The notes under the pieces: model-generated
The model's input: the letters and a program-made list of their open reading frames with translations, nothing else
What the model was told of the DNA's origin: nothing
Databases searched by the model: none
Origin: an uncultured bacterium
Lineage (GTDB): Bacteria > Patescibacteriota > Minisyncoccia > Phycocordibacterales > UBA918
Direction: 5' to 3'
Assembly: GCA_937867625.1 (NCBI GenBank)
Contig: CALMKR010000144.1
Location: 1 to 33,058 of the forward strand
Length of the DNA stretch: 33,058 nt
Shown: positions 1 through 33,058 of the stretch, one piece after another
How positions within the stretch are numbered: the stretch's first letter is position 1
Layout: each line of letters starts with the position of its first letter
Position numbers and translations under genes: made by a program

Positions 1-1813
1 TACCGTCTTGTGGCATTGGTGCGCCTTGTGGGGCTTCTGGTGCGGCCTGTGGCATACCTTGAGGCATAGCCTGTGCTGGTAGCTGCATAGGAGCTTGCTG
101 TGCCATCATTTGCTGCTCTTGCATCTGAGCTTGCTCCATCTGAGCCTGGTCTTCTGGTGAGATATCTTCGATGATCTTCTCGTTATCTGAGAGTAGGCCG
201 ATAACTGAGCCAAATAGTTCACCGAGGTTAAGCTTCTTACCGTCCTGTTCGATGTAGCCGATGATGTCTGGGTTGCCGTTCAGTAACTCTACGATCTTGA
301 GCATACCGTCGAGACGTACTTCCTTATCTGCGGTCTTGTCTGCCTCTGCGTCTACCTCAAAGTCAAAGGTAGAGCGTACATCGTCCCACTTAACTTCTAG
401 CTCTTTGGTAAGTGGTTTGCCGTACTCATCAACTGGGAAGTCAAGGCCAGACTTCATGAGTAGTTCGATCTGAGCTTCGTTGAGCTTCATGATGTCTACA
501 CCTTCCATGTTGGCAAAGTGTATGTTAATCATTGACTTAGCTACTGCTTCGTATGTCATGTAGAGGTTGTCCTTGAAGTCCTCGTCGTCAATAGAGAGAT
601 TAGCCTGTGCAAACTTCACGCCTGCTGGGGTCTTAGACTGTAGGGGGTCGCCTGCACCTGCTGAGACACTGGTATCGCCCATAGGAAGTAGCTGGTTGAG
701 TGAACTCTTGTACATCTGAATACGCTCTGGGAGTTGCTGGTAGATCTGGTTCGAGATCTCTTCACGCTTCACACGTACGTTAGGGTCATTACCAAGTAGC
801 CATAGTGCATCCTGTTCGTATACGATTGAGCTAAGGTCTACTGAGTCTGTGTTACCAATGATAGATACTGGTGGGCGCAGTCCGAGGCCTGTTGCCTGTA
901 CGTCAGACTGTCGCATGTAGTCGAGGACGTTCTGTGTACCACCTGCGAGCTTAACGATACCGATACCGTATGGGTTTACAAAGTCTTGGTAGCAGTACAG
1001 GAAGTGAATAGGAATATCACCTGTTGGGTCTTGGTTAGTCCACTCACGAACGATCTTCTTAGTGTTCTTGTGGTAGATGTAGAATGGTGCGTCTACTCCA
1101 CGTTGGAATACTGCGCAGAAGTGAATACCCTTTTTACGAGTGTCTTTATCGTCGTGTTCACGGTGGTCATCTTGTGGGTCACGCTCTTCACTGTTGCCAA
1201 ACGCCTTAGCGGCTTTGAGTTCTTTAATCTTCCAACCACTCTTGACTTTATTAGCTTTGTCTTCTTCTGCCTGTTCGATAATGCTGTCTACCTGTAGGTC
1301 AGAGTAGTAGATGTCCCAGAAGATGATGTCTGAGTCGTAGTCTGATACCTTGCCTGGCTCTAGCTTAACGTCTTGTGGTTGAGCAACGATAAAGTCTGTA
1401 CCTGTGTAGTTACCACGCTCTTCAAATAGAGTGATGATAGGCACTGAACCATAGATTGCAGCCTTGCGTACTGCGTCTTTCCACTTACGGTGGAATGGTG
1501 CTTGAGCGTTAGCGTTAGGGATGATTGTGTCTTGCCATGTGATGTTAGCAAGTTCAGTCACCCATGCTTCGTCACGATCAAGAGATTTGACCTGCCCTGA
1601 TAGGTTTGAACTGACAATACGCTTAGGTAGCTTAAACAGTGAAGCTGAGAGTGTCCCATCGTTTACTTCTGGGAGGGTAGGGTCTAGGTTATCAATAAGT
1701 TCGTTGTCTGCAATACGTTCAAACTCGTGGTAATCTTCTCGCCACTGGTCTGATTCTTTCTTAGATTGCGTATATAGTTTGTAGATTTCGTCTGGGTCTG
1801 TGAGGAATGTCAT
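1..1813 (-). CDS. Phage portal protein (3' end outside window)
   Basis: This long open frame starts at an ATG at 1813 with an AGGAA-type ribosome site just upstream and runs off the left edge after about 604 codons. Portal proteins form the dodecameric ring at the capsid vertex through which DNA is packaged and ejected. The call rests on position directly after terS and terL in the same direction, on length, and on a composition typical of podovirus-type portals: an acidic amphipathic N-terminus, a mixed alpha/beta core with a VNPYGIG-type segment, and a long Gln/Met/Pro-rich C-terminal tail (QAQMEQAQMQEQQMM and onward). No motif is diagnostic by eye, so the name depends largely on gene order. 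The true C-terminus is not visible. Confidence 0.82.
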   Translation of the reverse strand, partial: MTFLTDPDEIYKLYTQSKKESDQWREDYHEFERIADNELIDNLDPTLPEVNDGTLSASLFKLPKRIVSSNLSGQVKSLDRDEAWVTELANITWQDTIIPNANAQAPFHRKWKDAVRKAAIYGSVPIITLFEERGNYTGTDFIVAQPQDVKLEPGKVSDYDSDIIFWDIYYSDLQVDSIIEQAEEDKANKVKSGWKIKELKAAKAFGNSEERDPQDDHREHDDKDTRKKGIHFCAVFQRGVDAPFYIYHKNTKKIVREWTNQDPTGDIPIHFLYCYQDFVNPYGIGIVKLAGGTQNVLDYMRQSDVQATGLGLRPPVSIIGNTDSVDLSSIVYEQDALWLLGNDPNVRVKREEISNQIYQQLPERIQMYKSSLNQLLPMGDTSVSAGAGDPLQSKTPAGVKFAQANLSIDDEDFKDNLYMTYEAVAKSMINIHFANMEGVDIMKLNEAQIELLMKSGLDFPVDEYGKPLTKELEVKWDDVRSTFDFEVDAEADKTADKEVRLDGMLKIVELLNGNPDIIGYIEQDGKKLNLGELFGSVIGLLSDNEKIIEDISPEDQAQMEQAQMQEQQMMAQQAPMQLPAQAMPQGMPQAAPEAPQGAPMPQDG

Positions 1814-1890
1814 TGATTGTTCCTGATAGATTCGACGAGACGGTATCTATAATTATGCTTTGATTATACCAGTTATGCCTATGAATGCAA

Positions 1891-2172
1891 CTACTTTAGC
1901 TTCTCTCGTGACTCTACCCATGTCTTCTGTAGTACCATAGGCTCACCGTTCCTGTCTTTGGCGATGCGTATGACTATCTCTGGGGTGCTAGTCTTCATAA
2001 GGTCTAGGCACTTCACAAGCTCTGAGAGGACGTTCATGCGTGTAATAGGCACGTTGATTCGGGTCTGGTGCTTCACGCTGTTCTGTGAGCCATTGAAATA
2101 ACCCTTGGTGACGATCTCCTCTGAGCCGTCTACTTGAATGGTGGTAATAATCTCTTGCCCTGAATCTATCAT
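1891..2172 (-). CDS. Hypothetical 93-aa protein between terL and portal
   Basis: I do not recognise this family. The protein is soluble and mixed-charge, with a beta-rich N-terminus (TTIQVDGSEEIVTKG) and a helical C-terminal half. Its ATG overlaps the stop of the preceding 58-aa gene as ATGA, and GAGG lies about 5 bases upstream, so translation is probably coupled. A competing frame at 1988-2185 starts 13 bases earlier but lacks this coupling and looks like a shadow. The position between the large terminase and the portal suggests a packaging or head-assembly accessory role (inference only). An empty stretch of about 77 bases with an AT-rich segment separates it from the portal gene. Confidence 0.7.
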   Translation of the reverse strand: MIDSGQEIITTIQVDGSEEIVTKGYFNGSQNSVKHQTRINVPITRMNVLSELVKCLDLMKTSTPEIVIRIAKDRNGEPMVLQKTWVESREKLK

Positions 2173-2345
2173 ACATACCTCGCAATCTTAGCGTAGCAAA
2201 TACCGTTATACGATACTTCTGTCCAGTATTTGACCCCCATATCTGTCTGGTGTCCTTGTCTATGAAGTTTTAGCTTACCAATGCGAAAGTGCCACCATAG
2301 TTGGTCGCCGTGTTTGTGTCTTGATATGCTGACTAACTTTCTCAT
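2169..2345 (-). CDS. Hypothetical 58-aa basic protein
   Basis: This small gene is below common ORF length cut-offs. It starts at an ATG preceded by a near-perfect AGGAGG site whose bases overlap the end of terL, and it ends in TGA overlapping the next ATG. The product is basic and aromatic (starts MRKLVSISRHKHGDQLWW) and contains an H/R-rich stretch, so it may bind nucleic acid. I know no family. The strong ribosome site and ATGA coupling make it credible as a real gene of the packaging operon. Confidence 0.72.
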   Translation of the reverse strand: MRKLVSISRHKHGDQLWWHFRIGKLKLHRQGHQTDMGVKYWTEVSYNGICYAKIARYV

Positions 2346-2353
2346 GTTGCCTC

Positions 2354-3571
2354 CTAAATATGAAACCTTTGCCTTGTTGCTCTGCGTGTTGGTGCTGTCA
2401 CGTTTACCTTTGGCCGCAGTGACTCAAACCCATATCGTGTAGCGTCTAAGAAGTGATTCCACATATCCACTGGTGTGTTGATGATACGCCCCTCTTTGTC
2501 TGTCATCCACATGTAGTTGCGGTACTCTTTAAGTCCATTAACTGAGCGCTTTGTGATACTTATCTGCTGGTCTTGGACATACTGTATACCCTGATTCACT
2601 GAACCCTGTCCCTTAGTTGCTGGGAGGATGTTCACGCCGTATAGTCTCAGCTCATCAATACTCTTTGGCTCTGAACTATCAGCCACGACAAGTGCCTGTG
2701 GTTGGTTGTTGATGATGTCTGCAATCTGTTTGTTGCTGAGTCCCTTTTGGTATGTCACCTCATCGAGTATGTAGCCGCCATTGTATGAATAGATAGCCAC
2801 GACAGATGTAGGGTCGTTTGAGTAGCCAAAGTCTAAGCCATAGCGTTCTAGTCGTGCCTCGTGCGGTATCTCGTCTACAATCTGCCAATTGGTAAAGATA
2901 CGCCCCTCGACTGCACCAGGCAACCCCATACCGTAGACTCTCCACCATGCTGCGTTGTTCTTGCGTGCTTCAATAGACTTGACGATTGTGTCTGGTAGTC
3001 CCTCATTATCTTTGTAGGTGAGAATTGTAATATCTGCGTCTTCACGTTTCATAATCTCTTCGTGGTAATAGAACTCTTCAACTGGATTCCAGTCTGCCCA
3101 TACTTCTTCGCTGGTACGAACCTCTAGTTGCTCGAATGTCTCTTTCGCGATGTTGTTCAGCTCGTTAATGAATAGCCTGTGACGACGTGGCCCACGAACC
3201 TTATGCGGTTGGTCTAGTGAGAAGAACTCTATCTTGCTGCCCTCTGATCGTGTAATCTTGTTTGTCTTTGGATCTACGAGGGGGAAGGTGTAGATAAAGT
3301 CTGTTGCGTTCCATCGCTGTTGTTCCCAGTAGCCGTTCTCTTGCATAATGTTTTTGAAGTCACGAATAGCCCCACGTTTAAGGTGAGGGATAGATTCACT
3401 GGTAATAGATGATAGCTTAGGCGTTGTATCGCTTTGGCTCTTGTCGATAAAGATTTGCTCGATTGAAATAGTCTTAGAGGCTGACGTACCGCCCTGCACG
3501 CCATGTATACGCTTGCCGTTCTTGCTAACTTTGATGAGTTTCTTGAGTGCTGTTGTGAGTATATATGCCAT
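2354..3571 (-). CDS. terL: Terminase large subunit
   Basis: This is the ATP-driven packaging motor and headful/terminus nuclease, 405 residues, of the PBSX/Terminase_3-like type. The N-terminal ATPase has a Walker A variant GGTSASKT at residues 27-34 and a Walker B with catalytic glutamate LFINE at 133-137. The C-terminal RNase H-like nuclease shows its acidic residues at D247 (GLDFGY), D298 (VVADSS) and D376 (FLDATRYG). Length is normal for the family. It lies 62 bases after terS. No strong ribosome site precedes the ATG at 3571, so it may be weakly initiated. It ends within the ribosome site of the next gene. Confidence 0.96.
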   Translation of the reverse strand: MAYILTTALKKLIKVSKNGKRIHGVQGGTSASKTISIEQIFIDKSQSDTTPKLSSITSESIPHLKRGAIRDFKNIMQENGYWEQQRWNATDFIYTFPLVDPKTNKITRSEGSKIEFFSLDQPHKVRGPRRHRLFINELNNIAKETFEQLEVRTSEEVWADWNPVEEFYYHEEIMKREDADITILTYKDNEGLPDTIVKSIEARKNNAAWWRVYGMGLPGAVEGRIFTNWQIVDEIPHEARLERYGLDFGYSNDPTSVVAIYSYNGGYILDEVTYQKGLSNKQIADIINNQPQALVVADSSEPKSIDELRLYGVNILPATKGQGSVNQGIQYVQDQQISITKRSVNGLKEYRNYMWMTDKEGRIINTPVDMWNHFLDATRYGFESLRPKVNVTAPTRRATRQRFHI

Positions 3572-3633
3572 TTATGATATGCTTTTTTAGCTTACTTTGA
3601 TATAACGCCGTGATTCCTGGCACTATTGGTCAT

Positions 3634-4107
3634 TTATTCTTCGTCACTTATATCATCGTTGGTATCTTTGTTAGTGATTCCGCCTAGAATTGGAACTGGT
3701 GCGATCTTCTCGCCTCCTGATGTAACGTCTATCTTGTCGCCGTACTTCTTTGGTTTCATCTTAGACATCAGCCACTTTCGAGAGTCAACTTGTAATCTCC
3801 TGTGTCCTAACATCTCATCTTGCTTTATCTCAATATCACCGTTTGCCTTAATAGTTTTAATCTCACCCATGACTGGCGTATCTGAAATGTATAGTAGTTC
3901 CTCTGCCATTGCATCAGCTGACTCTTGTTTTGCAATCTCGTACTGCTCCGAAAACTGTTTATTCTCTCTGAGCCACTTGAACACTGATGACATCGCTGGC
4001 ATATCTTCTGGCTCTGTTACTGTCCTCATAGATTTGCCTAAGGCTAACTCTTCACATATCTTGTCTGCAAGCTCTTGAGTGTATGTTGATGGTCTTCCAC
4101 CTGGCAT
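3634..4107 (-). CDS. terS: Terminase small subunit
   Basis: This 157-residue DNA-recognition subunit of the packaging terminase starts with a typical helix-turn-helix region (MPGGRPSTYTQELADKICEE, then an SVFKWL recognition segment at about residues 41-46) found in terminase small subunits of Gram-positive and environmental phages. A central oligomerisation helix and an acidic C-terminal tail (DTNDDISDEE) follow. The ATG overlaps the stop of the upstream 39-aa gene as TAATG, with TAGGAAA as ribosome site. Position directly before terL agrees with the call. Confidence 0.9.
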   Translation of the reverse strand: MPGGRPSTYTQELADKICEELALGKSMRTVTEPEDMPAMSSVFKWLRENKQFSEQYEIAKQESADAMAEELLYISDTPVMGEIKTIKANGDIEIKQDEMLGHRRLQVDSRKWLMSKMKPKKYGDKIDVTSGGEKIAPVPILGGITNKDTNDDISDEE

Positions 4108-4226
4108 TACTTTAGTTTCCTAATGATCGTGTAATAAAAATAACCATCAAGTCCGCTTAGGCCTAAAGCTTTAAAGATTTTGAAAAGTACTCTGTCTGAC
4201 AGCTTTGCTCTTGTTGCTTGTGCCAT
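4107..4226 (-). CDS. Hypothetical 39-aa basic peptide upstream of terS
   Basis: First gene of the packaging operon, about 37 bases after the predicted transcription start. It starts at ATG 4226, with GGAG about 12 bases upstream, and its TAA stop overlaps the terS ATG (TAATG), so it may couple translation of terS. The product is basic with an aromatic patch (GLDGYFYYTIIRKLK) and has no recognised family. Confidence 0.6.
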   Translation of the reverse strand: MAQATRAKLSDRVLFKIFKALGLSGLDGYFYYTIIRKLK

Positions 4227-4269
4227 TGTAAGTATTCGCTCCTATGATTAGGTTAGCTTTGATATAGAA

Positions 4270-4298
4270 AGTATAGCATAAGGTTTATTGGGTGTCTA
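4270..4298 (-). promoter_or_regulatory. Promoter of the packaging operon
   Basis: On the minus strand TAGACA (4293-4298) and TATACT (4270-4275) are separated by exactly 17 bases, with a TGC extended -10. Transcription would start near 4263 and run into the 39-aa gene, terS, terL and portal. The -35 lies inside the end of the 4285-4467 gene, so early read-through is also possible. The -35 variant TAGACA is the same as in the 13000-13028 promoter, but the shared spacer motif of the early promoters is absent, so this promoter is probably regulated differently. Confidence 0.65.
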
Positions 4299-4467
4299 GC
4301 CATATTTCAATAACACTATAGTTCTTACGCTCTTTTAAGTATTGATAATATCTCTTTTGAGCGGTATGTATTGTGTTGACAATTTTTATCATAACGATAC
4401 CGTATGCTATAACTCCTAGTATTCCAATTAGTACAATAGCTAGTCCAAAGATGTCGTTGTTACTCAT
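4285..4467 (-). CDS. Small single-pass membrane protein (60 aa)
   Basis: The N-terminal half forms one clear membrane helix (residues about 6-30, rich in I, L, V, G). A basic amphipathic tail with Tyr and Lys (TAQKRYYQYLKERKNYS) follows. It is the last gene of the early cassette that begins at 8361. No family is recognised. A role at the host membrane is inferred from the helix only. Confidence 0.65.
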   Translation of the reverse strand: MSNNDIFGLAIVLIGILGVIAYGIVMIKIVNTIHTAQKRYYQYLKERKNYSVIEIWLDTQ

Positions 4468-4483
4468 ATTCTCTCCTTACTCT

Positions 4484-4741
4484 TTACTTTTCAAGTGACT
4501 TTATAGTTTCAGCTGAGTACGTTGATACTGCAATCATATTGCCTTCAAAGTACTTGTAGTAGACGTACCATGTTTTCTTCCACCATAGGTAGCCTGTTGT
4601 GTACTTCTCTTGGAATAGTTGAGCTGGCTTAATGATCTCAAATAGCTCTGTGTTAAACCTTCTTACAATATCGTTGAGTTCTCTTGAAGCGTCTTCGATT
4701 AGTTCAGTTGTGATGTCTTTCTTATCAATAGTTTTTCTCAT
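4484..4741 (-). CDS. Hypothetical 85-aa protein
   Basis: A soluble, helical N-terminal half with many acidic and basic residues is followed by an unusually aromatic segment (GYLWWKKTWYVYYKYF, about residues 50-65). It sits in the row of small early genes with short gaps. I recognise no family. Confidence 0.65.
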   Translation of the reverse strand: MRKTIDKKDITTELIEDASRELNDIVRRFNTELFEIIKPAQLFQEKYTTGYLWWKKTWYVYYKYFEGNMIAVSTYSAETIKSLEK

Positions 4742-4777
4742 TGTAGCTCCTTACTCTTTAGTATACTTTGTATAGTG

Positions 4778-4984
4778 TTAGCTTAGTTTGGTCTTCTCTA
4801 TATAAACTGCGTTGAGCCTTCCAAAAAAGTCAAGTGACACAGTTACATCAAAGTAACCTAGCTCTGTCTCAAGGTGTCGCTCTTTAAGCTTTAAAATTGG
4901 CGTAGTGATGTTGACTGTCACTTTCTTACCTTTAATACTGCCCTTGTGGCTCTTTGTCTCCAGTGTTATTGTTCGCTTACTCAC
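4778..4984 (-). CDS. Hypothetical 68-aa basic protein
   Basis: A lysine/threonine-rich protein with alternating hydrophobic residues suggesting a small beta fold (KVTVNITTPILKLKERHLE). Its ATG overlaps the stop of the 77-aa gene by four bases, indicating coupled translation. No known family. Confidence 0.62.
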   Translation of the reverse strand: MSKRTITLETKSHKGSIKGKKVTVNITTPILKLKERHLETELGYFDVTVSLDFFGRLNAVYIEKTKLS

Positions 4985-5214
4985 CCCACTACCTCATAAT
5001 CTTCCATACTATTACCCTCTTGGTCGTCAAACTCACAAAGAGTGTTGGTTATCTTCCACTCAGCCCATCCTAGTATCATCTGTAGATCGTCTCCTCGAAT
5101 AGCTATAACGTCTAGGTCTTTGCCTTCCTCTTTTGTGTCGTCTTGTACAGTGGCTCTAAAGAGATACTTAAACCCTTGTCCTTCTGTAAGTTCTATTTCA
5201 GTGAGTTGTTTCAT
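4981..5214 (-). CDS. Hypothetical 77-aa acidic protein
   Basis: An acidic protein with Trp residues (MILGWAEWKITN) and an acidic C-terminus. It overlaps the next gene by four bases and starts two bases after the preceding stop, so it belongs to a tightly packed early operon. I know no homologue. Small acidic early phage proteins often inhibit host enzymes, but nothing here identifies a target. Confidence 0.62.
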   Translation of the reverse strand: MKQLTEIELTEGQGFKYLFRATVQDDTKEEGKDLDVIAIRGDDLQMILGWAEWKITNTLCEFDDQEGNSMEDYEVVG

Positions 5215-5216
5215 TG

Positions 5217-5579
5217 CTATTTGTTCTCCTTGGTAAGTTCAGCTATACGATCAATCTCATCGTTCATTGCTTCAGGCGAAAAGCCACATATATGGCATGA
5301 GTCATACTCTTTTCCCATATACTCAAAAATATTGTGAAAGTTAGCTATGTTGTTATACGCTTCGTGGGTTGCTAGGAGGCTGTCAGGGGCTTTTAGCTGT
5401 GTTAATGCGCTGCGCACTGCATCTCTCTCCCACTTGTCTTTCAGGTCTAGTATCTTTTGGCGAGCTTCTTTAAAGTGTTTCGCTACTAAACCTCTGCGTG
5501 TTAGTAGGTCGTATTCTTCAAGATTGTTAATTTGCTGTTCTAAAAAATCTAGTATTTCTATCTCATCATTAGTTTTCAT
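5217..5579 (-). CDS. Hypothetical 120-aa helical protein with CxxC
   Basis: Mostly helical and charged (MKTNDEIEILDFLEQQINNL at the N-terminus, possible coiled coil at about residues 1-60). A single Cys pair CHICGF lies near residue 95. One CxxC is too little for an independent zinc site unless it dimerises or uses His. The gene overlaps the previous gene's end by 11 bases. No family recognised. Confidence 0.65.
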   Translation of the reverse strand: MKTNDEIEILDFLEQQINNLEEYDLLTRRGLVAKHFKEARQKILDLKDKWERDAVRSALTQLKAPDSLLATHEAYNNIANFHNIFEYMGKEYDSCHICGFSPEAMNDEIDRIAELTKENK

Positions 5580-5790
5580 GGGGTGTGGACTCCTTTAGGC
5601 TCTGGGTGTATTGAATTAAACAAGGCAACTTGTTGTCAATCAGTCGTACACTACCTTTATACATGATAGCTCCAGCAAAGTTGGGCAAGTAAACACGCAC
5701 GTGGCAAAATGGACAGGCGTGGTCGTCCACAAGTGTCCTAATAGCATCGAAAACAATACTAGCAGCGTCTTTATCAAAAGTTATGTTCAT
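5569..5790 (-). CDS. Hypothetical 73-aa protein with CPFC motif
   Basis: I place the start at ATG 5790 (MNITFDKDAAS), preceded by AAAGGA and overlapping the TAA stop of the 42-aa gene as TAATG. The frame stays open to a GTG at 5823, but that would lie inside the upstream gene and has no ribosome site. A CPFCH motif near residue 26 and a later Cys suggest a small zinc-binding or redox site. Function unknown. Confidence 0.65.
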   Translation of the reverse strand: MNITFDKDAASIVFDAIRTLVDDHACPFCHVRVYLPNFAGAIMYKGSVRLIDNKLPCLIQYTQSLKESTPHEN

Positions 5791-5918
5791 TACTGCTGTT
5801 CCTTTGTAGGGTAGAGGCCGCACCTTGTGCAGTAGTCGGTCGAGTAAACATAGTCACCAACGGTCTTTTTGAACTTATGACCAAACAGTTTTCCAAATAC
5901 TCCTATACACTTACTCAT
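5790..5918 (-). CDS. Hypothetical 42-aa protein with CTRCG motif
   Basis: This tiny gene has GGAGG upstream of its ATG at 5918 and couples to the next gene by TAATG. The product is basic at its N-terminus (KLFGHKFKK) and has Cys4 and CTRCGL near the C-terminus, three cysteines in all, like half of a zinc ribbon. Two neighbouring small genes also carry CxxC pairs. Confidence 0.58.
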   Translation of the reverse strand: MSKCIGVFGKLFGHKFKKTVGDYVYSTDYCTRCGLYPTKEQQ

Positions 5919-5920
5919 TA

Positions 5921-6079
5921 CTATTTACTTCCTCCAACTAGTTTGTCTAACACACTCTCAGCCCAAAACGGGTATCTTGCTGCTTCGTCACATAAGTAAC
6001 GCAGCTCTTGACTTGACATAAGGTAGCCGCTCGGCATTAGGAAGCTGTCTATCTGGGGTATATATTTAGGCTCTGTCAT
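5921..6079 (-). CDS. Hypothetical 52-aa protein
   Basis: Starts at ATG 6079 (MTEPKYIPQIDSFLMPSGYL) inside the end of the preceding gene (14-base overlap) and stops at TAG 5921, three bases before the next ATG. Its tail encodes the GGAGG that serves as the next gene's ribosome site. It is soluble and aromatic, with no known family. Confidence 0.58.
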   Translation of the reverse strand: MTEPKYIPQIDSFLMPSGYLMSSQELRYLCDEAARYPFWAESVLDKLVGGSK

Positions 6080-6434
6080 CTTTAGACTCCTTAGTGATTA
6101 TTGAACGTTGTTGGGCGGCAAGGCTGTCATAGTCTTTATCGACTAACTCTTGTACTAAGTAAATACGTGACATTTTTCTTGTGTCGCTGCTCGGTTGGAG
6201 CGCATCTTTTAGTAGCCACTTGAAAGTTGCGTAGTCGCTTAATTCGGCTTTGTTCACCTCTTCTAGTACAAGTGAGGTGATTGCTTGGGCGGCTTCCTCA
6301 AGGTACTCTTTATTGCGTTCTCTGTAGATGTCTCCATACTCGTGTTCAGGATAGTAAGATTCGGCACAATAATCTATAATTTCTCTGACCTTTTCATCAA
6401 ATGTAGACTGTGGTGTTTGGTTGGGGGCGGTCAT
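6066..6434 (-). CDS. Hypothetical 122-aa acidic helical protein
   Basis: An acidic, predominantly helical protein (FDEKVREIIDYCAESYYPEH; helical to the end). Start ATG 6434 overlaps the stop of the 20-aa gene as ATGA and has AAAGGA upstream. I recognise no domain. It is one of the larger members of the early cassette. Confidence 0.68.
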   Translation of the reverse strand: MTAPNQTPQSTFDEKVREIIDYCAESYYPEHEYGDIYRERNKEYLEEAAQAITSLVLEEVNKAELSDYATFKWLLKDALQPSSDTRKMSRIYLVQELVDKDYDSLAAQQRSIITKESKDDRA

Positions 6435-6493
6435 GAGTAAAATCCTTTCGGGTGTCCTAGTGGGTCCCAGTCATCGTCTTGTCGTCTGCTCAT
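6431..6493 (-). CDS. 20-aa coupled peptide
   Basis: A very short frame, MSRRQDDDWDPLGHPKGFYS, with a strong AAGGAG ribosome site 6 bases before its ATG. Its TGA overlaps the start of the next gene (ATGA). It may be a real micro-protein or may mainly deliver ribosomes to the downstream start. Confidence 0.5.
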   Translation of the reverse strand: MSRRQDDDWDPLGHPKGFYS

Positions 6494-6507
6494 CTCACTC
6501 TCCTTCT

Positions 6508-6669
6508 TTAATCATTAAGTAAGTACACGCCCACTATCAGGAGTGCAATCATACAGGCGGCAATAGTGGCGGCAAGCGGAAACACCCACCAGTAACTAAC
6601 TATTGCCGTAGCCACCCATATTGCAATAAGCGGTAGAGATAGTATAAGTATTCCCAATAGTTTTAGCAT
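6508..6669 (-). CDS. Small two-pass membrane protein (53 aa)
   Basis: Two hydrophobic helices (residues about 3-24 and 29-49) separated by a short aromatic loop (SYWWVF) make almost the whole protein, and a short LND tail ends it. Such two-helix hairpins occur among holin-like, anti-holin and superinfection-exclusion proteins. No sequence family is recognised. It starts 4 bases after the preceding gene. Confidence 0.6.
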   Translation of the reverse strand: MLKLLGILILSLPLIAIWVATAIVSYWWVFPLAATIAACMIALLIVGVYLLND

Positions 6670-6672
6670 TAT

Positions 6673-6924
6673 TTATTCTCCTTCAATAGTATTAGATAGG
6701 GTGGCACGGAGGGTGGCGATGCGCTTGATTACTCTATGAACAAAGTCGTTATAATCTAGGTTGCCGATTAGGAGTATATCTAGCTCTTCAATTAACTTAT
6801 TTGTTATGAGGTTTTCAAGCTCCTTTATAACGTCGTTTGGTGTGCCGAGTAGTGTCCATTCGCCGTCGCCAATAAACTTTACTCTGTTGCGCAATAGTTC
6901 TTCTACGTTTATAGGTGTAGTCAT
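6673..6924 (-). CDS. Hypothetical 83-aa protein
   Basis: A soluble helical protein (VEELLRNRVKFIGDGEWTLL, later RVIKRIATLRATLSN). Its ATG overlaps the stop of the preceding zinc-motif gene (ATGA). No known family. Confidence 0.65.
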   Translation of the reverse strand: MTTPINVEELLRNRVKFIGDGEWTLLGTPNDVIKELENLITNKLIEELDILLIGNLDYNDFVHRVIKRIATLRATLSNTIEGE

Positions 6925-7070
6925 AGTGTTAGCCCCTTAGCTTCGTATACCTCTTCAGCTGTCCAGCCCTCAGGTTCGTCTATGTCTGTTTCTGAACACC
7001 TCTGACAGTACCACCAGTTTTCATCTAGGTCGTAGTAAACAAACCCCAAGTGGTTGCAGGAGTCGCTCAT
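6921..7070 (-). CDS. Hypothetical 49-aa protein with CNH and CQRC motifs
   Basis: A short acidic protein with Cys5, His7 and CQRC at residues 22-25: four potential ligands in the right order for a small zinc knuckle. It is bounded on both sides by ATGA overlaps, so it is embedded in a chain of coupled genes. No family recognised. Confidence 0.6.
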   Translation of the reverse strand: MSDSCNHLGFVYYDLDENWWYCQRCSETDIDEPEGWTAEEVYEAKGLTL

Positions 7071-7297
7071 AGCTTCCCTCCAATCATCGCTGTTTTCTTG
7101 TAAAATACTTGTCCGTCAAATCTGTATAGCCCTTTTTGTGGCATCTTAAAGGGAGTAGGGCTTAGTGTGTTATTCAATGTAACGTAAACGTTCTCACAAT
7201 ACTCAGAGCCTCTTGTGTCTACCCTGCTAGGTACGAAGTTATGTACAGACTTTCTTAGTCGGTAGTCGTCTAGTATGAACCCATTAAGCACTTTCAT
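7067..7297 (-). CDS. Hypothetical 76-aa basic protein
   Basis: I choose ATG 7297 (MKVLNGFILDDYRLRKSVHN), which has GGAGG upstream and an ATGA overlap with the 33-aa membrane gene, over an in-frame ATG at 7336 that would overlap that gene extensively. The product is basic and beta-rich, with no recognised family. Confidence 0.62.
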   Translation of the reverse strand: MKVLNGFILDDYRLRKSVHNFVPSRVDTRGSEYCENVYVTLNNTLSPTPFKMPQKGLYRFDGQVFYKKTAMIGGKL

Positions 7298-7395
7298 AAC
7301 CTTCCTCCAATCATCAATCCATAAGGTAGTAAGCATAAAATGGTAAGGGTTATGGCTACAAGGGTGAGGAGGAATATTAGTAGGCGGTCGTTCAT
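7294..7395 (-). CDS. 33-aa single-pass membrane peptide
   Basis: Almost entirely one hydrophobic helix (LLIFLLTLVAITLTILCLL) after MNDR. A ribosome site AAAGGA precedes the ATG, and both ends overlap neighbours as ATGA. Size and layout resemble small phage membrane peptides, but no family can be assigned. Confidence 0.55.
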   Translation of the reverse strand: MNDRLLIFLLTLVAITLTILCLLPYGLMIGGRL

Positions 7396-7472
7396 TTCTT
7401 TAGTTCCTTTCTAATAGTGGCTGTTGTTTTGTCTAGTTCGTAATAGACCTTTGTTTTACTAAGCTTTGACAC
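7392..7472 (-). CDS. 26-aa basic peptide, GTG start
   Basis: Begins at a GTG inside the end of the KGG-type gene, with GAGGA upstream, and ends in an ATGA overlap. The product is lysine-rich (SKLSKTKVYYELDKTTATIR). It fills an otherwise empty gap with a frame coupled to the downstream start. Supported by layout only. Confidence 0.42.
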   Translation of the reverse strand: MSKLSKTKVYYELDKTTATIRKELKK

Positions 7473-7671
7473 GTTTTCCTCGCTTGCTTATAGAGCCACC
7501 AAGGGATCCCGCCGCGCGTGGATTACTATCTATGTGACCAAATCCCTTGCTAGGTGACTTTACTTTACCGCCCTTGCTGCCAATCGTGCGGAGATGTTCC
7601 TTCCACGCCTCTTCTGAGCCGTACTTCTCGATCATTGTCTGCCGTAGCTTTAGTCCTGCTTGTGATGTCAT
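7459..7671 (-). CDS. KGG-motif small phage protein (70 aa)
   Basis: A basic Gly/Lys/Ser-rich protein with two related halves: IGSKGGKVKSPSKGFGHIDS and then AAGSLGGSISKRGKR. This pattern (IGxKGG, GF.., A..GxxGG+ISxRG) recurs in small conserved phage proteins and resembles KGG-type repeats, though function is unknown and nucleic-acid binding is only inferred from charge. The ATG overlaps the previous gene's stop (ATGA). Confidence 0.72.
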   Translation of the reverse strand: MTSQAGLKLRQTMIEKYGSEEAWKEHLRTIGSKGGKVKSPSKGFGHIDSNPRAAGSLGGSISKRGKRVKA

Positions 7672-7826
7672 TGCTTGTGTCCTTTTTCCTGTCTAATGTT
7701 TAGTTGGTAGTTCGCTACTTGTATGATGTGTACTAGGGTTTCGTCATCTAGTCGTGCTAGTCTCTTCTCCCAGACCTTCATCTTTTTGCGGAAGTGTACA
7801 TAATCTTCGTCGTCGTAGAGTTTCAT
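7668..7826 (-). CDS. Hypothetical 52-aa charged helical protein
   Basis: Starts at ATG 7826 (MKLYDDEDYVHFRKKMKVWE) within the stop of the winged-helix gene (ATGA) and ends with the same type of overlap into the KGG gene. Strongly charged and helical throughout. It lies immediately downstream of a candidate DNA-binding protein and could be its partner, though nothing proves it. Confidence 0.6.
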   Translation of the reverse strand: MKLYDDEDYVHFRKKMKVWEKRLARLDDETLVHIIQVANYQLNIRQEKGHKQ

Positions 7827-8182
7827 GCTACTATTATAATCCTTTCGCCGTCCACAAGTTTCTCTATGTACTTAGGCTTGACTATTGCAGCCATAGCTTG
7901 CTCATGGACTGAGTGGGTGTTCTGCTCCTTCTTGTAAGCCTCTGTACGGGACTTTAGGGCTTGATCTGAGTAAGTTATCAGTCCGAGGTGATAAAGCTCT
8001 CTACGGCGACGTGAGATGGTCTCAGCATGGGTTGTGCGTGATATGTTCCACGACAGTCCTTTGCTATCGTCCCAGCCTTCGTATCGCCATACTGCTTCGA
8101 TAAGATCAGACTCGTTATTTTGTACTCCTGGGTTTAGTAGGATGACGTTGTATACAAGTTGCTGCTTCCTTGTGAGGTTCAC
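7823..8182 (-). CDS. Winged-helix DNA-binding protein (119 aa)
   Basis: Starts at a GTG that shares a base with the stop of the 59-aa gene (TAGTG). Residues about 1-75 have a winged-helix pattern: helix (TRKQQLVYNVILLNPGVQNN), a Ser/Asp turn, a second helix, then a recognition-like TISRRRRELYHLGLI segment. This ETISRRRREL..LGLI ending is common in small phage replication or regulatory proteins. Since it is second in a cassette whose promoter carries the shared spacer motif, it is a candidate for binding that motif (inference). It could instead serve replication. Confidence 0.7.
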   Translation of the reverse strand: MNLTRKQQLVYNVILLNPGVQNNESDLIEAVWRYEGWDDSKGLSWNISRTTHAETISRRRRELYHLGLITYSDQALKSRTEAYKKEQNTHSVHEQAMAAIVKPKYIEKLVDGERIIIVA

Positions 8183-8361
8183 TACTCGTCCTCTTGCCCG
8201 TGTACCCAGTCAATAATATCTGAGTAATCTAGCTGGCTTAGTATGTCGTCAGTGCTAAACTGACCAAATAGTAGAGCGGAGTCTACGTTTGTAAGGGTGA
8301 TGTTCATTGTGTCTGCTTCTGCTTCTGCGCTAAATGTGTCTGCGTATAATTGTATGTCCAT
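8182..8361 (-). CDS. Hypothetical 59-aa acidic protein, first gene of early cassette 3
   Basis: Starts at ATG 8361, right after the shared leader with ribosome site GAAAGG, about 22 bases from the predicted transcription start. The product is strongly acidic with no basic residue except one His (starts MDIQLYADTFSAEAEADTMN, ends HGQEDE), like phage DNA-mimic or inhibitor proteins (inference from charge). It is coupled to the winged-helix gene by TAGTG. Confidence 0.68.
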   Translation of the reverse strand: MDIQLYADTFSAEAEADTMNITLTNVDSALLFGQFSTDDILSQLDYSDIIDWVHGQEDE

Positions 8362-8419
8362 ATCTAACCTTTCATTGTTTGATAACCTTAGTGTACCACG
8401 ACTGCTTATGTTTTGTCAA
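8362..8419 (-). promoter_or_regulatory. Early promoter P3 with shared spacer motif and leader
   Basis: Minus-strand -35 TTGACA (8414-8419), 18-base spacer AAACATAAGCAGTCGTGG, extended -10 TGG-TACACT (-10 at 8390-8395). The spacer and both flanks are nearly identical at 11476-11505 and 29214-29243, and close at 13000-13028. Downstream, 8362-8385 holds the leader with CAATGAAAGGTTAGAT ending at the start codon, also seen at the other two early cassettes. Confidence 0.8.
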
Positions 8420-8420
8420 C

Positions 8421-8450
8421 AATAAAAATAGGGCTGTTTAAGACCCTATT
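8421..8450 (-). terminator. Intrinsic terminator of early cassette 2
   Basis: On the minus strand AATAGGG and CCCTATT form a 7-bp stem around a 10-base loop, followed by TTTATTG. It overlaps the last codons of the 42-aa gene and sits just before promoter P3, so it separates cassette 2 from cassette 3. Confidence 0.75.
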
Positions 8451-8574
8451 GATACGTCACGATATAGCAGGTATTACCTATAGTAGTAAGGTATCTAACA
8501 CCGCTACCTGTAATAAGTGTTTCTAGTGTGGTGTACTTGGTAACGGTGCTGTAGATCTTAATGGATACTCGCAT
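8446..8574 (-). CDS. Hypothetical 42-aa Thr-rich protein
   Basis: ATG 8574 is preceded by AAAGGA at normal spacing. The product (MRVSIKIYSTVTKYTTLETL...) alternates hydrophobic and Thr/Ser residues, suggesting a small beta structure. It is the last gene of cassette 2, with the terminator overlapping its end. No family recognised. Confidence 0.55.
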   Translation of the reverse strand: MRVSIKIYSTVTKYTTLETLITGSGVRYLTTIGNTCYIVTYQ

Positions 8575-8606
8575 ACTATACTTCCTTTATATTAGTTTGT
8601 TAGGGG

Positions 8607-8897
8607 TTAGTCTTCGTCTGATATTTCTTTTATTGGGTTTGAGCTAAGAAAGACGTGACCCCAAGTTCCAACACTGACTCTAGTCTCAAGGCACTGTGTA
8701 CCCTCTGATACATCATAGAACTTGACACTTATATCTCTACCGTCGGTTAAGGCGTGAAATGTTCCCAGTGGTATGTTTTGAATCCTAACGTCTATACCAG
8801 AAGCAAAACTTTCAGCCCCATACTCTTTAACAATCTCTTGCAAGTCTTCGTCAAATTTGTTTATTAAATCTGTAACTTTTTCTAAATCAATACTCAT
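8607..8897 (-). CDS. Hypothetical 96-aa protein
   Basis: An acidic protein, helical at first (IDLEKVTDLINKFDEDLQEI), then beta-like. Its ATG overlaps the preceding stop by one base (TAATG). No recognised domain. Confidence 0.65.
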   Translation of the reverse strand: MSIDLEKVTDLINKFDEDLQEIVKEYGAESFASGIDVRIQNIPLGTFHALTDGRDISVKFYDVSEGTQCLETRVSVGTWGHVFLSSNPIKEISDED

Positions 8898-9094
8898 TAC
8901 TTTCTCTCCATTTCATTTAGGAATACGTCTGATATGTGAAACATCTTTTTAGTGCCCCACTTATTTTCTATGATTGCATACTTGCCGTCTACTGATATTG
9001 CCTGTATCGTGCCTGTGAAGACCTTTCCAAAGAATAGATTGTGCGTATAACCTGATGCTTCTTGTCCGATGTCTACGTAAACTGCTTCTTTCAT
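8897..9094 (-). CDS. Hypothetical 65-aa small beta-barrel-like protein
   Basis: Alternating hydrophobic residues with Gly turns (KVFTGTIQAISVDGKYAIIE, then WGTKKMFHISDVF) resemble an S1/OB- or cold-shock-like barrel strand pattern, so RNA or ssDNA binding is possible. This is by pattern only. A good GGAGGTG-type site precedes the ATG. Confidence 0.62.
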   Translation of the reverse strand: MKEAVYVDIGQEASGYTHNLFFGKVFTGTIQAISVDGKYAIIENKWGTKKMFHISDVFLNEMERK

Positions 9095-9120
9095 CTTTTC
9101 ACCTCCTTTTAATCCTTTAT

Positions 9121-9405
9121 TTACTTAGTAGTTAGTTGTGACTCTATTTTGTCCATGTTGGTGTAGTTGATCTTTTCACGTATGGCTTCAAGTCTGTTCC
9201 ACCTCCGTGTATCTTCCAATATATCTTCAAGCCTATCCTTATCAATGGTTGCTTTTCTTGCCCTCAGTACGTAAACTTGTCCGCCACACTTTTTACAGTC
9301 ACAAAAAAGGTATATCTCACTGTCAAACATCCCTGATATTTCCTGCCAATAGTTTCCGTTTGGACAGTATTCGTATTTGCTGCCTATACTAAACCTTTTC
9401 ATCAT
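9121..9405 (-). CDS. Hypothetical 94-aa protein with zinc-ribbon-like Cys
   Basis: Contains C14 (YEYCPNG) and, near residue 35, FCDCKKCGG, enough cysteines for one zinc site. A long charged helical tail follows (DRLEDILEDTRRWNRLEAIR). Start at ATG-ATG 9405/9402 after AAGGAGAA. No family identified. Confidence 0.65.
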   Translation of the reverse strand: MMKRFSIGSKYEYCPNGNYWQEISGMFDSEIYLFCDCKKCGGQVYVLRARKATIDKDRLEDILEDTRRWNRLEAIREKINYTNMDKIESQLTTK

Positions 9406-9440
9406 TTCTCCTTTTTTAATTATTATCTGCTCTTAGGGGG

Positions 9441-9839
9441 TTAGCTAATTAGCTTGTATTCGTGTTCACCGACTTGGATTTTCTTCGGTACAAAATCTTC
9501 TTGTTTCCACATAGGTCTGTCGTTGTAGTTATGGCGGTAAATTGCTAGTTCAATGAGGTTACAGGCTTCTTGAGAGGGAATAGCGAATCCGCTTCCTGCC
9601 ACCTCTCCGTCATCAGTCATCAAGCCCTTGTAGGTTCTGACTAGCCCTAGCTTCTTCATCGCTTGTATGAAGTCCTTGATGATTTCTGGGGTTACGTCAT
9701 CATCAGTATCTTGGTCAAGTGTTCGATAGTTATGACAATCTTCTGCCCGATAAGAAGAAAACAATGATTCCGCTATCTGAACAGTCTGCTCATTTAAGTG
9801 AGGAACAAAATGTATTAGTTTAACTTCTTCTTTGTTCAT
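9441..9839 (-). CDS. Hypothetical 132-aa protein
   Basis: Soluble and acidic. Residues about 50-72 (TPEIIKDFIQAMKKLGLVRT) read like the last helix and wing of a winged-helix domain, but the first helices are not convincing. It lies directly downstream (in transcription order) of structured RNA element 1. Function unknown. Confidence 0.66.
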   Translation of the reverse strand: MNKEEVKLIHFVPHLNEQTVQIAESLFSSYRAEDCHNYRTLDQDTDDDVTPEIIKDFIQAMKKLGLVRTYKGLMTDDGEVAGSGFAIPSQEACNLIELAIYRHNYNDRPMWKQEDFVPKKIQVGEHEYKLIS

Positions 9840-9882
9840 ATGCTTTCCTTCTTTCTTAATGTGTTATGTATTATCTGCTATA

Positions 9883-10025
9883 GCGTTAGGTAGTAAGTTG
9901 TAGGCGTGGCTTGTGATGACGCCTCGTTGGTCGAGGGTTACCGAATTGAACGGCAATCTTCCTAGCCATCTAGGGTGCTCTAACTTTGAGCTACCCCTCG
10001 CTAGTTCTCCCCTACTACCCAACGC
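9883..10025 (-). ncRNA. Structured RNA element 1, containing a tRNA-like domain with CCA
   Basis: A 143-base gene-free element closed by a 13-bp stem (9883-9895 with 10013-10025, one G-U on the minus strand but A-C on the plus strand, so minus is the RNA strand). Inside, 9928-10000 (minus) reads as a 73-base tRNA-like fold: acceptor CGAGGGG/ACCCTCG (six pairs), TA, D-stem GCTC/GAGC, T-stem TGCCG/CGGTA with T-loop TTCAATT, discriminator A and encoded CCA. The anticodon arm is abnormal: CCTAG/CTAGG capped by only ATGG, with no 7-base loop. A further hairpin AGGCGT...ACGCCT follows. It is unlikely to decode. Confidence 0.62.
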
Positions 10026-10043
10026 AATATAGATAATGTTAAG

Positions 10044-10202
10044 TTACTTCCAAAGTAGGTAGGCGAAAAAAACTAACACTACAGCAATGACTGGCTCAAT
10101 CCACAGATTATCGTCAAGATTACCCATTCTCCATATGAGACTGCCTAGTGTTACTAAGCCTAGAACACCTAAGATTGTTGTTATTACTATTTGTACTTCC
10201 AT
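10044..10202 (-). CDS. Small two-helix membrane protein (52 aa), holin-like
   Basis: Two membrane helices (residues about 4-24 and 36-52) joined by a short loop RMGNLDDNLWIE. An AAAGGAG site precedes ATG 10202. It lies in the same transcript as the membrane-anchored lytic transglycosylase, separated from it by structured RNAs, so a holin or lysis-timing role is possible. Size and hairpin topology are the only evidence. Confidence 0.62.
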   Translation of the reverse strand: MEVQIVITTILGVLGLVTLGSLIWRMGNLDDNLWIEPVIAVVLVFFAYLLWK

Positions 10203-10227
10203 CTTACTTTTCTCCTTTTATTAAGTT

Positions 10228-10379
10228 AGTTGTAGAGGGTGAAGGTGCGGCACTTCGGACTTCTTTCAAACTCATGGGTGCGACCCAATCGAAGCCGATG
10301 CCAGATAGAGTACCGCTAGGCAGAAAACCGTCGAGACATAAGAATCATCTGCGCTTTCTGCCCTTCACCACCTACAACT
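10228..10379 (-). ncRNA. Structured RNA element 3
   Basis: A 152-base element without a credible gene. The ends pair as AGTTGTAG/CTACAACT (8 bp) and, after a small internal loop, GGTGAAGG/CCTTCACC (8 bp). Inside, on the minus strand, GGCAGAAA/TTTCTGCC (8 bp) and GCGGTACT/AGTGCCGC (8 bp with one G-U that would be A-C on the plus strand) form two further arms, with a TGGGT/ACCCA hairpin within the second. The termini share ACAACT-type sequence with elements 1 and 2. Confidence 0.58.
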
Positions 10380-10395
10380 TGTATATATTGTTTCT

Positions 10396-10477
10396 ATTAA
10401 GCGCTTAACCCGACACGTTCCCCTAAAGGACAGAAGTTCTAGCCTCAAACTTCGCCGTGCCGCGTAAAACGCTTAAT
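10396..10477 (-). ncRNA. Structured RNA element 4 (82 nt)
   Basis: A tRNA-sized element closed by ATTAAGCG/CGCTTAAT (8 bp). On the minus strand the inner arms are GGCACG/CGTGTC (one G-U) and hairpin GAAGTT/AACTTC, with a further small TCC/GGA hairpin. It lacks a recognisable T-loop or CCA, so I do not call it a tRNA. Confidence 0.5.
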
Positions 10478-10480
10478 AAT

Positions 10481-10646
10481 GTTCAACTCTATGGTGAAAG
10501 TAGCAAGTTGTAGGCGTTACTACTGGACGCCTCGTTTATGAGCTATCTCTGATGGTCGGAGTCCGAAGACTTTATCCGCACGCAACAGCCCATCATCTGA
10601 CCCTTTGTAGCAGATGCTCTCTTGCTACCTTCATATAGAGTTGAAC
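10481..10646 (-). ncRNA. Structured RNA element 2
   Basis: A 166-base element closed by a 12-bp perfect stem (10481-10492 with 10635-10646), continued by a 5-bp and an 8-bp stem (GTAGCAAG/CTTGCTAC). On the minus strand it contains a CATCTG/CAGATG hairpin, a TGATGG/CCATCA arm enclosing a C(UUCG)G tetraloop hairpin (AGTC-TTCG-GACT), and the AGGCGT/ACGCCT hairpin also present in element 1. Segments such as AGAGCATCTGC..GGGTCAGATG look tRNA-derived, but no complete cloverleaf forms. Confidence 0.58.
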
Positions 10647-10663
10647 TATACTGAATTGTTAAG

Positions 10664-10972
10664 TTACTTGCATGCCCATTCGCCAGCATACCCGTTTGCA
10701 AAAGCCCATGCGGTAACTTCTGCTTGATGTACTGGGTTGTAAATGTCTCTTACGCCGTACGGTGATCTTCCGCCTATTCTGTTCCATGTCTCTGGTAGAT
10801 ATTGGAATAGTCCTGTTGGATTGCCGCCTCCTGCGTAATAGCCATAGTTTACAGCATTAGGGTTTAATGTGCTTTCACACCTCGCCACTCGTACAAGATA
10901 GTCCTCGCTGATACCATGCTTGCTTGCTGCGTCCCGTACTATCTGCTCTACATTTGTAGGCTGTGGCTGCAC
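10664..10972 (-). CDS. Lytic transglycosylase domain (distal part of a probable frameshift fusion)
   Basis: This encodes a small lysozyme-like/transglycosylase domain: VARCESTLNPNA with the catalytic Glu, GLFQYLPETWNRIGG, then a NPVHQAEVTAWAF helix and a final GEWACK. It resembles Rpf/SLT-type domains that cleave peptidoglycan. The nominal GTG start at 10972 has no ribosome site, and the frame stays open upstream to 11101, reading as a Pro/Glu/Thr linker that enters the 11056-11262 gene in the -1 frame. I infer a fusion product of about 199 residues with an N-terminal membrane anchor. See the 11017-11062 feature. Confidence 0.85.
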   Translation of the reverse strand: MQPQPTNVEQIVRDAASKHGISEDYLVRVARCESTLNPNAVNYGYYAGGGNPTGLFQYLPETWNRIGGRSPYGVRDIYNPVHQAEVTAWAFANGYAGEWACK

Positions 10973-11016
10973 AGGAGCTTGTGTGGGCGGTGTTTCTAGT
11001 TTTTCAGGTGCTTGTA

Positions 11017-11062
11017 CCGTCTCGCTTATTTGAGTAGTCTCAGACGGTGTGATAACTACTTT
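11017..11062 (-). promoter_or_regulatory. Candidate -1 frameshift site with downstream hairpin
   Basis: At the end of the membrane gene the mRNA reads GAA-AAG-TAG. A slip of the last tRNA-Lys from AAG to the overlapping AAA (11060-11062) would continue GTA-GTT-ATC into the transglycosylase frame. Eleven bases further, CCGTCT and AGACGG (11042-11047 with 11017-11022) can form a 6-bp hairpin, a usual stimulator. The slip site is an A-AAG type, weaker than the classical heptamer. Confidence 0.5.
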
Positions 11063-11262
11063 TCGAGTTTTGACTGTAGATCTTGTACCTGAGTATATAC
11101 CTCAGACTTGATTGTAGCGTCAAAGTTCGATCGACTGAACCATCCGAAGATGAGTGCGGCGATGATCGTACTAATCCATACAATTGCAATTACTACTGTT
11201 GATACTTTGATTGTCTTAGGTGATGCCTGTGGGCGCTTACCTTCTACTGTTTCTTTAGCCAT
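11056..11262 (-). CDS. Membrane anchor segment of lytic transglycosylase (68 aa to its own stop)
   Basis: A short basic N-terminus (MAKETVEGKRPQASPKT) precedes one membrane helix (about residues 21-43, VVIAIVWISTIIAALIFGWF) and a helical heptad-like tail (ATIKSEVYTQVQDLQSKLEK). Alone it would be a small type-II membrane protein. Joined by -1 frameshift to the next frame it becomes a membrane-tethered peptidoglycan lyase with the enzyme outside the membrane. The start is one base after a 21-aa gene. Confidence 0.78.
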   Translation of the reverse strand: MAKETVEGKRPQASPKTIKVSTVVIAIVWISTIIAALIFGWFSRSNFDATIKSEVYTQVQDLQSKLEK

Positions 11263-11263
11263 A

Positions 11264-11329
11264 CTATTTGACCTCTACTTTTATAATAGTTTTTACCACT
11301 GGTTGTGTGTTGTCTGTAATCGTGAACAT
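11264..11329 (-). CDS. 21-aa peptide, first frame of early cassette 2
   Basis: ATG 11329 has AAGGAAAC upstream. The peptide (MFTITDNTQPVVKTIIKVEV plus K) ends in TAG, one base before the next ATG. It may be a real peptide or a translational leader for the membrane enzyme. Confidence 0.42.
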   Translation of the reverse strand: MFTITDNTQPVVKTIIKVEVK

Positions 11330-11505
11330 TTTGTTTCCTTTGTTTATATTTACTTTATAGATCGTAGCTAAGGGGTTGCTCTCGCTATTGTTTCTATTCG
11401 TTGCGTTCCGAATGTTAGTGCTTGCCTTAGCTTGTGATCTATTCGGTCTAATCTTTCATTGATTGGACTATCTGAAGTATAGCACGACTGCTTATGTTTT
11501 GTCAA
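11330..11505 (-). promoter_or_regulatory. Early promoter P2 with shared spacer motif and decayed leader
   Basis: Minus-strand -35 TTGACA (11500-11505), 18-base spacer AAACATAAGCAGTCGTGC, -10 TATACT (11476-11481) with TGC extension. The -35 contains the TGA stop of the HNH gene. The leader copy at 11447-11461 retains CAATGAAAGATTAGA, but no start codon follows it. The first usable ATG is at 11329, giving a 5' leader of about 140 bases with no gene in it. Confidence 0.78.
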
Positions 11506-11858
11506 GACTTTTTATAGTTTTCTAAACTTTTACTTCCTTTTAGTCCGTTACAGGTGTAGCAGCATGGTCTCAAGTTGCTTGTCTCGTAGCGCAAGCTTGC
11601 GTCGTGTGATCGAGGCACTACGTGGTCGAGCGTTGTCTCGGCTGGCGTGAGCCATTTACCACATAGGTAACACGTATAGTTATCAGCTTTGTTATCATCA
11701 AACCACTTGCGGCGCACGTTCCACCATGTCTGCGCTACTTTACCGTGCTTTGTGATGTGGTAGCTTCTGACTTTTGGATTTTCTTTGCACTGGTAGGCAA
11801 AGTGTCTAGCGGGGTACTCTCCACACCACTTACAGGGCTTTTTTGGTTGCACTGGCAT
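11502..11858 (-). CDS. HNH endonuclease (118 aa)
   Basis: A zinc-stabilised HNH nuclease: CKWCGE near the N-terminus, then CYLCGKWL, the core TLDHVVPRSHDASLRY (DH of the beta-beta-alpha-metal fold) and NLRPCCYTCNGLKGS with the final Cys pair and Asn. Such proteins nick or cut DNA and in phages act in packaging, recombination or homing. It has its own AAGGT site and ATG at 11858 inside a longer overlapping ORF. It ends in the -35 of promoter P2 and is last in cassette 1, beside the ERF annealing protein. Confidence 0.9.
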   Translation of the reverse strand: MPVQPKKPCKWCGEYPARHFAYQCKENPKVRSYHITKHGKVAQTWWNVRRKWFDDNKADNYTCYLCGKWLTPAETTLDHVVPRSHDASLRYETSNLRPCCYTCNGLKGSKSLENYKKS

Positions 11859-11929
11859 ACTGTTTTTACCTTATTCTTTGTTACTTTAATAGGCTTATGG
11901 CATACGAGACATATGCGTTGTATTGGCAT
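11735..11929 (-). CDS. 64-aa zinc-finger-like ORF overlapping the HNH gene
   Basis: Starts at ATG 11929 coupled to the previous stop (TAATG). Residues 1-30 carry CLVC..C.C (MPIQRICLVCHKPIKVTKNK), a plausible small zinc motif. The remaining residues overlap the HNH gene by 124 bases and are Ser/Thr-rich and less convincing. The real product may be short, or ribosomes may shift -1 around the A6 run (AACCAAAAAAGCC) into the HNH frame, but the HNH gene has its own ribosome site. Confidence 0.5.
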   Translation of the reverse strand: MPIQRICLVCHKPIKVTKNKVKTVCQCNQKSPVSGVESTPLDTLPTSAKKIQKSEATTSQSTVK

Positions 11930-12279
11930 TACTCTAGCTTATCTTTGATTTGGTTGATTACTTGTTCCATTTTAACCGTGTAAAACTGAGTGAAGGTGTC
12001 GTACTTCTTCTTGCCTGATTGCTCCCACATAACGTATAGGACGGCTCGGAGGCGCTCAGAGGGTGATTTGCCCATATCGGTGTCAGCGTTAATCTCGGGT
12101 ACTTCTATGTTGCTCTCGGGATTCGGGGTGAAGGTAACATACCCCACTAGCTGTCTGTAGCTGAACAGGGCTGTCATGTCTTCACCGTTTAGCTCCTGTG
12201 TCTCAATACTCAACTTAATAGAGCCGTCTACTCTGGTTTCAATCTTCGCCAGTTGTGCTGGGAATTGTACGGCTTTCAC
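11929..12279 (-). CDS. Hypothetical 116-aa protein following the ERF gene
   Basis: Starts at GTG 12279, sharing a base with the ERF stop (TAGTG). Beta-rich N-terminal half (AKIETRVDGSIKLSIETQEL) and a helical C-terminus (FTQFYTVKMEQVINQIKDKL). In many phages a small partner of this kind follows the annealing protein, so a role in recombination or replication is likely by context only. Confidence 0.7.
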   Translation of the reverse strand: MKAVQFPAQLAKIETRVDGSIKLSIETQELNGEDMTALFSYRQLVGYVTFTPNPESNIEVPEINADTDMGKSPSERLRAVLYVMWEQSGKKKYDTFTQFYTVKMEQVINQIKDKLE

Positions 12280-12878
12280 TACGCCTCGTTCTCTAGCGCA
12301 TCCATCACAAGGTTAGCGTCGTCTATGCTGTCTATAGTCTCCTTGCTTAGTACGCCCTTTATAAATGCTTTCTTACTGTCTACGGTTAAGTAGTCGTGAC
12401 CAACGAGAGTATCGTTAATAACACCCTTAGCTCGCTTTAGTTCATCGGCTTCTGCTTCGTATTGCTCGGCTGCACGATCACGGATGACTGGTGTAGGCTT
12501 TGCCTTCACTTGCTCACCCGCTGCGTCTGCGTCTGCGTCTGTAATCAGTCCGAGCATAGAGCTAAGTGAGTAGCGACGTAGGTATGTGATAGCTGAACCG
12601 AGTACCTGAAAGTCGTTCATCCCTTTAAGCTGTACGCCCTGTGGTATGTCTGCAAACCCTTCGATAGATTCGCCCGACTCTGCGTGGAAGATGATTGTCT
12701 TTACTGTTGTACCGACAAGTGGCTGTGCGTAACCAAGCCCATGCTTTGCAAGTATCGGTTTAATGACATCGTTAATCTCACCGAGGTCTGCAAATGTATA
12801 GCTGTAGCCTTTAGCGTTCTTATAGATGTTTGGTACGTCTTGCTGAAAAGCTGCAAGTGCTTTGTATAGTTCTTTCAT
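12279..12878 (-). CDS. erf: ERF-family single-strand annealing protein
   Basis: A 199-residue recombination protein of the ERF superfamily, which anneals complementary single strands and helps circularise or repair phage DNA. Family hallmarks are the N-terminal LYKALAAFQQDVPNIYKNAK, then YSYTFADLGEINDVIKPILA, and the core MNDFQVLGSAITYLRRYSLS with SSMLGLITDADADA. The C-terminal third is variable and acidic, as usual. Its ATG overlaps the stop of the 30-aa gene (TAATG). Co-transcribed with an HNH nuclease. Confidence 0.95.
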   Translation of the reverse strand: MKELYKALAAFQQDVPNIYKNAKGYSYTFADLGEINDVIKPILAKHGLGYAQPLVGTTVKTIIFHAESGESIEGFADIPQGVQLKGMNDFQVLGSAITYLRRYSLSSMLGLITDADADAAGEQVKAKPTPVIRDRAAEQYEAEADELKRAKGVINDTLVGHDYLTVDSKKAFIKGVLSKETIDSIDDANLVMDALENEA

Positions 12879-12970
12879 TATCGCTCCTCGCTAGGGTAAA
12901 TGTGGTAATCGACACCGTTTTGTGTGCCTAATGGGTATGTACTATAAATGCTGGTTACTGTAATTTTCAT
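12878..12970 (-). CDS. 30-aa leader peptide of early cassette 1
   Basis: The first frame after promoter P1. ATG 12970 follows the shared leader with AAAGGA. The peptide starts MKITVTSIYSTYPLGTQNGV and its TAA overlaps the ERF ATG. An in-frame ATG within the leader (ATGAAAGGATTAGATATG) would add five residues. Probably translated and coupled to erf. Confidence 0.55.
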   Translation of the reverse strand: MKITVTSIYSTYPLGTQNGVDYHIYPSEER

Positions 12971-13028
12971 ATCTAATCCTTTCATTGATTGATGTATCTA
13001 TTATACATGACTGCTTACGTTTTGTCTA
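12971..13028 (-). promoter_or_regulatory. Early promoter P1 with shared spacer motif and leader
   Basis: Minus-strand -35 TAGACA (13023-13028), 17-base spacer AAACGTAAGCAGTCATG, consensus -10 TATAAT (13000-13005). The spacer differs by two substitutions and one missing base from P2/P3. The leader CAATGAAAGGATTAGAT with ribosome site AAAGGA ends at ATG 12970. Divergent from the plus-strand small-RNA promoter at 13040. Confidence 0.8.
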
Positions 13029-13039
13029 GTACTTTACAA

Positions 13040-13068
13040 TTGAAGTTTTCCACTATATTTGGTATACT
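13040..13068 (+). promoter_or_regulatory. Promoter of small RNA unit D
   Basis: TTGAAG (13040-13045), 17-base spacer, TATACT (13063-13068). It faces away from P1, with only 11 bases between the two -35 boxes, so one regulator could control both. Confidence 0.62.
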
Positions 13069-13074
13069 GTTGCC

Positions 13075-13134
13075 AAACACCCTCGTTATATACCTCCACG
13101 TATATCTAGTCTTTCATTGGCGGGGGTGTTTTTC
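13075..13134 (+). ncRNA. Small RNA D, candidate antisense regulator of early leaders
   Basis: About 60 nt. The ends form an 11-bp stem AAACACCCTCG/CGGGGGTGTTT (13075-13085 with 13121-13131, one G-U) followed by a U run, so it also terminates itself. The loop holds an inner hairpin ATATAC/GTATAT whose loop is CUCCAC, then CUAGUCUUUCAUUGG. Positions 13102-13119 can pair without interruption (two G-U) with the ribosome site and start region of the cassette 3 leader (8360-8377), and nearly so with the other two. Alternatively the minus strand here is a further decayed copy of the leader. Confidence 0.6.
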
Positions 13135-13136
13135 TA

Positions 13137-13313
13137 TTGACCTTCTATCATGCTTGTGCTAACATGTAACCATTATCAGGATGCTACTTTAAGTAGACTA
13201 CCCTTCCAGATACGCACCTTTGGCGCAATACTCGCATTACGGCACACCCTCCGCTGTGATGCTACTCGACTAAACCCTCCGTTACTGCTCTACTGCAGCC
13301 AGGAGGGTTTTAC
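13137..13313 (+). ncRNA. Small RNA unit E with promoter and terminator
   Basis: Promoter TTGACC (13137-13142), 17 bases, TGC-TAACAT (13160-13165). The RNA would run from about 13172 to the terminator AAACCCTCC/GGAGGGTTT (9-bp stem, 13272-13280 with 13302-13310) plus TTTT. Inside lies a CACA/TGTG hairpin whose loop CCCUCCGC is also rich in CCUCC. No convincing gene is present: the plus-strand frame crossing it lacks a ribosome site and family. Confidence 0.55.
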
Positions 13314-13317
13314 TTAT

Positions 13318-13423
13318 GGTATAATTAAGTGTTACTTTCGAGTATAGCACCTGTTCGATCAACTCATGTTTTGTTGGTTGATCGCGCATTAGAAGTCCTA
13401 TGGGCTTCTTTTGTTTTATTTTG
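13318..13423 (+). ncRNA. Small RNA unit F with promoter and strong terminator
   Basis: Extended -10 TGG-TATAAT (13320-13325) directly follows unit E's terminator. The RNA has an 8-bp hairpin CGATCAAC/GTTGATCG (13356-13384) and ends at an 8-bp stem AGAAGTCC/GGGCTTCT with a 3-base loop and a long T run (13391-13423). No gene seen. Confidence 0.58.
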
Positions 13424-13472
13424 CTATATGTGGTGGTTGATTCATAACGCTTATGGGTGTATGATTGTAACA

Positions 13473-13504
13473 GTATTTAGCTTTCCTTGTCGGGGGTTAA
13501 ATAC
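13473..13504. repeat. Hairpin with repeated 14-base motif
   Basis: GTATTTA/TAAATAC forms a 7-bp stem (13473-13479 with 13498-13504). The loop contains TAGCTTTCCTTGTC (13478-13491), repeated exactly at 13542-13555. On the minus strand each copy reads GACAAGGAAAGCTA, which contains a Shine-Dalgarno-like AAGGA without a start codon. A weak -10 at 13425 could transcribe it on the plus strand, and the promoter at 13563 on the minus strand. Confidence 0.5.
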
Positions 13505-13562
13505 TAAAAGGTAATAGAAATACCCGCTCTTGCGAACGGGCTAGCTTTCCTTGTCTGTACTC

Positions 13563-13591
13563 AGTATAGCAAAGAATAATCTATTATGCAA
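13563..13591 (-). promoter_or_regulatory. Minus-strand promoter in the control region
   Basis: TTGCAT (13586-13591), 17 bases, TGC-TATACT (13563-13568). The transcript would carry both copies of the GACAAGGAAAGCTA motif and the hairpin. No gene start follows, so it would make a non-coding or attenuated RNA opposite units E-F. Confidence 0.5.
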
Positions 13592-13725
13592 GTGTTGGGG
13601 AGTCCCTGACTGTTGGCTTTAGGTGACACGTTAAATTGACCTATAAAACAGCTCAACGTTTTAGACTATCGTAAAGTCTGCATTGTACTGAATACACGCA
13701 CTTTAACATATGATATAGTTTGACT

Positions 13726-13824
13726 ATGACGAAACGAATTGTTCACATCACTACTTCTAATAATCCTATCGGTTACGACTGGGAATACGAAGAGTCTGAT
13801 GTACCTACATTTGTAAACTTGTAA
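13726..13824 (+). CDS. 32-aa plus-strand peptide, apparently leaderless
   Basis: ATG 13726 lies 6 bases after a -10 TATAGT (13714-13719), so transcription should start at the ATG itself. No ribosome site is possible. The product starts MTKRIVHITTSNNPIGYDWE, is acidic at the end and ends FVNL. The AT-rich upstream region lacks a good -35. Real expression is uncertain. Confidence 0.48.
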   Translation: MTKRIVHITTSNNPIGYDWEYEESDVPTFVNL

Positions 13825-13956
13825 TCAAAACCTATTCAGGGATTGCTTCAATACTTAACTCCCCCGCTATTTACAGTGAGGTTATGGGAGCGCTTAGAGT
13901 GCCGTGTAATAACCACAATATGCACACCAGTCTCAGAAGCCTATAATTAAAAGACT

Positions 13957-14118
13957 ATGAACGCCAATGAACTACTCACACCACTAATGTCCCTTGAAGA
14001 GAAGCTAGAGGCTATTGATAAAGCTATGGAGCTAGCTATGGCAAAACAGAGAATAGACTCGGGGGTTGAAGTGCCGATCGACCCAGCAGAACTTCTGTCT
14101 TGCTCGTCTTGCCAGTGA
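13957..14118 (+). CDS. 53-aa plus-strand protein with C-terminal Cys pair
   Basis: ATG 13957 follows TATAAT (13942-13947) by 9 bases, so its mRNA would have almost no leader. The protein is helical and acidic (LEEKLEAIDKAMELAMAKQR) and ends in SCSSCQ, a CxxC. The same GACTATGA context surrounds the start of the 32-aa gene. A minus-strand frame over the same bases looks like a shadow. Confidence 0.52.
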   Translation: MNANELLTPLMSLEEKLEAIDKAMELAMAKQRIDSGVEVPIDPAELLSCSSCQ

Positions 14119-14204
14119 GTGATATAATAAGCTAGCAACACTGACTAAGCTACCTTCCTGGTAAACAGGTCAAAAAGCAACCCTAGCTAAATACTAGGGT
14201 TTTT
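14119..14204 (+). ncRNA. Small RNA unit A
   Basis: Extended -10 TGA-TATAAT (14123-14128) starts just after the 53-aa stop. The RNA of about 70 nt has a CCTG/CAGG hairpin, then AAAAAGC and the terminator AACCCTAG/CTAGGGTT (14179-14186 with 14194-14201) with TTTTT. It is the first of three consecutive units of the same design. Confidence 0.6.
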
Positions 14205-14271
14205 GCTATAATGAAGTAGTTCTATCGAGGGAAACAAAACAGCACCCACCTTGAAATATAGGTGGGTGTTT
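14205..14271 (+). ncRNA. Small RNA unit B
   Basis: TGC-TATAAT (14207-14212) overlaps the T run of unit A's terminator. The RNA is about 50 nt, with GAGGGAAACAAAACAGC and then the terminator CACCCACCT/AGGTGGGTG (9 bp, 14243-14251 with 14260-14268), followed by a short T run. Confidence 0.58.
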
Positions 14272-14345
14272 GCTATAGTGGAATAGTCCGTCAAGACACA
14301 TTTCGGTAAGACACAAAGCAACCCACGCCTAGTACGTGGGTTTTT
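14272..14345 (+). ncRNA. Small RNA unit C
   Basis: TGC-TATAGT (14274-14279) again follows immediately on the preceding terminator. The RNA is about 60 nt, with AAGACACATTTCGGTAAGAC, then AAAGC and the terminator AACCCACG/CGTGGGTT (14320-14327 with 14335-14342) with TTTTT. Confidence 0.6.
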
Positions 14346-14400
14346 GCTTTACTTGCCGCTCCTGTGTCTAAATATTACACACGAACATTGTGGGACGTTT

Positions 14401-14430
14401 GGATTATACCACTAAAACTACGGCTCAAGT
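14401..14430 (-). repeat. Left copy of outward promoter repeat
   Basis: On the minus strand this reads ACTTGAGCCGTAG, 9 bases, TATAAT (-10 at 14403-14408), transcribing leftward towards unit C. It is an inverted copy of 14706-14735. The 13-base block is identical and the TATAAT block too. Only a six-residue frame follows, so its product is probably non-coding. Confidence 0.65.
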
Positions 14431-14705
14431 GATTATATTACTTAATTATCTGTGTTGATTCTACTTTGGTTACGTGTGTACAAGTCTCGACCGACCCTAG
14501 TGGTGAAAAGTATATTAGAACAATTGACGAAGAAGCTTAGCTAATTAAGTTTATTGTTTTCTATGCAAATATGGTAGATATTCTATTTTCCCTTATTTCG
14601 CTTAAGGCTTCCCTTAATCAATAAATAACAGAGGTAGATTTAGCCAGAATTGACTTCCCTTATTTATCTCCATTTTTCCTAAACCTAAACTTCTTTCTAA
14701 ACTAA
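14431..14705. other. AT-rich core between promoter repeats, possible replication origin
   Basis: About 275 bases with no credible gene. It is AT-rich and contains three TTCCCTTA copies (near 14590, 14609 and 14656) and repeated CTAAAC units near 14690. Iterons plus an AT-rich tract flanked by inverted repeats are how many phage and plasmid origins look, but no initiator gene is present to support this. A 22-24-residue plus-strand frame near 14470-14540 lacks a good start. Confidence 0.35.
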
Positions 14706-14735
14706 ACTTGAGCCGTAGATGTAAAGGTATAATGG
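14706..14735 (+). repeat. Right copy of outward promoter repeat
   Basis: ACTTGAGCCGTAG (14706-14718), 9 bases, TATAAT (14728-14733), transcribing rightward. Partner of 14401-14430. Just downstream an inverted pair GGGGCG/CGCCCC (14734-14739 with 14769-14774) could fold. No plus-strand gene follows, so this may be antisense to cassette 17187-14848. Confidence 0.62.
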
Positions 14736-14784
14736 GGCGGTCTTTAGGTATCTCTCCGTTCAGGTGGTCGCCCCGTACACGTTT

Positions 14785-14851
14785 ATTATAGCAGAACTAA
14801 AGGCTTTTTGTAGTAAACTCTGTCATAGTATCTGCATTATAACAGAACTAA
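14785..14851 (-). promoter_or_regulatory. Tandem direct repeat with two minus-strand -10 boxes
   Basis: ATTATA(G/A)CAGAACTAA occurs at 14785-14800 and 14836-14851. On the minus strand each is TTAGTTCTG(C/T)TATAAT, an extended -10 (CTGC or CTGT before TATAAT). The right copy overlaps the stop of the 33-aa gene. They could restart transcription towards the control region. Confidence 0.5.
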
Positions 14852-14949
14852 TACAGCTGGTCACTAGACAATATAAGCAACGTTAGAGTACAGATAACAA
14901 AGACTATGCCAATCCATGCCAGTACAATCTTGAGTACGTCATTGTCCAT
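14848..14949 (-). CDS. 33-aa single-pass membrane peptide
   Basis: ATG 14949 is followed by MDNDV and one hydrophobic helix (VLAWIGIVFVICTLTLLIL), then SSDQLY. It is the last gene of the 17187 cassette. Plausible but unsupported beyond its helix and position. Confidence 0.5.
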   Translation of the reverse strand: MDNDVLKIVLAWIGIVFVICTLTLLILSSDQLY

Positions 14950-15007
14950 CAGCAAACTCTATCTCGCCCTGCTGTTCTAGGGACTGTTCAGTGTGATTGT
15001 GTTCCAC
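14939..15007 (-). CDS. 22-aa acidic peptide (tentative)
   Basis: GTG 15007 inside the end of the phosphoesterase gene, with AGGA 7 bases before it, encodes MEHNHTEQSLEQQGEIEFAD and two more residues. It overlaps the next start by 11 bases. It fits the packed gene style, but a peptide this small could be chance. Confidence 0.3.
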   Translation of the reverse strand: MEHNHTEQSLEQQGEIEFADGQ

Positions 15008-16253
15008 CGAAAGTCCTGCCTTGATAGTGAATGACACCGTTATGGATTGGCACTTGGTCGAACTGGTACTTGCCGTCGCCGTAGTCGTAAATTACCATCA
15101 CGCCGTTTTGCCAGTTCTCGTGCCTATGTACAGGTTGGTTTTCACCTACAGATGACCAGTAGCTAGGCACTACGCCGTCAGTCCTACAGAGTGCACCGAC
15201 AACAAAAGCACCAAACTGCTTACCCCTGCGAGTTGTCTGGTAGTGGGACTCGATGGAATGCTTGTGTCCTTGTACGATGTTTCGGTCGTTGTTTACCTTA
15301 GATAGCTTTGCGGCGGTGCTTCCGCCAGATACAGCAAACGTCCCATGTATAAATGCGAGATCTTCCTTGTACTCAAACTCAGCAGCAGGGTAGCCGTCTA
15401 TGTACTCCCAGCCAATCTGGTCAAGTCTGAGTAGTCCTGGGTACGAAAGCGCGGCGTGTTTCTCGCCCACTTGCTTTACATTGTATAGTGCAGGAGCGTT
15501 ACGGAGGACGTAATCTGTTAATCGTTTAACGTGATTGCTTGCAACGGTGACACGGCGTTCTGCGTTAGGAGTAACGGCGGTGAACTCTGCAAAGAGGTCA
15601 TGTGTGCGCTGAAGAGAAGGCTGGAGGGTATGCTGGAAGTGGTCTGAATCGACAGGGTGACGTGATAGCTCCGCAAAGTCAGTCGTGTCTGCACAGTCTA
15701 CTACAAAGTCAGGATTAAGATGCTTTGCGAGTTGTAGGGCTGCATCAATTGATTGTTCGTCGTGTATAGGCACTAGCTCGTCGTCTATGCGCCTGTAGCC
15801 TATCTGAGCGTCTGAGAATACGAACAGGACTTTATGATCTCGTACAACGCCTCTAGCACGGCTAGGACGAATGATAGCTGCTTTGACTGGCTCGACTGAT
15901 AGTGTAGACTCGCCAGCCTTTTTACCAAAGTCTACGTGCGGAAGGGGTTTTGTATACTCAATCTCACCGTCTGCGTTACGAATATACCCTACGTGGAAGC
16001 CAGCTCGGTCTGCTTTTGCTAGGTCGTCTCTGGTAAGATTAATGCCAGCCTCTTTAAACGCCTCGGCAAGTCGGTCTAGTTCGTCTTTTTCTCCTTCGCC
16101 GTTTGGTAGCCGTTCCATAACCTCACCCAGTTTCTTTTTATATCGTTGCTTTGCTCTCATTATGCTGCCTTTAGATTGGTCTGCATATAGTAAAATTAAC
16201 TCGTCAATGTCCTTAGTAAGTAAGTTAGCTAAAGCCGCACCCTGCCATTTCAT
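14988..16253 (-). CDS. Metallophosphoesterase-like protein (421 aa)
   Basis: Two parts: a basic N-terminal helix-turn-helix-like region (residues 1-50, IDELILLYADQSKGSIMRAK) and a calcineurin-type phosphoesterase fold from about 140. Visible metal-site motifs are FSDAQIG (D148, with Q150 where the family has His), VDCADTTDF (D186/D189), VASNHVKR (N240-H241), IHGTF (H303) and QGHKHS (H330, H332). Related proteins are common in phages of Gram-positive hosts and may act on nucleic acids or nucleotides. The altered first motif may change metal use. Starts one base after the 16255 gene's stop. Confidence 0.82.
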   Translation of the reverse strand: MKWQGAALANLLTKDIDELILLYADQSKGSIMRAKQRYKKKLGEVMERLPNGEGEKDELDRLAEAFKEAGINLTRDDLAKADRAGFHVGYIRNADGEIEYTKPLPHVDFGKKAGESTLSVEPVKAAIIRPSRARGVVRDHKVLFVFSDAQIGYRRIDDELVPIHDEQSIDAALQLAKHLNPDFVVDCADTTDFAELSRHPVDSDHFQHTLQPSLQRTHDLFAEFTAVTPNAERRVTVASNHVKRLTDYVLRNAPALYNVKQVGEKHAALSYPGLLRLDQIGWEYIDGYPAAEFEYKEDLAFIHGTFAVSGGSTAAKLSKVNNDRNIVQGHKHSIESHYQTTRRGKQFGAFVVGALCRTDGVVPSYWSSVGENQPVHRHENWQNGVMVIYDYGDGKYQFDQVPIHNGVIHYQGRTFGGTQSH

Positions 16254-16254
16254 A

Positions 16255-16446
16255 CTATTTCTTAGCCTCCTCTGGATAGCTGTAGTCTACCCTTTCAAGA
16301 ACGTAGTGAATGAGGCTATCAATTGTTGTATACGAAATAATATAGTACTTGTCCTGTAGTAACCTTATAAGTTCGTCTTTGCCGTTACCAGTAGAGTCAA
16401 CAATCAAGTACTCGTATAATCGTGCGGTTTCTTCTTTGTAAGCCAT
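16255..16446 (-). CDS. Hypothetical 63-aa protein
   Basis: A soluble helical protein (MAYKEETARLYEYLIVDSTG). I prefer ATG 16446. The frame extends to a GTG at 16476 (73 aa), but that start lies inside the preceding gene and has no ribosome site. No family recognised. It could be a partner of the phosphoesterase that follows after one base. Confidence 0.6.
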   Translation of the reverse strand: MAYKEETARLYEYLIVDSTGNGKDELIRLLQDKYYIISYTTIDSLIHYVLERVDYSYPEEAKK

Positions 16447-16450
16447 GGCA

Positions 16451-16831
16451 TCAGTCTCTTTTCTCGTTATATTCACGCTTTATTTGTTTAATCAGTGAGT
16501 AGGTAATCGGTATGAGTTCAAAACGCCCAGCAGAGCCTATTCTAAGGCTCTCAGAGCCATCGTATGCCTCCATGACAGTATTCATTGCTTGTCCGATTGT
16601 AGGCATCTCAGGAGGCGCGTAGTGGGCATGTATGTAGTTGTGTGTTGGTATAGCTAGGAGTGTCTGGTGGCGCTCCAGGTCTCGAAAGGTTTGAAATAGA
16701 GCAAGCGACCCGAAAGCCGCTTTAGTCCATGCCCAGTGATGTATGTTTTTACTGCCCTCAAATTGGGGCAAGTCTAGCTCAAAAGGGTTGATAGCGACAC
16801 CGTTCCTCGTAGGGAAGGGTCGCTCCGCCAT
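16451..16831 (-). CDS. Hypothetical 126-aa protein
   Basis: Starts at ATG 16831 coupled to the preceding stop (TAATG). His/Trp/aromatic-rich central part (IHHWAWTKAAFGSLALFQTF; THNYIHAHYAPPE). The many histidines could bind metal, but no known motif is present. Confidence 0.66.
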   Translation of the reverse strand: MAERPFPTRNGVAINPFELDLPQFEGSKNIHHWAWTKAAFGSLALFQTFRDLERHQTLLAIPTHNYIHAHYAPPEMPTIGQAMNTVMEAYDGSESLRIGSAGRFELIPITYSLIKQIKREYNEKRD

Positions 16832-17187
16832 TACAGGTCAGCCCATCCGTTGTAGCGAGGTGGGTTGTCAATCCACTCTTCTAGGCTCGTGTCAGGGGTC
16901 TCGTCCATGCACCAGCCCCTCAAGTTACCCTCGACTACTCTCTCACCGCAGTCGAGTCCTCGTCCTTCAGCAGGGCCATGATTATGTACAGGAGGTTTCT
17001 CTTCAACCTCAAAGTCGGCAACAGGCATGTCTACAGTGTGTATTGCTAAGACAGCCATGCCCCGTTTTGTAAGCTCCCTCTCAAGTAGTCCTCGTGCAGC
17101 TTCATACGAGCCGCCGTCTCTCGCATCACCAATTAGCGCAATTAGCTCGCTGTCAGACAGGTCACGGAGTGTTCGAGGCTCTTCCAT
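16831..17187 (-). CDS. Hypothetical 118-aa protein, leaderless start
   Basis: Starts MEEPRTLRDLSDSELIALIG, with a helical first half, then a His/Cys region (HNHGPAEGRGLDCGE, later C). The ATG is 6 bases after the -10 of a strong promoter, so the mRNA should begin at the start codon. First gene of a four- to six-gene cassette ending at 14848. No family recognised. Confidence 0.68.
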   Translation of the reverse strand: MEEPRTLRDLSDSELIALIGDARDGGSYEAARGLLERELTKRGMAVLAIHTVDMPVADFEVEEKPPVHNHGPAEGRGLDCGERVVEGNLRGWCMDETPDTSLEEWIDNPPRYNGWADL

Positions 17188-17193
17188 ACGGTC

Positions 17194-17222
17194 AATATAC
17201 TACTTATGGCTACTGTTGTCAA
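17194..17222 (-). promoter_or_regulatory. Strong promoter of the 17187 cassette
   Basis: Minus-strand TTGACA (17217-17222), 17 bases, TATATT (17194-17199). Predicted start coincides with the A of ATG 17187. The -35 contains the TGA stop of the 28-aa ORF. The spacer does not match the shared early-promoter motif. Confidence 0.78.
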
Positions 17223-17305
17223 GATGACTTTATGCGACGTAGTATTCTAGTGAGTCTACTTTTAAGACTGCCAGCGTTACGCTTCTTTTTTATCTCGATC
17301 ATCAT
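17219..17305 (-). CDS. 28-aa very basic peptide
   Basis: ATG-ATG 17305 after GAGGAAA. The product is highly cationic (MMIEIKKKRNAGSLKSRLTR plus ILRRIKSS), ending in the next promoter's -35. It lies 50 bases downstream of the endolysin/holin gene. A cationic amphipathic peptide here might assist lysis, but this is speculation. Confidence 0.42.
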   Translation of the reverse strand: MMIEIKKKRNAGSLKSRLTRILRRIKSS

Positions 17306-17355
17306 TTTCCTCACATCACTTTGGTGCTTTGCGAGGCTACGTCTTCAACTCTCCA

Positions 17356-17622
17356 TTATTGTTTCTTCGAGCTAATCCTGAATGTTTGCTTGAGCGCAAG
17401 CAGTGCCGATACAATAGCCGCGTTGATCGTTACTGCTACAACTCCGTCTAAAACTGAGAATATGGCAAGTAATGTCAGGACAAGTCCCGTAGCTATTGCC
17501 GTAATGTCAGTAGCAAAGTAAGCAATTGTTTTTACTTGGTCGCTAACTATTGGCGTGAAATCACTTGCACTCACGACGCTCTCTGTACCCTTTACAATGT
17601 TTTCCTGGTCTGCGGTTGTCAT
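17356..17622 (-). CDS. Nested holin-like protein from internal start (88 aa)
   Basis: Within the endolysin frame, AAAGGAG followed 8 bases later by ATG 17622 gives MTTADQENIVKGTESVVSAS, then two membrane helices (IAYFATDITAIATGLVLTLL and VAVTINAAIVSALLAL) and a basic end. Size, topology and position match class II-type holins, and the N-terminus resembles those of many actinophage holins. The internal ribosome site is among the strongest in the window, so independent translation is likely. Confidence 0.68.
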   Translation of the reverse strand: MTTADQENIVKGTESVVSASDFTPIVSDQVKTIAYFATDITAIATGLVLTLLAIFSVLDGVVAVTINAAIVSALLALKQTFRISSKKQ

Positions 17623-18471
17623 GTGGTTTTTCTCCTTTACTTCTTTCTCAATAGCGGCTAGTTCGGCTGCTTTTTTTTCAGCTGCCTCTTTAGCTAGTCG
17701 TTCTTCTTCTTTGATGCGGGCGATCTCGGCCTCAGCAGCAAGACGCTCTGCCTCTGCCTTCTTGTAAGCTTCCTCAGCGGCTTTAATCTCTTTAGCCTTC
17801 TCAGCATCGGCTAAAGCCTTTGCAGCGTCTTCCGCGGCTTTCTGTGCGGCTAAACGAGCAGCCTCGGCTTTACGGGCATCTAGTAATCGTTTTTCCTGTG
17901 AGTTAGCAAGCCCAGACTGCACTGCTTCAATCGGGTACTTCATCCAGTTAGCTATACCAGTTTCGTCTACGCCAGACGGGTCGCGTTCGAGTATGGCTTT
18001 GTACTCAGCAATTACCTGAGCGCGAGTGGCTGTTTTTACTGTGTCAATGTACGGCATGGGGTTAATACGTCCAGCGTAGCCATTTGAGAAGTTAGGACTG
18101 AGTGGTAGCATTTCAAAGTGTAGGTGTGGACCAGTTGCCGCGCCAGTTGCGCCAACGTAGCCAATGAGCTGCCCTTTTGCGACTTTTTGCCCCTTGTTTA
18201 CTACGGTGCTTGATAGGTGAGCGTAACCCCCGTATGAACCAATGTGGTTGATGAGTACGCATATACCAGCTGGTGTTCCCATCCAAGAATGGTTTTGTCC
18301 CCAGCCTTCAAATGTTACTGTACCTTCGTCTGCTGCATAAACTGGTGTGCCAGCACTTGCACCAAGGTCGATGCCGTTGTGTCCGATTTGACCAAACTGC
18401 CTGTAGTATTCGGGGCTTGCCCCAAACTCGCCTGTTATTCTTACGTTATCGAGTGGCCATCTAAATGACAT
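17356..18471 (-). CDS. M23 peptidase endolysin with C-terminal holin-like tail (371 aa)
   Basis: The N-terminal M23 zinc endopeptidase (residues about 1-135) has HNGID (H31, D35), YAHL (H85) and PHLHFE (H116, H118), the ligands that cleave peptidoglycan cross-bridges. Residues about 145-195 resemble DUF4214-type segments (AILERDPSGVDETGIANW). An Ala/Lys/Glu helix like TolA follows (about 200-280), then two membrane helices (about 314-362). This joins endolysin and membrane pore in one chain. AGGAG precedes ATG 18471. An internal start at 17622 can yield the tail alone. Confidence 0.9.
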   Translation of the reverse strand: MSFRWPLDNVRITGEFGASPEYYRQFGQIGHNGIDLGASAGTPVYAADEGTVTFEGWGQNHSWMGTPAGICVLINHIGSYGGYAHLSSTVVNKGQKVAKGQLIGYVGATGAATGPHLHFEMLPLSPNFSNGYAGRINPMPYIDTVKTATRAQVIAEYKAILERDPSGVDETGIANWMKYPIEAVQSGLANSQEKRLLDARKAEAARLAAQKAAEDAAKALADAEKAKEIKAAEEAYKKAEAERLAAEAEIARIKEEERLAKEAAEKKAAELAAIEKEVKEKNHMTTADQENIVKGTESVVSASDFTPIVSDQVKTIAYFATDITAIATGLVLTLLAIFSVLDGVVAVTINAAIVSALLALKQTFRISSKKQ

Positions 18472-18482
18472 TGTTTACTCCT

Positions 18483-18746
18483 TTACTGGTTATTACCAAG
18501 TGTGAATACAAGCTTTATAACCGCCCACATCGTGCCGAGAAGCACGCCAATGCCGCCAGCAATCACAACTATTCTTCGGCCAAGCTTTGCAAACCTTTTG
18601 TTAAACTCTTCTGCTTGCTTGCGGTCTTCGACAAGCTGCTTAATATCTGGGACAATTCCAACTAGCTCGTTTAGAGATGAAAGCCCATCCAATGTAGTTA
18701 TAATGGTTTCGAGTTGCTCTTTAGTTGTGGGAGGTTTAGTTGCCAT
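18483..18746 (-). CDS. Small membrane protein with C-terminal anchor (87 aa)
   Basis: A soluble helical N-terminal 55 residues (KEQLETIITTLDGLSSLNEL) ends in one membrane helix (about residues 58-82, IVVIAGGIGVLLGTMWAVIK). Directly upstream of the endolysin gene, it is probably a holin partner, anti-holin or spanin-like lysis regulator. Similar layouts occur in lysis cassettes, but the family is not certain. Confidence 0.68.
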   Translation of the reverse strand: MATKPPTTKEQLETIITTLDGLSSLNELVGIVPDIKQLVEDRKQAEEFNKRFAKLGRRIVVIAGGIGVLLGTMWAVIKLVFTLGNNQ

Positions 18747-18758
18747 ATCATTTATTAC

Positions 18759-20009
18759 CTATGCCATCAAGTAGTTTGCGCTAATACCAAATGCGTCGCC
18801 AGCACCCCAAGTCATTGGAACTGTAGAGCTTGTCGCCGCACCGTAAGCAGTGTTTGTTGCGGCTGAGTTTGAGGGTCTCAATGTTATGGTCGAGCTAGTA
18901 ATAGTCGGTACTCCAACATAGACTTGAATCGCTGCGTCTAAAATATAGCCCGTACCAATTGGTGCGTCACCAGCGTGAAAAGTTGAATCACAGGCTATAG
19001 GTGAGCCAACGCTAATAGAACCAGTTACGCCAGCGCCAGCTAGTGTGTATCGGTAATCAACAAAGACTCTAGTCCCAACTACTGAAAACCGAGAAAGGTT
19101 CACGGTTCCGCCAGATACGTTTGTTAGAGCTGCGGTGTAGTTAAAGAACTCGGGAAATCCTTTGGGCGTTGCTGCATTGCTGTAATAAGGTGCTGTAATA
19201 GCGGCGTTTGCAAGTGTGTAGTCACTGTTTGGAATAATAGTAACCGTAGTGCCAGATATGCTAGCCACGTACCAGTATTTAGAGGTTGTCTGGGTGAACC
19301 AAAGCTTCGTTCCTTTTGTAATTGCATCTGCGTCTGCTTGTGGGACAGTAAAGGTTGTCGCTGATACATATGTCCAAGCCCCAGTACCTCGTTGCCACTG
19401 GGATAGACTGTCGATAAAAGCTTTACCTGTACCTTTTGGAGTGATAGCCAAGTTTATGTTTGTATCACTGCCTGTTGCTGAAATTGAGGGTGCACCAGCT
19501 GTTGCTGCATTGGTGACCGTAATCTCATTCACTGCACTAGCTGTTGCAGGAGTTACGATAACTTCATTACCGTTTGCGTCGTTTATAGATGTAGTGATTT
19601 TTGGAGTTGTAAGAGGTAGAGAGGGGATCATTGCGCCTGTTTGTGTGTGAGATACCAATAGTCCGTCAACCATGCGGTTTTGTACTTCACTTGAGAGTGT
19701 AATGTAAACACGAGTCAATGCGCCCGCTGCGTAGTTTTGAGGTGTACCAGAGACGAGAGACACGTTCGTGATTGACGTTGCGCCAGAGACAACACCCTCA
19801 AACTCGCAGTATGTACCCGCTACCTGTACTTGGTCGCCGTTTACGATCTCGGCCGTGTCGATTGAGAAGATAACGCCCGTATCTGTAGGCCAGTTAGTTG
19901 TGCTTACTACTGTGATCGAAGTATTGCCAATTGTGTAGCCTGGTGAAGAGAGGGTAGTCGCTGTACCTTCACCTGTTTTGATTAGTAAGTCATTTGCTGA
20001 TGCTGCCAT
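18759..20009 (-). CDS. Tail fibre or receptor-binding virion protein (416 aa)
   Basis: A Thr/Ser/Gly/Ala-rich beta protein with few charged residues. Residues about 170-205 carry the pattern VNEITVTNAATAGAPSISAT followed by GSDTNINLAITPKGTGK, which recurs in phage tail and appendage proteins. The distal region (about 285-416) is likely a host-binding or trimerisation domain. It is the last structural gene before the lysis genes, the usual place for a fibre. Confidence 0.78.
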   Translation of the reverse strand: MAASANDLLIKTGEGTATTLSSPGYTIGNTSITVVSTTNWPTDTGVIFSIDTAEIVNGDQVQVAGTYCEFEGVVSGATSITNVSLVSGTPQNYAAGALTRVYITLSSEVQNRMVDGLLVSHTQTGAMIPSLPLTTPKITTSINDANGNEVIVTPATASAVNEITVTNAATAGAPSISATGSDTNINLAITPKGTGKAFIDSLSQWQRGTGAWTYVSATTFTVPQADADAITKGTKLWFTQTTSKYWYVASISGTTVTIIPNSDYTLANAAITAPYYSNAATPKGFPEFFNYTAALTNVSGGTVNLSRFSVVGTRVFVDYRYTLAGAGVTGSISVGSPIACDSTFHAGDAPIGTGYILDAAIQVYVGVPTITSSTITLRPSNSAATNTAYGAATSSTVPMTWGAGDAFGISANYLMA

Positions 20010-20028
20010 AATATTCTCCTTTAATTTA

Positions 20029-22029
20029 TCACGTTTGTGCTTTGATTACCAGGTCGTCAAGGGCAAATCCTTTAGTATTTACCGCGCTTAGTGTGTAGTC
20101 TGAGCCAGCCGTATCTGCTACCACTTCCCACGAGAGCTGATTGAGTAGACCCTTAGGTTTAATTCTCAACACCGTGGCACTTGTTCCAAAGGTGTTAATA
20201 GTGCCAGCAGCCTCACCGTATTGGTGTGCTTTGTTAGGGTTAAACAGGGTATCTACGCCGTATAGGAACTGTCCCCATCCAGTCTTAGTGGTAGTAACCG
20301 AGAAGGTGTCTGAGCCTGCTGATGTTTGTACGCCCTTACGAGTAAGCCCTGTTGCGTTGACCTGAATAAGTCCTTTGGGGAATAGGAACTTGAAGTACTG
20401 GTTGCGAATTGAGCCGAGAGTAATACCGTCCTCGTCCCAGACCATACTTTCAAACGCCGCACGACTGCGCCACGCTACATCATCGTCTTGGTGAGTTACT
20501 GCACCAGCATGAGTAAACTCTAGTATCTTGTTATCTACCAAAGCGCAGAAGTGAGTTGTCCCTGCATTGTCTTCGTATAACCATAGGTCTTTAGCGGCAA
20601 CTTGCCAGCGAAGTACCCAGAGGTTTTTACGTGAGCGGTCAAGATACCAGATCTCGTTATTCTCAGTAGATGATACAGGAAGCGCGAAGTAGAGTTTGCT
20701 GTTCATTGCTACCCCAACGGCTTTATGGAGGTTCTCGAGTGAAATACGTGCAGTATCAGGTTCGATCACTTGGTCAATACGGTTAGTGGTAAGGATGTTT
20801 ACGACGTTTTGAGATGTACCAGTAGTCTTAAAGTCAAGCCCCGTAGGGTAGTAGATAGAGTCACCGTCTTTAATAGTAGCCCTCGGTGCGTATGTACCAG
20901 ATTGTCCGTTAGACTCGTAGACGTTAGGGTAGACAATGATCTGATCGCCAATAGTCAAGGATTCAAATGATACGTGGTAGATTTTACCGTTACCAGCTGA
21001 ACCCCTTGCGGATACAGTGATAACAGGGTTTCCACGTCCATCACGGAAGCCTGTAACATAGTTGAGCTGTGTGTCGCCGTCTACGTCAATACCAACGTAT
21101 CCACCTCCGTTATATGGTGAGAAGTCACCAGTGCCAGGTGCAGAGTAGTAGAGGTAGTTATCAGCCGTTACGCCAAAGAGTTGTGAGTTCTTAGTGTCTG
21201 AGTACATATAAGTGAAGATAGCACCCTCGGTAGAGTTACCCTCTGGAGCGAGCTTAAAGGTGTTAGGCGCAAGTGTACCATAGTCCGTAAAGGTAAGACC
21301 CGTAACGGTGTATAGTTCGTAACAGTTAGCTACTGAGTCTCCTACATATACTGTGTAACTATCTGCGCCTGCTACAGAAGACCACGTAAGTGTCATAAAG
21401 TCCGTGTTTTCAATCCACGAGTCACGAGGCTTATTAGATGTGTCCGTACCTGTTGCAGAAGCGATAGACTCACCCACATCGTTGTTAGCAGTAACACGGT
21501 AATAAATATTAAAGCCTGTGCCAGTCGCACCAGACATAGTCACAGTAGGCGCACCTGGGGTAGCTAGAGACGTATATGTATTTACAGAGTCGTCGGTTAG
21601 GTCGATGTATGAGAGGTTATTTGTTCCGTTATAGAGGTACAGTTTAGCTTTAGACTGTACACCCTGCATCCACGCCGTAGAACTGTACGAGCCACCCACT
21701 AGTGAGAAGTTACCACCGTCAGATTGCTTGTATATCTTGCCTGTGCCTGCGTCGTTCATAGCCCAGTAGAGGCTGCGTGTGCTGTTGTAACGAACGTTAG
21801 CCCTACCAATGACAGTAAGGCTTGGTTGATCACCGTAGCGCACTAGAGGCGGTCGTGGACGAAGAACTGCGTCCTGTACCACTTCCATATTTGTAAGGTC
21901 AGATAAAGAGTCGAGAGGACGACGTGAGTTGTCAATCGTAGAAATATAGCCCTTAGAAAACTTATTCTGGTGGACGTTGACTACTCGACGAGCCTTCCTC
22001 TTGCTTCGACCTTTACCTATTTCAAACAT
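20029..22029 (-). CDS. Tail nozzle-like protein (666 aa)
   Basis: A large beta-rich protein that begins with a basic segment (GKGRSKRKARRVVNVHQNKF) and GYISTIDNSRRPLDSLSDLT, then repeated blades (YLYNGTNNLSYIDL; LYYSAPGTGDFS; KIYHVSFESL; NEIWYLDRSR), consistent with the beta-propeller tail nozzles of podoviruses. Residues about 160-250 look like a fibronectin type III insert (PGAPTVTMSG...TWSSVAGADSYTVYVG). It starts one base after the adaptor gene, the order found in short-tailed phages. Confidence 0.74.
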   Translation of the reverse strand: MFEIGKGRSKRKARRVVNVHQNKFSKGYISTIDNSRRPLDSLSDLTNMEVVQDAVLRPRPPLVRYGDQPSLTVIGRANVRYNSTRSLYWAMNDAGTGKIYKQSDGGNFSLVGGSYSSTAWMQGVQSKAKLYLYNGTNNLSYIDLTDDSVNTYTSLATPGAPTVTMSGATGTGFNIYYRVTANNDVGESIASATGTDTSNKPRDSWIENTDFMTLTWSSVAGADSYTVYVGDSVANCYELYTVTGLTFTDYGTLAPNTFKLAPEGNSTEGAIFTYMYSDTKNSQLFGVTADNYLYYSAPGTGDFSPYNGGGYVGIDVDGDTQLNYVTGFRDGRGNPVITVSARGSAGNGKIYHVSFESLTIGDQIIVYPNVYESNGQSGTYAPRATIKDGDSIYYPTGLDFKTTGTSQNVVNILTTNRIDQVIEPDTARISLENLHKAVGVAMNSKLYFALPVSSTENNEIWYLDRSRKNLWVLRWQVAAKDLWLYEDNAGTTHFCALVDNKILEFTHAGAVTHQDDDVAWRSRAAFESMVWDEDGITLGSIRNQYFKFLFPKGLIQVNATGLTRKGVQTSAGSDTFSVTTTKTGWGQFLYGVDTLFNPNKAHQYGEAAGTINTFGTSATVLRIKPKGLLNQLSWEVVADTAGSDYTLSAVNTKGFALDDLVIKAQT

Positions 22030-22030
22030 C

Positions 22031-22912
22031 TTAGTTTACGCTCCTCGGATCGAGAATACGGTTGCGCATATTGTAAGGTATAGTGCGGGGTCGAGCGTAC
22101 TCACCTTTACGGTTTGTAGCTGCCATAGCCTGATAAAGGGCGTTTGCTTTGCGGTTGAGGTCTGATGCCTTGTCTTCGTAGATAACGTCGTTAAACGCTA
22201 CTTCTGATGCTGTAGCCATAACACCCCAGTTGGGGTCAGGGAATGGAAGCAGGTCAGTAGAAGCTGAGATGTCATCAGGAACGTAGAAGCCAGGTACTTG
22301 AAGCTCGCCACCTACAATATCCTCGCCAGACTGAATAGTTGTGTTGATTGTGAGAGTTTTAGGGTTCTCACCGCTAATGTATGCACCCCGAGTAGTTTCG
22401 TTACGTGCGCCAGCCTGCATGAAGTCGACGTATCGGTATGTACCGTCGGTTGTCAGTATAACCACCTGATCGCTCGGATTGTTGAAACTGCGATGTAGGC
22501 TGTATGATTGAACACCAGCAGCAATAACAGACTTGTGCGTGAGTGTGAGGTCTGAGGCTGTCGTAGAGAATGCTACGGTTACTGTGAGGCTTGTATCGCT
22601 GACAATGGTTGCAATAGTGCGCTCAGTCTCACCAGCAACAGTAATCTTGTCTCCTACACGGTAGTCGGTGAAGTAAGTCCCAGACCCCGCAAGTGCAGTC
22701 GTTCCTGCTGTTGTAACAGTGCCAGGCTCAGTTGGTGCGACTGCCTTAAAAGCTGAACTCCATGAAAGATTAGGGTTCTTAAACAATTCGTCTTTTTTAT
22801 CGTTTAGGACTGATACCCAGTAGTTAGACTCATCGTCACCAAAGGTCGGTGCTTCGTCATCAATACCTCTGAGGGCGTATGATATTTTAGTTAAGGCTGT
22901 TTCTACGTTCAT
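22031..22912 (-). CDS. Tail adaptor (gatekeeper)-like protein (293 aa)
   Basis: Helical N-terminus (MNVETALTKISYALRGIDDE), a C-terminal helical part (SDLNRKANALYQAMAATNRK) and between them a beta insert of about residues 60-125 (GTTALAGSGTYFTDYRVGDK) that resembles repeats found in many phage virion proteins. Position between the internal protein and the nozzle suggests the portal-to-tail adaptor. No diagnostic residues. Confidence 0.68.
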   Translation of the reverse strand: MNVETALTKISYALRGIDDEAPTFGDDESNYWVSVLNDKKDELFKNPNLSWSSAFKAVAPTEPGTVTTAGTTALAGSGTYFTDYRVGDKITVAGETERTIATIVSDTSLTVTVAFSTTASDLTLTHKSVIAAGVQSYSLHRSFNNPSDQVVILTTDGTYRYVDFMQAGARNETTRGAYISGENPKTLTINTTIQSGEDIVGGELQVPGFYVPDDISASTDLLPFPDPNWGVMATASEVAFNDVIYEDKASDLNRKANALYQAMAATNRKGEYARPRTIPYNMRNRILDPRSVN

Positions 22913-22977
22913 CTTGTCGCTCCTTGCGTTTTCGCTGGGTTAGACGATTTCGATGATACGGTTTGTCGTGTATTCAT
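22909..22977 (-). CDS. 22-aa peptide between internal protein and adaptor
   Basis: ATG 22977 follows AAAGGAG and the stop of the 1667-aa gene, and its TGA overlaps the adaptor ATG (ATGA). It encodes MNTRQTVSSKSSNPAKTQGA plus TR. Probably a coupling peptide. Confidence 0.48.
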   Translation of the reverse strand: MNTRQTVSSKSSNPAKTQGATR

Positions 22978-22978
22978 A

Positions 22979-25900
22979 TTATACTCCTTTTATAGTTGCT
23001 TCTTCAATAAGTTTTCTTAAATTACCTGAAACTTGACCAGATACGTCACCAAATGCGTTTAGCTTGTAGTTTTTCTTAGCAGCTTTTCTGCCAGTTGATG
23101 ACTTGGTTGTTTTCTTTGCTGTAGTCTTTTTGGCTTTCGCTTCTTCTTTGGCTGCCTGTTTTTGTTCTTCGGTTAGTTCAATACCATCAAAGTAATCTAC
23201 AGGCTCACCTGCTAGGTATGCTTTTTGTCGAGCTGTAAGTTTTACCTCAGTTAGTTCCGATTTCACGGCACCATAGGCTGTATCATTTGCACGAGTTAAT
23301 ACAGTCTTTTTATCTTCAGCAGACAACATTGCATAACGTGGGTCTTCCATAACTTTTTTCCACTCAGTGGACACTTGTTTTGCAACTTTCTTATTGAGTT
23401 CGAGCATTTGTTTATCATCTAGGAGTGAATCACCGTTAGCGTCTTTGAATGTACTCTTGGTTGCTTGCGTTGGCGTAATACCCTCACCTTGGTCTTGTAG
23501 TGAGCGAAGTTCTGCTGTCATTGGGTTAGTTGCTGTAAGGTCTTTAGACGGCTTGAATGGGTTTATTATCTCGTCAATCATACTGCCTCGTCGTGGGACT
23601 TCATCACCGTAAATGTTTGTTTTAGCTGGCAGTGTTTGGCGTAGACCAGGAATACCAGCAGTTACAGCGTCACCTATACCGTTCATCTCACGCTGTACAG
23701 GGTCGGTTGCACGAGCAGCCGTTCGAACGATGTTAGGTACAACACTACCTGCTGTTTGTTCTGCAAACTTCTCTGCGCTTCGTGTAGGGTCTGTAAGGGC
23801 GTTGATACCACCTGATACACCCTTTAAGAATGACTGCTCTGTAAACGCTTTGCCTGCACCTGCAAGGGCATTTGCATAAGCTGTTTCAGGGTCTTCACCC
23901 TCATTTATAGCGTTTTGGTATTCTGCACCTGCTGCGAGTAAGTTTCCTGCTGGTTGGAAATAGTTGGTAGATAACCATTGATCGCCCACTTTTATAGAAT
24001 AAGGTTGTTTGCCTTCTGCTTCCCATAGATCACGTTCTTTTTTCTCTGTAGGATAGCCAAGTGTCATAGCACCAGAGTTAGCAAGTGCTACACCTGCGCC
24101 AACAAGAGGAATAACCATTGAACCGTTAGCAATAGCCTGTGTCATAGCACGTTGGTCAAACTTCTTAGCTTTAATCTGTTTAACAATCTCCGTAGCCCAT
24201 CCAATAGGTGTTCGTTCAATCATACGAGTTGCGATAGATGATGGGACTCCTGAGAATGGTATGAGGAACTCTGCAATGTCTGCACCAATGCCAGTACCGC
24301 TTTTAAGTTGTGAGGCTCGTCGTCCTAGCTCTGTTTCGTTTTGGAATACAGCATATCGTGCTTCTTTATCTGCTAAGTCCATAGCTTTTGTTTGTGGCTC
24401 GGTAATAAACTGTTTTACAAAGTCTGATTTTGCGCTACCCTTTAGCTTTTGGCGTGAAGCCTCTGTAAGTGCTTGATCGTATAGTGAATTACGAAGTGCT
24501 GCATAGTAAAACGGTTGGTCTTGTGCGCCCATAGTTCTAAATACTGCCTGTGTATAGACTTCAGCAGCTTTACCAAGTGGTTTGTCTGAGTAGTTAATGT
24601 TTCGGACATCGAATTTCTGACTAGGGTTACGTGGGTCATAGCCTGTCTTAAAGTATTTAATACCCTTAACGATTCCCTCACCAGTACCAGACGCAGTTCC
24701 TCTAAGTGTGTACTTACGGCTTCTCTGTCCAGTAAAGAAGAATGCTGTAGCAGCGTCAAGTATGTTAGCAAGTGGGTCTACATAACCTTTTCTAAGAATT
24801 GCCTCAACGATGTTGGCTACTAAGTTTCCTGCGGTAGTACGAGGTGAAGTTAAAAGTCCAGCTTTCCATACTTGTAGTATTTGGCTCATCTTCCTTTGAG
24901 GTAATTGCTTAGCAACGTATTGCATAAGATTATTTCGGGCAAGACCATTTTCGTATGAACCAGCGTCCGTCTTTTTAACCTGTTGAATAAAACTATCGAT
25001 CTTCTTGGTCATTTCAGGGGTAATAGTAACACCCTCTTTTTTGAGTGACTTAATAGCAGAAAAGCGTAAGCCCTCTGGTGTACGGTTTCCAAGGAGTGAA
25101 GCCGCTTGTACCAACTGACCAGCTTTTGAGAACTTCTCCGCTAGTTGTTCGTATATCTCGGTTGCCTCTTGAAGGCTCTTCGTGGTACTGCGAGCGTCTA
25201 GGCGTTTAGCAACTGCGATAGCGTCTGAGGCTGTCTGGTCGTCGATCTTGTCTGCGATCAAGCGGTCTTTAATGTCAGTAGTCGCTTCTTTAAGACTTCG
25301 TGACTTTAAGAACTTATCAGACTGAAATAGTCGTTGCTCATCGGTAACAGTAGTGTATGAACCTTCTTTACCACGCATAGCAGTTCTGAGTTTGTCGCTC
25401 GTTTCGGCTGAACCCTTAACAGTACGTGTAAACTTCGTCTTTGCCTGTCGTGGTGCTGTAATACCTGCTGCCTCTAAGTCTGCGACAATCTGGTTCTCCC
25501 TTTGTAGTGCGAGGGGTTCGTCAATGTATAGTCCACTCTCTGGGTCTGTGCGTGAGATAACTTCTGCACGTTTCTGTATATCTGGGCTATTACGTAACTC
25601 TGTGATTTTCTTGCCTTGTTCTCGTGATGAGGATCGTGCGTCGAGTTCTCTCTTAACGACATCTAGCATGTCTTCACTTGTCATAGTAAGTTGACCGTCA
25701 ACTCTGTTGCCCTCAAATTCTGCTGCAATATCGTCTAATGCCCTGCCGTCTTTTTCAGATAAGTAGCGAGGTGGTATGCCAGACTCACGAGCAGATAGAC
25801 CTGTTACTTCTTTAATACTACTCGGTTTAATCTTTGGTATACCTGCCTCAAACGCACCTGTACTGCCTGATTCAAATAGCAGTGGGTCTGTTTCGTATAC

Positions 25901-27982
25901 TGCTTGGTCTACGGCTTCACGCATCGCTTTGCTTTGTTTTCGGTATGGCGTTAGTCCAGCAGCTTCTAGGTCTGCTTCAAAGGCTGATTTTTGGGTAGTT
26001 GGTTGTTTAGGTGTCTTAGTTACTTGTGGGGCTGAAGCCTCAATATCAAACACAACTAGCTGGTCGTTTGTACCACTAGACGCATCTGCAACTGTCTTTT
26101 TTATTATTATGCCGTCATGCCCTTGTTGCTTTAGGCTATCGGCAAATGCCTTCTTGTTATCAAACTTATCAGCTTCGTACTGGAACACATCGTAACTATC
26201 TTTGAGTTTTATCTTCTCTTCTTTTAATGCGCCGTTAAGTTGGTCTATTTTGTTGGTAAACTCTCTGTCTGTTTGCCAAGAGTAGCCTGATGGGTTGTTG
26301 TTTATTGTTGCATCTTTATACTGTTTTCTCTGTAGCTCTGTTTCTTTAATTTGGTTTTCTATACTTTCAATGTTGCTTCTAACCTGTTTTGCTTGGCTAG
26401 GACTTAACGGTTCGTAGATTTTTGGATTATTTAGTTTTGGTGTAGCTTCAATGACTCTGCCTGTTTTTGACTCTGGATTATTTTTATAGATACTTTCGTA
26501 TGTGAACTTGTCCGCTACGTTTCTGTCGCTACTAAACCAAGTGCCAATACCAGCATTTCTATTTTCTGAGTAGCTAGTCTGATTGTTTTTTAGTGTATCA
26601 AACTTTCTCGGTGTTCCGTGATACCACATCTGGCCTTCTGCTTTACCCCCTGGTACTTGTATAGAACCACGCTCTAGTATTCTGCGTCGTTCGGTATTAA
26701 GTTGTGCGATACCTTGGTTGATCTGTTCACGGCGAGTAGGGTTGGTCTCTACGTCAAAAGCTCTCTTGTAGTTATCAAGAGTTTCGTTTATCTGTGCAAG
26801 TTGTGGGTTGATGTTTTCTACTGCACGAGCTACGTTTTTAGCGCCAGTAGTGGTTGCATCGCCTATAACTTGTCCAGCCTTAATAGTCGCAGGAATAGCA
26901 GCGCCCGTTACAGCTCCGATTGCCGCACCAGTGCCGATACCTGAAGCATAGTCTTGAAGAGTGGCGTCTGCGCCCATCTGTTCTGCCGTACCAGCTCCAC
27001 CGTATGCTGCACCGAGGGTGCTACCTGATACAGCGCCCTGTCTGATTGTCTGTGGGTTAAGCACGGTATTAGTAAAGTTGACAAGCTTAGAGCCTGCCGT
27101 TGCCGTCTGTCCGCCCTTAACTGCTGCACCCACTAGCTTGCTTCCAGCACCAGCGGTAACTACGTCTAGTCCAATGCTTGCTACTGCGCCAGCTGCTTTA
27201 GTGGGGTCTGTACGTTCTGCTACCTGAGTCTGAGTAGCTTCCTGTTGCGCTGATAGGAGGTCGCTCTGTGCTGCTATGTTTGAGATAGCCTGCTTGTAGC
27301 GCTCTTTTGCCACAGGGTCGGCTGTTTTATTCATGTTATCAGTAAGGTTACGAACAGTCTCCGCTACGCCCTGTTGGTAGTCGGCCTGAGCCTTGTCTGC
27401 CTCGCCCTGAACTCCTGCACCGAACACTTCGCCAAAGCCCTCACCGATACGCTTATAGGCTGATGGGGCTGCTGCTACAGCGTCCTGTGCAAAGGTAAGT
27501 GGATTACCGCCCTGCTTCTTGCCGTATGTTTCAATGTTGGCTAGCTGTTGTTGCGCCCAGTCTCGGTTTTTTATATCTTCCTGAGAGTTGAACTTCGTGC
27601 GTCCAGCAAGCCCCTGTAAATCTGCGATGCGCTGTCTCTGTGAGTATACGTCAGAGGTATTAAACTTAGTCACCTCTGGGTCTTTAGTCTCGAAGTACTG
27701 TTTAGTGAGTACGTCTTGATCGAACTTGCTACCACCTGCTGCAAGGTTGCCACGTACTGCGTCTACTTGATTACCTGTCCCTTTTGAGAACTCTTCAATA
27801 GTGATCTTTTGGTTACCGTTATAGAAGTCTGTACCACCGTCTGAGCGTTTCTGTTGGCGGTATGGAGACGTAGAAGCAGGAGCTACAGATTGCTGTGCTG
27901 GCTGAGTAGACGCAACATAAACAGGCTGCTTATACGTCTTGAGTTCTTCTCTGAGGTCTTTTGGATTGAGGCTGTATGCCAT
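22979..27982 (-). CDS. Giant internal virion / polyvalent protein with ART-like domain (1667 aa)
   Basis: The N-terminal 450 residues are Gln/Ala/Gly-rich, with long Gly-Ala segments that could insert in membranes (about 265-380). Residues about 452-650 resemble a mono-ADP-ribosyltransferase of polyvalent proteins: MWYHGTPRKFD, GIGTWFSSDRNVADKF and, at the end, GHDGIIIKK...QLVVFDIEA. Near 737 lies ESGIPPRYLSEKDG, a pattern seen in other large phage polyvalent proteins. Residues about 1040-1420 (SPRTTAGNLVANIV; FLIPFSGVPSSIATRM) match the helical internal region of ejected virion proteins. A Lys-rich segment (about 1610-1640) follows. Likely ejected with DNA and able to modify a host target. 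Confidence 0.84.
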   Translation of the reverse strand: MAYSLNPKDLREELKTYKQPVYVASTQPAQQSVAPASTSPYRQQKRSDGGTDFYNGNQKITIEEFSKGTGNQVDAVRGNLAAGGSKFDQDVLTKQYFETKDPEVTKFNTSDVYSQRQRIADLQGLAGRTKFNSQEDIKNRDWAQQQLANIETYGKKQGGNPLTFAQDAVAAAPSAYKRIGEGFGEVFGAGVQGEADKAQADYQQGVAETVRNLTDNMNKTADPVAKERYKQAISNIAAQSDLLSAQQEATQTQVAERTDPTKAAGAVASIGLDVVTAGAGSKLVGAAVKGGQTATAGSKLVNFTNTVLNPQTIRQGAVSGSTLGAAYGGAGTAEQMGADATLQDYASGIGTGAAIGAVTGAAIPATIKAGQVIGDATTTGAKNVARAVENINPQLAQINETLDNYKRAFDVETNPTRREQINQGIAQLNTERRRILERGSIQVPGGKAEGQMWYHGTPRKFDTLKNNQTSYSENRNAGIGTWFSSDRNVADKFTYESIYKNNPESKTGRVIEATPKLNNPKIYEPLSPSQAKQVRSNIESIENQIKETELQRKQYKDATINNNPSGYSWQTDREFTNKIDQLNGALKEEKIKLKDSYDVFQYEADKFDNKKAFADSLKQQGHDGIIIKKTVADASSGTNDQLVVFDIEASAPQVTKTPKQPTTQKSAFEADLEAAGLTPYRKQSKAMREAVDQAVYETDPLLFESGSTGAFEAGIPKIKPSSIKEVTGLSARESGIPPRYLSEKDGRALDDIAAEFEGNRVDGQLTMTSEDMLDVVKRELDARSSSREQGKKITELRNSPDIQKRAEVISRTDPESGLYIDEPLALQRENQIVADLEAAGITAPRQAKTKFTRTVKGSAETSDKLRTAMRGKEGSYTTVTDEQRLFQSDKFLKSRSLKEATTDIKDRLIADKIDDQTASDAIAVAKRLDARSTTKSLQEATEIYEQLAEKFSKAGQLVQAASLLGNRTPEGLRFSAIKSLKKEGVTITPEMTKKIDSFIQQVKKTDAGSYENGLARNNLMQYVAKQLPQRKMSQILQVWKAGLLTSPRTTAGNLVANIVEAILRKGYVDPLANILDAATAFFFTGQRSRKYTLRGTASGTGEGIVKGIKYFKTGYDPRNPSQKFDVRNINYSDKPLGKAAEVYTQAVFRTMGAQDQPFYYAALRNSLYDQALTEASRQKLKGSAKSDFVKQFITEPQTKAMDLADKEARYAVFQNETELGRRASQLKSGTGIGADIAEFLIPFSGVPSSIATRMIERTPIGWATEIVKQIKAKKFDQRAMTQAIANGSMVIPLVGAGVALANSGAMTLGYPTEKKERDLWEAEGKQPYSIKVGDQWLSTNYFQPAGNLLAAGAEYQNAINEGEDPETAYANALAGAGKAFTEQSFLKGVSGGINALTDPTRSAEKFAEQTAGSVVPNIVRTAARATDPVQREMNGIGDAVTAGIPGLRQTLPAKTNIYGDEVPRRGSMIDEIINPFKPSKDLTATNPMTAELRSLQDQGEGITPTQATKSTFKDANGDSLLDDKQMLELNKKVAKQVSTEWKKVMEDPRYAMLSAEDKKTVLTRANDTAYGAVKSELTEVKLTARQKAYLAGEPVDYFDGIELTEEQKQAAKEEAKAKKTTAKKTTKSSTGRKAAKKNYKLNAFGDVSGQVSGNLRKLIEEATIKGV

Positions 27983-27991
27983 TATGAACCC

Positions 27992-29062
27992 CTAAGCTAA
28001 TGTTTGATCTTCGTTGCGTTTCTTGAGTAGTTGTTCGTATGGTGAGTACGTTGAACCTGTACCTTGGTTGGCGTTGATAGCTGCACGATCAACTGTGTAG
28101 TCTCGTAGGCTTGGTGCGTTTACCTGAACATCTTTAACTGAGTAAGGGGTTACTGAACCACGGAGTAGGTTGTCAATAGCAGTCTCACGGCTTGCAATAT
28201 CATTCGTGTACTGTTGTGAAGCGTTACGAGCTGCACCGTAACCACCGCCCATAATTGAAGCCTTTTCGCGAGCTGCGTTAGCAAGTGCCTCAGAGATTTG
28301 ATTTTGCTGTTCAAGTACACCGCTGCGGAGGCTTGTCTCGCGGCTTCGCTTCTGTTCGGCAAGATCAGCAAGGAGGTTTTCAAAGTCTGTTTTCGCACGG
28401 TTTTCTGAGGTTGCAAGGTCACGGTAGTTTGCGCCATAGTTAGTCAGCACATCGCCACGTTCACCTGATGCCTGGCGAGCGACTGCACCTGGGGCTGCAA
28501 ACTTAAATGCAGATGAGTCTGTACCGCCTGCCATACCGAGACGGCGACGGAGGCTGTCTGCTAGTGTGCGAGCGTTTGTATCTACCTTACCAATAGCGTT
28601 CTGTTTAGCTAGGTCTGTGTCTGAGCGTTTAGTTTGGAAGTCTTCGAGCGCACGTCCGCGAGCTTCGTTCTGGCGTGATGTTTCTTTGTTAAACGAGCTT
28701 TCAAGTGATGCGAGTCCCGTGTCTAGCCCCGATGTAGTACGTCCCATCTGACGGCTATAATTAGCAATGAGGTCGTCTATGTAGGCAACATCTTCTGCTG
28801 AGTAGCTTGAGCCTCCGCCGCCTGTGCTTGTACCTATATTACCACCACCTGTAGTAGTTAAGTTGTCACCAATATCTGTATTTGTTCGTAGGTATGGGAC
28901 TGTCTCTGCTGCTGCTGTATTACGTGCTGCTGCACGTGCTGGCTCATTGTCACCAACACCAGGTATAAGGTCAAGTGATGGCGATTCGACTCCTATACCA
29001 AAGCCAGCAGTTAATGGGTTGGACTTGGCTACGTTTACAATTAAATCCTGCAAAAATGACAT
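27992..29062 (-). CDS. Coiled-coil virion protein (356 aa), probable internal core partner
   Basis: A hydrophobic N-terminus (MSFLQDLIVNVAKSNPLTAG), a Thr/Gly linker (TTTGGGNIGTSTGGGG) and a long Ala/Arg/Glu/Gln helical region (about 95-300: ESSFNKETSRQNEARGRALE and onward). Such helical partners often sit before the giant ejected protein of short-tailed phages. GGAGAAA precedes the ATG, which follows its own promoter. Confidence 0.66.
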   Translation of the reverse strand: MSFLQDLIVNVAKSNPLTAGFGIGVESPSLDLIPGVGDNEPARAAARNTAAAETVPYLRTNTDIGDNLTTTGGGNIGTSTGGGGSSYSAEDVAYIDDLIANYSRQMGRTTSGLDTGLASLESSFNKETSRQNEARGRALEDFQTKRSDTDLAKQNAIGKVDTNARTLADSLRRRLGMAGGTDSSAFKFAAPGAVARQASGERGDVLTNYGANYRDLATSENRAKTDFENLLADLAEQKRSRETSLRSGVLEQQNQISEALANAAREKASIMGGGYGAARNASQQYTNDIASRETAIDNLLRGSVTPYSVKDVQVNAPSLRDYTVDRAAINANQGTGSTYSPYEQLLKKRNEDQTLA

Positions 29063-29128
29063 ATATTTCTCCGTATATAAAAGTTGAGTTGAGTCTCAAT
29101 TCGTAAATACGGTGTCGAGATGACTTCC

Positions 29129-29161
29129 TATATAGGGTAGTCCTCACTTGACGTGTCAAGT
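29129..29161 (-). promoter_or_regulatory. Promoter with palindrome upstream of virion operon
   Basis: Minus-strand TTGACA (29154-29159) with a TATA-rich -10 (TATATA 29129-29134, 18-19 bases away). The -35 lies in a palindrome ACTTGAC-GT-GTCAAGT (29146-29161, 7-bp arms), a likely regulator site. It would drive the coiled-coil, giant and tail genes after the antisense insertion. Confidence 0.58.
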
Positions 29162-29213
29162 TGATTAGTTACAGTGTACCACAGTCTATACCGCATGTGA
29201 ATAGTAATAGTGC

Positions 29214-29243
29214 TTGACAAAACATAAGCAGTCGTGGTAGTGT
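29214..29243 (+). promoter_or_regulatory. Plus-strand promoter P4 with shared spacer motif
   Basis: TTGACA (29214-29219), spacer AAACATAAGCAGTCGTGG, then TAGTGT (29238-29243). The first 26 bases equal those of P3. The -10 is poor (3 of 6), and the A of ATG 29250 lies 7 bases downstream of it, so the mRNA should be leaderless. Unlike P1-P3 the shared leader is missing. Confidence 0.7.
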
Positions 29244-29249
29244 TCTAGT

Positions 29250-29798
29250 ATGAAGTTACTAATAAAAATCGTAATTGTTTTCACTCTTCTAGCAATACTA
29301 GGTGCAGGTGTTTTAACCTATCTCAGAGTTGGCAGTGAAGTAGCAAGTTTTAACTCGCGCACAGAGAGTGACGGGCAACTAATTCCGATACTTGAAGATG
29401 TTGCTATTGGTACTACAGATGAGCTGTCAATAATATACGATGATACACTAGAATACTCAGATGCAAAGGCCGTGTACTCGTCACTCACTATTTACGTAAA
29501 GCCTGGTATTGACCTTGAAAAAAGTAAGGTTGTGATTGCTCACGAATACCTCCACTACGTTTGGTACGAGATGATGACCGAAGGGCAAAGAAGTACTGTT
29601 ACAAGTAAGGTGATCGGTCTTTACGCTAAAGACATAGCCACGCAAACACGCACTATTCCGTACCAGAATACGAATACGCTGCTACCTACCGAGCTATTCA
29701 GCATCTACTGTACCGAGTCAAGTGATAAGTATATTGCCACCATCCTAGATGATTGTAGTAAGTATATTGATCGCTCCAAGCTAGTACTAGTGCGCTAG
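29250..29798 (+). CDS. Membrane-anchored HExxH metallopeptidase-like protein (182 aa)
   Basis: The only large plus-strand gene. An N-terminal signal/membrane helix (about residues 3-24, LLIKIVIVFTLLAILGAGVL) is followed by an extracytoplasmic domain with VVIAHEYLHYVW, a zinc HExxH at H98-E99-H102. A later LPTELFS (E148) could give the third ligand, as in gluzincins, and C155/C169 could pair. It sits alone in antisense inside the virion operon behind P4, like a moron. Possible roles are cell-wall or superinfection effects. The substrate is unknown, and so is the exact peptidase family. Confidence 0.74.
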   Translation: MKLLIKIVIVFTLLAILGAGVLTYLRVGSEVASFNSRTESDGQLIPILEDVAIGTTDELSIIYDDTLEYSDAKAVYSSLTIYVKPGIDLEKSKVVIAHEYLHYVWYEMMTEGQRSTVTSKVIGLYAKDIATQTRTIPYQNTNTLLPTELFSIYCTESSDKYIATILDDCSKYIDRSKLVLVR

Positions 29799-29799
29799 T

Positions 29800-30558
29800 T
29801 TACTTCAAACCTAAGAACTGTGTCTTGCTTAGTCTGTCTTTAAGTATCTTACCTGCGGTATTAGCAGTATTGTATGCAGATATATCTGTTGTCCATGGGT
29901 CGCCAGCGCTTCCTGCACCGTTTAGTTTCTCGCCCATTGTACCCGTGAGATCGTACTCGCTTGCAAGTGCGTTCCATACAGCGTCAACAATCTGCTGCAC
30001 AGCTGCTTCTGATTGGTTAACATAAATGTCGGCTGCCATCTGACCCAAAGCCTCTTGTTGCGCGTCTGAGATGATACCAGAACCAAGTAATTCAGCCGTC
30101 ATACCTGCAAGGGCTGATGCCGCTGCCGTGATGCTACCAGACCCTGCTAAATCTGCTGCTGCTTGTAATTGTCCAATAATAGAGGCTGTTAAGTTGCCCG
30201 ACCCTGCGAGTGCTGCAATCATCTCCACGGTAAGTCCCATAGCTGCATTCGATATGACCCCTGAACCACTAAGGTCAGCAAGGGCTGCCATACCAGCTAC
30301 CTGAGCTGCGTTACTTATTGTACCAGTCCCAGGGGAGTACATGCTCATACCACCCTCTTTAGGTGCAAGTACAAGTGAGTACGGAGGTCGTAACCCCTGA
30401 GCTGGTTGTGATGTTCTATCTGTTACGCTAACAATGTCATTATCGCCAACATAAAACGTATTCCAGCGAGCCAAGTCCAGCCCTCGGACTGGACTTAATT
30501 GACCACCTAGTGACCTAGATTGTCCTGCTCCGTCACGTCTATAGTTGGTAAGTAACAT
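29800..30558 (-). CDS. Ala/Gly-repeat virion protein (252 aa)
   Basis: Residues about 88-180 contain four diverged repeats of about 21-25 residues built on LxGSGxISxAA (ADLSGSGVISNAA, AALAGSGNLTASI, ADLAGSGSITAAA, AELLGSGIISDAQ). The C-terminal part has IVDAVWNALASEYDL and GTMGEKLNGAGSAGDPW, a pattern common in phage minor structural proteins. It ends one base from the convergent metallopeptidase gene. Probably a virion or head-tail component. Confidence 0.72.
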   Translation of the reverse strand: MLLTNYRRDGAGQSRSLGGQLSPVRGLDLARWNTFYVGDNDIVSVTDRTSQPAQGLRPPYSLVLAPKEGGMSMYSPGTGTISNAAQVAGMAALADLSGSGVISNAAMGLTVEMIAALAGSGNLTASIIGQLQAAADLAGSGSITAAASALAGMTAELLGSGIISDAQQEALGQMAADIYVNQSEAAVQQIVDAVWNALASEYDLTGTMGEKLNGAGSAGDPWTTDISAYNTANTAGKILKDRLSKTQFLGLK

Positions 30559-30559
30559 G

Positions 30560-31732
30560 TTAGTTCCAAATCGTTGTAAGGTCGCCAGAGAATGTAGCGT
30601 TGGCAGGTGTAGTTGTTGAACTCATATATACCCAGTATAGTGCTGCACCATCATATATGCGTGGGAGTGATGGGTAGTCAAATTGTAGGTTTCGTTCTGC
30701 CGCCTGACCAAGTACGTTTAGTGGTACACGAGTAAGTTCTTTGACCATAGCAACTGAGTACTCGCCAGAGACATATGAGGTAGAGTTTTGAATCGTGTTG
30801 ATTTCAGCAATACCTGCGTCACCTGACTGCAGCGGGACCGTGTAGTTATACTTACCTGCACCAGATGCACCTGAATATAGTACGAGCGAGTTAGAAGCTG
30901 CCGTCTTACCTACAGGAAGAACTGTTGGGGTTGCCCTTGAAGCGGTTTGTGCCGAGTTCGTGTAACCAAGTGAAAGGTTAGGTGTACCAGCACCAAGAGC
31001 AGTAGCATTCGAGTTGAAGAATATTGCTTGAACACCTGCGCCATTTGTGTAACGAGGAAGGAGGCGTGATATTGTGTGCGTACCAACACCTGCTGTAGTG
31101 AAGTTAATAGCTGTACCTGCGACTGCGTTAGCGTATGATGTTGCCAGTTTGAAAGTTGAGTCGGTTACTTTTATCACGTAGTAGTCTGTTGCTGTTGCTA
31201 GACCTACAGGTAAAGTTGTGGTCGTAGTGAGACGAACACGTGTACCAGTTAATATGTTGCTTGGTATGTTTACAGTTGAGCTATACGTACAGGTATCTGT
31301 CGTGTCGTCTGCGGTGAATGTATCCCCGAATCCTAGGGTATTAGTTGTTGCCTGCGCTGTTGTTGTAGTGACCGCTGTAACACGATAAAAGCCTACTACG
31401 TCTACAAGTACCATCCACCCAGGGACAGTAGTTGCTGCTGAGGTAACAGCTGAAGCTGCCGCAAGGCTCTTGTAAAAGGTCGGCTGTACGTTTCCACCGT
31501 GTTGCATTGAACCTGCTGAGGTAGTAGTATCTGTTACACCCTGAAAAGTAAGGGCTGTACCTGTGTTAAAGATAGCGTCTGCACCAGGGTTTCCAGCACC
31601 CCTAAAAAGAGTGTGTACTTCACCTGCTACTGCTGCGGTAGTCGGGTTAAACTGTTTAGTCCAGTTAGTTTTAAATGTTTGCCCTGCGGTTAGGGCGTTT
31701 ACTATTGCGTCACTGCTTGAAAATCCAGGCAT
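30560..31732 (-). CDS. Virion protein (390 aa), paralogue of the next with inserted domain
   Basis: A Thr/Ala-rich beta protein. Its ends match the 286-aa neighbour: RYTNGAGVQAIFF, LGYTNSAQTASRA, LQSGDAGIAEINTI and PRIYDGAALYW near the C-terminus, ending IWN. Between about 115 and 215 it has an extra beta domain (VRLTTTTTLPVGLATATDYY...FKLATSYANAVAG), a type often inserted in phage virion proteins. Likely a capsid-decorating or neck protein present in many copies. Confidence 0.72.
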   Translation of the reverse strand: MPGFSSSDAIVNALTAGQTFKTNWTKQFNPTTAAVAGEVHTLFRGAGNPGADAIFNTGTALTFQGVTDTTTSAGSMQHGGNVQPTFYKSLAAASAVTSAATTVPGWMVLVDVVGFYRVTAVTTTTAQATTNTLGFGDTFTADDTTDTCTYSSTVNIPSNILTGTRVRLTTTTTLPVGLATATDYYVIKVTDSTFKLATSYANAVAGTAINFTTAGVGTHTISRLLPRYTNGAGVQAIFFNSNATALGAGTPNLSLGYTNSAQTASRATPTVLPVGKTAASNSLVLYSGASGAGKYNYTVPLQSGDAGIAEINTIQNSTSYVSGEYSVAMVKELTRVPLNVLGQAAERNLQFDYPSLPRIYDGAALYWVYMSSTTTPANATFSGDLTTIWN

Positions 31733-31756
31733 ATTAGTTCTCCTTATTCATATTAT

Positions 31757-32617
31757 TTAATCCCACACAACCTTAACGTCACCGACCAAGGCTGTTGCTG
31801 CGAGTGTTCCTCTTGGTAGACATAGACAACCAAGAAAAGCGTCATCGTATATGCGTGGTATTTCACTTCCACCGATCAATGCGTCTTTTTCGTACGGTGC
31901 TGTAATCTCGAATATTTGTGTCCACAACAGAGGTTTCACAAGTACGAGGGCGAATAGTCCGACATCTGCTCCAAGCATAGTTACTGATTCAATACTGCGT
32001 ACACCAGAGTCACCGTTCTGCAAGCCTATGAATGGATTGCCAGATTGTACTGCGGTTGATACTGACGAGGTTACGATTGAACCAATAGCAGTCGCTGCGT
32101 TCATTTGTACAGTTTGTGATACTCTACCTGATACCCCATCTGAGTTAGTGTACGTGAAGCTAAATGACTGTCCACCTACACCTGCGTTGGTGAGGACTGC
32201 CATCACCTGTACACCCTTACCATCTGTGTAACGTGTAAGTGCGTTGGTGTTCGTCATATCTTGTTGGTCTGTTACTGACATATCCACGAATGGGTAAACT
32301 AGTAGATAGTCGCAAAGTATCATCGGCATCGGTAAAGCTGTAGCAGTAGCTGTCATAGCCGTTATGCTTCTGAGGTACTTAGTGCTAGGGCTAACATTCG
32401 GGCCGTGGTTGAATCCGACCTCAGTTGAACGTGCTAATACTGTTGAGCTTAGAATACCCCCAATATAGTATTGAGCAGGGGGGTTGCCTGGACTCATCGA
32501 AAGGTCAAACCAAATACCAGCTGTAGAAGCCTGGGACGGAGTTTTACGCCAGACATACTGACGGACTCTCCCCTCAAGTTCTGCATCTATAAGTTGCTTG
32601 GTATTGACGATTGACAT
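31757..32617 (-). CDS. Virion protein (286 aa), paralogue
   Basis: Shares with the downstream gene RYTDGKGVQVMAVL, FTYTNSDGVSGRVS, LQNGDSGVRSIESV and PRIYDDAFLG, ending VVWD. The YPFVDMSVTD...TDGKGVQ pattern recurs in uncharacterised structural proteins of environmental phages. It overlaps the stop of the 25-aa gene (TAATG). It may form the same lattice or ring as its paralogue. Confidence 0.72.
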   Translation of the reverse strand: MSIVNTKQLIDAELEGRVRQYVWRKTPSQASTAGIWFDLSMSPGNPPAQYYIGGILSSTVLARSTEVGFNHGPNVSPSTKYLRSITAMTATATALPMPMILCDYLLVYPFVDMSVTDQQDMTNTNALTRYTDGKGVQVMAVLTNAGVGGQSFSFTYTNSDGVSGRVSQTVQMNAATAIGSIVTSSVSTAVQSGNPFIGLQNGDSGVRSIESVTMLGADVGLFALVLVKPLLWTQIFEITAPYEKDALIGGSEIPRIYDDAFLGCLCLPRGTLAATALVGDVKVVWD

Positions 32618-32694
32618 TAGTTTACCTTGCTATTACCCTCTAGCCCTGCGGTTATTTCTACAAAAATTGGTTCGCCGAGTTCAATATCAGCCAT
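32617..32694 (-). CDS. 25-aa acidic peptide
   Basis: ATG 32694 starts MADIELGEPIFVEITAGLEG plus NSKVN. Its stop overlaps the next ATG (TAATG). It is the head of a coupled pair. Function unknown. Confidence 0.5.
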   Translation of the reverse strand: MADIELGEPIFVEITAGLEGNSKVN

Positions 32695-32696
32695 AA

Positions 32697-33058
32697 TTAA
32701 TCTTCCGTGACCGTGAGTCCGCTTGCTGCGAACAAAGGTGTAATGTTAAGTGCTACAGATAGACTTGAGTTCAATGCACCTGAGTACAGAATCTTGCTTG
32801 TACCTGATAGTGCAGTTGTGATTGATACGTGAGTGATTGTGTTACCTGACGCACCACACTGAGGGAATGTAATCTGTGCAGCGTTTGTTGCTGTTGCACC
32901 CGATACAGTCCAGCCAGCACCAGAACGTGCTACTGCTACACGGGCATAGTTTGTGTAGGTTGCCTCTGACGTTGCTGCTGTTCCTGCTTCACCTGGGTCT
33001 GCTGTGTGCAGTGCTACGTATAGTGACCCTGCTGTTGCTGAGTTTTGTAGTCCGCTTG
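32697..33058 (-). CDS. Structural protein of the LYVALHTADPGE family (5' end outside window)
   Basis: The visible C-terminal 120 residues begin GLQNSATAGSLYVALHTADP, then TSEATYTNYARVAVARSGAG and later a Gly/Thr/Ser-rich beta region, ending GLTVTED. This LHTADPGE..AT(S/Y)EATYTNYARV signature is frequent in phage tail or decoration proteins. The start lies beyond the right edge. Confidence 0.72.
   Translation of the reverse strand, partial: SGLQNSATAGSLYVALHTADPGEAGTAATSEATYTNYARVAVARSGAGWTVSGATATNAAQITFPQCGASGNTITHVSITTALSGTSKILYSGALNSSLSVALNITPLFAASGLTVTED

Follow-up and report, generated by a model that had tools for sequence, protein, structure and literature searches.

Phage-specific blocks in the promoter spacers of phages of probably Patescibacteria-like hosts: a putative family of operators

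The window (the whole 33,058-nt stretch of DNA analysed) is a contig of a tailed phage and encodes a terminase, an Erf-like annealing protein, an HNH nuclease, a metallophosphoesterase, an endolysin, and a head-tail adaptor (Table 1). It is contig C144 of a 1.68-Mb bin with 6.9% contamination. The phage-host link is plausible, because the bin holds a second phage contig (G000:C170, 8 kb) with a 69% identical 666-aa protein (4444-6405), and three of 379 genomes from the phylum, this bin among them, have matches to the structural protein. Other genomes from its genus and family measure 0.6-1.1 Mb, which suggests that the hosts of these phages are probably Patescibacteria-like, small-genome bacteria. 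No match to the tyrosine integrase (PF00589) or serine resolvase (PF00239) family was found in the window contig and eight related records, which may be fragments, a result also compatible with plasmid-like lysogeny; the phages are probably virulent.

Table 1. Positions of the window features, and blocks of the related phages.
Sequence	Feature	Position	Strand	Details
Window	Terminase	2354-4107		
Window	WH119, 119-aa winged-helix protein, candidate regulator	7823-8182	-	
Window	First ORF after w1, 59 aa, no assigned function	8182-8361	-	
Window	Promoter w1	8390-8419	-	-35 8414-8419 TTGACA; block 8396-8413 (spacer 18 nt); -10 8390-8395 TACACT
Window	Promoter w2	11476-11505	-	-35 11500-11505 TTGACA; block 11482-11499 (spacer 18 nt); -10 11476-11481 TATACT
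Window	Erf-like ssDNA annealing protein, w3 cassette	12279-12878	-	
Window	Promoter w3	13000-13028	-	-35 13023-13028 TAGACA; block 13006-13022, 2 mismatches (spacer 17 nt); -10 13000-13005 TATAAT
Window	Promoter w4	29214-29243	+	-35 29214-29219 TTGACA; block 29220-29237 (spacer 18 nt); weak -10 29238-29243 TAGTGT
Window	Lone rightward gene, 182 aa, HEYLH (HExxH) motif	29250-29798	+	Start codon begins at 29250
G064	AGCACTAGCA(G/T)GTGTG			Before Erf cassette and before HNH/TM/SLT cassette
G064	CACTAGCACATG version			Before winged-helix cassette
G064	CATTAGCATATG			Before reversed HExxH gene
G065	(T/C)AACACGACT(G/A)TG			Three promoters
G066, G015	Variants of GTAAGCGAA			One G015 site ATAAGCGAA
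G067	GCGTAAGCATGTG-like			
G069	CATAAGC			Right side variable
G070	GCATGAGGGGTA			
G083	GCCATATGCGC(TA)			
G084, G086	CCATAAGCGAA			

The 23-mer TTGACAAAACATAAGCAGTCGTG occurs in three exact copies, at 8397-8419(-), 11483-11505(-), and 29214-29236(+), and in a fourth copy at 13006-13028(-) with three mismatches. It was absent from 100 dinucleotide shuffles, and its chance expectation is 0. All four copies sit between a -35 and a -10 box. The first-pass annotation had described them as one spacer block shared by three leftward cassettes and a lone rightward gene, and this arrangement is borne out: w1 heads the cassette that encodes the 59-aa protein, the winged-helix protein, a 52-aa protein, and a small KGG protein, w2 the TM-protein/SLT-transglycosylase cassette, and w3 the Erf/HNH cassette. 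The three exact copies lie where it had placed them, except that its interval 8414-8396 omits most of the -35 box, which begins at 8419. The two mismatches it had counted in the variant copy are those in the spacer, and a third lies in the -35 box (TAGACA). The 26-base agreement it had noted between the w1 and w4 copies was also recovered (8394-8419 and 29214-29239).

In the four window promoters the block and the -35 box are nearly invariant and the -10 boxes are variable, and all four blocks have the same orientation relative to transcription. TGn precedes the -10 box in w1, w2, and w4, and w3 has TG without the n; the extended -10 (TGnTATAAT) of host promoters is therefore a feature of the window promoters as well. 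Nothing alike was found upstream of the four -35 boxes, and the flanks are unrelated. The leader AATGAAAG(G) follows the three leftward copies and is missing from w4. Other promoter-like sites in the window have different spacers without the block, so that the block marks a subset of promoters. The rightward gene behind w4, whose product has a hydrophobic N-terminus, starts 7 nt past the -10 box; its homologue in the related phage G064 is likewise reversed, is preceded by a promoter with a G064-type block, and has much the same spacing. These short distances suggest leaderless transcripts from w4 and its G064 counterpart.

Following the genome search proposed in the first-pass annotation, the block was looked for across the bin and seen in the window promoters only. 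In the rest of the bin, TTGACAAAACATAAGCAGTCGTG was absent at up to three mismatches, a 13-mer core with at most one mismatch turned up twice, matching the control level and each time outside any promoter context, and no other promoter with the block was found. At up to three mismatches, the block was found in none of 48 other genomes of the family and in none of 15 terminase relatives. Neither viral_contigs nor genome_contigs contained an exact copy of a 20-base core, a 15-base core matched 49 stretches of viral_contigs exactly (approximately chance level by our own estimate), and a 17-base core had a single three-mismatch match among 12 Erf relatives. The terminase reflected kinship poorly, and useful relatives came via Erf, the 666-aa protein, and the 658-aa protein of G069.

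Host promoters were sampled from 15 contigs, five of which were picked for matches to a block-like pattern. They have the extended -10 in common and no block (examples include TGCTATACT), and the block-like pattern occurs in the bin at control level (7 vs 10 in the control). On these grounds, and because the window block was found in no other promoter of the bin, a host-wide promoter element was rejected. From comparison of the sequences, the TG(n) that ends most spacers is the extended -10 of the host, and the remainder of the spacer is phage-specific. As a separate observation, two host promoters, at G000:C32:8126-8143(-) (L181) and G000:C77:1425-1442(-) (L182), carry TAGC(A/G)TATATGCTATACT, a near-palindrome across the -10 box; the genes behind them are XRE-like and NUDIX-like, as judged by eye from the translations.

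Comparison with related phages, also proposed in the first-pass annotation, revealed spacer blocks at the same place but with other sequences in ten more phages (G064, G065, G066, G067, G069, G070, G083, G084, G086, and G015). Each phage has its own asymmetric block of about 12-14 bp in the spacers of 2-5 promoters (Table 1). For example, the G064-type blocks before the Erf, HNH/TM/SLT, and HExxH genes correspond to w3, w2, and w4, respectively. A TAAGC or TAGC core is common to many blocks, and TAAGCGAA lies within the blocks of G084, G086, G015, and G066. Consistent with the earlier description of the window block as non-palindromic, no significant dyad symmetry was detected in any of ten blocks.

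Among the 38 sites listed in the 11 phages, a list completed by eye, 13 are inverted with respect to the chosen reference orientation. Both orientations occur in six of the 11 phages (G066, G015, G070, G069, G067, and G083) within promoters that are themselves normally directed; in G067 one further promoter, 12025(-), and the inverted site match loosely. The offset of the block varies as well: TAAGC starts 1-6 nt past the -35 box, while the spacer stays at 17-18 nt. Several block promoters have weak -35 boxes (TTGCAA, TTGTAA, TTGCAT). A copy of the G065 block with two mismatches is also present at 15854 on the minus strand of that phage, with no clear -35 box.

The count of 11 phages excludes G081 (a near copy of G064), G068 (the same as G069 at the Erf promoter), G085 (no block promoter), and G087 (one candidate). 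No block pairs were found in G076-G080, G082, G004, G005, G009, G011, and G014, and no block-type promoters in C170 and G202. Six of these records (G076, G077, G078, G079, G080, and G082) have the 666-aa structural protein in common, at 56-69%, so not every member of the lineage shows the pattern.

The privacy of the blocks was assessed with promoters chosen by the -35 box, the -10 box, and the ribosome-site leader only, that is, blind to the spacer, and with the last three spacer bases removed. The rule itself (a GAAAGG-like leader, TG near the -10 box) was devised after the first sites were known, and the count leaves out w2 and w4, which the ribosome-site rule fails to pick up. Similarity was local and in either orientation, and phage labels were permuted 10,000 times. 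In 48 promoters of the 11 phages, spacer similarity was 5.95 within phages and 4.35 between phages, and in 32 promoters of eight phages 6.34 and 4.31, respectively; in both sets none of the 10,000 permutations reached the observed difference. The adjacent 17 nt displayed no such within-phage effect, either upstream of the -35 box (z -0.8 for eight phages, 0.2 for 11) or downstream of the -10 box (z 0.9 and 1.5). Scores of at least 8.5 were reached by 26 of the 92 within-phage pairs (same orientation in 17, opposite in 9) and by 31 of the 1036 between-phage pairs; the latter fits the sharing of a block type by some phages. Among a further 83 loci, made up of 72 Erf loci and 11 records, no within-locus pair reached 8.5.

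Two close pairs of phages bear on how the spacers evolve. Most long aligned stretches of G064 and G081 agree at about 97-99%. Three of their four promoters have identical spacers; the fourth has two changes, each at a position where the sites within G064 also differ from one another. G084 and G086 have 83% nucleotide identity over the 22 kb listed; at the promoter 30408/27666, TTCGCTTATGGTATGCTATATT is identical amid diverged flanks, and at 32898/24744 the -10 box has changed beside an identical spacer. Free drift of the spacer beside stable boxes, which the first-pass annotation had named as evidence against a binding site, was thus not seen. In contrast, different blocks are found in phages that are 86-91% identical in a structural protein; for example, G065 and G083 are 90-91% identical to G069 in the 658-aa protein, and their Erf-type promoter spacers differ. 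Such conservation in close pairs, together with replacement of the blocks as a set elsewhere, is the behaviour of an operator co-evolving with its regulator. A separate observation concerns the Erf-type promoter at 27724 in G064 and 24072 in G081, where promoter and leader are near-identical and the first gene is swapped, as in a cassette replacement at the promoter-leader boundary.

We consider the conserved spacer to be a putative operator of a phage-encoded DNA-binding protein, a repressor of early genes, with a probability of roughly 0.7. The earlier proposal of a control site inside the promoter agrees with the phage-specific blocks, with their both orientations in six of 11 phages, and with the restriction of similarity to the spacer. 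The sequences show directly that the blocks exist, where they lie, that each phage has its own, that both orientations occur, and that two close pairs conserve them; from this we infer that a protein acts in trans, that it represses and does not activate, when it acts, and which protein it is. The freedom of orientation and the sliding offsets speak against both an element contacted by the polymerase and a stereospecific activator, and are in keeping with a repressor that occludes the promoter. Counting against the operator reading are the absence of a dyad, the co-variation result and the pair G069/G083 (both described below), the records without blocks, and the loose matches in G067. A dimeric repressor would usually want dyad symmetry; the protein therefore probably binds as a monomer or in an asymmetric complex.

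Under the operator reading, the host RNA polymerase would recognise the -35 box and the extended -10, and a phage protein occupying the 12-14-bp asymmetric block between them would block binding of the polymerase, so that all block promoters of one phage would be silenced jointly. Strong early expression of the Erf/HNH recombination, TM-protein/transglycosylase, and winged-helix cassettes would come first, followed by a self-limiting shut-off by the product of one early cassette, the winged-helix protein being the most likely one. The protein would diversify together with the block, leaving close phages with different blocks. As with Cro of lambda, the product of an early operon would act as repressor of early promoters, its own among them; Cro is a small dimer with palindromic operators in a temperate phage.

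The first-pass annotation had put forward WH119 as a candidate repressor. The N-terminal fold of this protein is predicted to be winged-helix-like (pLDDT about 93 over residues 1-70), and the best structural matches of residues 1-79 of the model are the BlaI/MecI winged-helix repressors (Z 7.6, rmsd 1.9 over 61 residues), where a Z below 8 may reflect just a common arrangement. The operators of BlaI/MecI are dyads, unlike the blocks here. WH119 had no Foldseek match at E 0.001 and no Pfam match above the cut-off, HTH_39 (PF14090) included; the syntenic protein of G065 passes for HTH_39 (27.3 vs 21.3 bits), and those of G064 and G069 do not. Relatives of WH119 are present in G015, G066, G070, G084, and G086, and weakly in G067. 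A profile search returned those of G015 and G066 only and so missed some, since G084 and G086 also have them; these two were found after the sharing of TAAGCGAA with G015 and G066 had been noticed, and their presumed recognition helix is similar.

A member of one of the winged-helix families was found in 12 of the 14 phage sequences scanned, including all 11 counted phages; none was found in G085 (a 17.8-kb fragment) and G087. In nine of the 11 (the window, G064, G065, G066, G015, G070, G069, G067, and G083) the gene belongs to a cassette headed by a block promoter; in G084 and G086 a distance of 2.5-4 kb separates it from the closest block promoter found. In a test of co-variation between the blocks and 29 gene families (45 dependent pairs), the winged helix ranked third (rho 0.24). 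Moreover, G069 and G083 have similar winged-helix proteins and different blocks. The predicted fold, the block-led cassette, and the relatives in the TAAGCGAA phages thus speak for WH119 as candidate, and the co-variation does not single it out; that the winged helix is the protein acting at the block is a tentative assignment, at somewhat less than even odds.

A possibility that overlaps the favoured reading, and to which we give rather less weight than to the winged helix, is that the operator system is the same and the regulator is another protein, for instance the small KGG protein or a further small HTH-like protein of the cassette. The KGG protein is encoded in the same cassette as WH119 and has the highest correlation with the blocks (0.43), but this is one of 29 families tested on dependent pairs. 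The HTH-like protein, of 52-57 aa, adjoins the winged helix in G065, G066, G070, and G083, but was not seen by eye in the cassettes of the window, G064, G069, and G015.

It is unlikely that the block is instead an activator site, at which a spacer-bound phage protein switches the promoters on in a MerR-like manner. The block lies where contacts with the polymerase are possible, and the poor -35 boxes of several promoters may need help; three of the four window -35 boxes, however, are perfect TTGACA. MerR-type activators act at a 19-20-bp spacer with a dyad operator, whereas the spacers here are 17-18 nt, without lengthening or dyad, and sliding offsets with both orientations are hard to reconcile with a stereospecific activator.

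Still less probable is that the blocks are linkers without a regulatory role, spread by duplication or recombination of promoter and leader and kept alike by gene conversion. The GAAAGG leader in several copies and the swapped first gene behind the near-identical G064/G081 promoter and leader would suit such a history, but the likeness is limited to the spacer, the window flanks are unrelated, w4 is without the leader, and inverted blocks lie within normally oriented promoters. Least credible is an element for the host RNA polymerase or a host regulator, since, although the right end of the block is the host's extended -10 and a TAAGC/TAGC core recurs, the window block is found in no other bin promoter, the bin pattern is at control level, and the blocks differ between phages with 86-91% structural-protein identity and occur in both orientations.

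Under the operator reading, the system seems to be a switch of a familiar type whose form is unusual and changes quickly. According to the available excerpts of two studies (PMC6550527, PMC9283540), cluster A mycobacteriophages (L5, Bxb1, TipsytheTRex) have asymmetric, phage-specific operators or stoperators of about 13 bp, some in early promoters, and the site consensus diverges along with the repressor among related phages. These excerpts describe temperate phages with 20-30 sites that are mostly outside promoters and predominantly in one orientation, reversal abolishing repression. The sites here are likewise asymmetric, phage-specific, and repeated. In contrast to the cluster A sites so described, they number 2-5 listed per phage and lie in promoter spacers (in the window four, all in promoters), both orientations occur in six of 11 phages, and no tyrosine integrase or serine resolvase was found in the phage records examined. 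The repressor of the cluster A system is a two-domain monomer. Given the one-orientation rule of cluster A, sites that lie either way are an informative contrast.

A second parallel is SPBRE of SPbeta, a repeated promoter element of about 15 bp that, in the available excerpts of PMC10516654, was first spotted in the sequence and later shown to be the site of the repressor MrpR, a tyrosine-recombinase-type protein of a temperate phage. Like SPBRE as described there, the blocks are short elements repeated in the promoters of one phage; unlike the MrpR system, the window contig and eight phage records have no PF00589 match. Location in the spacer and versions for each phage are not described in those excerpts.

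The comparison turns an oddity of a single genome into a comparative system of 11 phages and 38 listed sites, with an own block in each phage at the same promoter position. In the open-licence literature no paper was found on operators of phages of Patescibacteria-like hosts, and the sites form a first regulatory map for phages probably infecting such hosts. They also raise the question of why probably virulent phages diversify operators like heteroimmune temperate phages. One speculative and rather unlikely answer is that the private, orientation-free operator would serve as an immunity code without lysogeny, by which a resident phage silences the early genes of a newcomer with the same block. 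If this were true, related phages would be under pressure to replace their block along with its regulator, with a structural protein remaining 86-91% alike.

Two further parts of the window are of minor note. The segment 13030-14990 (about 2 kb) has few plausible genes. Terminator-like repeats lie in it at 14171-14210 and 14312-14351 and an inverted repeat at 14403-14430/14706-14733, and it also contains extended -10 promoters without the block. Between the SLT gene and a 132-aa ORF lie three consecutive non-coding stretches on the minus strand (9885-10034, 10222-10371, and 10498-10646); they have no Rfam match, and their predicted folding, with long closing stems, is more stable than that of shuffled sequences (z -4.05, -3.31, and -2.68, respectively).

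Follow-up and report, generated by a model that had tools for sequence, protein, structure and literature searches.

Why phages produce tRNAs that cannot decode is the question raised by a 73-nt segment on the minus strand of a contig from an uncultured bacterium. The stretch of DNA analysed, henceforth referred to as the window, is 33,058 nucleotides long and is a phage contig encoding terminase subunits, M23 and SLT lysins, ERF and HNH. The contig sits in a metagenome-assembled genome (MAG) of 1.68 Mb, near-complete relatives of which measure 0.6–1 Mb. Distant terminase-like matches on contigs C218, C291 and C301 of the same MAG (referred to as G000) hint that more phage contigs were binned there.

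A tRNA-like domain within a closed RNA

Four structured RNAs lie close together on the minus strand in the order A, A2, B and, after a 52-aa ORF, C; the coordinates of these RNAs, their parts and the neighbouring ORFs are all given for that strand. RNA A2 (10395–10478; z = −5.0; inverted repeat I1) is a short structured RNA between A and B, and RNA B (10228–10379; z = −5.1; inverted repeat I2) is a structured closed RNA. Both are devoid of the core hairpin described below, and neither gave an Rfam match. An SLT (lytic transglycosylase) ORF (10664–10972; Pfam PF01464) is located upstream of RNA A. The 52-aa ORF (10044–10202, from the ORF list), directly upstream of RNA C, is hydrophobic and possibly holin-like, and had no PHROG match. 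A 132-aa ORF (9441–9839) starts ~39 nt after RNA C; it was assigned to no family and a search for its relatives gave none. Elsewhere in the window, the ~2 kb at 12880–15000 are poor in ORFs and rich in hairpins, several of which, near-perfect and GC-rich, lie at 14190–14350 and could be terminators. The recurring sequence CAATGAAAG-TAGA ahead of genes at 11445–11465, 12970–12990 and 13100–13125 is a possible phage regulatory sequence.

RNA C extends over about 9878–10032 and is closed by a stem of 15–20 bp, P1, with its 5′ arm at 10011–10032 and its 3′ arm at 9878–9897. The folding energy of −61 kcal/mol for 9870–10032 corresponds to z = −4.9, and 0 of 200 shuffles were as stable. This result bears out the suggestion, made in an earlier note on this DNA, that a tRNA-like segment is embedded here in a larger closed RNA. 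The segment itself was confirmed at exactly 9928–10000 by its sequence, by its fold in isolation and by covariation among five loci. Read from 10000 to 9928, it is CGAGGGG-TA-GCTC-AAAGTTA-GAGC-AC-CCTAG-ATGG-CTAGG-AAGAT-TGCCG-TTCAATT-CGGTA-ACCCTCG-A-CCA. The acceptor (10000–9994 with 9938–9932) has a G-A mismatch at position 7, leaving six good pairs, and is accompanied by a D arm (9991–9977), a T arm (9955–9939) with the loop TTCAATT, discriminator A (9931) and CCA (9930–9928), as the earlier note had described. The third arm (9974–9961) is likewise a 5-bp stem with a 4-base loop, ATGG.

The acceptor, D and T arms with discriminator and CCA of a functional tRNA are present in RNA C, and the 7-nt anticodon loop on a 5-bp stem is replaced by the 4-nt ATGG loop. 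Because the anticodon arm is reduced in this way, RNA C cannot read codons. A role as decoy for an anticodon nuclease, one of those previously suggested, is unlikely since the anticodon loop is absent. Charging of RNA C would need a cut 3′ of the CCA, which directly adjoins the invariant hairpin.

When folded alone, the 73-mer adopted the cloverleaf as its minimum-energy structure (−27.2 kcal/mol); in whole RNA C, a competing fold was better than the cloverleaf by only 1.1 kcal/mol. ARAGORN, which had been proposed as a check, called no tRNA and no tmRNA in the window, and neither ARAGORN nor Rfam RF00005 recognized RNA C as a tRNA. Rfam returned no family in the window at gathering scores and no relevant family at E up to 10 over 9800–10750. 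A loose scan for T-arm, acceptor, D-arm and CCA produced 0.185 matches per shuffled window, and a score as high as that of the RNA C domain was reached in 2 of 200 shuffled windows (~1%). By single-sequence statistics, chance occurrence of the domain is only moderately rare, and this evidence is weak on its own.

Just 3′ of the CCA lies the core hairpin P3 (9897–9927), AC-GAGGCGT-CATCACAAGCC-ACGCCT-ACAAC, which is common to RNA A and many viral loci. The hairpin AAC-GAGGCGT...ACGCCT-ACAAC within a P1 stem defines the core-hairpin family and is present in RNA C. RNA A (10481–10646; z = −6.1) is a second closed RNA with the core hairpin (10507–10533), identified by a shared repeat, a pattern match and a covariance model score of 20.3 bits. 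The 3′ part ACGAGGCGTC...ACGCCTACAACTTRCTAC and the flank preceding the RNA are common to RNAs A and C, whose bodies differ, that of RNA A being non-tRNA. By eye, the RNA A body stretch AAAGGGTCAGATG..GCTG.TGTTGCG resembles L060, L159 and L160, which suggests a second body class.

Conservation of the non-decoding fold

The same arrangement, a tRNA-like domain at the P2 position inside P1, was found in loci L035, L036, L157 and L158, which together with RNA C are the only five known members of the C type. L035, L036 and L157 were obtained from patterns lacking the CCA and L158 from a pattern including it. In 5/5 members the domain ends in A-CCA just before AAC-P3. The third arm always has 5–6 bp and a small G-rich loop of NNGG type (ATGG, AGGG, TGGGGT, ACGG and ATGGG). 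The T-loops are TTCAATT, TTCGACT, TTCAACT, TTAGAGT and TTAAATT, position 56 being A, not C, in L157 and L158. Pairing between the CCAT of the P3 loop and the small-arm ATGG would be possible in L036 and L158, though not in L157. SLT-like ORFs were also seen near the C-type RNA in L036, L158 and L035 (ORF lists, by eye).

Across the five members, 95.5% of pair cells hold, with double-sided changes in 14 pairs (0/500 shuffles), compared to 36–43% in slid controls. The small third arm pairs in 25/25 of its own combinations versus at most 15 with swapped arms, and the T arm in 24/25 versus at most 16. For P1, with RNA A included, own-arm pairing is 9–11 of 11 versus 1–8 for swapped arms; its sequence is variable and its pairing conserved. 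The pairing and double-sided changes of the C type indicate that the non-decoding fold has been selected and is not due to decay or chance.

Phages do carry tRNAs, and at 73 nt the domain is three short of a standard 76-nt tRNA, as would be expected of a decaying phage tRNA gene minus three anticodon-loop bases. That explanation is contradicted by the covariation and is very improbable: covariation of the third arm is perfect over the five loci, its loop is small and of NNGG type, and each copy of the domain lies between P1 and P3. A fortuitous tRNA shape in structured intergenic phage DNA could draw on the rate at which loose CCA-bearing shapes arise in shuffled windows, but is contradicted by conservation, covariation and the shared core hairpin. 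Its probability is negligible, conservation in relatives being what excludes chance for the RNA C domain.

A covariance model built solely from the five C-type members scored 99.9 bits against 9897–10000, a value obtained by construction since RNA C is one of the five. Applied to 397 genomes of the order, it detected no other C-type member and no other match approaching 100 bits. Matches of 45–56 bits occurred in 280/397 genomes and, in annotated loci, coincided with ordinary tRNAs; the C-type fold is therefore a tRNA fold. The distant locus L067 scored 54 bits including the core and retains the cloverleaf and an ACGG loop.

The view that the domain is unable to decode is supported by the homologues, which keep the cloverleaf, the arm with the small NNGG-type loop and the CCA. 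Retention of both T-loop and CCA, on which the earlier note had staked its reading, held only in part. The CCA is kept in 5/5 C-type members, four of which were found without CCA in the requirement; the T-loop is canonical in three and TTA-type in two, and L067 is without both. Judged from these sequences, the scaffold appears more conserved than the chargeable end.

Two further explanations concern the position of the RNA. The genes on either side of RNA C are on the same strand, a ribosome-binding site follows shortly after the RNA, and nothing resembling a terminator was seen nearby. RNA C could be a processing signal, an RNase P (and 3′-end) cleavage site maturing or separating neighbouring operon transcripts. 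That tRNA-like structures are RNase P substrates counts in its favour. A plain tRNA would suffice for this purpose, however, making the conserved reduced arm, the closed P1 and the invariant P3 superfluous. The close succession of CCA and P3 throughout the C type also argues against it, as do the other tRNAs right before the C-type RNA of L158, which could serve instead; we consider a processing signal unlikely. Alternatively, RNA C may be a cis-regulatory mRNA leader that senses a tRNA-related signal and controls the next gene, given that an ORF with a good ribosome-binding site follows within tens of bases in the window, L035, L036 and L158. This is quite unlikely: by inspection the downstream proteins are mutually unrelated, in L157 no ORF immediately follows the RNA, and several related elements are followed by their own promoter-like sequence, not by a ribosome-binding site.

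Architecture and distribution of the core-hairpin family

Relatives of the common type are arranged in the order tRNA-like body, N-GC, P1, GTAG, P2, GAACAAC, P3, ACAAC, short hairpin P4, GAGAG and P1′, where P2 is a short hairpin of changing sequence, often GAAA-capped. The core usually adjoins a tRNA or tRNA-like body, and in most matches it is closely preceded by a canonical T-arm and acceptor strand. Several matches lie within tRNA arrays, tRNA neighbours being present in L158, L026 and L063, and Rfam identified the outer body of several relatives as tRNA (RF00005) and found no other family. In L158 (9640–9833, minus strand), a tRNA-Pro, a ~109-nt tRNA-like sequence with an enlarged anticodon region and the C-type RNA are immediately successive. 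A third arrangement is seen in L159 (around 1975–2237) and L160 (184–268), where the core hairpin apparently forms part of the insert on the anticodon side of a tRNA-Ser/Leu-like gene.

Most common-type bodies have canonical acceptor, D and T arms and an insert of 50–160 nt in place of the anticodon arm; L092 and L026 retain a normal anticodon loop. An intron reading was rejected, since the Rfam matches in type I loci included no intron family. Of 41 distinct anticodon-region inserts, 22 had hairpin loops with 6-nt palindromes, versus a mean of 5.7 and a maximum of 12 for shuffled loops. In type I loci L024, L046, L064, L072, L108, L149 and others, one loop palindrome takes the place of another (ACTAGT/TCTAGA/ACATGT; TGATCA/TAGCTA), as would be predicted for homotypic kissing loops.

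The palindromic loops bear on the main rival explanation, an RNA-only or RNA-rich assembly of homo-oligomers like ROOL or GOLLD, in which the tRNA-like part would be a building block and the arms replacing the anticodon would be contacts. Their excess and mutual exchange are only suggestive of this, and some lie in long perfect palindromes, where a hairpin would expose them in any case. ROOL and GOLLD provide a precedent, being cage-forming RNAs of phages located near tRNA islands (PMC12286853). RNA C itself, however, has no palindromic loop, is ~155 nt long and thus far below the size of GOLLD, and does not match the Rfam models of ROOL and GOLLD. An assembly is considered somewhat unlikely.

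The IMG/VR pattern for the shared hairpin, GAGGCGT-N5-20-ACGCCTACAAC, matched at least 120 stretches of viral contigs; among the matches listed, some are coding chance matches and most have further conserved context. A slightly stricter pattern matched 9 stretches in 257 Gb of prokaryote genomes, on MAG contigs. One of these contigs is 51,399 bases long, carries the element at either end and matches an equally long IMG/VR contig. By this comparison, made with slightly different patterns, the core-hairpin family shows near restriction to viral contigs. Since the IMG/VR patterns were exact, the family must be larger and its diversity is underestimated. When the hairpin middle was dropped from the pattern, the true members found still read GAGGCGT...ACGCCT, demonstrating that P3 is conserved as sequence; as P3 never varies, its pairing gains no support from comparison.

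Among 50,697 phage records, the one convincing core match was to an unannotated stretch of Tetrasphaera phage TJE1, which was also the only convincing core in a BLAST search of the relatives against phages. BLAST of the window RNA region against phages gave no match, and plasmids had no core-hairpin match. A match in Arthrobacter phage Waltz was rejected because it lies inside a coding gene, and L161–L166, from a CCA-plus-hairpin pattern, were rejected as coding chance matches. In TJE1 (L147 2800–3060; HQ225832 about 37590–37850), the core, at HQ225832 37776–37835, follows a long unannotated, structured-looking region, providing a culturable entry point.

Carriers are viruses or contigs assigned to very different hosts, namely Patescibacteria, an actinobacterium, Rickettsiales, Halobacteriovorax, Omnitrophota and a euryarchaeal MAG, the assignments by MAG title being uncertain. 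No protein family was common to all carriers compared, and a shared gene neighbour was seen only within one group of related phages. The core hairpin was missing from the parts examined of terminase relatives L005 and L016 and is therefore accessory. It matched no Rfam family, and no description of the family was found in the literature, where thin coverage of subscription journals makes an earlier description possible. We are highly confident that the core-hairpin RNA family exists.

Proposed role and relation to known RNA systems

It is slightly more likely than not that many uncultivated viruses share a P1-P2-P3 core with an invariant GAGGCGT hairpin that carries tRNAs or decoding-stripped tRNA-like domains, the anticodon arms of the latter being reduced, enlarged or self-complementary. 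This core would be a virus-specific RNA device, unrelated to any described RNA family, with which the tRNA machinery of the host is engaged or RNA assemblies are built. For RNA C, we put at about an even chance the reading that it is a phage tRNA mimic displayed on the common RNA core and a member of this undescribed viral family.

The mechanism proposed for RNA C is tentative. The constant part of the family would be a junction formed by the long P1, a cassette position at P2 and the invariant P3 hairpin. In RNA C the cassette is predicted to be an L-shaped tRNA mimic, with acceptor, D and T arms and A-CCA, in which only a short stem and an NNGG-type loop are left of the anticodon arm. An invariant hairpin combined with a variable body suggests a constant partner and a variable effector, and P3 with the junction may dock one common partner, either a protein or the ribosome. 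The tRNA-like body may engage the elbow/acceptor recognition of a tRNA-handling factor, candidates being RNase P, PNPase-type nuclease complexes, EF-Tu and CCA or modification enzymes. A factor reading the elbow/acceptor half is the most likely target because the effector consists of those parts without decoding. During infection, RNA C would act as a tether or competitor, not as an adaptor.

The common invariant hairpin implies a common partner, which would make the question of why phages produce non-decoding tRNAs directly testable, for instance in TJE1, the sole isolate found with the core.

The nearest working model is YrlA, in which a stem tether is combined with a tRNA-like effector. In YrlA, a bacterial Y RNA, the two ends form a long stem, and an internal tRNA-like domain mimics the D, T and acceptor arms (PMC8394870). 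RNA C has a similar size, an end stem and a tRNA-like domain, but also contains the invariant GAGGCGT hairpin and encodes a CCA. Binding of Rsr (Ro60) and PNPase is a further trait of Y RNAs. Identity as a Y RNA was rejected on the features tested: no Y RNA family was among the Rfam matches with E up to 10 over 9800–10750, and a Ro60/TROVE gene was absent from the genome of the window and from 23/24 other carrier records, many of them fragments. Of the carriers tested, only the L101 virus record (458,813 bases; 459 kb) combined the core RNA with a TROVE-domain (Ro60-like) gene.

Like tmRNA, RNA C places a tRNA-like acceptor and T arm in a larger non-decoding RNA; unlike tmRNA, it has an internal CCA, a true D arm and a small third arm, and neither ARAGORN nor Rfam called a tmRNA with a tag reading frame in the window. 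In GOLLD the 3′ region is conserved and the 5′ region variable, and both ROOL and GOLLD are RNAs of ornate fold near tRNA arrays (PMC12286853). The core-hairpin family likewise comprises phage RNAs of ornate fold, several of them in tRNA arrays, whereas RNA C is much smaller, has a different conserved core and did not match the Rfam family models of ROOL, GOLLD or OLE. Ordinary phage tRNAs have the same acceptor, D and T arms but differ from RNA C, which lacks an anticodon loop and is fused to P1 and P3. Plant RNA viruses, too, encode tRNA mimics able to end in CCA, and these tRNA-like structures are located at the 3′ terminus of the RNA genome. The CCA of RNA C, in contrast, is internal, not at the RNA 3′ end, and its virus is a dsDNA phage. 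Stem-borne tRNA mimics are already known in Y RNAs and tmRNA; here, they are seen in a family from dsDNA phages in which exchangeable tRNA-like bodies are plugged into a single invariant core.

Follow-up and report, generated by a model that had tools for sequence, protein, structure and literature searches.

The 2.1-kb control region between an Erf-like gene and a metallo-phosphoesterase gene of an uncultivated phage is quite probably an RNA-based regulatory hub, placed between the leftward and rightward operons, in which two putative small RNAs, D and Y, would act as antisense regulators. The interest of the region lies in the targets of the two systems, which are the ribosome-binding sites (RBSs) of operons that are probably early in the case of D, and a leader hairpin, X, in the case of Y. 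In ten phages, both complementarities are preserved while the sequences of the partners change.

Organization of the control region

The window, that is, the whole stretch of DNA analysed here, is an entire contig of 33 kb, in which the genes run almost all leftward. Nine relatives of 35-47 kb (L017-L022/L023, L024, L109, and L112), which make up ten phages together with the window, were gathered from viral contigs with three queries, namely the Erf protein, a block of conserved DNA, and the product of a small ORF (53 aa). The control regions of these relatives have diverged beyond ordinary DNA alignment except in short blocks, and the layout is kept across them, with a divergent promoter pair, D, unit E, X/Y, a conserved rightward transcript that may be noncoding or coding, and a small rightward ORF. 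The features are listed in Table 1, where promoters and transcription starts are predicted from the -10/-35 consensus, which may not be that of the host.

Table 1. Coordinates of the features in the window; fold z compares the folding of each unit with that of shuffled sequences.
Feature	Position	Strand	Description
P2	8359-8421	-	Promoter, and RBS complementary to D (CAATGAAAGGTTAGATATG, 8377-8359)
First gene of P2	8361-8182	-	59 aa
P3	11362-11505	-	Promoter TTGACA-18-TATACT and noncoding leader; D-complementary Shine-Dalgarno (SD) sequence at 11461-11447
Erf-like gene	12279-12878	-	
Leader gene of P1	12970-12878	-	30 aa
P1	12968-13033	-	Promoter (-10 at 13005-13000), operator-like spacer, and leader whose RBS is complementary to D (CAATGAAAGGATTAGATATG, 12987-12968)
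Unit D	13040-13133 (RNA 13075-13133)	+	Promoter TTGAAG-17-TATACT, extended -10 GGTATACTG (13063); predicted antisense sRNA of ~60 nt; 5'/3' closing stem AAACACCCUCG/CGGGGGUGUUU; antisense loop segment 13100-13119; fold z -4.0
Unit E	13137-13316 (RNA 13172-13316)	+	Promoter and structured RNA of ~145 nt; fold z -4.4
Unit F	13318-13418 (RNA 13332-13418)	+	RNA of ~85 nt, two hairpins; fold z -3.5
X	13472-13505	+	Hairpin close to the 5' end of transcript G, with AGCUUUCCUUGUCGGGGG on its loop side; fold z -3.7
Y	13518-13575 (RNA 13562-13518)	-	Promoter (-10 TATACT), predicted sRNA of ~45 nt, terminator; 5' seed GACAAGGAAAGCUA; fold z -2.8
Transcript G, conserved noncoding part	13584-13912	+	Blocks 13584-13692 and 13835-13912
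Small ORF	13958-14119	+	53 aa, with conserved counterparts in L017, L024, and L112
Units A, B, and C	14128-14347	+	Three cassettes of promoter and terminator behind the small ORF; fold z -2.6 (A), -3.8 (B), -1.5 (C)
Metallo-phosphoesterase gene	14988-16253	-	

A search of the window and three relatives against Rfam gave no match at all, with no score above the gathering threshold, a tRNA search of the window and the relatives found none, and a DNA similarity search in the phage collection found nothing. When genome contigs were searched for the host, only distant Erf matches were recovered, in metagenome-assembled genomes (MAGs) of Bacteroidota. The two 16S rRNA sequences of the MAG of the window (L097 and L098) end in GGATTAATTC, not GGATCACCTCC, and have no recognisable anti-SD, although the SDs of the phage genes are strong, so the phage contig may be mis-binned.

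Complementarity between D and the leftward leaders

In all ten phages, the 5' part of D pairs with its 3' part around a loop region of 30-65 nt, and the closing stem differs in sequence from phage to phage with its pairing kept in every case. The free sequence drift in the stems that the initial annotation had named as evidence against its small RNAs is thus not what is seen in D. The antisense segment is mostly unpaired in the folded RNAs, and the D loop contains a segment in reverse complement to the SD region of the leftward operon next to it, in which P1 drives a short leader gene and then the Erf-like gene (duplex of -26.6 kcal/mol in the window). A scan of all RBSs located P2, at the head of a second leftward operon some 4 kb away and before its first gene, which is the best match to D in the window by pairing score, with 19 contiguous pairs, three of them G-U. 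A third matching leader, P3, turned up in a whole-genome scan for D matches. The start codon lies 5-12 nt past the SD in 19 of the 19 P1 and P2 leaders, and the D loop, held open by its closing stem, would pair with the SD/start region of the first genes of P1 and P2, blocking the translation of the P1 (Erf) and P2 operons.

The duplexes between D and the leaders of the same phage (loop only) have energies of -22.1 kcal/mol for P1, -22.4 for P2, and -22.9 for P3, as against -15.9, -14.7, and -15.7 kcal/mol in the non-cognate combinations. In permutations over 9-10 phages, with the boundaries of D and the leaders set by hand and in the same ten phages in which the match had first been spotted by eye, the cognate excess was reached in 0 of 200,000 cases for P1, with p = 5e-6 for both P2 and P3, and the joint permutation over the leaders likewise gave 0 of 200,000 (p < 5e-6). 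The control with the reverse complement of D was null (p 0.28-0.92). Given that the D loops of different phages are at most 62% alike, a recent common origin does not explain the match, which is instead maintained as both partners change.

A complementarity arising simply from anti-SD/SD composition, in which the CCUUUC of D would fit any RBS, is a very improbable explanation of these results. Almost all the D loops do have a core of this kind, which makes part of the raw duplex energy generic, and the non-cognate energies already reach -15 to -16 kcal/mol, but the cognate pairings exceed them at the p values given above, and still do so with the SD core masked (p = 0.0004). The core also changes in step in the two partners, from GAAAGG/CCUUUC to GAAGGG/CCCUUC, in L021 and L109, and, when ranked against D among the 36-61 SD-bearing RBSs of the same phage, P1 and P2 stand near the top in most cases. 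The respective ranks of P1 and P2 are 4 and 2 in the window, 1 and 2 in L017, 8 and 2 in L018, 4 and 1 in L019, 7 and 5 in L020, 2 and 5 in L021, 23 and 3 in L022, 2 and 4 in L024, and 1 and 2 in L112, while L109 is represented by P1 only (rank 2). The match to D is a short core only in some phages, such as L022 at P1 and L020 at both leaders, and extends to a near-perfect complementarity of 20 nt at P1, P2, and P3 in L112. Full-energy duplex scans of the window by itself did not single out P1 and P2, so the case for D and its leaders rests on the comparison across phages; the whole-window duplex scans of each unit, in which GC-rich stems dominate, were uninformative.

The second pieces of L021 and L024 contain further promoters whose leaders resemble these (AGAAGGGATTAATAATG and GAAAGGAACGTTATG), which suggests that, in some relatives, the number of operons responding to D exceeds three.

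The P3 leader

At P3, the SD sequence complementary to D is followed by no start codon in nine of the ten phages, the exception being L019, and the transcript continues into noncoding sequence that forms hairpins and is conserved in both the window and L112. Having the same promoter and SD as P1 and P2 without the start codon, P3 looks like a decoy, and a target mimic that titrates D appears to be the economical reading of the sequence, given that a cognate target of the sRNA is present without a productive start in these nine phages. The P3 transcript, from its operator-bearing promoter, would titrate D and lift the repression once the early promoters fire.

The chances are only slightly below even that P3 is, instead, the leader of a third operon, regulated by D through RNA stability or attenuation. 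An ORF with an SD lies ~140-150 nt downstream of P3 in the window and L112, and the start codon of L019 also points in this direction, but the paired site has none in the other nine phages, where the usual occlusion of the RBS cannot therefore apply. In one record of L022/L023 (L184 or L183), there is a tRNA-like stretch (GAGGGTTGCGTCC...TTCGAATCCAATACCCTC) about 115 nt into the P3 transcript, on which ARAGORN made no call.

The X-Y pair and the rightward transcript

The second antisense system includes a minus-strand unit, Y, that is missing from the list of units in the initial annotation, which also named no target. The seed of Y differs between phages, yet it is perfectly complementary to the loop side of X over 11-18 bp in each of the ten. 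The cognate X-Y duplexes have an energy of -22.9 kcal/mol, compared with -8.4 kcal/mol in the non-cognate pairs, and the cognate partner ranks first in all ten phages, with X and Y boundaries that were picked after the complementarity had been seen; that all ten should have a perfect seed of this length is, however, far more than chance would give. Seven phages have Y convergent to X, while in L020, L021, and L024 it is in tandem with X on the same strand, and the two pair in both arrangements. By pairing with the X loop at the head of transcript G, the Y seed would lower G, independently of D.

In L020, the ORF directly behind X-Y matches a replication initiation protein in PHROG (6e-27) as well as HTH_36 (6.6e-10), and for this reason X-Y would probably set replication or copy number, which in the nine other phages, where no recognised replication gene follows X-Y, is proposed by analogy. 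HTH_36 was not found in the other eight relatives, and its single match in G000 lies on another contig (C193); similarly, DNA polymerase A had no match in the nine relatives, and the matches listed for G000 are on other contigs. Among the window proteins that were scanned, only the Erf-like annealing protein matched a replication protein family.

A conserved noncoding block follows X-Y in the window and six relatives, and a hairpin of transcript G (AGACU..AGUCU) retains its pairing through compensatory changes. Two unrelated classes of conserved noncoding block can be distinguished among positions 13584-13692 (+) of the window and the counterparts in L017, L019, and L112, while L019 and L022 share an extra, hairpin-rich insertion in the rightward transcript. 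These noncoding blocks are possibly structured RNAs or origins outside Rfam.

Operator-like sequences

The promoter spacers of P1-P3 share operator-like sequences that are specific to the phage, and in the window an exact 14-mer, CATAAGCAGTCGTG, is found at P2, P3, and position 29223. The last of these copies (29211-29240, +) has a TTGACA upstream and stands before a gene that runs rightward (29250-29798), well away from the control region. The promoter of D is without the shared operator, so D is probably constitutive.

This shared operator-like DNA, together with the frequency of inverted binding-site copies in phage control regions, might favor a different account, in which the matches of D to the leaders and of Y to X are operator repeats at the level of DNA, a phage DNA-binding protein recognises the leader sequence as well as its inverted copy within D, and the transcripts are irrelevant. 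This account is improbable, however, given that the operator-like sequence shared by the promoters occupies their spacers and lies outside the matched segment, which spans the SD up to the start codon and corresponds mostly to the unpaired loop of D. The orientation of D is, moreover, always antisense, as the reverse-complement control indicates, and Y still pairs with X after changes of position and strand.

The remaining units

The initial annotation described six or more tandem small-RNA cassettes of one design (units A-F), each with a promoter-like box and a terminator hairpin. These promoter and hairpin features are present in the sequence, and the close overlaps of a T run with the following -10 box are exact (TTTTTGCTATAAT at 14202 and GTTTGCTATAGT at 14269), but the units do not form one uniform array, given that they differ in structure and in conservation, and that B and C were seen only in the window phage; their roles probably differ from one another. 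In a consensus scan of 6 kb on both strands, there were 16 promoter-like sites, compared with 10.5 +/- 3.2 in shuffled sequences, and 10 terminator-like sites, compared with 5.1 +/- 2.5, an enrichment so modest that the array as a set is unproven from the window alone. Every unit except C folds clearly better than the shuffles.

Across the nine relatives, support for the small RNAs is firm for D, moderate for E, which is plausible as such an RNA, and weaker for F and A, with none for B and C; Y, outside this list, is well supported as a small RNA too. Unit E occupies the same position in nine of the ten phages, with a motif (CGCACCUU) that is exact in four of them and matched at seven of eight positions in three more. 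Tested against P1, P2, P3, X, Y, and D, it gave no cognate signal (p 0.12-0.63), and it may act on the host. A possible counterpart of F was seen in L018 only, and that of A in L017 only, behind the same small ORF. Of the two tiny leaderless ORFs annotated among the units, the one at 13958-14119 is conserved, whereas that at 13726 was not seen among the relatives. The search for targets of A, B, C, F, R1, and R2 found no convincing match at any RBS.

It is nearly an even proposition, though a little less than that, that A, B, and C, and in part E and F, are not sRNA genes but terminators, placed back to back and for the most part bidirectional, which shield the control region against convergent transcription, with a -10-like TATAAT that comes from the T-rich tail (TTTTTGCTATAAT). 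The A and C hairpins were flagged as terminators on both strands, and this reading also agrees with the fact that neither B nor C was seen in the relatives, that no complementary target was found, and that the excess of promoters is modest, and B and C, in particular, may be terminators with fortuitous -10 boxes. The conservation of E, with a motif of its own, argues in the other direction, as do the -10 boxes that follow terminators elsewhere, both at the E/F junction, where the TATAAT of F sits a few bases past the E terminator, and in several tandem units of L017. L017 also has several more promoter/terminator units in tandem (6120-6510), on the strand opposite to D and on the right side of the control region, where TATAAT again lies a few bases behind each terminator.

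The units differ in both sequence and structure, which speaks against an array of repeats such as a TIGR array (TIGR-Tas, with tandem repeats, interspersed guides, and a Nop-domain Tas protein).

Comparison with known systems

What is known of antisense immunity RNAs in phages comes from a few models, and two antisense systems have been traced here by co-variation through ten uncultivated phages that have no cultured model. One of these systems has three matched leaders per phage, including the apparent decoy. Together they provide a prediction at the level of base pairs for the control of the early genes, and suggest that the specificity groups of these phages may depend on RNA seeds and not on repressor proteins. 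The comparison of cognate and non-cognate pairing may also be a general way of finding the targets of phage sRNAs without expression data.

A broader and more tentative scheme, somewhat unlikely as a whole, would combine the silencing, by one antisense RNA at the RBSs, of several early operons, and a P3 transcript dedicated as its decoy, with a noncoding, RNA-primed replication origin under a second antisense pair that diverges rapidly, and the co-varying seeds would define immunity or incompatibility groups. If this were true, a lytic/latent or replication switch would be run largely by RNA, with an initiator gene replacing the RNA origin in one relative.

In satellite phage P4, the small CI RNA pairs with the early leader transcripts as the repressor of the phage itself, acting by premature transcription termination after being processed from a leader transcript, whereas D has its own predicted promoter and matches RBSs. 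The c4 RNA of phages P1 and P7 is an antisense RNA with target-complementary loops that acts in the RBS region of a phage gene and is important for heteroimmunity (PMC12197685). D, which in mechanism comes closest to c4 and P4 CI, likewise has a loop that complements RBS regions of phage transcripts, but c4 acts on ant and lies upstream in the ant transcript, whereas D is divergent and matches, in trans, the operon of the 30-aa leader gene and Erf, the 59-aa gene, and a third leader with no start. As D differs in its target, in its position, and in how many targets it has, it is not assigned to the c4/P4 CI type.

The prophage RNA AgvB mimics mRNA targets and titrates GcvB, an sRNA of the host (PMC12197685), whereas P3 would titrate the sRNA of the phage itself; no phage decoy of a phage sRNA was found in the literature searched, the coverage of which was incomplete.

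The X-Y pair is reminiscent of the counter-transcribed RNAs (ctRNAs) of plasmids, ColE1 RNA I/RNA II and pMV158 RNAII/repB, in that a short antisense RNA is combined with the leader of a putative replication transcript, which has an initiator gene only in L020. The convergence of Y with a noncoding transcript in seven phages is ColE1-like, and in L020 Y lies upstream of the initiator gene, but, unlike the plasmid ctRNAs, Y and X pair through a short seed, and they are in tandem on the same strand in three phages. In the prophages of cluster A mycobacteriophages, replication depends on an initiator protein in some phages and on a noncoding-RNA origin in related ones (Wetzel et al. 2020, PMC7157519), and a similar alternation is seen here between the initiator gene of L020 and the noncoding RNA of the others. 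The search here identified no parABS, and an extrachromosomal prophage state would be hypothetical in this group. The control region would best be read as an RNA-based switch for early genes and replication, akin to c4 of phage P1, CI of P4, and the plasmid ctRNAs.

Follow-up and report, generated by a model that had tools for sequence, protein, structure and literature searches.

To lyse a cell, a phage needs a wall enzyme and a hole-former that acts at a set time, and these are usually encoded separately. Some endolysin genes contain internal translation starts (types I and II). Examples are Ply2638A, Ms6 LysA, CTP1L and Lys170 (PMC12203907, PMC3111421). In these, one gene with an in-frame internal ribosome binding site (RBS) and start codon yields two isoforms that share a C-terminus. 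The shorter of the two is either a wall-binding domain or an enzyme/binding module. Other endolysins, namely Enc34 ORF39, M4Lys and LysAP, have an N-terminal catalytic domain, C-terminal membrane helices and no N-terminal signal (PMC8943055, PMC7143992, PMC8879335). A natural fusion of holin and endolysin, the TpeE type of Clostridium sporogenes, has been suggested to bring its enzyme across by itself (PMC9527704). In this fusion, a holin with one transmembrane (TM) helix comes first and no free holin is made from the gene. F1 mycobacteriophages encode a two-protein lysis membrane set of the kind found in actinobacteriophages. LysF1a, an 88-amino acid protein with two TM helices and N-in/C-in topology, works with the 1-TM partner LysF1b; the genes are separate and neither is fused to an endolysin (PMC13056207). 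Finally, in the dual-start holin S of phage lambda, two in-frame start codons give two products that together time lysis (PMC9671378); the starts are two codons apart. Hence, internal-start endolysins, C-terminal-TM endolysins and a fusion in the reverse order are each known. Their combination, as predicted for the gene described below, is a new arrangement. We found no description, in the open-licence literature searched, of an endolysin-holin fusion with the holin also made separately via an internal start.

The gene is part of a 33,058 nucleotide stretch of DNA, hereafter the window. It was originally predicted to encode an M23 enzyme that continues through a TolA-like helix into a two-helix holin-like tail, all in one open reading frame (ORF). 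PF01551, AlphaFold2 and hydropathy confirmed this layout. The relevant features are listed below.

17356 to 18471, minus strand: whole gene, stop codon included, a 371-amino acid fusion of M23 endolysin, helix and two TM helices (ORF reading, PF01551, AlphaFold2).
18483 to 18746, minus strand: gene upstream of the M23 gene, for an 87-amino acid protein with one C-terminal TM helix.
18478 to 18484, minus strand: Shine-Dalgarno (SD) motif AAAGGAG of the full-length start, with a 6 nt spacer (sequence).
18043 to 18471, minus strand: zoocin A-like M23 peptidase domain, residues 1-143 (PF01551; zoocin A 5kvp; HxxxD and HxH zinc motifs).
17902 to 18042, minus strand: small helical region, residues 144-190, faintly DUF4214-like (model and sequence alignment).
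17626 to 17898, minus strand: single long helix, residues 192-282, about 91 residues and about 13-14 nm if straight (AlphaFold2).
17632 to 17638, minus strand: internal SD-like AAAGGAG, 9 nt before the internal ATG (sequence).
17620 to 17622, minus strand: internal in-frame ATG, Met284, in the context ATGACAACC (MTT), like the separate holin genes of relatives (sequence).
17356 to 17622, minus strand: predicted free holin from the internal start, 88 amino acids, two TM helices (topology; positional equivalents are PHROG holins).
17458 to 17541, minus strand: TM helix 1, model residues 311-338 (hydropathy and AlphaFold2).
17362 to 17439, minus strand: TM helix 2, model residues 345-370, ending in basic RISSKKQ (hydropathy and AlphaFold2).

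The ORF runs uninterrupted from ATG to stop. PF01551 (Peptidase_M23) matches residues 31-121 (E = 4.6e-26) and the nearest solved structure, by sequence, is the zoocin A endopeptidase (5kvp, E = 1.6e-34). With its zinc motifs H31xxxD35 and H116xH118, the ligands of which are invariant in an alignment of seven sequences, the 371-amino acid product belongs to the M23 class. No hydrophobic signal was seen at the enzyme N-terminus. As for the small helical region, a DUF4214 match (E = 0.019) belongs to one relative, L108, and not to the window gene. From the AlphaFold2 model (pTM 0.30, M23 part poor) we used helix boundaries alone. The long Ala/Lys/Glu helix is continuous (block pLDDT mostly 83-90) and is followed by a flexible stretch and then the helical hairpin. 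Hydropathy agrees with the model, indicating two membrane helices and a basic C-terminus. By the positive-inside rule, this suggests an N-in/C-in tail with a cytoplasmic C-terminus.

Compared with the described systems, the fusion shares the general layout of Enc34 ORF39, M4Lys and LysAP. The likeness is in how the proteins would work only; their catalytic domains (PHA02564 in the Enc34/M4Lys type) are unrelated to M23, their hosts are Gram-negative and they have a separate holin gene. Relative to the TpeE type, it has enzyme and membrane part in the opposite order, and a 2-TM hairpin in place of the 1-TM holin.

The M23 gene sits past putative tail genes (weak tail-fibre matches) and beside the 1-TM gene. 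The product of the latter is probably a second lysis membrane protein and is a holin/XhlA-like candidate. Its sole match, to a PHROG 'holin', is weak (E = 0.43). Further away, at 10664-10972 (minus strand), the window encodes a 102-amino acid SLT-type lytic transglycosylase (PF01464, 1.4e-10), a possible second wall enzyme.

The original prediction also placed AAAGGAG 8 bases before an in-frame ATG at 17622. Motif and start codon are present, and the spacer (AAAAACCAC) is 9 nt by our count. The ATG lies at the boundary between helix and tail as proposed, Met284 being two residues past the end of the modelled helix. Hence, as in endolysins with internal starts, an in-frame RBS and start codon (AAAGGAG-N9-ATG) stand between domains. 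In this case, the short form would be a membrane holin. For comparison, no SD-like motif was seen before in-frame start codons near the TM domain of the Enc34 endolysin gene.

We scored SD motifs by duplex energy with the canonical anti-SD; the internal site scores -8.7 kcal/mol vs -8.2 kcal/mol for the M23 gene's own start. In the window, 5 of 29 gene starts reach this strength. An equally strong motif stands before three of the 110 in-frame internal ATGs of its genes, counting the internal site itself and an ATG that is codon 2 of its gene. AAGGA, AGGAG and GGAGG occur nowhere else in the M23 gene, in any frame, and its four other Lys-Glu pairs are spelled AAAGAG or AAAGAA, which are not SD-like. 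Folding is weak at the internal start context (-4.8 vs -8.8 kcal/mol at the M23 start). On synonymous shuffling, an equally strong site precedes the internal ATG in 15% of shuffles (p = 0.15) because the Lys-Glu-rich coil readily spells AAGGAG. The internal motif, on its own, is thus only suggestive. It is the comparison with relatives, not the motif alone, that makes a functional internal start convincing as a prediction.

That Lys-Glu codons reach such SD strength by chance fits an alternative in which the gene makes a tethered endolysin only. The tail would be a membrane anchor or export element, and the internal AAAGGAG-ATG a little-used relic of the former holin start. Endolysins with C-terminal TM helices that require the TM domain for lysis do exist (PMC8943055, PMC7143992, PMC8879335). 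Furthermore, a 1-TM gene stands before the enzyme gene and could encode the holin. The 1-TM product could otherwise assist in lysis, like the 1-TM partner of LysF1a in F1 mycobacteriophages. A similar gene precedes the M23 gene in three relatives (L002, L004 and L107).

Relatives were collected from viral contigs using the enzyme signature FEGWGQN, yielding seven other phage-type members. One (L002) is fused. In the other six (L003, L004, L005, L107, L108 and L109) a 2-TM protein of 66-94 amino acids is encoded by a separate gene directly downstream, after the end of the enzyme gene. The 2-TM start overlaps the enzyme stop in four (ATGA in L005; TAATG in L107, L108 and L109). The gap is 12 nt in L004 and about 95 nt in L003. 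An SD-like motif precedes the 2-TM gene in the five closest-spaced of the six. The 2-TM products, including both internal ones, begin M-(T/A/S)-T in 7 of 8 cases, the exception being L003 (MTP). Examples of these start contexts are ATGACAACC, ATGGCAACC, ATGACGACT and ATGTCAACA.

The unfused relatives also bear on the identity of the tail. Its 88-amino acid form has two hydrophobic helices and a C-terminal charge of +4, which is the size and topology of a class II holin. In length, TM number and predicted orientation it is like LysF1a. The window tail itself matched no family significantly. The 2-TM products of L004 (2.7e-11), L107 (3.8e-07) and L108 (1.5e-13) match PHROG 9284, 'holin' (phrog_9284). 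On the basis of position, size, topology and the label of these three positional equivalents, we predict that the tail is a holin.

The 88-amino acid form might instead be a partner subunit of the full-length protein, acting as a helper or antiholin-like delayer and having no independent holin role. Assembly of short endolysin isoforms with the full-length protein has precedent (PMC12203907), and here both forms have the hairpin in common. However, the short forms of known type II endolysins are wall-binding domains rather than TM hairpins, and the equivalent element is a stand-alone gene in relatives, three times labelled holin. We regard a partner role of this kind as improbable and retain a free holin as the predicted product.

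The fused relative L002 (IMGVR_UViG_2868257651) is 376 amino acids long and 56% identical to the window gene over its full length (1-371). At the same boundary between helix and tail it has AAGGAGG-N5-ATG. The original prediction called for homologues to keep the internal ribosome site; L002, the sole other fused homologue, has a stronger one. The energy is -11.7 kcal/mol vs -4.0 kcal/mol at its own M23 start, and no start among the 35 genes scored in 40 kb of the contig is as strong (best -10.2 kcal/mol). Synonymous shuffling gave p = 0.11, and the shuffle evidence of the two genes is modest even when combined. In L002, the M23 start itself is preceded by little SD. Just upstream is a 14-codon ORF (L227, 4399 to 4353, minus strand) that follows AAGGAGG and ends TAAT directly before the start, possibly a translational coupling leader.

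The window gene and L002 are most alike in the M23 domain (79% identity) and the coil (65%), and identity falls to 28-29% over the linker and everything after it. In a MAFFT pairwise alignment of the linker before the internal Met, 4 of 14 positions are identical, the KE dipeptide is aligned and the Met is shifted by a single residue. Since the dipeptide that spells the SD aligns and the Met does not, we cannot wholly tell conservation of the RBS from that of the peptide. Beyond the lysis gene, the window and L002 share an ERF gene only (39%; compared over two pieces that total 40 kb of the 43 kb L002 contig). Hence, the fused gene resides in two different phages. The window copy of the ERF gene (12279-12878, minus strand) encodes a single-strand annealing protein (PF04404, 5.7e-23).

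The frame and the internal start have thus been kept in two phages despite a strongly diverged tail. Coming from two sequences, this is support for internal initiation and not proof. A relic would be expected to decay given such divergence. Instead, the M-x-T start context is kept and the internal RBS outranks the gene's own in both fusions, being the strongest scored start in L002. A tethered endolysin with no free holin is, in our judgement, unlikely.

Additional fused homologues were sought in viral contigs, phage records and plasmids, in 397 genomes of the bin's order and in 396 genomes of an actinobacterial phylum; none besides L002 was found. Similarly, 2 of 142 M23-like ORFs in the loci analysed have both a 2-TM hairpin end and a strong internal start, and these are the window gene and L002.

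Since relatives without the fusion exist, an assembly or sequencing error could have joined two genes that are separate in the real phage, for example at the A8 homopolymer (17672-17679, minus strand) within the coil. We consider this very improbable. L002 comes from another contig, lacks such a run and is still fused. Moreover, downstream of the run the window frame still encodes coil as far as the internal Met, and this part can be aligned with L002. The run itself has the context A AAA AAA, and slippage would truncate the protein ahead of the tail; both shifted frames hit stops within about a dozen codons. Programmed slippage that releases a free endolysin was considered and dropped because L002 has no such run.

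Internal initiation driven by an SD presupposes an anti-SD in the host, which makes the identity of the host important. The bin holding the window contig is 1.68 Mb in 309 contigs with 6.87% contamination, and same-genus relatives are mostly 0.6-1.1 Mb. Its two 16S genes (G000:C228, L199; G000:C77, L200) end ...GUGGAUUAAUUC, i.e. GGAUUAAUUC(A)AUUG, so that the canonical CCUCC anti-SD is absent. SD motifs were found at 7 of 15 starts on the window contig vs 5 of 39 on sampled bin contigs, and at 1 of 30 in loci of related genomes. Genes for the nucleoid protein Lsr2 (PF11774) lie directly downstream of the lysis genes in L002 (6228-6599) and L003 (6360-6704). Lsr2 is typical of Actinomycetota, and these genes point to actinobacterial hosts for the two relatives. 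The closest named phage enzymes come from Arthrobacter phages. The window may belong to a phage that was binned wrongly and infects some other, perhaps actinobacterial, host.

Two other window genes were noted. The first (14988-16253, minus strand) encodes a metallo-phosphoesterase-type protein (phrog_20266, 2.8e-43). The second (22979-27982, minus strand), amid structural genes, encodes a 1667-amino acid protein with no Pfam match at 0.01. By eye, a stretch starting MWYHGTP resembles the ADP-ribosyltransferase-like domains of phage polyvalent proteins.

We think it probable that the fused gene arose from an overlapping gene pair, kept the ancestral holin start and makes both a tethered endolysin and a free 88-amino acid holin. 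Adjacent endolysin and holin genes with a stop/start overlap would have merged via a small frame-changing indel, the ribosome site of the holin surviving within the fusion. Initiation at 18471 would then yield the 371-amino acid endolysin, with a cytoplasmic M23 domain on a helix of about 13 nm anchored by the 2-TM hairpin. Initiation at 17622 would yield the bare hairpin as a class II-like (2 TM, N-in/C-in) holin. Having the hairpin in common, free holin and fused subunits could mix in the membrane. As the holin assemblies open, the tethered enzyme would already be at the rim, with the long helix giving reach to the wall, and need not diffuse from the cytoplasm.

The original prediction further likened the gene to a compact lysis clock, with the two products made in different amounts. 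Bulky fused subunits may dilute or hinder bare copies and so slow assembly, and the ratio of the two starts could, hypothetically, tune the time of lysis. Like lambda S, the gene would have two in-frame starts; those of S are two codons apart, whereas here 283 codons and the whole enzyme separate them. The full version of this idea, with a pore that carries its own endolysin on arms of about 13 nm, the two-site ratio as lysis timer and the fused form as built-in antiholin, is a tentative model that we consider doubtful.

If our interpretation is true, the gene would be an example of coupled genes becoming a dual-product gene, in which the endolysin is a fixed passenger of the hole. It would also provide a clean test case for a start ratio that sets lysis time. 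Naming the ORF 'M23 peptidase' alone would overlook the likely holin of this phage.

Follow-up and report, generated by a model that had tools for sequence, protein, structure and literature searches.

PPEPs are small secreted peptidases that act on surface proteins; PPEP-1, -2 and -3 belong with the lethal-factor domain to MEROPS family M34. PPEP-1 cleaves collagen-binding adhesins on the surface of its own cell (PMC10654110). Phage morons, another system to which the present locus can be compared, are optional genes with their own promoter that lie between virion genes and give way to unrelated genes in related phages. Patescibacteria in culture live as epibionts on other cells (PMC10633639), and other phages of this phylum reportedly encode functions for cell-surface modification (PMC12911398). 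Knowledge of how these phages affect their hosts is scant, and in the literature on Patescibacteria phages we found no description of the peptidase family reported below.

Phage contig and slot gene

The window, the whole stretch of 33,058 nucleotides analysed here, is contig C144 of a heterogeneous bin of 309 contigs and 1.68 Mb, of which the genus mates have genomes of 0.6–1.1 Mb. It is a partial phage genome with a portal-like gene running open at the left end. The further genes, nearly all on the minus strand, include terminase subunits, an Erf-like annealing protein, an HNH endonuclease, an endolysin-like M23-type gene (17356–18471), a transglycosylase-like gene (10664–10972) and fibre-like genes. 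The phages of this group are podovirus-like and probably infect Patescibacteria; tetranucleotide comparison with the bin, the genus mates and the genomes containing the chromosomal family described below gave no decision on the host. No lysogeny gene was recognised in the window (a few kilobases of the phage are missing, and part of the small ORFs were scanned), and a benefit to a lysogen is therefore unsupported.

The initial annotation had described a lone plus-strand gene splitting the virion operon. The ORF scan of the window agreed: the peptidase gene (182 aa, ATG start, coordinates in the table including the stop codon) is the only plus-strand ORF longer than 100 aa, shadows of longer genes aside, and all other non-overlapping ORFs of at least 100 aa are on the minus strand. 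At 14171–14351, within a long gap that separates the early half of the window from the late half, recurring stem-loops with TTTTTGC behind them may be terminators or form a control region. The bin contains another phage contig (C170 of G000, L061), related but distinct, with about 67% identity in a 666-aa structural protein, which stops short of the cargo slot.

Table. Coordinates of the peptidase gene, its candidate functional residues, its neighbours and the associated control sites in the window
Feature	Position	Strand	Basis and remarks
Peptidase gene	29250..29798	+	ORF call; six full-length homologues; membrane-anchored HExxH protein
Predicted membrane anchor, Lys-containing N-terminus, about residues 1–27	29250..29330	+	Sequence; predicted helix 2–31; N-termini of homologues also hydrophobic
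HEYLH, residues 98–102, candidate zinc ligands and catalytic Glu	29541..29555	+	HEY-H invariant in six phage homologues
Tyr138, candidate transition-state residue upstream of distal Glu	29661..29663	+	Invariant in phage homologues; putative role
Glu148 in ELFSIYCTE, candidate third zinc ligand	29691..29693	+	Invariant; corresponds to the invariant Glu of NELHS
Cys154 and Cys169, candidate disulfide of the phage branch	29709..29756	+	Invariant in phage homologues including fragment L069
Putative peptidase promoter	29214..29243	+	TTGACA, 18 nt, TAGTGT; ends 6 nt before ATG; apparently leaderless
Putative early-cassette promoter, same 23-nt core	8390..8419	-	Exact TTGACAAAACATAAGCAGTCGTG
Putative early-cassette promoter, same 23-nt core	11476..11505	-	Exact TTGACAAAACATAAGCAGTCGTG
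Putative early-cassette promoter, diverged copy, upstream of Erf-like gene	12999..13028	-	3 mismatches
Promoter-like site towards gene 27992–29062, back to back with the peptidase promoter	29173..29201	-	Consensus scan; weak
Perfect palindrome ACTTGACGTGTCAAGT between the two genes and the divergent promoter-like sites	29146..29161	.	Candidate operator
Virion-region gene, one slot edge	27992..29062	-	Homologue next to the slot, on its downstream side, in L022 and 15 related contigs
Virion-region gene, other side	29800..30558	-	Its stop codon adjoins that of the peptidase gene

Content and control of the cargo slot

Single-sequence searches with the window protein in IMG/VR, INPHARED and 196 related genomes returned only chance matches; L002 and L006–L008 were rejected as such, and L004 was rejected as RsmA, with QLIPILED in common. 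Relatives were reached through the neighbouring gene for the 666-aa structural protein, which led to nine related phage contigs. On related contigs tblastn revealed peptidase homologues in L009, L015 and L016, and a profile search added L022 and L023. The alignment of the 27992–29062 family proved too diverged for use in scanning.

The position directly 5′ of the 27992–29062 homologue is variable among the related contigs. Sixteen contigs had a readable slot; they were found through the structural gene, or are the window itself, and were not picked for the peptidase. Five contain the peptidase (window, L009, L015, L016 and, as a fragment, L069), four a CAP protein (L017, L066, L067 and L070) and seven neither of them (L010–L014, L071 and L072). 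The CAP genes (L017:2336–2851, L066:1662–2159, L067:2926–3474 and L070:1203–1739) matched Pfam CAP (PF00188) with E values from 8.8e-14 to 3e-20, and their products have hydrophobic N-termini. L022 and L023 were found through the peptidase itself and apparently have the gene in the same slot, the neighbour in L023 being matched by position only.

The initial annotation had called the gene an antisense moron and proposed a search for the insertion in relatives. With the slot holding the peptidase, an unrelated CAP gene or neither, and with a promoter of its own in front of most copies, the gene does not behave as a core gene of this place. Its antisense direction is true of the window, L015 and L016, but in L009, L022, L023 and L069 it is in sense with the operon. 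Most copies retain a putative promoter of their own in either orientation, which is a hallmark of morons.

Exact copies of the 23-nt sequence TTGACAAAACATAAGCAGTCGTG lie at 29214 (+), 8419 (-) and 11505 (-), and a copy that differs by three mismatches lies at 13028 (-). It is the sole 23-mer that occurs at least three times in the window, and no further match was found in the 1.68 Mb bin. The minus-strand copies belong to early cassettes (8150–8419, 11250–11505 and 12866–13028), in which the common promoter is followed by a leader containing CAATGAAAGG(A)TTAGATATG; in two of these cassettes the leader opens with a tiny ORF, ATGAAAGGTTAG or ATGAAAGATTAG. We regard the shared promoter as putatively of early type from the genes it precedes, the Erf-like annealing protein and HNH. 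The peptidase gene was said to be controlled by the motif of the early cassettes without their leader, and the sequence bears this out, since the core is exact and the ATG follows 6 nt after TAGTGT, with the leader absent. This -10 is poorer than those at the early sites. The weak opposite site reads TTCACA-17-TACACT, with TG before the -10, and no second exact copy of the palindrome was found in the window.

Five of the six full-length peptidase genes and two of the four CAP genes have a sigma70-like site that ends 6–9 nt before the ATG. Out of 12 consensus positions, the peptidase promoters matched 9 (window), 10 (L015 and L016), 11 (L023) and 12 (L022), and the CAP promoters, both ending 6 nt before the ATG, matched 12 (L017) and 9 (L066); random 80-mers of the same composition gave at least 9 matches in 4.4% and at least 11 in 0.04%. 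The early-cassette spacer is used only by the window copy, and the spacers of the relatives differ. These arrangements suggest that slot genes with close promoters are transcribed as leaderless mRNA, and such short promoters could serve as an entry point to the study of gene control in this phage group. In L009 the promoter-like site lies farther off, about 90 nt upstream of the peptidase gene, and the leader folds strongly. In this sense-oriented leader (L009:2123–2244) the complementary pairs AACGGCAAA/TTTGCCGTT and GAAGCGACAGC/GCTGTCGCTTC are interleaved, as a possible pseudoknot or as alternative hairpins. The CAP genes of L067 and L070 have no close promoter and show Shine-Dalgarno-like sequences instead.

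The best reading of the gene, from its sequence context, is that of optional cargo, a moron, in an exchangeable slot for extracytoplasmic proteins. It is like phage morons in being optional, in having its own promoter, in its place between virion genes and in its replacement by unrelated genes in relatives. It differs from them in that orientation varies, no lysogeny gene was recognised in the window and no terminator was found (no terminator-like site was detected directly 3′ of 29798 on the plus strand, the nearest being at 30294), and in that the cargo here is limited to extracytoplasmic proteins, peptidase or CAP. Because the CAP proteins also have N-terminal anchors or signals, the common property of the slot proteins appears to be location outside the membrane.

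Homologues, fold and chromosomal relatives

The window protein starts with MKLLIK and continues with a hydrophobic helix, and by the positive-inside rule its C-terminus is predicted to lie outside the membrane. The signal anchor, the HEYLH and the later Glu and Cys pair named in the initial annotation were all recovered, as the hydrophobic N-terminus, residues 98–102, Glu148, and Cys154 with Cys169. As for its term "secreted", the predicted location is indeed extracytoplasmic, but the protein seems tethered rather than clearly released: the anchor lacks a clear cleavage site, which suggests retention on the cell that makes it.

In the six full-length phage homologues HEY-H, Tyr138, Glu148, Ser151, Cys154, Thr155, Glu156 and Cys169 are invariant, so that conservation of HExxH, on which the claim of a peptidase depended, is complete (6/6). 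The window protein shares 30–37% identity with the other full-length phage homologues. The seventh copy (L069), cut by the contig end, has the E...ACTE...C part. For the pair L015/L016 we obtained a dN of 0.076 against a dS of 0.267, which indicates that the protein sequence is under constraint (purifying selection).

Neither the peptidase nor its L022 homologue had a match among the INPHARED phages, and the same was true of the 666-aa structural protein. PHROGs, NCBIfam and PADLOC contained no family for the peptidase, the PDB sequence search gave chance matches only, and the BFVD search gave nothing below E 0.001. Pfam matches of the peptidases were limited to weak ones with DUF2268, DUF4179 and M78 (E up to 1). 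DUF2268 (PF10026), a predicted Zn-dependent protease, matched weakly and locally around HExxH in four of the six members, with a best E value of 0.00023; the likeness is limited to these surroundings, and the window protein reached 13.9 bits against a cut-off of 23.6, with the full domain unmatched.

Structure prediction, which had been proposed as a check of the zinc site, gave two zincin-like models. AlphaFold modelled the window protein from the six-sequence alignment with a pLDDT of 77, and the L022 ectodomain from a seven-sequence alignment with a pLDDT of 89. The nearest solved structures for both models were of M34 type (lethal-factor domain, PPEP-3, -2 and -1), followed by other zincins. 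The best Z scores, about 7.5–8.2, are middling. The second model gave Z 5.8–8.2 over 123–136 residues against M34, the better rows being tied and close to other zincins. Because the Foldseek E values are not significant and a Z of about 8 is middling, the zincin fold is taken as likely and membership in M34 as unproven. The phage peptidase and M34 are alike in the top-ranked folds and in HExxH with a distal Glu, but identity is about 10%, the Pfam family of M34 is unmatched and the distal motif is another one; moreover the phage protein is predicted to be membrane-anchored, whereas PPEPs are fully secreted.

A closer relationship was found within the phylum. With the six-member phage profile, homologues were detected in another 33 of 379 genomes of the phylum, none of them in the class of the bin; most of these genomes belong to one family and have 0.7–1.1 Mb. 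The chromosomal proteins are mostly about 320–365 aa long, with an N-terminal anchor, HE[MLAT]LH, NELHSI..TE and then a coiled-coil-like tail. Profile-profile comparison (hhalign) of the phage and chromosomal families gave E 2.1e-18 over 157 columns. Both have the N-terminal anchor, HExLH (the chromosomal family keeps H, E, L and H of HEYLH), a Tyr invariant in the chromosomal family at the place matching Tyr138, and a distal Glu of NELHS type at the same spacing (46–51 from H to E in phages and 43–51 in chromosomes). They differ in that the phage proteins, with 182–209 aa, are without the C-terminal coiled-coil-like extension and the upstream Cys pair, and have a C-terminal Cys pair of their own, the position of Cys154 being Gly, Ala or Pro in the chromosomal family.

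In the tree, from which the doubtful match L051 was excluded, the six phage proteins formed one side of a branch with support 100/99; a long-standing phage lineage is therefore more probable than recent capture. The chromosomal profile also matched in 26 genomes of the class of the bin; these matches were discounted, since they covered the C-terminal coiled-coil part. Neither the bin nor its class yielded the chromosomal family itself, the readable profile matches there covering the coiled coil and not the catalytic part. No Pfam or NCBIfam family scored above its cut-off for the chromosomal proteins, and no library contained a family above threshold for either branch. The slot proteins tie in with an uncharacterised chromosomal peptidase family that is widespread in parts of the phylum.

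Proposed role of the slot peptidase

We propose, with about even confidence, that the gene is a moron in an exchangeable slot encoding an early, tethered, outward-facing zincin peptidase, which cleaves surface proteins of the infected cell and so excludes further phages. The gene would be transcribed separately from the virion operon, by means of a sigma70-type promoter of its own, and probably as a leaderless mRNA. Since the control sequence of the window promoter is that of the early genes, the protein is expected early in infection and at the surface before assembly. It would insert into the membrane with the N-terminus inside and the catalytic domain outside, and the outward peptidase may then cleave surface proteins or peptide links of the infected cell. 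Altered receptors or an altered envelope would most likely exclude further phages; the best fit is superinfection exclusion or the removal of receptors. That some relatives have another extracytoplasmic protein instead argues that function at the cell surface matters and that the gene is dispensable in part of the group. The trimming of adhesins on the own cell by PPEP-1 is a mechanistic parallel for the phage peptidase, not a family assignment.

A broader version is more tentative: the slot, flexible in orientation, may serve early surface proteins made from leaderless mRNA, zincin or CAP, that remodel the surface of the epibiont, with exclusion of rivals or changed attachment to the host cell as the result. 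If true, one job would be done by two unrelated enzyme families, swapped for each other, on ultra-small epibiotic bacteria.

The predicted extracytoplasmic location would also suit a helper of lysis or envelope remodelling, a tethered peptidase that cuts peptide bridges or envelope proteins and aids release or DNA entry, and the gene stands among virion genes, in sense with them in three full-length relatives (L009, L022 and L023). We consider this unlikely, as the phage already has the endolysin-like and transglycosylase-like genes, 7 of the 16 relatives are without a slot gene while others have a CAP protein there, and the promoter resembles those of the early cassettes, not of late genes.

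Counter-defence or interference at the host surface is a rather doubtful explanation. The phage version, homologous to the membrane-anchored chromosomal family and missing its C-terminal coiled-coil part, could compete with the chromosomal HExLH...NELHS protein, cleave its partners or act on another membrane defence. Against it stand the failure to find that family in the bin or its class and the lack of a PADLOC match.

A virion-associated peptidase, carried in the particle and acting on the cell surface at entry, is improbable: fibre-like and internal virion genes adjoin and the gene is in sense in some relatives, but it has its own promoters, is antisense in three phages, has a membrane anchor and is missing from many relatives. 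Least probable is action on neighbours, in which a secreted peptidase damages competing cells or, in the case of an epibiont, targets the surface of the basibiont: the predicted extracytoplasmic catalytic domain, the epibiotic growth of cultivated Patescibacteria and the surface modification genes of other phages of the phylum count for it, but the anchor suggests retention and the producing cell is presumably soon lysed.

Under the proposed role in surface modification and phage exclusion, the slot, with tethered peptidase, CAP or nothing, narrows the candidates for surface modification to a definite set of proteins, each of which can be tested separately. A larger cargo region was observed in contig C46 of G662 (L062), from another class of Patescibacteria. 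This contig encodes proteins distantly homologous to the 666-aa and giant proteins, and its capsid-like and tail-like genes flank glycosyltransferase-like, methyltransferase-like and sugar-epimerase-like genes.
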